Shown one piece after another: positions 1 to 37,606 of a DNA stretch of 37,606 nt (its first letter is position 1; each line of letters begins with the position of its first letter). Under the pieces are notes generated by a model that ran no database searches, was not told where the DNA came from, and was given only the letters and a program-made list of their open reading frames with translations. The translations under genes and the position numbers were made by a program. Source of the DNA: Actinomycetota bacterium. Lineage in GTDB: Bacteria; Actinomycetota; Acidimicrobiia; Acidimicrobiales; JAMDDE01. The stretch is from NCBI GenBank assembly GCA_023489235.1, contig JAMDDE010000009.1:73351-110956 (forward strand), read 5' to 3'.

Positions 1-200
1 ATCGTAAAGCTCATGTATCTCTCGAGGATCTGAGACCCTAGGCTTCAAGATCCTATTTCATCGAGAGCTTCTATCCAGGCTGGGCAGTTTGACGGTTTGC
101 TTTGTGGTAGGACAAGTATCTGTACAGCGTTTACCTGCGTTTTCGTTGCTCGAGTCTTGAATCGCCCACCCTTGTCCTTCATGCCAGTGGACGCAGATCT

Positions 201-1007
201 TCACCGCGCCCTCCCGCCACGGGCAATCTCGGGGCGAAATACTTGTTTGGCTCCCCAGAGGTACAGTGAGGGGAATAGGCCTTTTGCAGCTGGGCCTATA
301 TCAAGCCATCTCGGGACAGCTTCTTGCATCTTACCTGTCCGCACAACTCTCTCAACGGTAAGTGCCACTGTGCGAGCATCTACCATTGGAGGAAAGCTAC
401 GTTGGTAACTGTTTCCCCTCGCCTCGAAGAAGTTGGTGTCGACTGGCCCAGGGTTGACCATATGGACGTTTACGCCCGTACCGCTCAACTCTATAGCCAA
501 GGCTTCGGTGAAGCCTACGACGGCGAACTTGGTAGCCGAATACGCTGCTTCAAAAGGAGCTGCAAGTTTGCCTGCAATAGAAGCTATGTTGACTATCTCA
601 CCAGACCCTCTGGAGATCATGGACGGGAGAACTGCCTTGGTAGCCCACACGGTTCCGAAGTAGTTGACAGACATCAGTTGTTCATACACCTCTGGAGGTG
701 CGTCAGCTACAGACCCATAGTGGCCAATTCCCGCGTTATTGATCAAGACGTCTGGGTCTCCTAAAGCGATCCTCAAACTGTTCAAGGCATTCTCCAATGC
801 ATGGCGGTCAGCGACATCTGCGGGAGCAACTGCTCCATGGTTGCCCGCTTGGACTAGAACGTCTTCTAACTGGGCTTGCGAACGAGATATGAGACCGAGG
901 GTAGCACCCCTTTGGCCAAGGAGTACAGCTATGGCTTTACCGATGCCTCTAGACGCCCCGGTGATCACTACCACCTTGTCGTTCCAAGAAAACGGTGCAT
1001 TGGACAT
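201..1007 (-). CDS. SDR-family short-chain dehydrogenase/reductase
   Basis: 268 aa; TGASRGIGKA nucleotide-binding motif, NNAG motif, YSATK catalytic Tyr/Lys motif. Confidence 0.92.
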   Translation of the reverse strand: MSNAPFSWNDKVVVITGASRGIGKAIAVLLGQRGATLGLISRSQAQLEDVLVQAGNHGAVAPADVADRHALENALNSLRIALGDPDVLINNAGIGHYGSVADAPPEVYEQLMSVNYFGTVWATKAVLPSMISRGSGEIVNIASIAGKLAAPFEAAYSATKFAVVGFTEALAIELSGTGVNVHMVNPGPVDTNFFEARGNSYQRSFPPMVDARTVALTVERVVRTGKMQEAVPRWLDIGPAAKGLFPSLYLWGAKQVFRPEIARGGRAR

Positions 1008-1067
1008 GTTCTTATTCTTACCTTCTTGCTAGTGAATCACATAAGCGCCGACCTTTTCCATTTGTTT

Positions 1068-4000
1068 TCAAGGAATCTTGGCGATGCTTAAGTAGTTCAA
1101 CCCTATGTCTGCAGCTGTGGCTGATGCTTGATTAGCCAAGGCCTCCGCTTCCTTCATCGTCTGCCCTTGGGCTTTGGCATACATGAGGTGAGCAAGCCTG
1201 ACCTCGCTTCTTATGAGATAAGGGATGGCTCGTATTCTACTGGAGACCTCCATACTCTTTCGCATGTAGCTCTCTGCGAGAGGCAAGTCTTTACGAACGG
1301 CGGCCAGAAGGCCTAATGCATAGTCCACTGGCCCACTGCTAACAGCTATTCCCCAAGCCAGCCTCCCGCTGAATGGTTCGAGCTTTTCGGCGATTATTGT
1401 GGCTTGTTCGGCACTCCCAACAGCAGAGCATACTCTAGCCAGTAGTACCATATCTGCCAGCCAAGCAACTTGGCGAGGGAAGTCCTCGATGTGATCCATG
1501 GTATTTCTCAGATAACGTGAAGCTTTTCTAGGCATTCCCGCCTGCAGCCAGGCATATGCTTGGATGAGTGGCCATTCAGGCATCTCAGGCTCCTTGTTGG
1601 ATAGATGGTCGAGCAAACTCCCAAGCTCGACCAGTCGTCCTTGCTCTGCCCGTATGCTGAGCAGCTGTGCTCCATAGACAGCAAGTCTGGCATGGTCATC
1701 GATCTCGTCGTCCTGCCCCATTAGCAGTGCTTGGTTGGCTAATGACTCAGCTAGCTCCATCTCACCCCTCAAGATGGCTACCCCCGCTCTCCGGATGGCG
1801 AACTCCCAACTGAAATGTCGACCTAGCTCTCGAGCAATTGTGTCAGATCGTTCTAGTAGCTTGAGCGCTTCCAACGCCCGCCCCTCCTCCATGAGAGAGT
1901 CGAAGTGGAAGAGTTGACCCCTAAGTAGTACTTCCTTGTCTGCGAGTTCTGTTCCTAACGATATGAGTTCCACTGCGTGCTTTGATCGTTGGGACAGAGT
2001 GTCTGGTCCTAGAAGAGCTTGGTGGCATTTGACTAGCACTTCAGCAAGCACATGCTTGCCGGAGAGACTATTGCTGTGCAAACGGGCAATGCCTATGGCT
2101 CGGTTCGCAATTGCTAGACGTTTGTCCAGCTGAGAGTTGCCCAATAGCTCTGTAGCCAGGGCAGCCAGTAGTTTTGCTCGGATAGCAGAGGATCCGGAAG
2201 GTAGCAATTCTTCAGCCTCTTGTAATATTCCAATTACCTCTTCATCTGATCTTCTCGTATCCAACGAAGGGAGGTCGTCACTGCTCATGGCCAAAGCTGC
2301 CCTGGCCAAGAGTTGAGGATCTCTCAACTGTCGTGCCAGCCGTGCTGCTCTGAGGAGTATGTCGCGAGATCTTTGCTTACCGATGTTCTGAAGGGATTTC
2401 CCCATGGCGAGAAGAGTCTCGCATTCAAGACGCTCTCTATTTAACAGCTGACTTCCTCCCCATGGATATAGGCCAGAGGTTTGCGGGGTGCAACCAGTCA
2501 TTAGCTGGAGAGCGAGTTCATAGTGTTGGATGGCATCTTCGAATGCCGAGAGAGTATACGATATGTCTCCAGCTTCCTTGGAGTAGAGGACAGCTTTGTT
2601 CACATCCCCTAAAGGTGCTGCTCGAACAGCATGTTCAGTTAACTTGAACAGCGTGTTCATACTTAGGGGTTCACCATCTGGCCAATCCCGCCTGTTCTCT
2701 AGGACCGTGCAGATCTGTCGATGGATACGCAGCTTGCGCGCTGCAGAGAGGCGTTCGTATATGACGGATTGAATTCGGGAGTGAGCGAAGACGGCTCTAT
2801 CCTGGTCGTCAGCGATATCTCCGAGTAATCTACCGAGGTGGGCATTGTCAATAGCTTCCAAGACGAGCTCCTCGCTTCTCTCATCTGGTTTCAACGCCTC
2901 GACAACTTCTATCAACAACCCGATGTCGAACTCATCTCCTAGAATTGAGGCAATGGTCAACACTTGTATGGAATCGTTGCCTATCTTCTCTAGTTTTTGT
3001 TCGATCAGATCCTCCATGCTCGGCTGCCCCCCTGAGCGTTCAAGATACGAAGTTAATTTCTCCATGGACGTAGTGGTCTGAGGATCTTCGTTCAGTTGGA
3101 GGCTTTCCATCAGCAACCTAATGAACAAGGGGTTGCCCTTGGTCAGTTTATGCACCGCTTCGCAAAGTCTTTTAACTCGAGAATGCTCTATCGCTGGCGA
3201 TGAGGAGCTTTCTGTTTGTTCGCTGGTTGTTTGTACAGAGTCTCTTGGGAGGTAGGGGGACACCAAGAAAGGAACCTCTTCTTCGGTAAGCCCTCCAAGC
3301 TCTAGTTGCACTATGTCCTTGTCAGCTTTGTTATTGGTGACCTTGTCCAAGAAAACGGAGAGCTCTTCGTATCCCGCTAGTTGTTCTGGATCATAGGTGA
3401 CCACGATGGATGTTGAAGCAAGCTTTCTGTTACCCAGTAGATGGTAAAGGAGGGTAAGAGAGCTTGGGTCAGCCAAGTGAATATCTTCGATCAAAACAAG
3501 CAATGGATGCTTTACAGAGAAAGAAGCTAGCCATGATAGTACTTCCTCGAAGAGCTTCGTCCTTTTTCCCATGGTGGTCATGGCATCGAAGATGTCGAGG
3601 AAGGATGCCGATAAGGACTTTGGCGAGGAGACGAGATCTCCGTCTGGCTTCATGGGCTGAAAGCGTTGTTCCGATGATAGCTTTCTCCAGCTCGGTTCTC
3701 TTCTGTTGGTGATCGTGGTTAATAGAGTGGGTGGTTGGCTCATTTCGTGAGAAGGAGTTTCCAAAGGAGCTGTTGCAGTTCGGTCATTGAGCATCTCTAA
3801 GAATGGGGCATATGGTTGGCTCCATCGGCTGTGACAGCGTCCGAGTAGAACCAGTCCGCCATCGTTGATCGCGTACCTGGCCAAATGCGCAAGGATAAAG
3901 GTCTTCCCAGTTCCGCCACTACCACTCAATACAACTCCTGTGCTGCTGCCGGTAGTTGTTTCTCGCCAAGATCTGACTAGCACGTCCATCTCTGCTGTAC

Positions 4001-4943
4001 GACCAACCATAAGGGTATTGGCCAAGTCCACCATGTAATTGGGCAAGTGAGTACAGCGCCACTTATCCCCTGATGTTTGTCTGCTTGTTGGTCCATCGTC
4101 ACTGGGGGTACTTTGTTCGTAAGTATCGATACCCTCATTGGTTCGAGTAGATGCTGGGGATGTTTTGATCGGTGTTCTTACTGGTGCATCCGCTAGAAGC
4201 TTGAGGTAAAGTTCCTCAGTTTCTGGTGAAGGATTCGCCCCCAGCTCCTCTATGAACAGCTTGCGCAACCGTTCATGGGTGCGAAGACCTTCCACCCTGT
4301 TACCGGAGAGGAGATAGGCTGACATAAGTTGACGGTATATGCTCTCTCGGAATGGTTCTAGCCCGATGGCCTCTTCCGCTAAGGGTATTGCCTGCTCTGG
4401 ATGGGCCGAGGAAAGCCTTGCCTCAACCATTGTCTCTAGGGTCTTTACCAGCATTGCTTTTTGTTCCCGTCGACGATCATCTACCCACGGGAGGTCTATA
4501 CCTGCCAAGAATGGACGCTTGAACAACGATCTAGCCCGTGCTCCCTGTTCAAAAGCTTTGTCCACATTGCCTAGTTGTACGTCTTCGATGGCTTTATCCA
4601 GGAGTTGAGCAGCATATTCAATATCCACGACTGCCCCAACTGGAAGATCTAGTCGATAGCAGCCGGAGGTGGCAGTTATAGTGATTGGATCGTCCAATTT
4701 GGCCTCAGCTATGAACGAGCGCACCTTGCTCACGATCCGGCGCAAGGAAGCTTCCCATGAAGGAGGGGGATATCCAGCCCAGAGCACATCTGCCATGGTG
4801 TCTTTGGATACGGCATGATGATGTTCGGTGACCAGTAGAGCGAAGGCTACTTTGGGTTGATATCCCTCGAGATACGATTCGTCTACTGCTGTTCGCTCCC
4901 CTCTGATTGCTATGCGTCCGGTGAGCGATATTCGAATACCCAT
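1068..4943 (-). CDS. AfsR/SARP-like regulator: N-terminal winged helix + BTAD, central AAA ATPase, C-terminal TPR-like region
   Basis: 1291 aa; OmpR-like/BTAD N-terminus (AVSKDTMADVLW...LRRIVSKVRSFI; EEAIGLEPFRESIYRQLMSAYLLSGNRVEGLRTHERLRKLFIEELGANPSPETEELY), Walker A GSGGTGKT, Walker B-like PLLVLIEDIHLADPSS. Confidence 0.88.
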   Translation of the reverse strand: MGIRISLTGRIAIRGERTAVDESYLEGYQPKVAFALLVTEHHHAVSKDTMADVLWAGYPPPSWEASLRRIVSKVRSFIAEAKLDDPITITATSGCYRLDLPVGAVVDIEYAAQLLDKAIEDVQLGNVDKAFEQGARARSLFKRPFLAGIDLPWVDDRRREQKAMLVKTLETMVEARLSSAHPEQAIPLAEEAIGLEPFRESIYRQLMSAYLLSGNRVEGLRTHERLRKLFIEELGANPSPETEELYLKLLADAPVRTPIKTSPASTRTNEGIDTYEQSTPSDDGPTSRQTSGDKWRCTHLPNYMVDLANTLMVGRTAEMDVLVRSWRETTTGSSTGVVLSGSGGTGKTFILAHLARYAINDGGLVLLGRCHSRWSQPYAPFLEMLNDRTATAPLETPSHEMSQPPTLLTTITNRREPSWRKLSSEQRFQPMKPDGDLVSSPKSLSASFLDIFDAMTTMGKRTKLFEEVLSWLASFSVKHPLLVLIEDIHLADPSSLTLLYHLLGNRKLASTSIVVTYDPEQLAGYEELSVFLDKVTNNKADKDIVQLELGGLTEEEVPFLVSPYLPRDSVQTTSEQTESSSSPAIEHSRVKRLCEAVHKLTKGNPLFIRLLMESLQLNEDPQTTTSMEKLTSYLERSGGQPSMEDLIEQKLEKIGNDSIQVLTIASILGDEFDIGLLIEVVEALKPDERSEELVLEAIDNAHLGRLLGDIADDQDRAVFAHSRIQSVIYERLSAARKLRIHRQICTVLENRRDWPDGEPLSMNTLFKLTEHAVRAAPLGDVNKAVLYSKEAGDISYTLSAFEDAIQHYELALQLMTGCTPQTSGLYPWGGSQLLNRERLECETLLAMGKSLQNIGKQRSRDILLRAARLARQLRDPQLLARAALAMSSDDLPSLDTRRSDEEVIGILQEAEELLPSGSSAIRAKLLAALATELLGNSQLDKRLAIANRAIGIARLHSNSLSGKHVLAEVLVKCHQALLGPDTLSQRSKHAVELISLGTELADKEVLLRGQLFHFDSLMEEGRALEALKLLERSDTIARELGRHFSWEFAIRRAGVAILRGEMELAESLANQALLMGQDDEIDDHARLAVYGAQLLSIRAEQGRLVELGSLLDHLSNKEPEMPEWPLIQAYAWLQAGMPRKASRYLRNTMDHIEDFPRQVAWLADMVLLARVCSAVGSAEQATIIAEKLEPFSGRLAWGIAVSSGPVDYALGLLAAVRKDLPLAESYMRKSMEVSSRIRAIPYLIRSEVRLAHLMYAKAQGQTMKEAEALANQASATAADIGLNYLSIAKIP

Positions 4944-5065
4944 GAAGCCTCTCTACTGCAAATAACTACCCTTGTGGTTATCCCCGTCAGCTAATTCTGT
5001 GTTGACGGAAGGTCTTTCTTTCCTGACTCGATCTGTTGCCAACCCCACTACCACTTAACAGTATC

Positions 5066-5115
5066 AGTATAGCACATATAGTGATAATAACCTGGCTACT
5101 TAAAGTGATAATTAC
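5066..5115 (-). promoter_or_regulatory. Candidate SARP-type direct-repeat promoter upstream of the 1068-4943 regulator
   Basis: Minus strand: GTAATTATCACT (5115-5104) and GTTATTATCACT (5091-5080), 11/12 identical, then exactly 8 nt (ATATGTGC) to an extended -10 TGC-TATACT (5071-5066); no good -35. Confidence 0.45.
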
Positions 5116-5160
5116 TGAAAGTGGTTACATAACTATTTTACTAACCCTTGTCAACCGCGT

Positions 5161-5182
5161 TTACGCCGCGTGCAAGGCGTAA
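5161..5182. repeat. Small inverted repeat TTACGCC-8 nt-GGCGTAA
   Basis: Perfect 7-bp arms, intergenic. Confidence 0.5.
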
Positions 5183-5218
5183 CCTATTAACAAATGCCCA
5201 GGATGAGATAGGAGCTAA

Positions 5219-5300
5219 GGTGTACGTGCACTAATAATAAGCAGTAGGAGTGCTGCTTATGGTGCTGGATAGTCCAATGATCTACGAGTGCACGTACACC
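5219..5300. repeat. 82-bp nested inverted repeat predicted to fold as a three-way junction
   Basis: Outer arms GGTGTACGTGCACT (5219-5232) / AGTGCACGTACACC (5287-5300), perfect 14 bp; inner hairpins ATAAGCAG/CTGCTTAT (5237-5244/5253-5260) and TGGA-TAG-TCCA (5266-5276). Confidence 0.75.
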
Positions 5301-5499
5301 CGCTACCCCCTCGTATATATCCTGTAATCTTGTGGTGTTGCTTCTAGCCATACATCAAGGCCTGCATTGATAGTCCAGGGTGAATGCTCGCTCATCTCCT
5401 CTTACAGAGCCTACTTCGCGCTCCTCACTTGATCACGGTAGTCGATCTCGTGCTGTTGGATCGGCTCGAACTACTCCTGGGCAGGAGAGAGGTAAAGCA

Positions 5500-6438
5500 T
5501 CAAGGTAGACGACCTCGTGCTGGATTGGCAGTTGAGAGCAGAGGTGAACGAGCCAGCAATATTACCCCGCTTACCATGGCTGCTACAGCCAGAGCAGCCA
5601 CCCACGATTCGATGCCTTTGTTCCGTATGCTTTCGCCGAAAAGGGTGATACCCAGTACCACCCCGATGGATGGTTGGAGGATACTGGTGGCAGGGAGTGA
5701 AGCTACCATATGGGCGGTATGGTAGGCATTTTGTTGGAACAGCAGGCCTCCAAGTGCTACGGCAATCAAAGCGTAAGGGAACCAGCTAGTTAGGACTCCT
5801 ATTTGATCCGTAGCCAGTACCTCCACCGATGCTTTGGTCAGTGCGTCCGTAGTACCGAAACATGCTCCCGCGGTAGCGGCGAAGACAACAGCTCGTGGCG
5901 TACCGGACATGTGCTTGCGGTAAATGGCGAGAACTGCCATGAAGCCACCTATGGCAGCGAATAGGCCGATCCAGTCGCTGAACGGGGCAGGAGCATGACC
6001 TCCGCTGGGTCGGGTAGCTTCCAGGAAAGCAGTCACCCCGCAGATCGTGAGAAAGGCGGAGAACCAGTCGCGTTTGGCCAACGGTTGTCGGAGCAGTATG
6101 GCACCGAAGCCCAGAGCGAAGATCAAACCGGTCATCAGCAATGGCTCTACTATGACTAGGTTACCCTCGGCAAGAGCAGCTGCTTCCAGTCCGTATCCAA
6201 TGATGTTGCTGACTATGCCTATCAGCCATAGAGGTTGCATGACTAGATGGACGAGCAGTTTGAGATGAAGCGGAGGATGCTTGGGCGCTCGTGCAGCTGC
6301 ACGATGCTGCAGAGCTGCCCCCGCACCAAATGTCGCTGCTGCCAAGATAGCCAGGAGCACTGACAACAAGCTAATCAATCTCCACGCTACGACGAGAGCT
6401 CTGATCCATGATGGCTTTCTAACACATATCCAACTCAA
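5500..6438 (-). CDS. DMT-superfamily (EamA/NIPA-like) membrane transporter
   Basis: 312 aa; multiple hydrophobic helices; GNLVIVEPLLMTGLIFAL and ATSILQPSIGVVLGITLFGE resemble DMT repeats. Confidence 0.8.
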   Translation of the reverse strand: MSWICVRKPSWIRALVVAWRLISLLSVLLAILAAATFGAGAALQHRAAARAPKHPPLHLKLLVHLVMQPLWLIGIVSNIIGYGLEAAALAEGNLVIVEPLLMTGLIFALGFGAILLRQPLAKRDWFSAFLTICGVTAFLEATRPSGGHAPAPFSDWIGLFAAIGGFMAVLAIYRKHMSGTPRAVVFAATAGACFGTTDALTKASVEVLATDQIGVLTSWFPYALIAVALGGLLFQQNAYHTAHMVASLPATSILQPSIGVVLGITLFGESIRNKGIESWVAALAVAAMVSGVILLARSPLLSTANPARGRLP

Positions 6439-6575
6439 TGGGAAGTGATTGCCTCTTAGTCATTACGGTGTTGATCAGGATCTTCGACTCTTGGGCGTAT
6501 ATTCACTTGATGGGAAGGATAATCTTCAAGGAACAAATCTGAGCATAGAGCCTGGAGCCGCGCGAGAATGACATT

Positions 6576-7373
6576 GTGTTGACACATCAGCCGTTGTTGG
6601 CCTCTTCATCTTTGGATCTCGTATGGATCTTGGTTGTTGTCGTAGTGGTATTGGCTCTCATTTGGACCAGGATCACTGTGATAATAGTCAAAGAGTTCGA
6701 GAGAGCAGTAGTGTTTCGTCTGGGTAGAGTAAGGGAATCTGCCAAGGGACCTGGTGTGGTAATTCGCTACCCAGGAGTTGACCGAGTTGTAAAGGTCAAT
6801 CTTAGAGTAGAGGTAGTGGACATACCCCCTCAAGCGGTCATAACTGCCGACAATGTAACTGTACAAGTAGATGCCGTTGTGTACTTTCAAGTTATCGATC
6901 CAGTAAAGGCCACTATTGGTGTAGACAATTTTCGCTTTGCTAGTCAACGAGTGGCTATGACCAGTTTGCGTTCGATCATGGGGCGATATGAGTTGGACAG
7001 CTTGCTTGCCCATCGTGACGATGTGAATAACGAATTGAGAGCAGTCATAGCTGCTTCCACCCATACCTGGGGAGTAGAGGTAAGGCAAGTGGAGATAAGG
7101 GACATAACTTTGCCGCCAGAACTTTTACGTGCTATGGCGCGACAAGCAGAGGCCGAACGAGAACGCCGCGCCAAGGTGATTGCTGCCACTGGTGAGCTGG
7201 AGGCAAGCCGCGAGCTAGCTGAAGCAGCAAACAAACTAACAGCTAGTCCTGGCGCACTCCAGCTTCGTACCCTTCAAACCTTGGCTGAGGTGGCTACAGA
7301 AAAGAACTCTACCCTCATCCTGCCCATTCCGTTTGAACTGTTCGAAGGTTTGGGTAGGATGAAGCAGTCGTGA
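6576..7373 (+). CDS. Slipin / SPFH (band 7) family protein
   Basis: 265 aa, GTG start; N-terminal TM, EFERAVVFRLGRV, TADNVTVQVDAVVYFQV, RQAEAERERRAKVIAATGELEAS. Confidence 0.93.
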   Translation: MLTHQPLLASSSLDLVWILVVVVVVLALIWTRITVIIVKEFERAVVFRLGRVRESAKGPGVVIRYPGVDRVVKVNLRVEVVDIPPQAVITADNVTVQVDAVVYFQVIDPVKATIGVDNFRFASQRVAMTSLRSIMGRYELDSLLAHRDDVNNELRAVIAASTHTWGVEVRQVEIRDITLPPELLRAMARQAEAERERRAKVIAATGELEASRELAEAANKLTASPGALQLRTLQTLAEVATEKNSTLILPIPFELFEGLGRMKQS

Positions 7374-7433
7374 TGTTTGCCCTCTCAAGCCTATGTACCT
7401 ATTAGTTCCAAGAAGGGAAGGAAGTGACCAGCT

Positions 7434-8903
7434 TCACAGCTTTGCATCTTGGCTAGAGTATCTGGTTATCTCTGAGGGTACGCTTCGATAGGAAAGGATC
7501 CAGTAGGCCAATCCTCCTACTATCATTCCCAGTACCCAGCTGAAGTCAGCTCCACTGGTTATGCTGGACAACGGACCTGTATAGCTTGGCACGTAGAAAG
7601 CTGCATCAATCCACATCATTGCCGCAGCCATCCCAAGGAAGAGGGAGATGACGGCCCGCCAATTAATCCCACCATTGCGCCAATACACTCCCCCATGACC
7701 TTCCAAGAGTGCATAACGGTCATAGCGGCCATGGCGCAGTAGGTAATCAACGAAGATGATAGCGAACCACGGTGCTAGCCATACCACTATGTAATCGAGG
7801 AAGCCAGACAGGTCCGTGTAGAAGTTACCTTTGAAGATGACCAGCGCAGTAATTGCGCCAGCAACGATCGTGTCTATGATGACCGCTCCCCATCTCTTTA
7901 CTGGAATGCCAAGTGCTTGAAGCGTAACGCCAGAGGAGTACAGGTCCAGTGTGTTGATGGCAAATAGTTGTGGAAGTGCCAGAATCAAGAAAGGCCAGAA
8001 GAACCAGCTGGCAAAGGAGGAGGGTACACCAGTCACAGCTGTAACCTTTGGACTTACGATGAATGCAGCAGCTCCCAGAAGTTCTAGCAGTATTGAAGGG
8101 ATGGCCCCTCCCAAAGTTGCTGCCGTTATCGTCTTGGCCTTGGAGGTTGATCGTGGCAAGTATCGTGAGTAGTCGTTGCCATTCTCCGTCCATCCAAGCC
8201 CACCAGCAGAAACAATTAGAACGACTGCAGTCGTCCATATGGCCCAGGATGCACTCTTGTGGTAAGTGCTCAAATGGACATGGGGCAGAACGAGGATGGC
8301 CATGATCACGAAGACGATGATGAACACGAAGGACAGGTAGCGGAGCACCTTGGTGATGGTGGCATGACCAAGGAAAGGCATGATGAACTGGATTGCCACT
8401 GCAGCTATGATGAGCCCTACCTTGAGTCCGGTTCCAGCAGTGATACCGCCTCTATGGAACATGGCTTCAGCGACGAGGACGACAAGAACTATTCCTTCGA
8501 TTTCGAAGCCCACTTGCGTGATCCAGTTGAAGAGGGAGGGGATGCGGTTGCCATTGCGTCCAAAAGGTGCTCTGCTCACGCCGAAGGCCGTAGTACCTGT
8601 CTCCGGTCCCTGGATACTGGCTATGCCCAGCAGTACATAGAAAACATTGCCAACCAAGATAGCGGCTACGGCTTGCAAGAAAGACAGGCCGAACGAAACT
8701 ATGAGAGCCCCGTACACCAAGAACTCGACATTCCAGATGGCGCCAGCCCAGAGCCAGAAAAGATCGGAGGGGCGCATAGGCCGTTCATCCTCTGGAATGA
8801 GCTCGATACCTCGTTGCTCTACCTTGAATGCCTCATACTCTGCCTCCCCTCCGTTCTGGAGAGTTGCAACAGTTGCAACCGTGTTGCTCGCATCTTCGCT
8901 CAT
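7434..8903 (-). CDS. NCS1-family purine/cytosine permease-type transporter
   Basis: 489 aa; DLFWLWAGAIWNVEFLVYGALIVSFGLS, GWTENGNDYSRYLP, many TM segments; AGGAGG Shine-Dalgarno upstream of ATG. Confidence 0.9.
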   Translation of the reverse strand: MSEDASNTVATVATLQNGGEAEYEAFKVEQRGIELIPEDERPMRPSDLFWLWAGAIWNVEFLVYGALIVSFGLSFLQAVAAILVGNVFYVLLGIASIQGPETGTTAFGVSRAPFGRNGNRIPSLFNWITQVGFEIEGIVLVVLVAEAMFHRGGITAGTGLKVGLIIAAVAIQFIMPFLGHATITKVLRYLSFVFIIVFVIMAILVLPHVHLSTYHKSASWAIWTTAVVLIVSAGGLGWTENGNDYSRYLPRSTSKAKTITAATLGGAIPSILLELLGAAAFIVSPKVTAVTGVPSSFASWFFWPFLILALPQLFAINTLDLYSSGVTLQALGIPVKRWGAVIIDTIVAGAITALVIFKGNFYTDLSGFLDYIVVWLAPWFAIIFVDYLLRHGRYDRYALLEGHGGVYWRNGGINWRAVISLFLGMAAAMMWIDAAFYVPSYTGPLSSITSGADFSWVLGMIVGGLAYWILSYRSVPSEITRYSSQDAKL

Positions 8904-8912
8904 TTGGCCCTC

Positions 8913-8987
8913 CTATTCTTCATGTTCCTCATCCGAGCACACGGCTTGCATGGCTGTCCTCTCTTGTGCATGTCTATTCTTGTGCAT
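8913..8987 (-). other. Candidate leader ORF (24 aa, MHKNRHAQERTAMQAVCSDEEHEE*) ending in the permease Shine-Dalgarno
   Basis: ATG at 8987-8985, TAG at 8915-8913 inside TAGGAGGGCCAAATG; its 5' end lies in the 16-bp tandem repeat. Confidence 0.35.
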
Positions 8988-8993
8988 GTCTAT
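8962..8993. repeat. Perfect tandem duplication, 16-bp unit x2 (TCTTGTGCATGTCTAT)
   Basis: 8962-8977 and 8978-8993 identical; in the permease leader. Confidence 0.9.
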
Positions 8994-9145
8994 ACGTTGA
9001 TCTGTATGAAATCGTATGTGAGATCCATTTCATGCATGTGACCACTGTGTTAATACTCTGTTACGGTCACTTTGCAGGCCGCTTCCAATCGGCGAGAAAC
9101 ACCCCCTAACATGACATAGTATGGTCAACAACACATAATCAGTTA

Positions 9146-9161
9146 TTCAACAAATTGTCAA
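9146..9161 (-). promoter_or_regulatory. Operator-like motif, copy 1 (TTGACAATTTGTTGAA), upstream of permease
   Basis: Matches TTGACA-NNNN-GTTGAA; candidate -10 TTATGT 17 nt downstream. Confidence 0.7.
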
Positions 9162-9225
9162 GTATTAGACTTTCAGAAGAAATAGCACAGGATATCTCGG
9201 TGGGCACTGTTGGACTGTCTGTCGA

Positions 9226-9435
9226 TTATCCCACCTCATACAACCCCTTAGCGTGCTTAGGTGGCAGGCCGGTTAAACCATGGGGCATCTCTATGATCGA
9301 GTGCGCCCCGCAAGCCCTGGCTTTAGCCTTGGGGAGAATGTCAGCGAACATACCCCGCAAGCTCCTCGCTCATATCCGTGGAACGGTGTTGCCAACCACA
9401 TCTTGTGAGTTGTCCCGAGCCTTTTGTCTGCGCCT
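9226..9435 (-). pseudogene. Possible C-terminal remnant of an unidentified gene downstream of dpaL
   Basis: Minus-strand frame reads RRRQKARDNSQDVVGNTVPRI*ARSLRGMFADILPKAKARACGAHSIIEMPHGLTGLPPKHAKGLYEVG*, protein-like but interrupted by TGA (9372-9370). Confidence 0.3.
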
Positions 9436-9440
9436 TCAGG

Positions 9441-10697
9441 TCAACTACCTAATAAGGGAGGGAGGTCTTTTACTATCTCAGCGAAGCTGGAGGGGTCGGT
9501 AGCTCCTTCTGTAGATATAACGAGTACTGATACAGCATGATTTATTGGCAGAGCCCTCGCTACGACCCCGTATTCATCCTTTCTCAGCGCTTGTTCGATG
9601 CCAGCCAAACCAGCAGCCCCAGTTTCTCCAGAGATCAGACCGGCTTGGTAGAGATCTCGTACAGCTTGAATAGCTGCTGCATCGTCGATGGAGATAGATG
9701 CATCAAGCCCCTTGACTAGCGATGGCCAGGCGACCGGAGATGGGTTTCCACAGTTCAAACCAGCCATAATGGATTCATGTGGTCCAGGGACATTGGTTAG
9801 TTGCCCCTTTTGGAGGGAGGTTAACACGCACGCTGCTGTGTCTGGCTCTACGCCGAGGAGTCGCGTATGGCGCCGTCTAAGTTCCCCTATGGGCGGCTCA
9901 CTGTTTCCACTGCCGACAGCAAACCCTTTGTAGTGTCGTATAGCAGCAGCTGCTAGAGCACCTACTCCCATTTGGACTGCCATCACATCGGGGTCTGCTA
10001 ATCCCATCTTGCTTAGTTGGTCGTCGATCTCCGTGAAAATAGTGGAGTATCCTTCCACTACCCACCGTGGTGTTCTCTCCGAAGAGTTCGTTGCTGTATC
10101 GGCTATGACCAAGGTGTACTCGTCAGCAGTTGCCTCTGCTTGTTTTACTGCATCATCGTAAGATCCTTCCACCTCCACAACTCGAGCACCCTCAGCAGTT
10201 ATGGAGTTGATTCGTGCTGGTGAGGTGCCTTGAGGTACGAAGATCACTGCATCCAGCTCTAGCAAGCGAGCCATGTACGCCACGGCTCGACCATGGTTTC
10301 CATCCGTGGCTGCCGTCAGGGTTAGTTTGCGTGAAGCATCTAGAGCAGAGTAAAGCCGTGATTTCAACTCCCCCAGGGTGTGAACATTCTTGACCAGCTC
10401 TATCCCTAGGTGCTCTTCGAGAGCTCGCACCGTAGCCCATGAAGCACCGAGCACCTTGAAAGCAGGCAAACCAAATCGACTGGACTCATCCTTGACTAGC
10501 AGTTGCCTAATGCCCAATGGCTTGGCCAGTTGAGGAAGGCTAACCAGTGGCGTTGCCTTGTACCCAGGAAGGCATCGATGGAGTTTGGTAGGTGACCGAT
10601 CCTCTAAGGGGATAAGTCGCTCCCTGCCAACTGATAGGTACTCTGTTGGCTTGATCGTATCCTTATTTATCCAAAAGCATTCTGTTGAGTTGCTCAC
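9441..10697 (-). CDS. dpaL: Diaminopropionate ammonia-lyase (PLP-dependent; DpaL/YgeX family)
   Basis: 418 aa, GTG start with AAGGA 8 nt upstream; KDESSRFGLPAFKVLGASWA PLP-lysine region, TATDGNHGRAVAYMARLL, GVEPDTAACVLTSLQKG, HESIMAGLNCGNPSPVAWP. Confidence 0.92.
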   Translation of the reverse strand: MSNSTECFWINKDTIKPTEYLSVGRERLIPLEDRSPTKLHRCLPGYKATPLVSLPQLAKPLGIRQLLVKDESSRFGLPAFKVLGASWATVRALEEHLGIELVKNVHTLGELKSRLYSALDASRKLTLTAATDGNHGRAVAYMARLLELDAVIFVPQGTSPARINSITAEGARVVEVEGSYDDAVKQAEATADEYTLVIADTATNSSERTPRWVVEGYSTIFTEIDDQLSKMGLADPDVMAVQMGVGALAAAAIRHYKGFAVGSGNSEPPIGELRRRHTRLLGVEPDTAACVLTSLQKGQLTNVPGPHESIMAGLNCGNPSPVAWPSLVKGLDASISIDDAAAIQAVRDLYQAGLISGETGAAGLAGIEQALRKDEYGVVARALPINHAVSVLVISTEGATDPSSFAEIVKDLPPLLGS

Positions 10698-10713
10698 TGA
10701 TCGGTTCCTTGAG

Positions 10714-10729
10714 TTGACAAATCGTTGAA
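10714..10729 (+). promoter_or_regulatory. Operator-like motif, copy 2 (TTGACAAATCGTTGAA), between dpaL and the deaminase gene
   Basis: TTGACA -35 overlap; candidate -10 GATAAC at 10736-10741. Confidence 0.7.
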
Positions 10730-10742
10730 AAACAAGATAACA

Positions 10743-10834
10743 CAGGGCATGGGTAAGCGCTTGGTGTTGTAGGGGAAGAGGAGCGGAGGATGCTGAACGA
10801 CGAGAAGCAGGGCATGAGCAAGCGCTTGGTGTTG
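10743..10834 (+). repeat. 27-bp imperfect direct repeat, CAGGGCATGRGYAAGCGCTTGGTGTTG
   Basis: 10743-10769 and 10808-10834, 25/27 identical, 65-bp period; second copy is the coding start MSKRLVL. Confidence 0.9.
10749..10772 (+). other. Candidate leader mini-ORF MGKRLVL*
   Basis: ATG GGT AAG CGC TTG GTG TTG TAG; ATG lies about where the transcript should start given the -10 at 10736-10741. Confidence 0.4.
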
Positions 10835-12112
10835 AAGGGGGCTCGTTGGCCAGGTGACATAGCTATTGAGGACGGTCGCATCAAGGCTGTGGGTAGCCTT
10901 GAGGTAACCAGCAAGGATCGAGAGCTGCGCTGTGATGGGGATATCATCACTCCTGGGCTGGTGAATACCCATCATCATTTGTATCAATGGATGACCCGAG
11001 GAAGGGCTACTGGATGCGATCTGTTCGGCTGGTTGAGGACCTTGTACCCCGTGTGGTCGAAGATGAGCGTAGAGGACGTACACCTCGCTGCCGTGGTTGG
11101 GTTGGCAGAGTTGGCCACCTCGGGAGCTACCTGCGTTGCTGATCATCACTATGTGGTGCCCAGGGGTGATGACAGTGTATTCGATGCTATTGCAGATGCC
11201 GCTAGAACGATTGGAGTGCGATTGGTTCTCTCCAGGGGGTCCATGGATTTAGGGGAGTCCAAGGGTGGACTCCCTCCTGACGAGATCGTGGAGGATACAG
11301 AGACAGTCCTTTACTCCACCGAGGCAGTTGCTTCCCGTTTGCACGATGGAGATCTGGTATCGGTGGTGGTGGCCCCTTGCAGTCCGTTTTCGGTGAGCGC
11401 AGAGCTTATGAAAGAATCTGCAACACTGGCTCGTCACTTGGGACTTCGACTACACACCCATCTAGCTGAAACCCTTGCAGAGGAACGAGACTGTCTAGCT
11501 CGCTTCGGCCGTAGGCCACTTGATGTGCTAGAAGAATTCGGGTGGATTGGAGAGGACGTATGGTTCGCTCATGGAATCCACTTCAACGACTCAGAGATCA
11601 GGCGTATAGGAAGCACGAGAACCGGTATTGCTCACTGCCCTTCTTCCAATGCTCGCTTGGCTTCAGGAATTTGCCCAGTAGTGGATCTGAGGAAGGCTGG
11701 GGCTCCTGTTGGTTTAGGGGTAGATGGTGCAGCCTCCAATGAAGCAGGGGTTCTTTTTTCCGAGATGCGCCAAGCAGTCTACCTCGCTCGGTTACGTGAG
11801 ATGAGGGCTGATGCCCTGTCCGCTGCAGATGGCCTGGCCATGGCTACAGAGGGAGGAGCAAGGTGCATTGGGAGGCTAGATCTTGGTTCGCTGGCCCCAG
11901 GTTCCCCTGCCGACTTGGCAGTTTGGGGTGCAGACGATCTAGCGGACATAGAGGATCCGGTAACTGCTTTGGTCTTCGGCCCGGAACGGCGAGTCAAGCA
12001 TTTACTTGTAGCAGGTAGGCCAGTGGTAGAGGATGGTCTTCCCCTGGGAGTGGATATGCAGGCAGTTCATGAAGGACTAGCCCAGAGATCGAAGCGGTTG
12101 TTTGATCGATGA
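10790..12112 (+). CDS. 8-oxoguanine/guanine deaminase-type amidohydrolase (AtzB/TrzN-like); start may be 10814
   Basis: 440 aa; TPGLVNTHHHLYQ, LHTHLAE, HGIHF, GLGVDGAASNE metal-site motifs; second ATG at 10814 (MSKRLVLKGARW). Confidence 0.87.
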   Translation: MLNDEKQGMSKRLVLKGARWPGDIAIEDGRIKAVGSLEVTSKDRELRCDGDIITPGLVNTHHHLYQWMTRGRATGCDLFGWLRTLYPVWSKMSVEDVHLAAVVGLAELATSGATCVADHHYVVPRGDDSVFDAIADAARTIGVRLVLSRGSMDLGESKGGLPPDEIVEDTETVLYSTEAVASRLHDGDLVSVVVAPCSPFSVSAELMKESATLARHLGLRLHTHLAETLAEERDCLARFGRRPLDVLEEFGWIGEDVWFAHGIHFNDSEIRRIGSTRTGIAHCPSSNARLASGICPVVDLRKAGAPVGLGVDGAASNEAGVLFSEMRQAVYLARLREMRADALSAADGLAMATEGGARCIGRLDLGSLAPGSPADLAVWGADDLADIEDPVTALVFGPERRVKHLLVAGRPVVEDGLPLGVDMQAVHEGLAQRSKRLFDR

Positions 12113-13512
12113 GCAACGGAAGGCTTATTCGTGGAGGAACCGTAGTTGACTCTACTGGTATGCACAAGACTGATGTCAGGGTTGGAGAGGACGGTACAGT
12201 ACGGGAGGTTGCCCCTGGACTTGTCGCCATGAGCGGTGAAGAGGTCTACGATGCCACCTCTAAACTAGTCATTCCTGGAGGAGTGGATGCGCACACTCAT
12301 TTGCATCTAGAGGTTGGTGACCTCCGCACCTCTGATGACTTTGCCAGCGGTACCATGGCTGCTGTCATGGGAGGAACTACTTGTGTCATTGAGTATGTAA
12401 CTCCTCGCCAGGGAGAGGATCCTCTTGCAGCAGTCGAGTACTGGCGAAGCCTAGGCGAATCGGCGTGCATAGACTGGTCGTTGCATGCCACCTTTACTAG
12501 TGCAGTATCATCCTCTGTTGTTGCTTCCTTGGTGGAGGGTGGCATAACTTCTTTCAAGTTATACCTTGCTTACTCCCAGCTTGCGATAAGTGATCGTGAA
12601 GCTGTCCAAATGCTCTTTGCCGCCAAAGAGCATGGGGCGGTGGTCTGCTTTCACTGCGAGAATGGTGGAGCGATAGATGTCTTGATTGCCCGTGCACTGG
12701 CAGAAGGAAGGAAGGGCGTTCCTGAACATGCCTCTACGAGGCCGGCCATACTGGAGGCAGAGGCAGTCAACCGAGTTTGTAGTTTCGCGGAGATAACCGA
12801 GGCAACGGTTTACTTGGTTCACCTATCCTCTGCTCTTGCTTTGGAGAATATGATGCGCGCTAAAGATCGAGGTGTGCATGTATTGGGAGAGACCTGTCCT
12901 CACTACCTTTGGCTGGATCGCAGAAAGCTGGAAGGGGAGGAGGGGATCTGCTTCATGTGCAGCCCCCCTCTTCGGGACAAGTCCGATCAAGATCAGCTAT
13001 GGAATGCACTTGCCAGTGGCATGTTGGATACGGTGGCTACGGATCACTGTCCGTTCTGGACGGCCGATCGCAAGGCGGGAATATTTGGTAAATCACATCC
13101 GGCAGACAACTTCTCGGAGATGCCTGGAGGTCTACCCGGCATCGAGACCAGGATGGCTCTCATGTGGCAGGGTGTACGAGCTGGACTAATCACACCTATG
13201 GATTGGGTACGAACCTGTTGCGAACAGCCAGCCAAGATCTTTGGCTTGTGGCCGAAGAAGGGGTCACTGGCTGTCGGTGCCGATGCGGATCTAGTGGTAT
13301 GGGACCCCAATAGACCTGCATCGCTGGATTACCAATCCCTACATATGGCCACTGACCACTCTCCCTATCAAGGATGGAGAGTAGAAGGCTGGCCGGAGTT
13401 GGTTTTGTCCAGAGGTAGGGTAGTTGTCCACCGGGGGAGATTCATGGGAGAAAGAGGAGTAGGTCAGTTCGTGCCCGGCAGAGTTAAGAGAGTTAATCCA
13501 GAAGGATTCTAA
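12109..13512 (+). CDS. hydA: Dihydropyrimidinase / hydantoinase family
   Basis: 467 aa; [21 protein letters not shown] (carboxylated Lys), [30 protein letters not shown] overlap with upstream gene. Confidence 0.92.
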
Positions 13513-14513
13513 GCTGCATTTGGTGAAAAGGCGTCTATCATTGCTTGCACATTTGATCCAAGAGGATAGAGTATGGGGCATGTGCAACCTTTCTCTATGT
13601 ACTCGTCCACTTTAGCTCTGCAATCCTCGACATTCCCCGAAGCAGTTATCGATTGCACGACCTCGTCAGGCACCAACCTGCTGGCCTTTTCTATTTGCTC
13701 ATGAGTAGCTGGCCAGGACAACTTCTCCCCGATCTCTTCTATCAATGCCTTGGGTACTCCTGAGGCGGCCATTATGTGAGGTTGTTGACCCAGGTATTGA
13801 GTAACCAGCAATCTGGCAGCATCTATGGCTCGTTGACGGTCTTCGTCCAATGAACATACGATTAGTTGAGGTCGATCCAGTTCTTCCAAGTCTCGCCCGA
13901 CGCGTTTTCCTCCAATGGCGAGGTGCTCCATGGCCATCTCGTTGTAGGAAGGGGAAACAAGATAGTTGAGCAGTACTCCATCGGCTATCTCACCTGCAAG
14001 TTCCATCATCTTCATGCCTGTGGCGCCAATGTAGATGGGAATGTGCTTAGTCCGGCGTTCACTGTGTACATAGTCAAGCTGTGCTCCGTTCAGATGAACG
14101 AACTCTCCGTTGTAGGTTACCGGTTCGCAACTGAAAAGAGCACGAACCGCCTCTACCGTTTCACGCATTGCCTGTAACGGCTTGTTTCTGTGGATCCCTA
14201 CCTTGCTAGCGAGAGGATCCCACCATGCTCCTATGCCAAGCAGCACTCGTCCAGGGGCGAGATCGTCAAGTGTAGAAAAGGTGGAGGCCAGCAAGGCAGT
14301 GTTTCTCGTCCAGTTGTTGACGACCCCCGATCCGACCAGTATGCGGCTTGTAGATGCCAAATAAGCGGCCATAGGTACCGTCGCCTCTCTCACCAGCCTG
14401 CTCTCTGCTTGCCACACTGCATCGAAGCCTTGCTGCTCTGCGTAAGCGGCTATGGCGATCCCTTCACGTATGGAATGGGCATCTTGTAGATATAGTGCCA
14501 CCCTGGAAACCAA
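13509..14513 (-). CDS. LLM-class, probably F420-dependent, oxidoreductase
   Basis: 334 aa; [64 protein letters not shown] typical of Mer-like LLM proteins. Confidence 0.88.
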
Positions 14514-14612
14514 GTGGACCTCCTTCCCTTTGTTGTTTCAAAGTTGCTCCTTGCAACCATGGTCCCGGACCAGATATCGAGGTATGGTGCGTATGGGTCA
14601 TGCATACAGCTG

Positions 14613-15638
14613 TTATTGTTCCGAAAGGGCCGCCCATAGCCTTCTTTGCTGTTCGGCAGCTTTAGAGCGAACCTCGTGCTCATCTACTTTGGTGGGACGC
14701 CCATTGTCGAGCACTATCTCGCCACCTACTCTTACCTGGACAGCTCGTACTCCTGGAGTGAAGGCTAAATGCCAGGGGTCCATGGGAGCGTAGCTCCAGA
14801 GCACTTGATCCGAGAGAGCCTCTGGCATTAGTTTCCAGCCGTTCTCCAGCCACTGCCAAGGGGTCGACGGGGTGGCAGTGACATCGTCCTCACGAAGCCG
14901 AGCATAAGCAATTCTGAATTCTTCCAGCATATCGGCCCCAATTCCATCAGTGCCAAGCACTACGGTATTGGAGAACCTGGTTGGGTGAGCGTATCCCACG
15001 CCGTTGTTCTGATTAGAACGAGGGTTGTGGGCGATTATCCCCTCCAAGCCTCTATCCAGATGTACGCAGTGAGCCAATAGCCAGTTCGGTTGGGCGAGTT
15101 CTTCCAAGCGCTCACCGGCGTCAGCATCCACACGGTCTTCGCCTACGTGGATGTGTACGCCGCACCCCAGATCTTTGGCCAAGCCGGCTACCTCCTCCAA
15201 GCTCTCCTGCGATAGCGTGAAGCAAGCATGTGCTCCAACCATGCCAACCCCCCCAGCTTTCACGAATCGTTCGTTCTCTGCTAGCCCGGCTGCCTTGGCT
15301 GCTGGACCATTACGGTCGGTTATCTCGTAGCAACAGTTGACCCTTACCCCTACCTCTGCACAAGCGTTGGATATGACGTCCAGGGAACCCTCGATAGCGT
15401 TTGGCGAGGAGTGGTGGTCGACTATAGCTGTAGTTCCAGCAAGCAATGCTTCCAGAGCTCCTAGCATTGCTGACCACCGAATCATCTCTAAGTCCAATGC
15501 TTTGTCCAGTCGCCACCAGATTAGTTCGAGTATCTCTGAAAAGTTGGTTGGTGTTCGTGGAGGAGCAGGCATTCCTCTGGCCAAGGAGGAGTATAGGTGG
15601 TGGTGTGCGCAGACAAGACCTGGAGTGGTGGCGTACAT
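14613..15638 (-). CDS. ssnA: SsnA-like amidohydrolase lacking the N-terminal and part of the C-terminal beta-sandwich
   Basis: 341 aa; TPGLVCAHHHLYSSLARG, WWRLDKALD, IVDHHSSPNAIEGSL, HIHVGED, LAHCVHL, NPRSNQNNGVGY, LGTDGIGADM. Confidence 0.82.
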   Translation of the reverse strand: MYATTPGLVCAHHHLYSSLARGMPAPPRTPTNFSEILELIWWRLDKALDLEMIRWSAMLGALEALLAGTTAIVDHHSSPNAIEGSLDVISNACAEVGVRVNCCYEITDRNGPAAKAAGLAENERFVKAGGVGMVGAHACFTLSQESLEEVAGLAKDLGCGVHIHVGEDRVDADAGERLEELAQPNWLLAHCVHLDRGLEGIIAHNPRSNQNNGVGYAHPTRFSNTVVLGTDGIGADMLEEFRIAYARLREDDVTATPSTPWQWLENGWKLMPEALSDQVLWSYAPMDPWHLAFTPGVRAVQVRVGGEIVLDNGRPTKVDEHEVRSKAAEQQRRLWAALSEQ

Positions 15639-15645
15639 CTTAAAC

Positions 15646-18300
15646 CTAGTCCTGTGAGCCCAAGACCCCTTGGCGATCGGTCGTCTCCTTGTTGTCCTTG
15701 TTGGAGGAGCGCATCATCGGTAACTGGTTGCGCCAATATCCATCGAGGTCGTACAGAGCAGCTGCCACGGCTCCTGCTGTGGGGACCAGACCAATCTCAC
15801 CTACGCCTTTTATTCCATAAGGGGAGCGGGGCTGGGGACACTCTACGATGTGCACTTCTATCTCGGGCATGTCCTTTGCTCGTAGAATTCCAAGACTGCG
15901 CAGGGTCATGTGGGTAGGGCGCCCTTCTTCGTCGGTGGGGAACTCCTCACTTAGGGCAAAGCCAAGTCCCATGTGTACGGCACCTTGAATCTGGCCCTCT
16001 ACTAATAACGGGTTCATGGCTCTGCCTACGTCATGTGCGGCTATGACCCGCTCGATCTTCTTGGTCGTCCGGTCAATGACCACAACTTGGGCTGCATAGG
16101 AAAGGGCGGAGTGGACCAAGGGGTGCTCCAGCCCTTCTTCTATGGAGTTGGTCCAGTCCACTGTATATGTACCCACGTAATCAATCCCAGGGAGCCTTCC
16201 ACCCTTCATCGCCTTACGACAAGCGTCCGCTATGGCCCCTGCCCCCATGAGTGTCGCCCTCGAGCCAGTGGTCTGGCCTGCGCCCAGTTCCCTGGTGGTA
16301 TCCACCACAACCCGTATCCTTCCTGGCTCCACACCTAGTTCTTGAGCGGCTACTTGGACGGCAACTGTGTTTATTCCCTGTCCCATCTCCGTCCAGCCAT
16401 GGCGCACCTCTACAGTGCCGTCGTCCATGAAGCGCACCACTGCTTTCGATTCCTCGACGACCCCGTTGCCCAACCCGGAGTTCTTGATTCCTATACCCAA
16501 CCCGACAGCCTTGCCAGCCGCTTTTGCCTCTTCATAGGCGGGAGTTACTTTTTCCAGACACTCTGCGGCTCCAAGAGCACCATCATCCAAGATCTGCCCA
16601 GGGCCCCAAATGCTTCCGGGATGCACCAGGTTACGCTTGCGTATCTCCAACCCGCTCAGACCCACAGCCGCGGCCAACCTGTCCATGATTCCTTCCATGG
16701 CAAACTGGGCTTGATTTGAGCCAAATCCCCGGAACGCTCCGCACACCGGGTTGTTCGTGCGAACTGCAATGGCCTCTACATCGATAGCTCCTATCTCGTA
16801 GGGTCCACCAGCATGGCCAGCCGCTCGTTCGAGCACCTTTGCTCCCACTGAAGCATAGGGACCCGAATCGCCAATTATTCGTGCACGGAGGGCGGTCAGA
16901 TGTCCTTCGTGGTCACAACCGGCCCAGTACTCGAGTCGCATGGGGTGACGTTTGGGATGCATGAGCAACGACTCAGTACGGCTCAAGGTGCAACGCACAG
17001 GGACTCCAAGTAGCCATGCAGCAAGTGCTGTATGTGCTTGGTTGGAGAGGTCCTCTTTCCCCCCGAAGGCACCACCGTTGGAGATCAGTTCAACTACTAC
17101 TTGTTCGGGGTGTATATCCAGTACAGAGGCTATTTGATCCCTATCGTCGAATATTCCTTGGCTACCGGAGTACACATGAATATGGTTGGAACCGTCTGGG
17201 ACTGCCAAGGTTGACTCCGGCTCTAGGAATGCATGTTCCACCCTTTGAGTCTGGAACACCTCATGAACGAGATGGGCAGAAGAGGCAAGAGCGTTCTCTA
17301 TATCTCCCCGGCTGTAGCGGGAGACAGAGAGAACGTTTCCTGATAGCCCCCAGGTAGCATCCTCGGGGTCGTCGATAGCCTCAACCGGATCACAGATGGT
17401 CCTCAATACTTCGTACTCCACCGACACCAGAGCGGCTGCTCTTCTAGCTGTGTATTTGTCCTTGGCTACTACTATGGCCAGAACATCTCCCAAGTACGAG
17501 GTACGACCACCTACAGGGATCATAACCGGCCAGTCGCGATCGATGATACCTACCCGCAGCTCACCAGGGATGTCCTGGGCAGTGAAAACCGCCATGACTC
17601 CCTCTACCTCTTCAGCAGCCTTGGTGTCTATGGAAAGGACCTTCGCTCTGGCATGATCAGCGAGCCGAAGGGCAGCATGCAACATGCCCGGTACAACTAG
17701 GTCGTCGATGTAACCCCTGGAGCCAGTGGCAAGTTTTAGTGCTTCATAGCGAACGCCTCGTTCGCCTATCTTATTACCCAGGCTCAGTGCACGACCGTTC
17801 GTGCTCCGGTCGTGGTTGGTACTGGTAAAGTTGTCATTCCCAGTTGCTTGTTTGGCTAACTGCTCTACAGCATCCAGTACCTTGGTATATCCAGTGCAGC
17901 GGCAGAGGTGAGAGCCCAGTAAACGGGCTGCATCCTCTCTAGTGAGCGAAGCCCCCTTCCTGTCCAGCAGGCTCTTGGTACGCAAGAGAATGCCAGGTGT
18001 GCAGAATCCGCATTGCAAAGCACCTACCTCAGCGAATGTTCCAGCCAGGAGCTCCAGTTCATTAGGGGGAAGTCCCTCCAAGGTGACAACTGAACGACCC
18101 TCAACTCCCGCTACAGGTATCTGACAGCTTACTGTAGCTTTGTTGTCTATCAGCACCGTACATGCACCGCATTGACCGGATGGGGAGCATCCATCCTTGG
18201 GAGAGGTAATACCCAGTTCCTCTCTCAAGGCACCAAGGAGGTGAGGATGCTCCTTTTCGACTTGGACAGTCTTCCCGTTCAATGTGAATGTGATACCCAT
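15646..18300 (-). CDS. xdhD: Fused [2Fe-2S]/molybdopterin hydroxylase, XdhD-type
   Basis: 884 aa; CSPSGQCGACTVLID and LQCGFCTPG...CRCTGY in the N-terminal part, then Mo domain with GGAFGGKED, CGAFRGFGSNQAQFAMEGIMD, GVGEIGLVPTAGAVAAAL. Confidence 0.9.
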   Translation of the reverse strand: MGITFTLNGKTVQVEKEHPHLLGALREELGITSPKDGCSPSGQCGACTVLIDNKATVSCQIPVAGVEGRSVVTLEGLPPNELELLAGTFAEVGALQCGFCTPGILLRTKSLLDRKGASLTREDAARLLGSHLCRCTGYTKVLDAVEQLAKQATGNDNFTSTNHDRSTNGRALSLGNKIGERGVRYEALKLATGSRGYIDDLVVPGMLHAALRLADHARAKVLSIDTKAAEEVEGVMAVFTAQDIPGELRVGIIDRDWPVMIPVGGRTSYLGDVLAIVVAKDKYTARRAAALVSVEYEVLRTICDPVEAIDDPEDATWGLSGNVLSVSRYSRGDIENALASSAHLVHEVFQTQRVEHAFLEPESTLAVPDGSNHIHVYSGSQGIFDDRDQIASVLDIHPEQVVVELISNGGAFGGKEDLSNQAHTALAAWLLGVPVRCTLSRTESLLMHPKRHPMRLEYWAGCDHEGHLTALRARIIGDSGPYASVGAKVLERAAGHAGGPYEIGAIDVEAIAVRTNNPVCGAFRGFGSNQAQFAMEGIMDRLAAAVGLSGLEIRKRNLVHPGSIWGPGQILDDGALGAAECLEKVTPAYEEAKAAGKAVGLGIGIKNSGLGNGVVEESKAVVRFMDDGTVEVRHGWTEMGQGINTVAVQVAAQELGVEPGRIRVVVDTTRELGAGQTTGSRATLMGAGAIADACRKAMKGGRLPGIDYVGTYTVDWTNSIEEGLEHPLVHSALSYAAQVVVIDRTTKKIERVIAAHDVGRAMNPLLVEGQIQGAVHMGLGFALSEEFPTDEEGRPTHMTLRSLGILRAKDMPEIEVHIVECPQPRSPYGIKGVGEIGLVPTAGAVAAALYDLDGYWRNQLPMMRSSNKDNKETTDRQGVLGSQD

Positions 18301-18360
18301 TGCCCTTCAATACTCGATCTTTGCTCTCATTGGTTCTAGTTAGAAGTGGATGCCCACTGG

Positions 18361-19608
18361 TTAGTTGGACATAGCCTCTTGGTGGGAGAGCATCTGGAGA
18401 TGCCTAGAAGCAAAGAGGCTAGGGAAAGCAGCGTACCAAGCCATAGCGGTTACCAGGTCATCTATTGGGCATTGGTCATGCGCAGTGTGAGCATGAACTT
18501 CATCCCCAGGTCCAAAACCAATGGTGGGTATGCCCAGTTTCCCCATGGACGCCACCCCATTCGTGGAGAAGACCCAGTGCCCCGTGGTCAACTCCTGATC
18601 AAGAGCGATCCTTCCCGTTTCGATGCCGGCAGTAATTCCATAGTGGTCGAGAGGAGTGACCCAGGTGTTGTACGATTTGGGCTGGGACAGGGTCATGCCA
18701 GTGAATGAAGTTCGTTGGTAGTGGAGCAGTTCGACAGTACCTCCGACGGCTTTCACCGATGGCAACTGACGGATCTCTTCGAGAGCCTCATCTGGTGATT
18801 CGCCTGCTGTCAGTCGGCGATCGAGATAGATGGTAGCTGTCGAGGGGACGGCGTTGAGACTGGGAGTCTCGCATTCGATCTTTGTAAGAGCTACTGTCCC
18901 AGGACCGAGAAAACTGTCCATGCCCAACTTGGAGTTGAGCTCTTCTACTTCGCTTATTACTGGGACGAGTTGATAGACAGGATTGATGCCTCTTTCTGGA
19001 GCTGATGCATGACACGAAGACCCATGTAACCGTATGAGCACCTCTATGCGACCACGGTTCCCTCTGTATACCTGGCAGCGAGTTGCTTCACCAAGTACGA
19101 CAATATCTGGCCTGGGTATCACCTCGGTGAGTATGTGCTCCAAAGCCAAGCCATCGCAGTCCTCCTCCTGGACCGATCCAATGACCCACAAGGTTACCTC
19201 TTCGCTTCGGCCAAGTTCATTGTAGAGGGCAGCTCCTTGCACCATGGAGGCTATGCCTCCTTTGTCATCGCTAGCGCCTCGTCCCCACATCACCCCTCCA
19301 CCTGCATCTGGTCTTATGACTGGTTCGAACGGGTCAGTCTCCCATTCGTCACGGCTTCCAACTGCCACCGTGTCTATATGGCTGTCGTAAACAATGTTGA
19401 CAGGTCCGGTACCAATTCTGCCCACGATTGAACCAAATGGCTCGATGAATACCTCGTCGAAACCGGTTTCTGTCATTTCATGGCGTAGTCTTTCTACCAC
19501 CATCTCCTCGTTGGAGGATAGAGATGGAGTATGTACCAAATCACCGAGTAGGTCCACGACAGCTCTCCGACGGCGTTCGGCTGCAGAGAGAAATGATGTA
19601 ACAGCCAT
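18361..19608 (-). CDS. ygeY: M20-family hydrolase, YgeY type
   Basis: 415 aa; YDSHIDTVAVG, WGRGASDDKGG, GSVQEEDCDGL, GEATRCQVYRGNRGR, GPGDEVHAHTAHDQCPIDDL. Confidence 0.9.
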   Translation of the reverse strand: MAVTSFLSAAERRRRAVVDLLGDLVHTPSLSSNEEMVVERLRHEMTETGFDEVFIEPFGSIVGRIGTGPVNIVYDSHIDTVAVGSRDEWETDPFEPVIRPDAGGGVMWGRGASDDKGGIASMVQGAALYNELGRSEEVTLWVIGSVQEEDCDGLALEHILTEVIPRPDIVVLGEATRCQVYRGNRGRIEVLIRLHGSSCHASAPERGINPVYQLVPVISEVEELNSKLGMDSFLGPGTVALTKIECETPSLNAVPSTATIYLDRRLTAGESPDEALEEIRQLPSVKAVGGTVELLHYQRTSFTGMTLSQPKSYNTWVTPLDHYGITAGIETGRIALDQELTTGHWVFSTNGVASMGKLGIPTIGFGPGDEVHAHTAHDQCPIDDLVTAMAWYAAFPSLFASRHLQMLSHQEAMSN

Positions 19609-19627
19609 ATCTCCATCGTTTCTCTAT

Positions 19628-19643
19628 TTCAACAAAATGTCAA
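19628..19643 (-). promoter_or_regulatory. Operator-like motif, copy 3a (TTGACATTTTGTTGAA)
   Basis: Between ygeY and the D-aminoacylase gene; 22 bp from copy 3b. Confidence 0.7.
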
Positions 19644-19649
19644 GTGTGC

Positions 19650-19665
19650 TTCAACAAAATGTCAA
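19650..19665 (-). promoter_or_regulatory. Operator-like motif, copy 3b (TTGACATTTTGTTGAA)
   Basis: Identical 16-mer to copy 3a; immediately precedes a plus-strand -10-like TATGAT (19667-19672). Confidence 0.7.
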
Positions 19666-19679
19666 GTATGATGACGTTA

Positions 19680-21310
19680 TGAACACAGTTGTGCCATTTG
19701 TTCTCCAAGGGGGAACTCTGATAAACGAGCCGTTTGCTCCACCGAGGAGAGCTGATATAAGGGTCGATAGCCGTGGAAGAGTGATCGAGATCGGGGATGC
19801 TTTGACCGTTGACCAATCGGAGATGCTCATAAGAGTTGATGGCATGGTGGTTGCTCCTGGGTTTGTGGACCTGCACTCGCACTCCGATCTTTACAGTCTG
19901 AGCCGTGATGGCTCTCCTGCACCAATAGGTGATGTTCCCAAGCTCTTGCAAGGGTGCACCGCTCAAATATTCGGTCAGGATGGGATCTCGGCTGCTCCCG
20001 TAGACGAGGACAAGCGCCTTGAACTAGCCCATTCGATGACGGGGCTTGACGGCAGTATCGAGGAGTCCCTTTGGAGCTGGCGAAGCTTTGGGGAGTACAT
20101 CTCTGCTGTTCGACGAAGTTCAGCAACTCGTGTGGCAGGGTTGGTAGGACACTCCACTATTCGCAGGATGGCTATGGGGGTGGAGATGCGTCCTCCTCGT
20201 GAAGATGAACTGGAGCACATGTGTCGTCTAATCGATGAAGCCATGACCGAGGGAGCACTGGGCTTGTCAACAGGACTTGTTTACATACCGGCTGCCTATG
20301 CCGAGACGGATGAGCTTATTTCCTTGGCCAAAGTAGTGGCAAAGCACGAAGGCCGTTTTTTTGTCCATGTTCGATCGGAAAGTGATCGAGTTGTAGAAGC
20401 TACGGAGGAAGTTCTAGAGGTCGCCTACCGTTCAGGAGTCCACCTTCATTACAGCCACATCAAGGCAGCAGGCAAGTCCAACTGGCCGCTTGCCCCAAAG
20501 CTGGTGGAGATGGTCGAGGACTACAGAACACGTGGAGTGCAAGTGACTGCGGATGTCCATCCCTATGTGGCCGGGTCCACGACCGCGGCGGTCTTGTTGC
20601 CTCCTTGGGTGTTCGATGGCGGTGAAGAGGCTGCTCGCCAGCGACTATCCGATCCTGTGGTCAGGCAACGGATTCGGGCTCAGATGCTTTCGGATACCAC
20701 TAGCTTCGACAACTGGTGGGCCTTCTCCGGTGGTTTCGAGGGGTTGTGGGTGGCCCAAGCCAGCAATCCCGATTTGCAAGGCCGTAGCTTTGCTGATGTC
20801 ATTCATACTCAGGGGATCAGCGATCTCAACTCACAACCCGCCTTCGACCTGGTTTTCAACCTACTTGCTTCTGAGAATTTCTCTGTATCGCTCATCTCCT
20901 TCAACAACATCGAAGAGAACATCGCCATGTTCCTGTCCCAACCATACACGGGAGTGGGCAGCGATGCTCTGGTCAATCCGCATGGTCATCCCCATCCACG
21001 CTTGTACGGCACCTTCCCACGAGTGCTCGGTCGTTTCGTACGCGAGCTGAAGGCTATCGATCTCTACGAGGCAGTGGCCTCCATGACGTGGAAAGCTGCT
21101 CAAGCTGCAGGATGGCCAGGGGTAGGAACTCTTTCCGTAGGGGATAGGGCAGATATAGTTGTCTTCGATCCCGATACCGTAGCTGACCAGGCCACTTGGG
21201 AAGAGCCTAGGATACCTCCCATCGGGATAGAAATGGTGTTTGTCGGCGGTAAGCTCGTTGCCAAGGATGGCAAGCTGTTGGAGCACATAGGAGTTGCAGG
21301 GGAGGGCTGA
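19680..21310 (+). CDS. N-acyl-D-amino-acid deacylase family amidohydrolase (start revised from 19394)
   Basis: APGFVDLHSHSD, QIFGQDGISAAP, GALGLSTGLVYIPAAYA, HVRSESDRV, HYSHIKAAGKSNW, GVGSDALVNPHGHPHPRLYGTFPRVLG; ORF upstream of 19680 crosses operators and ygeY. Confidence 0.9.
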
Positions 21311-23031
21311 TGGGCAGAAGACCGGCTAGTAGTAGGGTATTGGCAGTAGCACGAGGAGAAGCCCCTGCTGATCTACTTATTACGGGTGGGAAGGTTTTCG
21401 TGCCCACTACCAAGGAGTGGGTCTCCACAGAACTAGCCATTGCTGACGGAGTGGTAGCTGGCTGGGGTAAACGTGATGCTCTTCAGGTAGTCGATCTTGA
21501 TGGAGCTGCCCTCACGGCAGGCTTCATCGATGCCCACATGCACCTGGAGTCCACCAAGCTGTGGGTGGATGAGTTCGTACGCACGGTATTGCCCAGAGGA
21601 ACTACTGCTGTTGCAGCTGACCCCCATGAGATAGCCAACGTCTTTGGGACAAGGGGAGTTTTGGCTTTGATGGAGGCAGTCAAAGACCTACCTTTCACTT
21701 TTGGAGTTCTAGCCTCCAGCTGTGTTCCTGCTTCGGAGTTCGAGAGCTCAGGTGGAACAGTTAGCTCTAGCGAAATAGCCACTTTGATCTCCCAAGGGGC
21801 TATTGGAGTTGCCGAGATGATGAACTTTCCTGGCGTAATAGCAGGTGACCCCGAGGTAATGGCCAAGATTGCTGCTTCGGGTCAACGTAGAGTAGACGGG
21901 CATGCTCCTGGACTAAGTGGGCAATTATTGGATGCTTATCTAGTAGCGGGGGTGGAGTCGGATCATGAGTGTACTACGATCGAAGAAGCTAGAGAGAAGC
22001 GCCGCAAGGGAATGTGGGTATTCATCCGACAAGGAACGGCCAGTCAGGACTTGGCTAGCTTAATTGGGCTGGTCAAGGAGCATGGCGTTGATCACCTAGC
22101 ACTGTGTACGGATGATCGTGAACCGGATACCTTGGTTGAGTCGGGCCATGTGAATGACTGCGTCAGGTTGGCGGTCAGCTACGGAGTGGATGAGGCAGAT
22201 GCAATCATCATGGCAACGGCCAACCCAGCCTCTTATTTTGGCCTCTCGACGTTGGGCTCTCTTGCCCCTGGGATGCAGGCGGATATCTGTTGTTTTGATC
22301 GCCTGGCCGACTTTGAGCCGGTGCAGGTGTGGCAGGCCGGTAAGCTCGTTGCTGTTAGCGGTGAGATCTTGGAAGGAGTAGTGCCTGACTCGCCTCCGCC
22401 TGGATGGATGCTCGACTCTGTTCACTTGGGGGATGTCCCTTCAGCAGCGGCCTTTGAACTCAAGGTAGATGCTGAAGATGTGGTCAGAGTGGTAGCGGTA
22501 GAGGAACGTTCGCTTACTACCCGGTTGGAAGCACAGAGGATCGTGGAGGGGAAAGGGGACATCGCGCGAGGGGCTATTGTGGAGAGACACCATGGTTCCG
22601 GAAGAGTGGGGCTTGGGTTCGTCAAAGGATTTGGACTGTTGAAAGGAGCTATAGCCTCTAGTGTCTCTCACGATGCTCACAACATTGTAGTCCTTGGATC
22701 CTTGGAGGAGAGTGGGCCTCGGGATATGGCTGTTGCCGTAGCTCGATTGAGCGAGATAGGCGGTGGACAGGTTGCGGTGTTCGATGGGCGAGTGATAGGG
22801 GAGGTAGCTCTACCTATAGGTGGCTTGATGAGCAGGAAGCCCGCACAAGAAGTTGCCAGGGAGATAGCCTCCTTGGAGGAGATTGTTGCATCTGCTCTTG
22901 GTGTCAGCATTGAAGCTCCGTTCATGCAGCTGAGTTTTTTGGGGCTCTCGGTGATCCCTGAGGCCCGATTGACCGATAAAGGCCTTGTAGATGTCCGTCA
23001 GTTCTCCATCGTACCGGTGGTGGTCTCTTGA
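21310..23031 (+). CDS. ade: Adenine deaminase
   Basis: 573 aa; AGFIDAHMHLESTKLWVDEFVRTVLPRGTTAVAADPHEIANVFG, VDGHAPGLSGQLLDAYLVAGVESDHECT, SVSHDAHNIVVLG. Confidence 0.95.
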   Translation: MGRRPASSRVLAVARGEAPADLLITGGKVFVPTTKEWVSTELAIADGVVAGWGKRDALQVVDLDGAALTAGFIDAHMHLESTKLWVDEFVRTVLPRGTTAVAADPHEIANVFGTRGVLALMEAVKDLPFTFGVLASSCVPASEFESSGGTVSSSEIATLISQGAIGVAEMMNFPGVIAGDPEVMAKIAASGQRRVDGHAPGLSGQLLDAYLVAGVESDHECTTIEEAREKRRKGMWVFIRQGTASQDLASLIGLVKEHGVDHLALCTDDREPDTLVESGHVNDCVRLAVSYGVDEADAIIMATANPASYFGLSTLGSLAPGMQADICCFDRLADFEPVQVWQAGKLVAVSGEILEGVVPDSPPPGWMLDSVHLGDVPSAAAFELKVDAEDVVRVVAVEERSLTTRLEAQRIVEGKGDIARGAIVERHHGSGRVGLGFVKGFGLLKGAIASSVSHDAHNIVVLGSLEESGPRDMAVAVARLSEIGGGQVAVFDGRVIGEVALPIGGLMSRKPAQEVAREIASLEEIVASALGVSIEAPFMQLSFLGLSVIPEARLTDKGLVDVRQFSIVPVVVS

Positions 23032-23195
23032 GGCTTGGTTTACTCTTTGCTGTTTACTCTATGGCATCCCGGTGCATCGGTTCATGCTCCTTCAACTAGT
23101 GGCTAGTCTGTTTAGGCTTGTAGCAGCTTCCAGGATGACGCTCTGTAGTGTCTTGTGAGTATCTCTTGGCTTTCAGGCCGAGCTAGCGGTGGGGG

Positions 23196-24248
23196 TCAAG
23201 AGGTCGAATCCTTGCTGGGGTGTTCATGGTGTCTCTTGATGTTGGTCGCCCATTGGTCTATGAGGCTGTGCAGCTCGTTGGATCGCCGTGGCTCACAAAA
23301 TGCTGCGGTAGCTGCTTGATGCATGATGGCGACAACCTCGTTTATCCCTAAGCGACAGAGGCTGGTTGCTAGCTCGATCTCTCTGCTCATTGTGGTAGCC
23401 AACAGCATGGGATCATCGGTATTGATGGTTACGGGAACCGATGCTTCCAACAAGCGAGGCAGGGGATGACGGTTGATGTCATGGTACAAAAGGGCAGTAT
23501 TGGAGCTCAAGCATACGTTCAGAGTGATCTGTTCTTCTGCCAGTCTTCTCAGCAGAGCAGGATCCTCAACGGCACGTACTCCATGATCGATACGCTGTAC
23601 CCCGAGTTCGTCTAGGGCAGAGCGTACCCCTTCCGGTCCAGATGACTCACCAGCATGTGCTGTAGTGCCTAACCCACTTTCACGTGCAGCCTTGAATGCC
23701 GTGATAAAGCGCGCATTACCTGCTGAAGGCACTGCCTGGTTGCCGTCGATGGAGAGAGCAACCACTCGCTTTGGTCTTCCATGATCGAGCTCTTCTACCA
23801 GTTCCATTGCCTCTTCGGCTGACTGTTGACGTAGGAGGGACGGTGATATCCTACAGTCGCAGAATCCGTCGGCTTGTGCTTGGTCGAACCCATCCGATAC
23901 CGCTTGCAGTAGATCGGGGCGCTTCAGACCTCTCCAATGAGTTGGATTTACGATGACCTCAGCGTAGACAACGTTGTCGGTGCTCAAGAACTTAGCGAAG
24001 TCGTAGGCTAGTCCGCTAGCCTGTTCTGGGTTACGAACCAGTCCGCACCACCAGTCGAGTAAACTTAGGAAAGAATCGAGATCTGTGAAGTCGTACAACT
24101 CATCAAGAGGTTTAGGCAGTGGCTCTCCAGCAGCTTTTGCCAGATGTGCCACTTGCTCCAAGGAGAAACCTCCTTCTAAGTGCACATGTAGTTCTATCTT
24201 GGGCAGGTTATGCCATGGACCAGCTTGAACTGGTAGTTGGACATTCAT
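23196..24248 (-). CDS. add: Adenosine deaminase
   Basis: 350 aa; LPKIELHVHLEGG, TAHAGESSGPEGVRSALDELGVQRIDHGVRAVEDP, LNVCLSSNTALL, VTINTDDPML. Confidence 0.93.
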   Translation of the reverse strand: MNVQLPVQAGPWHNLPKIELHVHLEGGFSLEQVAHLAKAAGEPLPKPLDELYDFTDLDSFLSLLDWWCGLVRNPEQASGLAYDFAKFLSTDNVVYAEVIVNPTHWRGLKRPDLLQAVSDGFDQAQADGFCDCRISPSLLRQQSAEEAMELVEELDHGRPKRVVALSIDGNQAVPSAGNARFITAFKAARESGLGTTAHAGESSGPEGVRSALDELGVQRIDHGVRAVEDPALLRRLAEEQITLNVCLSSNTALLYHDINRHPLPRLLEASVPVTINTDDPMLLATTMSREIELATSLCRLGINEVVAIMHQAATAAFCEPRRSNELHSLIDQWATNIKRHHEHPSKDSTS

Positions 24249-24285
24249 TTATGGCAAATCCATAGGGTCTCTCATCTCATGACTC

Positions 24286-26652
24286 TCATTTGAGCACGCC
24301 ATCTGCTGTTGGTCGTTTGTTGTCGGCCGAGAAGACTATGTCCTGCGGCCGTACAGGCACTCTGGTGAGAGGTGCGCCAGTGGCTTGTCTTATAGCAGAG
24401 ACTACTGCTGGTACCGAGGATATAGCTGGGGGTTCACCAACCCCCTTGGCACCAAAGGGTGCACCAGGTTCGGGTTGTTCAATCAATGATGCTATGTATA
24501 TATCAGGAGCATCCAAGGCGGTTGGTATCAGATAATCGGTGAAAGATGGATTTTTCACTACACCATTCTCTACTATGAGCTCCTCCATGGTTGCTAGCCC
24601 AACTCCTTGCATTGTGCCACCCTCGATCTGGCCAATAAGTTGTATAGGGTTTAGTACCTTACCCACATCTTGAGCCGTAGAGATGTGAGTTACGCGCACC
24701 AAGCCAAGCTCTGGATCTACATCTACAATTGCTTTATGGGCAGCAAATGCAAAAGAGACATGGGCATCTCCTTGACCGTTATCGTCCAATAGGTAAGTGG
24801 GCTCATGGTGGTATTCCACGAATTCTTCTATAGGACCATTAACGCTGAGAGCCTCGAAGGGTATCTCTACAGAGGTCCCAGAGGATACTATGCGCCCGTT
24901 TTTGATGTACAACTGATGCGGGGAAACCTCCAATTCCTCTGCGGCCATAGTCAAGAGGCGGTCACGTAGCCTGTTGCATGCTGCCTGAACTGCTCCCCCG
25001 GACATCCAGGTTTGACGACTAGCCGATGTGGATCCGGCAGACCCAACTTCATTGGTGTCTCCTGCAGAGAAGACGATCTTGTCTGTATCGAACACATCTC
25101 TAGCGATTTGGTGAGCTAAAGTTATGAATCCTTGTCCTACCTCGACAGCTGCACATATGACGGTGATGGTGTCACCGTCAAGTCGACATTTGGCTGTGGA
25201 GTAATCGTCAAAACCCTCGGAGTACAGCAAATTCTTGAAACCTACCGCAAAGCCGATGCCCCGGCGTAGCTTGGTGGTGTCGCTACATCTACCAGCTCCT
25301 CCCGGCATGGCCAGAGGATTGTCGAGGAGGTGTGGTGGTAGTGGAGCGCTTGCTGCTTCTTTTATCACCTCTGCAACTGGTATGGATCCTTGCAACACTT
25401 GACCAGTTACGAAGGTGTCACCCGTACGCAAAGCATTTTTTAAGCGAAGCTCTATGGGATCCATGTCCAAAGCAGAGGCGAGTTTGTCCATCTGGGTCTC
25501 GTACCCAAAGCAAGCTTGTACAGCTCCAAACCCTCGCATTGCTCCACATGGTGGATTATTGGTTCTTACTGCAAATCCATCGATTGCCGCAGAGGGCACT
25601 CGGTACGGACCAGCTGCAAAACAAGCAGCATTGGCAATTACTGCTGGAGAAGAAGAAGCATAGGCACCACCATCCAAGATGATTCTCGCTTCCACCTTGA
25701 CCAAGGTGCCATCTTTCAGAGCATGGTGGCGGTACCACATTCGAGCGGGGTGACGATGTACGTGTCCAAGGAATGACTCTTGACGATTGAATACTATCTT
25801 TACCGGTTGTCCAGAGCTTAGGGCTAGGAGGCATAGGTGAATTTGCAAAGTAATATCTTCTCTGGCTCCGAAGGCGCCTCCTACGCCAGCAAGATGTAGT
25901 CTAACCAACTCCGGAGGTAAAGCCAGGCAAGCGGCTATTTGATCGCGATCAACATGTAACCATTGGGTGGATATGTACAAGTCCACTCCTCCGTCCGATG
26001 CAGGTATGGCCAGTCCTGACTCGGGACCCATGAATGCCTGATCTTGCATGCCAACCTCGTAGCTGCCTTCTACTTGGACTTCACCTTGGACATCAAGGTT
26101 GCCGTGGCGTATGGAGATGTGACGGAAGATGTCTTGTTCGCTATCTCTCCTGGAGCGCCTGGTACTATCAACGGTAGGGTCAGCTGGTGCTATCTCTTCT
26201 GGATCCAGGAAAGCCGGAAGAGGGTCATAGCTTACCTCAATTGCCTCTGCAGCTTGCCTTGCTATTTCAGGGTGGGTAGCGGCAACCGCAGCAATTGGTT
26301 CTCCTACGTAACGAACTACATCATGGGCGAATACAGGCTGATCTTTTTTCTCTAGGCCAAAGAAGTGATTACCAGGTATGTCATCCCAGGTGAGGACTGC
26401 TTTGACGCCGGGCATGTTCAGAGCTTTGGTGGTATCGATGGAGACGATTCGCGCATGGGGGTGGGGGGAGCGCAGTATCTTCCCCCATAACATGCTTTCT
26501 GCCCAAAGATCTGAGGAGAATGCGAAGCGACCCTCTGTCTTGTCCACTGCGTCTGGTCGCAGTATGTTCGCTCCTATTGTAGGAGTAGTAAGTTCTTGCC
26601 TATTTGTACCTGTTTCAATAGTTGTTGTCATCACTTCAGTAGCTGTCATCAC
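24286..26652 (-). CDS. Xanthine dehydrogenase-type molybdopterin subunit
   Basis: 788 aa; GVGGAFGAREDITLQ, NNPPCGAMRGFGAVQACFGYETQMD, VEVGQGFITLAHQIA, GAPFGAKGVGEPPAISSVPAVVSAI. Confidence 0.93.
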   Translation of the reverse strand: MMTATEVMTTTIETGTNRQELTTPTIGANILRPDAVDKTEGRFAFSSDLWAESMLWGKILRSPHPHARIVSIDTTKALNMPGVKAVLTWDDIPGNHFFGLEKKDQPVFAHDVVRYVGEPIAAVAATHPEIARQAAEAIEVSYDPLPAFLDPEEIAPADPTVDSTRRSRRDSEQDIFRHISIRHGNLDVQGEVQVEGSYEVGMQDQAFMGPESGLAIPASDGGVDLYISTQWLHVDRDQIAACLALPPELVRLHLAGVGGAFGAREDITLQIHLCLLALSSGQPVKIVFNRQESFLGHVHRHPARMWYRHHALKDGTLVKVEARIILDGGAYASSSPAVIANAACFAAGPYRVPSAAIDGFAVRTNNPPCGAMRGFGAVQACFGYETQMDKLASALDMDPIELRLKNALRTGDTFVTGQVLQGSIPVAEVIKEAASAPLPPHLLDNPLAMPGGAGRCSDTTKLRRGIGFAVGFKNLLYSEGFDDYSTAKCRLDGDTITVICAAVEVGQGFITLAHQIARDVFDTDKIVFSAGDTNEVGSAGSTSASRQTWMSGGAVQAACNRLRDRLLTMAAEELEVSPHQLYIKNGRIVSSGTSVEIPFEALSVNGPIEEFVEYHHEPTYLLDDNGQGDAHVSFAFAAHKAIVDVDPELGLVRVTHISTAQDVGKVLNPIQLIGQIEGGTMQGVGLATMEELIVENGVVKNPSFTDYLIPTALDAPDIYIASLIEQPEPGAPFGAKGVGEPPAISSVPAVVSAIRQATGAPLTRVPVRPQDIVFSADNKRPTADGVLK

Positions 26653-27332
26653 TGTGCTCTTCGACTCGGAGCTCTTAGGTTCGGGGACTGTTGGACAAGC
26701 TCTTCAGCAAGTCGGATAGCAGCAAAGATGCGTCCGTACCCGGTACACCTGCACAAGTTGCCAGATATCGCCTCTCTGGCATCCAACTCGGAGGGGTGTG
26801 GGTTGTGCCTGAGTAAGTCTGTAACCGCCATGACGAGTCCAGGAGTGCAAAAGCCACACTGTACTGCTCCAGCTGCGGCAAAGGCTCTTTTTACTGGATG
26901 CATGTCAGGTGGAGTAGCTTGGAGAAGCTCTCCTTCGATTCGTTCAGTGTCTACTGGGTTCTGGTAAGAGCTATGTAGTGCATCATGTCGGTGAGGTACT
27001 GATCCAGGTGCCGCTAGCAAGTCGTCTCCGACTGGCCGCGACGACGGTGTGGCAGTCTCTGTCTGGGAGGGCATATCTGTTCCTTCAATGCCCTCGACTG
27101 TGGTGACCTCGACACCTTCGGCATCAGCAGCAAGGACGAGACACGAGCATACAAGGGTATCATCGAGCAGAACTGAGCATGATCCGCACTCGCCTTGTTC
27201 GCAGGCATTCTTGGATCCTGATAGACCTAGGCGCTCTCGCAGGACGTATAGAAGGCTTTCTCCTATCCAGACGTCTTTGAGCGGGTAGTCCCTTCCATTT
27301 ACCTTTAGGTTGATGTCAAGTGTAGCTACCAT
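26649..27332 (-). CDS. Xanthine dehydrogenase-type [2Fe-2S] subunit with extended inter-domain linker
   Basis: 227 aa; CEQGECGSCSVLLD, AVQCGFCTPGLVMA, GNLCRCTGYGRI. Confidence 0.92.
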   Translation of the reverse strand: MVATLDINLKVNGRDYPLKDVWIGESLLYVLRERLGLSGSKNACEQGECGSCSVLLDDTLVCSCLVLAADAEGVEVTTVEGIEGTDMPSQTETATPSSRPVGDDLLAAPGSVPHRHDALHSSYQNPVDTERIEGELLQATPPDMHPVKRAFAAAGAVQCGFCTPGLVMAVTDLLRHNPHPSELDAREAISGNLCRCTGYGRIFAAIRLAEELVQQSPNLRAPSRRAQ

Positions 27333-27366
27333 ATTTTCTCCATATATAATATTATAGTTCTATTTG

Positions 27367-28221
27367 TCACTCATATGCATGACTTGCTCGTTCCAACGCT
27401 CGTCTAGCACAAACTGCAACAGCATGTCTTCGGTACTCTGCAGTAGAGCGATGGTCGTCTATAGGCCTAGCTGCTCTTGCTACTAACTCGCTGAAAGATC
27501 GCAAGGCGCTTTCCTCCAGAGGTATGCGTCGATTGCCCCAGTCAATCTTTGCAGCGAGCCATCTCTCTGCTTCCAAGGCTTCCATGGGTCCTGGCCCTAC
27601 TGAACCCAAACCACAACCAACTCGGTAGCTATCCCAATCAATTACTAGAGCGACAGTGGCGACAGAGATTACCATGGCATTTCTGGTCCCTACCTTCAAG
27701 AACTCTTGTGAGGAGTCATGCAGAGGAACCCGTATCCCGGTGATGAGCTCTTGAGGCTGGAGAACTGTTTGCTTGGGGCCAGTTATGAACTCGTTTATAC
27801 GAAGACTGCGAACCGAGTTCAAAGAGGAAATTTCTACTCTGGCATCTAAGGCTAACAGTATTGGCAAGGTATCGCCCGCCGGAGAGGCTGTAGCCAGGTT
27901 GCCGCCTATGGTGCCAGCATTGCGTATTTGCGGGGAACCTACCGTGCGAGCTGCTTGTGCAAGGCCGGGAACTAGTTCGGCTAAGGGTGGTGCAACGAGC
28001 TTGCTGAAGGTTATACCTGATCCCAGATAGAGTTCAGACCCACTCACTTCGAAGTCCCGCAGCTCGGCTATGCGCGATAGGGAGAGAATGGATACCGGCC
28101 GTCTGTGTCCGTAGTTGACTTCTACCATAAAGTCCGTGCCACCACCTAGTATTTCCATCTCAGGATTGTCGGCGAGTATTTGAAGCGCTTCCTCTAACGA
28201 AGTGGGCCGATTTATGCTCAT
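27367..28221 (-). CDS. Xanthine dehydrogenase-type FAD-binding subunit (start probably 28221 rather than 28236)
   Basis: EILGGGTDFMVEVNYG, AARTVGSPQIRNAGTIGGNLATASPAGDTLPILLALDA; ATG at 28221 sits where transcription from the -10 at 28235-28230 would begin. Confidence 0.9.
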   Translation of the reverse strand: MSINRPTSLEEALQILADNPEMEILGGGTDFMVEVNYGHRRPVSILSLSRIAELRDFEVSGSELYLGSGITFSKLVAPPLAELVPGLAQAARTVGSPQIRNAGTIGGNLATASPAGDTLPILLALDARVEISSLNSVRSLRINEFITGPKQTVLQPQELITGIRVPLHDSSQEFLKVGTRNAMVISVATVALVIDWDSYRVGCGLGSVGPGPMEALEAERWLAAKIDWGNRRIPLEESALRSFSELVARAARPIDDHRSTAEYRRHAVAVCARRALERASHAYE

Positions 28222-28242
28222 CACCATAGAGTACAAGCGAAA

Positions 28243-28258
28243 TTCAACACTTTGTCAA
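28243..28258 (-). promoter_or_regulatory. Operator-like motif, copy 4 (TTGACAAAGTGTTGAA)
   Basis: TTGACA -35, 17 nt, TGTACT -10 (28235-28230) upstream of FAD-subunit gene. Confidence 0.7.
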
Positions 28259-28443
28259 TCACCCTGAGCAGAAGAGGACAAAAGGCGCATGTGCATCTCT
28301 GTTTGTCTTAGTAGCTTGTCTTGACAATCCTTGTTATCGATACCTTTTAGGGGCATGTATTCATTCATGTATTCATGTGAGCCAAGGGACTGGCAAGTTG
28401 AAGCTGGAGAGGTGCCGAAGGGCACACATAAGGCCTTCGCACT

Positions 28444-28827
28444 CTACGATGGGGATTCTTTGTGTGAGCAAGCAATGAGCTCAGCTGTTACTGGCCCTAA
28501 AAAGTCCACGACGGATTGCAGGGTGCTCGGGGAGAGGCTGTCAACGAAGTTGACGATGATCTCGTGAGAGTGCTCATCGGTTGTTTGTTCTGCTAAGAGT
28601 TCGATATTCTCCAGACAGCGCTTTACCGTCTGGATACGTTCATCACTTGACGAGATCGCTTCGTTGATGAAGGATGCAAGCTCTTCGTAGACAGCATGAG
28701 CTGGGGGATCATCGCTGTATGCTTCAGCAAGCTCGAGGTAACGGGAGCAGAACTCAGGCACGTCTATGAGCAGCCTAGTTATAACGGTTTCGTAGCCATT
28801 TGGATCCTCAGGTGGACTAGAGCACAT
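28444..28827 (-). CDS. Small hypothetical acidic protein
   Basis: 127 aa; no motif recognised with confidence; supported by a strong promoter immediately upstream. Confidence 0.6.
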   Translation of the reverse strand: MCSSPPEDPNGYETVITRLLIDVPEFCSRYLELAEAYSDDPPAHAVYEELASFINEAISSSDERIQTVKRCLENIELLAEQTTDEHSHEIIVNFVDSLSPSTLQSVVDFLGPVTAELIACSHKESPS

Positions 28828-28833
28828 AACAGA

Positions 28834-28862
28834 ATATTACAATATATCTCATGTATTGTCAA
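28834..28862 (-). promoter_or_regulatory. Near-consensus sigma-70 promoter for the 28444-28827 gene
   Basis: Minus strand TTGACA (28862-28857), 17-nt spacer, TAATAT (28839-28834); ATG at 28827 suggests a leaderless mRNA. Confidence 0.7.
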
Positions 28863-28929
28863 TGTATTACATTGTATAAATTGCCGTTGGGGGTCGGTGA
28901 ACTGGGCTAGCGATCTGAGCCGTGACCCC

Positions 28930-29169
28930 ACACGGTGATCCGTGACTGGGATCCGTGTCGTTAACGACCTTTGGATCTTGTGCTCCTGATCCAAGCCCGA
29001 ACCTCGATGCAGTGCGTGAGGCGGAGCATCATTATGCTTGGCAGACGCGGTGAAATATGCACAAAGTAACATATAGGGACGCTAAGTTATTTAGCTAAAT
29101 GTCCCTCTTCAAATATACGTCCATCCTCCATCCGATATCCTCTCTGCCTGAGAAGTAATCAGGGAGAGG
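28930..29169. repeat. Cluster of inverted repeats in an intergenic region
   Basis: ACACGG/CCGTGT (28930-28958); GTCGTTAACGAC palindrome (28957-28968); TTGGATC-10-GATCCAA (28971-28994); AGGGAC-GCTAA-GTTAT-TTAGC-TAAAT-GTCCCT (29075-29106); CCTCTC-TG-CCTGA-GAAGTAA-TCAGG-GAGAGG (29139-29169). Confidence 0.65.
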
Positions 29170-29372
29170 AATTTAGTTTGAGGGACCTATTGAATCATCC
29201 GGTAGCTTCCCTACCTTTTCTGGTGCAATTTATTCAATGGATGTAACATCTTGCCAGCGACGGCGTCTATGTATTCGGTAGAGAGATTTTCCAGGAACCC
29301 TCATGTACATGAACCAAGAACAAGAAATGCAATAGGTAATCGTCAGAGCAAAGATCTGCAAGGAGAAGCGTG

Positions 29373-30929
29373 ATGCAAAACCCCACTCCACCCCCATATC
29401 TAGGTCCATTTGGGAGCAGTGGACCGGGCCAATATCGGTTAATACCTCAGGTGCCACTTGATCCTTGGGGTAGGCCATTGGCCAGCTGGTGGAAACGAGT
29501 CGTAGCCTACCTCATAGACTCTGTCATCTTAGGCATACCACTGGGTATCATAGGGTTCTTGCTCGTCCTCGCTGGCGTTCATCAAACCTGCACCAGTATC
29601 AGTATTGGAGGTGGAACGCCGATCTCTACTTCATGCACGACTAGCGGACTTCCCATGGGCCGGATGATCATTTTCTGGTTCATAGCTCTATTGGTAACAC
29701 TGACTTACTTTGGCGTCACGGACGGCAGCAACCGTGGGCAGACTTTGGGTAAAAGAGCAGTCAACATCTCTACCCGTGATGTTTCCAATGGGGGTCCAAT
29801 CGGAACGTTCAGAGCAGCTACACGCATATTCATTATGGATATATTGGCCTTGCCTTTCTTGTTCTTCATCCCTTGGCTACTCGATGTTCTCTGGCCTCTG
29901 TGGGATACAAAGCGCCAGTGCTGGCATGACAAAGCAGTTGGGAGCCTGGTCGTTGATCTAGTTGGCACAGGAACAACTCCCGCAGGTATTGCAGAAGGTG
30001 CATCCACGCAAGGCTTTACCGGGTCGCAGCCTTTCGGATTCGGAGCTCAATCAACAAGTCAAAGTAGTTTGTGGTTCCGACTACGCAGTAATCTGGGTGG
30101 GCTCGTTGCTGGATTGGTTGTTCTTGTTGTTGGTATTGTCTTATTGATTGTCTTGGTCAACCACGAAGAGCACAAAGTTGCCAAAGTGACATCCGTGCAG
30201 GTTCCAACCATAACCATGCCTCACATTACTATTCCATCACCTGGCCCTGTTGGGTCCTCTACTATTCCTTCTTCGTCTCCACCTAAGGTGCTGTTAGGTA
30301 GCAGTTTGACCGACGACTTTTCCTCTGTTCACGAGCTTTCCCCTTCGGAGTGGACAACTAACTCATTGTTCCTCTCAGGGATGGCAACAGGTGGGAATGA
30401 ATCATTTACTCCCACCGAACCTAACTTTGACAAATCAGGACTAGTGATGTCCGCAGTTACCGGTCCCGATCTGTTCACTGGCATACAGACCACCAAAGCT
30501 TTCGTCCCAGCCTTTACGGTCGTGGCCAAGGTAACTGGAGATGTCTCTTCAGGTAATCCCTTTGGCTTGTTCCTCGTCAACCCTACTAGGACAGAGTACG
30601 TGGATATAGCCGGTAACCTCAATCCAGGAAATGGTGCCTACGGTATCAGGATGGATACACAGAACGGTGTTCCTGGCTACCTCGGGAATACCGTACTGGT
30701 TGGAAAACCGCAGGTGCATGAGACCTACACTCTTTCATTGAAGGTTGACTCATCTGGTACGGTGACTGCAGTGGTAAAGGGTCCTTCCGGAGCGGTCCTG
30801 GGTTCTGCTGACAACATACAAGTTGGGAAAGGCCCATTTTATGTCGTCCTGGCTCAGTGGGAGGGAAATCCAGCAACGGAGGGTCCAAACCAAGCTACCT
30901 GGAGTTCAGTTGTGCTTGAACATCCCTGA
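29373..30929 (+). CDS. RDD-family membrane protein with a long C-terminal extracytoplasmic domain
   Basis: ASWWKRVVAYLIDSVILGIPLGIIG, RGQTLGKRAVNI, WLLDVLWPLWDTKRQCWHDKAVGSLVV, second TM, then an ~250-aa exported-looking domain; AAGGAG upstream. Confidence 0.8.
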   Translation: MQNPTPPPYLGPFGSSGPGQYRLIPQVPLDPWGRPLASWWKRVVAYLIDSVILGIPLGIIGFLLVLAGVHQTCTSISIGGGTPISTSCTTSGLPMGRMIIFWFIALLVTLTYFGVTDGSNRGQTLGKRAVNISTRDVSNGGPIGTFRAATRIFIMDILALPFLFFIPWLLDVLWPLWDTKRQCWHDKAVGSLVVDLVGTGTTPAGIAEGASTQGFTGSQPFGFGAQSTSQSSLWFRLRSNLGGLVAGLVVLVVGIVLLIVLVNHEEHKVAKVTSVQVPTITMPHITIPSPGPVGSSTIPSSSPPKVLLGSSLTDDFSSVHELSPSEWTTNSLFLSGMATGGNESFTPTEPNFDKSGLVMSAVTGPDLFTGIQTTKAFVPAFTVVAKVTGDVSSGNPFGLFLVNPTRTEYVDIAGNLNPGNGAYGIRMDTQNGVPGYLGNTVLVGKPQVHETYTLSLKVDSSGTVTAVVKGPSGAVLGSADNIQVGKGPFYVVLAQWEGNPATEGPNQATWSSVVLEHP

Positions 30930-31092
30930 TGGGGTAGGTCGTTCTTAACCGATCTCTTATATTGTGATGACGGTTGCCTACTGTTTGGCTACAGGAAGGA
31001 TGTCGTCTCTCGTTCTCCCTGGAACATGCGGAAGGACACATCCAAGGATGCCTCCGCTAACGTGATACTTAGGAGTCGTTCGGGGAGGTGTC

Positions 31093-32322
31093 ATGCCAGG
31101 AAGTCGCAGGTTCGTCATTGTAGGTGCCAGTCTTGCAGGGGCTAAAGCTGCCGAGACTTTACGCATGGAGGGATTCGACGGAGAAATAGTGCTGGTAGGC
31201 GAGGAAGAGGTGCGACCCTATGAGCGCCCACCATTGTCCAAGGAATATTTACGTGGCGAAAAGAGCTTTGATGACTTAGCAGTTCATGGAGAAGACTTCT
31301 ATGACGAGAACGAGATCGAACTACTGACTTCCACTAAAGTCACCTCGATAGATGTTTCCACTTCCAAGATAGAGCTGGCTTCAGGAAAGCAACTTGCCTA
31401 TGACCAATTGTTACTTGCCACAGGGGCTCTTCCACGGCGCCTAGAAGTGCCGGGCGTCGATTTGGAGGGAGTACACTACTTGCGTAGTCTTTCGGATGCA
31501 GATGCCTTGCGCCAGGCAATCAGCACCTCTCTCCCTTTGGTGGTGATAGGAGCAGGATGGATTGGGACAGAGGTAGCTGCCTCGGCTCGCCAACTTGGCG
31601 CCGATGTCGCTCTTGTAGAGACAGCCCCGCTTCCCTTGGATCGGGTCCTCGGTGCTCGGGTTGGGGAAATCTACAGAAACCTCCATGCATCTCACGGTGT
31701 CGACCTTCACTTTGGTGTAGGAGTTGACTCATTACGGGGCGCCGACAGGGTAGAGGAGGTGCGCTTGAGCGATGGCACTCTCCTGCCAGCTGGAGTAGTG
31801 GTAGTGGGGGTTGGCGTGCTGCCACGAATAGAACTTGCTCGTCATGCCAATTTGGAGATCGACAACGGTATCCTAGTCGATGAGCACCTGTCTACTAGTG
31901 CACCAGGAGTATTCGCGGCAGGTGATGTAGCTGATGTCTTCTATCCGCTTTATGGGACTCATATTCGTTTAGAGCACTGGTCAGCCGCATTGGATCAAGG
32001 GGTCGTGGCAGCTCGAAATATGCTTGGTATGCCAGAGGCCTATGACAAGGTCCCTTATTTTTTTTCGGATCAATATGACTTTGGTATGGAGTATCGTGGT
32101 TGGGCACCCTCCTTCGATGAGGTTCTATTGCGTGGAGAGTACGAGCAAGGCGAGTTCATTGCTTTCTGGTTGCACCAAGGTAAGGTACTGGCAGCTATGA
32201 ATGTGAATATCTGGGATCAGGGTGACGCCTTGGAGACGCTGGTGCGATCAAAGACCCCAGTGGAAGCAGAGAAACTTGTGGATACAAGTGTAGACTTGAC
32301 AACTCTCACAACTCTGCCATAG
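31093..32322 (+). CDS. FAD-dependent NAD(P)H:ferredoxin/rubredoxin reductase-like oxidoreductase
   Basis: 409 aa; FVIVGASLAGAKAAETLR, VRPYERPPLSKEYL, LLLATGALPRRL, VVIGAGWIGTEVAA, VFAAGDVADV. Confidence 0.92.
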   Translation: MPGSRRFVIVGASLAGAKAAETLRMEGFDGEIVLVGEEEVRPYERPPLSKEYLRGEKSFDDLAVHGEDFYDENEIELLTSTKVTSIDVSTSKIELASGKQLAYDQLLLATGALPRRLEVPGVDLEGVHYLRSLSDADALRQAISTSLPLVVIGAGWIGTEVAASARQLGADVALVETAPLPLDRVLGARVGEIYRNLHASHGVDLHFGVGVDSLRGADRVEEVRLSDGTLLPAGVVVVGVGVLPRIELARHANLEIDNGILVDEHLSTSAPGVFAAGDVADVFYPLYGTHIRLEHWSAALDQGVVAARNMLGMPEAYDKVPYFFSDQYDFGMEYRGWAPSFDEVLLRGEYEQGEFIAFWLHQGKVLAAMNVNIWDQGDALETLVRSKTPVEAEKLVDTSVDLTTLTTLP

Positions 32323-32330
32323 GTCAGTTT

Positions 32331-33008
32331 TCATTTCAGGTGAGCCCCAGCAGCGAGCAACTGGGGCATAGTGAAGCTTGGCGTGTCATTTCGGTAGCGA
32401 ATATGTCCGTTGGGTCCAATGAGCAGATACTCGTCAGGGGTGTGGAGAGGATCGTAGGTGATGCTTAGTTTCCTGGTTGCCATGCCCCACCGCCAGGTGC
32501 TCGTGTTTGTCTGCCCTCCGTGAGCACGTCCAAACTTCAATAGCTTGGCGATTCCGGTTTTACCCGGTGGGAAGGCGCCGTAAAGGCCGAGAGTAAGGAT
32601 CTGAATACCTTCATTGGTGATTCGTTCCAGATTGGAGGCAACTACAGAGATGCTCGCTGCACAACCCGCACAGCTGTCAGCAACGAACCATACCATGGTT
32701 GGCTTGCCTCGCAACGAGGCTATCGTAGCTGTAGAACCGGTAGAGGTAATGAAGGTTCCTCCCGGTGCTCTCTGGCCAGGCTGAGGAGGCTGAAGGAATG
32801 AACCAGCCGAGGTCTTCCCCGATCGATCTGCTGCAGTAGAGCCTGATGATCCGTTGGCATAGTGCAGTCCAAGGATGATCGCGACGACAAGGAGGATAGC
32901 TATGCCGGTACCGCCGAAAGTCCGCTTCCTCCAGTGACCCGAGGTTATCTCGGGCTGGTACTTGGAGTGGTTTTGCTTGCTGTGCGATGCAGAGTCTGCT
33001 TGGCTCAT
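32331..33008 (-). CDS. Membrane-anchored thioredoxin-fold protein (TlpA/redoxin-like)
   Basis: 225 aa; N-terminal TM helix, KPTMVWFVADSCAGCAASI CxxC motif. Confidence 0.75.
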   Translation of the reverse strand: MSQADSASHSKQNHSKYQPEITSGHWRKRTFGGTGIAILLVVAIILGLHYANGSSGSTAADRSGKTSAGSFLQPPQPGQRAPGGTFITSTGSTATIASLRGKPTMVWFVADSCAGCAASISVVASNLERITNEGIQILTLGLYGAFPPGKTGIAKLLKFGRAHGGQTNTSTWRWGMATRKLSITYDPLHTPDEYLLIGPNGHIRYRNDTPSFTMPQLLAAGAHLK

Positions 33009-33652
33009 CGTAAGGCTTCTTCCTCGATTTCCTCGGTCGTTGGGTGGCTGTCGTTGTATGCAGCTCTGAGAGTTTCGAGATGAAACGGTTCAATGTCGCA
33101 ACTATTTCCGGAAAGGCAGCTCGCGGTTGCTACTTTGTGCAGGCCTCTCCAAGCAGTCAGGACAAGCAAAACTACGCTGGCGACGAGGAATTCGCTTTGA
33201 TGAGTGGCAAAGAAGTGCTGCAGAACGCCGGTAGTGCTGTACAGGCTCATCCCCGATACCCCAACGAAGGCGAGCAAGGTGGAGATGATTGGTGTGCAGC
33301 ATAGAAAACTCGGCAGCAAACTAGTGATGAAGGCTATTCCTCCTACTGACCCACCTGCAGCCTTTGTAACGGCAATTCGGCGCATGGCATACACCTGTAT
33401 GCTCACCACCAGGCTCATGCCAACCCCAAGGATTATTGCCCAGGCGATCAAGTAGGTATTGAGATATTGCCAATTGGCTAACTCGAAGTGCTCTGTGTAG
33501 TCGAAAGGCAACAGGATGCTGTATAGCAGCGTCACCCCCACAGCTGTCGCCGTGAAGCCAACTATGCGACCAGGGGAGCTGAGCACCTCTACCAAAGCTG
33601 AACGCAGCGTTCTCACTGAGTTCAGACGGACGGTGACACTCAACACTGCCAC
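33005..33652 (-). CDS. Multi-pass membrane protein with CCTP motif (MerT-like)
   Basis: 215 aa; several hydrophobic helices, SFLCCTPIISTLLAFVGVSG, C-terminal SCLSGNSC; ATGA overlap with 32331-33008. Confidence 0.65.
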   Translation of the reverse strand: MAVLSVTVRLNSVRTLRSALVEVLSSPGRIVGFTATAVGVTLLYSILLPFDYTEHFELANWQYLNTYLIAWAIILGVGMSLVVSIQVYAMRRIAVTKAAGGSVGGIAFITSLLPSFLCCTPIISTLLAFVGVSGMSLYSTTGVLQHFFATHQSEFLVASVVLLVLTAWRGLHKVATASCLSGNSCDIEPFHLETLRAAYNDSHPTTEEIEEEALR

Positions 33653-33862
33653 GTTCCGCTATTTGGAGAGCAGCATATCAATACGACCATCGTCTTTATC
33701 TTGATAGATCTGTTCAATAGGAAGAAGCGTGGATATACGGATATATGGGCAGTAATTGTACTTAAGTGACTGCTACGTCACCTTTATGGAGAGCTCCGAG
33801 TTGGTTCATGCGTATAGCTTGACACCTTGCTCGTTGCTCATCACTCATTGTCTGACATCGAT

Positions 33863-36655
33863 TTATTGCTCGATGGAGCTATCAAGAGACGGCGTAGCAC
33901 TGGAAAGGATGTATTCTGATTTGTTCCATAGCCACTGGATGGTTTGATCTAGGTGAGCGAACAGTTCTTCGGTAGGTTCATGGTGAACATAGGATGGATC
34001 GGGGTCGAGCTGACAACCGAATACCTCCGTGAGTAATGTGTCGTGAAGCGTCTTACCGCTTTTGATCAAGGGATCCAAATCGATCGTTCTCTCTTCTGAT
34101 TCTCCTCCGAAAATGCTTCTCTTGACCAGTAATTGCTTTATTATCGCTTGTAGCTCATCTCTTGGCACTTTCATCTCTCTCAGTTGGTTCAACTTGTCGA
34201 GCACATGTAGGATAATAGATCCATAAAATGCTTGAGTGTAGGAGTCGGACTGTGGGAGGAACTGCCACGCATACGATAGAACTAGTGCATACTCATAAGC
34301 TGTGAATGAGCTTCTTGGGTTACCTGTGTTAAAAGAGGTATCTCCCCATATAATACAGCTCAGTGCTAATACCTCCCAATCATCTATATCTGAGCGAGAT
34401 TTACAGGGGATGTTTGGAGATGAACCCTTTTCCCTTAGAATATCCTGTACTGCCTTTGCTGCAGCAATAATGGCAGCATCATTATCCATTTGGGCCAAAG
34501 CCCAATCCGCCTCTTCATAGTCTATCCACGGTATATTCCATGCCCCGTCATCGCTGATTTCCTCTCGAACAGCTAACTCACTGCATTTATGGAAAAGGTC
34601 TCTAGCTTCTTCGTAGTACTGGAGAGTTCTTTGGGGATTCAGAGCACGGTAGCGGTAGGATTGAGCAAGAAAAATATCGATCAAAGCTCTTACATGCCAT
34701 TTGGAGTGATCATCCAGTTCTACTACTGGATTGTCTAAGTTGAGTCCATCAGCACTCAATATATCCAATAGTGCCTCAGAGATGGTTCCCCATCCCTTGT
34801 TTACCCAGTTTGGGCGCTGAAGGAATCCACCCGGATGAGCTGGCTTGTACTCTTGATGGAAGCTCTTTATCGAGGATAGCCAACTTTTATCCCTTTCCGA
34901 GCTGTCATTGAAGGACAACCTCTCAGAACTTGTTATAGTCCACTCGTCGATGAGTTCTTCCAGAAAGTCAAATTTGTAGAAGTATCCCCACCACCAGAAC
35001 AGCTCGAAATATACCTTGTCAAAAACAATCCTGGCATAACTGCGATCGTTCAGTTGGTTCAAGTGATAGATCAAGTTCTTGGCTGCGCGAAGCCAAGTCC
35101 AGCTTTCTTTGTGGAAAGCTGCTTGATAAGAGTTGAGGCCTTTTGGGAAACGAGTCTCCGGATGGTTAGGATCCACAATGCGTTCCCAATACTCAGAGGC
35201 CTTCTTGTTGAATGCTTCCAAATGATCATTGTCGATCATCGACCGAACTGCTAGGGCTGCTAGTCTGTGGAGACTGTAGTAGCTAAGAGGACGACTACTG
35301 CTATTTAGGACCCTATGTTCATCGATATCTTTGTCGCTCTCTGGGTCATAGCGTTCCAGAAAAGATTTCTTTGTCAAATCGTCTAGTATCTTAGTGAATT
35401 CAGCGATACGTTCTTGTAGATCTCCTATGTGCACAGGAGTGTCGATATTCACAGAAGCACTGACATGGTTGGCTATCTCTACTATCTCTTCAACAGTGAA
35501 CCGCGCCGGATGTGGACGTAAAAGTCCAAGAGTTAGTAGGGGTTCCGGCAGCGTATCCCCGAGGCGTTGTCTGTATAGATCCACTCCTGAGCATGGATCT
35601 CCTTCATGGGCTAGCTGTCCGAGTGGACGCCGTGCCATATCGTGCAACGAGGAGAGCATTAGTTCAGTTAAGTCACGCTTGTTATGCTCGGGATCTTCTC
35701 CTGAGCTGAGTTTGTCGTTGATCCAAGCACCCAATTGAACGATGGAAAATGGATCCAGGTCTACATACTTCATGAGTCGTTCTATCGATTCTCGTGACAG
35801 TACTGCTCTACCGTTGGATCTAGCTAATTGCTCCACCAGTTCTATTGCTTCGTTCTCCTCCAAAGTAGGCATATAGCAGACTTTTCCTCCATAGTCAGTT
35901 TTAATCTGCCGTGCCACATCTTTATCGGTTGTAGTAACGAGAATGGGACAGCCATATGCAGCTTCGACAAAAGGTCTTACATCAGTAGAGACCCAGACAT
36001 CGTCTAGCACAACAAGTGGATATCGGCCACCGAGTCTGTTGCTGATGTCTTGTACAAGCTTTTCTTGGTCCTTCATCGTTACGCTAGGCAACGACTCGGG
36101 AGTTATGGAGTCAGCACCTGCAAGGATAGCTTTTAACCAGTCTATTAGGATACGAACATGCTCAGGGTCGTTACCAAGGGTGGCCCAAAGCAAGCCATCA
36201 CTGTGGAAAGGAGTAACTGATTTCTCTTCAAATAATTTTGTAAAATGCAGAGCCAGTTTGGATTTGCCATATCCAGGGGGACCTAGCAGTACAATAATTT
36301 GGACATCTTCGAACATGAACGAAGAGAGGATCTCGCTTAATAATTTGCCTCTACCTACGAAGAGCCTTTCGTCATATCTCTTCATCGGTGGACAGAAGAC
36401 AGGTCGCAAATGACCGTGCTCTTTTACCTCTTTAACCAAGTGATCATGTCGTTCTTTGTCTACCTCGTCATAACGTTGCTGTAGCTCTTGGTTTTTCTCG
36501 TGTAGCCTTTTATTCTCCTGGTTGCTCTCTTCCAGTGCTTTTCGGTGCTCTTGAGCTAACAAAAGCGCCCACACCGCCAGGACGGTACCTACGATGCCTA
36601 CGATGCCAGAGGCGATGCCGACCCAATCCCCAACTGTCAATCCAGCCAAAAGCAC
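33863..36655 (-). CDS. Membrane-anchored NB-ARC/STAND NTPase with TPR-like C-terminus
   Basis: 930 aa, GTG start; N-terminal TM (VGIASGIVGIVGTVLAVWALLL) + coiled coil, Walker A GPPGYGKSKLA, Walker B YPLVVLDDVW, CPILVTTTDK sensor. Confidence 0.82.
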   Translation of the reverse strand: MLLAGLTVGDWVGIASGIVGIVGTVLAVWALLLAQEHRKALEESNQENKRLHEKNQELQQRYDEVDKERHDHLVKEVKEHGHLRPVFCPPMKRYDERLFVGRGKLLSEILSSFMFEDVQIIVLLGPPGYGKSKLALHFTKLFEEKSVTPFHSDGLLWATLGNDPEHVRILIDWLKAILAGADSITPESLPSVTMKDQEKLVQDISNRLGGRYPLVVLDDVWVSTDVRPFVEAAYGCPILVTTTDKDVARQIKTDYGGKVCYMPTLEENEAIELVEQLARSNGRAVLSRESIERLMKYVDLDPFSIVQLGAWINDKLSSGEDPEHNKRDLTELMLSSLHDMARRPLGQLAHEGDPCSGVDLYRQRLGDTLPEPLLTLGLLRPHPARFTVEEIVEIANHVSASVNIDTPVHIGDLQERIAEFTKILDDLTKKSFLERYDPESDKDIDEHRVLNSSSRPLSYYSLHRLAALAVRSMIDNDHLEAFNKKASEYWERIVDPNHPETRFPKGLNSYQAAFHKESWTWLRAAKNLIYHLNQLNDRSYARIVFDKVYFELFWWWGYFYKFDFLEELIDEWTITSSERLSFNDSSERDKSWLSSIKSFHQEYKPAHPGGFLQRPNWVNKGWGTISEALLDILSADGLNLDNPVVELDDHSKWHVRALIDIFLAQSYRYRALNPQRTLQYYEEARDLFHKCSELAVREEISDDGAWNIPWIDYEEADWALAQMDNDAAIIAAAKAVQDILREKGSSPNIPCKSRSDIDDWEVLALSCIIWGDTSFNTGNPRSSFTAYEYALVLSYAWQFLPQSDSYTQAFYGSIILHVLDKLNQLREMKVPRDELQAIIKQLLVKRSIFGGESEERTIDLDPLIKSGKTLHDTLLTEVFGCQLDPDPSYVHHEPTEELFAHLDQTIQWLWNKSEYILSSATPSLDSSIEQ

Positions 36656-36769
36656 CGATCTTGTCCTCCCCTGGATCCCCTAAGTACTCGTCGGCAGTGA
36701 ATCAAATTGCTCACTCTAAGCTTACTGCTTGACTCCGATTTCTTCTCCCTCCCCTTGCAATGTGGTTGA

Positions 36770-37603
36770 TCACCTTGATGAGTCGGAAGAGTTCGAGTGA
36801 GGTTCCCTTCCCTCCTTTCCTGTGGACTGATCAACCGTTGCTTCTACTGTGGATAGTCCAGGCGTATACCCTGGAGGATCAGGGTCGGGAACTGCTCTGT
36901 AATCGAGCAACGGGATCAGAGGTATATCTTGCCCGTCGTAGTAGGAAAGAAGCCATGTTGCATCGGGCACCATGACCTCAGTTGCGCTAGTTGCCATCGA
37001 TGTTTCATGTAGGTACTCTTCGATGAACTTACGCACCCTCATCCCGTCAGCAACTGGGCCAGGCAAGATACCTGGAGCGACTGGGTCGAAGGAGGCAAGC
37101 AGCATGTGATATGCAGGAGGGCGTCCTGGGGCAACCGGAGGTTGGAAGTAGGGTATTGTCAGGACTAGTACCCCAAAAGGTTTGTAGAACTGGAGTCTAG
37201 CCAGAGGGTCTTGACCTGCTGCACTCCAGTGGCGAGGATCCTCGAGTTCTCCCAGGACCAGTTGATACCCTGGATGTCCGTAGTGTCGTTCGGTGGCTGT
37301 TTTCAGCAAGTAACTCCCAACTCCCTGCCCACGATGATCCTTGCTGACGGCAAGATAGGAGAGCAACAGTACCTCCGATGCAGGGAACCACTCGGTGACC
37401 AGGCCACCTAGCACCTCATCGGCATCATCCAAGGCAACTAGAGTCCATGTTCGCGTATCGATTGTCGTCGTATCCATCTCGCTCGATGGATCCCACCAAG
37501 GAGGACCAAGCTCGTCTTCCGGGAAAGATCCAAGGAATACCTCTTCGTAAAGGCGTAGCAACAAGGCGTTGTCGCTTCCCCCGTATACCTCCTTGAGCTT
37601 CAC
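36770..37603 (-). CDS. GNAT-family N-acetyltransferase
   Basis: 277 aa; LLSYLAVSKDHRGQGVGSYLLKTATER acetyl-CoA motif A. Reading frame may extend beyond the window. Confidence 0.8.
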   Translation of the reverse strand: MKLKEVYGGSDNALLLRLYEEVFLGSFPEDELGPPWWDPSSEMDTTTIDTRTWTLVALDDADEVLGGLVTEWFPASEVLLLSYLAVSKDHRGQGVGSYLLKTATERHYGHPGYQLVLGELEDPRHWSAAGQDPLARLQFYKPFGVLVLTIPYFQPPVAPGRPPAYHMLLASFDPVAPGILPGPVADGMRVRKFIEEYLHETSMATSATEVMVPDATWLLSYYDGQDIPLIPLLDYRAVPDPDPPGYTPGLSTVEATVDQSTGKEGREPHSNSSDSSR

Positions 37604-37606
37604 ACC

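Follow-up and report, generated by a model that had tools for sequence, protein, structure and literature searches.

Introduction

The enzymology of reductive uric-acid degradation was established only recently. The study of the corresponding gene clusters (PMC12507026) names no regulator, and the word 'regulator' is absent from its main text. In such clusters, an F420/LLM reductase replaces YgfK and the D-aminoacylase UacY replaces YgeW (PMC12507026). In S. coelicolor, the xanthine dehydrogenase genes are repressed by XdhR, a TetR-family protein that is released by ppGpp (PMC6627660, PMC7057948). A search of the open-access literature for HTH_22 regulators, DauR, YheO and YkoF-HTH returned nothing useful, and an earlier description elsewhere is possible. 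HTH_22 regulators of the YheO/DauR kind combine a PAS-like sensor with the HTH_22 domain.

The acidimicrobial locus described here resembles the clusters of PMC12507026 in having XdhD, SsnA, a hydantoinase, a UacY-like D-aminoacylase, YgeY, YgeX and an F420/LLM protein in place of YgfK, and differs in the shared operator and likely reader that we propose for the Acidimicrobiia form. With XdhR it would have in common an actinobacterial repressor of xanthine dehydrogenase genes, a local operator and small-molecule release, repression and release being proposals in our case; XdhR, however, is of TetR fold and acts on an oxidative xdhABC operon, whereas we propose an HTH_22 protein with a Thiamine_BP-like partner, another operator and a reductive uricolytic island. 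The candidate shares its C-terminal DNA-binding domain (PF13309) with the YheO/DauR kind, but no PAS domain was detected in it, its N-terminal half is short and its putative Thiamine_BP-like sensor is either fused or separate.

The purine island

The host genome (G000), a member of Acidimicrobiia, comprises 2,170,811 bases (2.17 Mb) and is 93% complete; the window, that is, the whole stretch of DNA analysed (37,606 nucleotides), is part of its contig C27. Judged by its gene content, the island in this window is a complete reductive uric-acid/purine degradation cluster: all the components expected of a reductive uricolytic cluster (XdhD, SsnA, HyuA, YgeW or UacY, YgeY, YgeX, and YgfK, UacX or an F420 reductase) were recovered by profile, SsnA and XdhD with scores under the curated cut-offs. 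The gene descriptions given in the original prediction stand, and the profiles give them sharper names, as follows.

7434-8903, minus strand: NCS1-type nucleobase permease (PF02133)
9441-10697, minus strand: diaminopropionate ammonia-lyase, dpaL/YgeX-like (NF006058, above cut-off)
10790-12112, plus strand: 8-oxoguanine deaminase (NF006055, above cut-off)
12109-13512, plus strand: D-hydantoinase/dihydropyrimidinase, HyuA-like (TIGR02033, above cut-off)
13509-14513, minus strand: LLM flavoprotein, F420-type (PF00296), which stands in for YgfK in such clusters (PMC12507026)
14613-15638, minus strand: SsnA-like amidohydrolase, short form (below curated cut-off)
15646-18300, minus strand: XdhD-like selenium-dependent-type molybdenum hydroxylase (TIGR03311, 803.8 bits against a cut-off of 830)
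18361-19608, minus strand: YgeY hydrolase (NF009555, above cut-off)
19679-21310, plus strand: D-aminoacylase-like amidohydrolase, UacY-like (by profile; PMC12507026)
21310-23031, plus strand: adenine deaminase, ade (TIGR01178, above cut-off)
23196-28236, minus strand: operon of a second molybdenum hydroxylase, with the genes add, Mo, FeS and FAD (order of transcription FAD-FeS-Mo-add)

The closest named relatives of xdhD come from MAGs of Acidimicrobiia/Actinomycetes. Among cultivated relatives, Desertimonas flava has the xdhD locus (L097). The FAD gene probably begins at the ATG near 28227 rather than at TTG 28236, and the D-aminoacylase probably at ATG 19679 rather than at the first start codon of its ORF.

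Operator copies in the host genome and its relatives

The island had been predicted to carry, at its control regions, five copies of a 16-bp operator-like motif composed of TTGACA and GTTGAA. A pattern scan of both strands of the window with TTGACANNNNGTTGAA returned just these five, each exact and each at the position and on the strand claimed, and no sixth, while dinucleotide shuffles of the window led us to expect 0.00 exact matches.

9146-9161, minus strand: copy 1, TTGACAATTTGTTGAA, before the NCS1 permease
10714-10729, plus strand: copy 2, TTGACAAATCGTTGAA, between the divergent dpaL (minus) and 8-oxoguanine deaminase/hydantoinase (plus) genes
19628-19643, minus strand: copy 3a, TTGACATTTTGTTGAA, on the ygeY side of the divergent ygeY/D-aminoacylase promoter
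19650-19665, minus strand: copy 3b, on the D-aminoacylase side, 22 bp from 3a
28243-28258, minus strand: copy 4, TTGACAAAGTGTTGAA, before the FAD/FeS/Mo/add operon

Every control region of the island has a copy, so that all of its transcription units are covered, as had been supposed. A distance of 22 bp, or two helical turns, separates copies 3a and 3b; with the D-aminoacylase starting at ATG 19679, both copies fall inside a divergent promoter of about 70 bp. The copies in the window also show 11-bp TTGA direct repeats.

Throughout the host genome, exact matches to TTGACANNNNGTTGAA are confined to the island (5 of 5), and the reversed control pattern has 0. At one mismatch, the rest of the genome holds 12 matches against 8 for the reversed control; being near the control level, they indicate that the motif does not belong to the common promoter elements of this genome. 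A frequency as high as that of such an element would have refuted the original prediction, and it is not seen here. This bears on the reading that the motif is simply a shared strong promoter (a -35 with its spacer) served by no specific regulator. TTGACA is the consensus -35 and the spacing to a -10-like element is kept, as that reading would have it; nevertheless we consider it very improbable, since the host genome has no exact copies outside the five, the right half GTTGAA falls within the spacer, a stretch in which sigma has no sequence requirement, variants with the left half TTTACA retain the dyad, and lineages without the HTH gene described below are mostly without sites.

The motif also gathers before orthologous purine and molybdenum-hydroxylase genes of related genomes, the scan that had been suggested as a check. 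In a first comparison with 59 relatives, exact matches occurred in eight genomes, and three of the seven others than the host (G002, G049 and G054) have the exact site directly before the FAD operon, xdhD/dpaL or ygeY/D-aminoacylase; a 16-mer identical to copy 3a precedes ygeY in L100. The 16-mer of the window stands before orthologous operons (FAD/FeS/Mo, xdhD, ygeY, dpaL) in genomes of about 10 other families, and many genomes have orthologous sites before their FAD genes. A scan of 397 genomes of the order with the T-core form TTGACANNNTGTTGAA gave 49 matches, spread over 36 genomes, and the reversed control about 10. A purine gene (FAD, xdhD, ygeY, dpaL or hydantoinase) directly follows about 33 of these matches (29 of the 45 outside the host genome), as classified and counted by hand from tables in genomes that are mostly draft MAGs; the remaining matches are about as many as the control predicts.

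Other groups use other forms. A palindromic form, TTKACANNNTGTMAA, gave 39 matches in 80 xdhD loci and the loci of the first comparison, 33 of them near the starts of island orthologues, against 0, 1 and 0 for permuted controls. A third form, TTGACANNNCGTMAA, lies before ssnA/hydantoinase, NCS1/add and the gene of the candidate regulator itself in another group. The core common to all forms is the dyad ACA-N3-YGT. The description as TTGACA plus GTTGAA is better replaced by that of a degenerate dyad; from this conservation, the 16-mer is taken to be an operator built on this dyad core. A second recurrent target is a PALP-type PLP enzyme of about 510 aa, with the site a few to about 50 bases before its start; because homologues sit within purine islands (L166, L168, L225), this enzyme may be an alternative last step of the pathway.

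A candidate regulator

In one relative (G351, locus L241), a 121-aa protein encoded divergently from the FAD operon, with a site in between, proved to be an HTH_22 protein (PF13309). Its homologues occur in more than 30 purine-island loci. Many of them begin with a Thiamine_BP-like domain (PF01910), as in L124, L159, L163, L164, L036, L169 and others; elsewhere a gene of its own encodes this domain, in many cases next to a site. That the two parts are joined in one chain in some lineages and are neighbours in others points to a joint function. The arrangement of L241, a divergent HTH gene separated from the FAD operon by the site, recurs in further relatives.

The host genome has one HTH_22 copy, of 135 aa, far from the island on contig C4 (G000:C4:~18486-18893). 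Its gene overlaps a downstream 77-aa Thiamine_BP-like ORF (L245:1221-1454) to form a two-gene unit. The HTH_22 protein scores 79.3 bits with PF13309 (gathering cut-off 29.6) and its partner 28.8 bits with PF01910 (cut-off 24.9); for comparison, the fused protein of L169 reaches 51.4 bits with PF01910, and a homologue in L225 stays at 21.6, below the cut-off. The regulator had been expected to be encoded outside the island, and this gene, which also lies outside the window, is the best candidate. No operator site precedes it, so autoregulation is not general.

Pfam scans placed only HTH_22 above cut-off, with no PAS_6 or other PAS-type sensor N-terminal to it. Structure models are confident for both the HTH_22 protein and the Thiamine_BP-like part, and in the former the N-terminal half is a short alpha-beta unit. 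A PDB fold search with the HTH model returned nothing significant. The putative sensor matches solved structures of the MTH1187/YkoF type of thiamine-binding proteins (PDB 1lxn, 1yqh, 2eky) by sequence and is ferredoxin-like by profile and model, as those proteins are; it differs in being fused to or paired with an HTH, and it scores 18.4 and 33.8 bits against the 54.7 of the MTH1187 equivalog TIGR00106. Taken together, the reader of the operator is most likely the small HTH_22 protein with its Thiamine_BP-like partner as a putative metabolite sensor.

It could also be that the operator is real and read by a protein of another family (IclR, TetR, GntR or OmpR/SARP-like), the HTH_22 gene being a mere neighbour, which we judge to be improbable. 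IclR group-2 operators (PMC8222616) likewise are dyads with ACA and TGT in the core (ACA-N1-2-TGT) and can stand in tandem at 18-22 nt, about two turns, and an IclR gene, the first linked transcription factor that we met, adjoins a site in L155; but the spacer here is N3 in place of N1-2, the half-sites of TGRAACA-N1-2-TGTTYCA differ from those of all our classes, and IclR genes are generally neither linked to the sites nor co-occurring with them, close homologues of the L155 protein being missing from most site-bearing genomes. XdhR provides a TetR precedent for the control of xdh in S. coelicolor (PMC6627660, PMC7057948), yet none of the TetR (seven), GntR and IclR genes of the host genome has an ortholog in the islands. 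A direct-repeat operator of the SARP/OmpR kind would accord with the 11-bp TTGA repeats of the window copies, and a BTAD/AAA protein is encoded at 1068-4943 of the window; these repeats, however, are missing from the palindromic class, and the BTAD gene from the loci of all 80 relatives. Furthermore, HTH_22 is the only family that covaries with operator class.

Several other candidates were set aside. A position-weight scan of the surroundings of the TetR, GntR and IclR genes of the host genome gave a single near-match, TTGAAATATCGTTGAA in L176, which has a MerR/TetR-type gene on one side and a probable acyl-CoA synthetase on the other and which we treated as chance. A TetR gene near NCS1 in L034 and a LysR gene near a PRTase in L098 are not conserved, and pairs of TetR and alpha-beta-hydrolase genes in L132, L133, L156 and L157 have look-alike palindromes belonging to other systems. 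Among the ORF clusters beside xdhD, no conserved HTH-like gene was found.

Covariation of candidate regulator and operator

The candidate was found through its position beside sites, so that linkage by itself is in part a circular argument; this applies less to co-occurrence and covariation. Among 297 genomes compared, 81 encode the HTH protein, and 75 of these have xdhD (p 4e-29, Fisher, kinship ignored). Of the xdhD-bearing genomes, 57 of the 75 with the HTH protein have an exact site against 9 of the 50 without it (p 1.4e-10, Fisher, kinship ignored), and some of the sites in these nine genomes are chance matches. In 42 of 73 cases, the HTH gene and xdhD share a contig and are no more than 40 kb apart. 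An exact F- or I-class site is missing from 21 HTH-bearing genomes, and several genomes with the V residue use the third form. The nearest genomes by XdhD identity (G039, which is L018, at 77%, and G082) both lack the HTH gene, and no operator site was present in the promoters read in L018.

The residue x of the VSRxT stretch in the recognition helix tracks the operator class: F goes with TGTTGAA, I or M with TGTMAA and V with CGTMAA. Proteins with F go with 20 window-type and 5 palindrome-type operators, those with I, M or V with 0 and 30, respectively (p 1e-10, kinship ignored). In regulator-linked loci, the counts for F-, I- and V-class operators are 14, 0 and 0 with residue F, 0, 5 and 1 with I or M, and 0, 0 and 9 with V. 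The 11-bp TTGA direct repeat is confined to F-class sites, and those of the I and V classes are dyads. Five F genomes carry palindrome-type operators, and two groups keep F with palindromic operators; hence, one residue does not set the class alone. The HTH tree (111 columns) is poorly resolved, and the number of origins of F is not readable from it.

Promoter geometry and mechanism

When 31 orthologous window-type sites are read toward the operon, the direction in which the motif points, a -10-like element lies exactly 17 bp downstream of TTGACA (A in 74% at position 2, C in 74% at 4, T in 81% at 6; n = 31) and is, besides the operator, the only conserved block. Examples in the window are the following.

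28235-28230, minus strand: TGTACT as -10-like hexamer, 17 bp downstream of TTGACA in copy 4
9138-9133, minus strand: weak -10-like TTATGT, 17 bp on from copy 1

The proposal that the TTGACA half doubles as a -35 box is borne out by this geometry, which means that the operator covers the -35 and the upstream spacer. A start codon often follows within about 10 bases, so that many transcripts may be leaderless.

We consider it quite likely, from the genomic comparisons above, that the motif serves as operator for a regulator dedicated to purine catabolism, an HTH_22 protein with a Thiamine_BP-like sensor, that represses by occlusion of the -35. The same operator and regulator could instead work in activation, aiding polymerase at a poor -10; the element is indeed poor (xAGCAT), and a site overlapping the -35 recalls class II activation. 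We think this rather unlikely, because every window-type site has a perfect TTGACA as its -35, which an activator acting there does not usually need, and because a site over the -35 and upstream spacer is in the classical position for occlusion.

Repression through occlusion of the promoter is thus the mechanism that we infer to be best, and it could proceed as follows. The HTH_22 protein would bind the 16-mer as a dimer, with the Thiamine_BP-like subunit or domain, of ferredoxin fold, acting as sensor; the dimer bound on the -35 would block access of the sigma factor to TTGACA and stop initiation. A metabolite of the uric-acid/purine pathway would then bind the sensor, and the protein would be released from the DNA. 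At the doublet 3a/3b, two dimers might be held on one face of the DNA, shutting the divergent ygeY/D-aminoacylase promoter.

Significance

These results provide a predicted, testable regulator-operator pair for the reductive uric-acid pathway in environmental Actinomycetota, together with three classes of operator found in nature that correspond to a residue of the recognition helix, and a likely sensory role for a Thiamine_BP-type domain. Furthermore, the operator alone could be used to predict which genes belong to purine regulons and to find new genes of the pathway. With slightly better than even confidence, we propose that the pair represents an undescribed class of purine/urate regulators, in which an HTH_22 subunit and a Thiamine_BP-fold sensor, fused or separate, would govern reductive uric-acid degradation across Acidimicrobiia, one position of the recognition helix helping to set the three operator classes.

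Other genes of the window

The window also carries the following genes:

1068-4943, BTAD/AAA (SARP/AfsR-like) regulator, 1291 aa, at the edge of the island
14613-15638, SsnA-like protein, short
28444-28827, DUF7674 protein
33863-36655, NB-ARC protein, 930 aa

The match of the SsnA-like protein starts at position 57-58 of the SsnA profiles, and its homologues in relatives are of similar length. The DUF7674 gene sits upstream of the FAD operon, in a region that includes a long non-coding segment (28830-29370), and the BTAD/AAA regulator was not found in the islands of relatives.

Look-alike sites outside purine genes

TetR genes with look-alike TTKACANNNTGTMAA palindromes were observed in four loci (L132, L133, L156 and L157), and in the last three they are divergent from probable alpha/beta hydrolases, with the palindromes in between; this system is unrelated, and its operator convergent. 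In the window's own genome, the one-mismatch site TTGAAATATCGTTGAA (G000:C54:23074-23089; L176:2178), with a MerR/TetR-type regulator gene before it and a probable acyl-CoA synthetase gene behind, could be a chance match.

Genes adjoining the operators

The palindromic operator repeatedly lies just 5' of the start of a PALP-type PLP enzyme of ~510 aa (L108-L120, L155), which may substitute for YgeX and has homologues at L166:14661, L168:390 and L225:1024. An IclR gene stands immediately 5' of the palindromic site and PALP gene in G270 (L155:120-902), without conservation in other loci.

Rieske-type oxygenase genes also occur near operators or purine genes:

L239:4193-5275 (G253), PF00355 + PF19112
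L230:4709-5698 (G255), PF00355 + PF19112
L099:6116-7282 (G002), likened by eye

The window-type operator lies upstream of the first two, the second being followed by ade, and the third adjoins a purine cluster; their product is possibly an undescribed oxygenase of the purine pathway.

Finally, phosphoribosyltransferase genes adjoin the FAD operon:

L098:9169-9684
L105:1183-1794

By eye, L122:2467-2985 is a similar sequence, and because a TTTACACTTTGTAAA site precedes it by ~100 bp, we suggest that the regulon takes in purine salvage.
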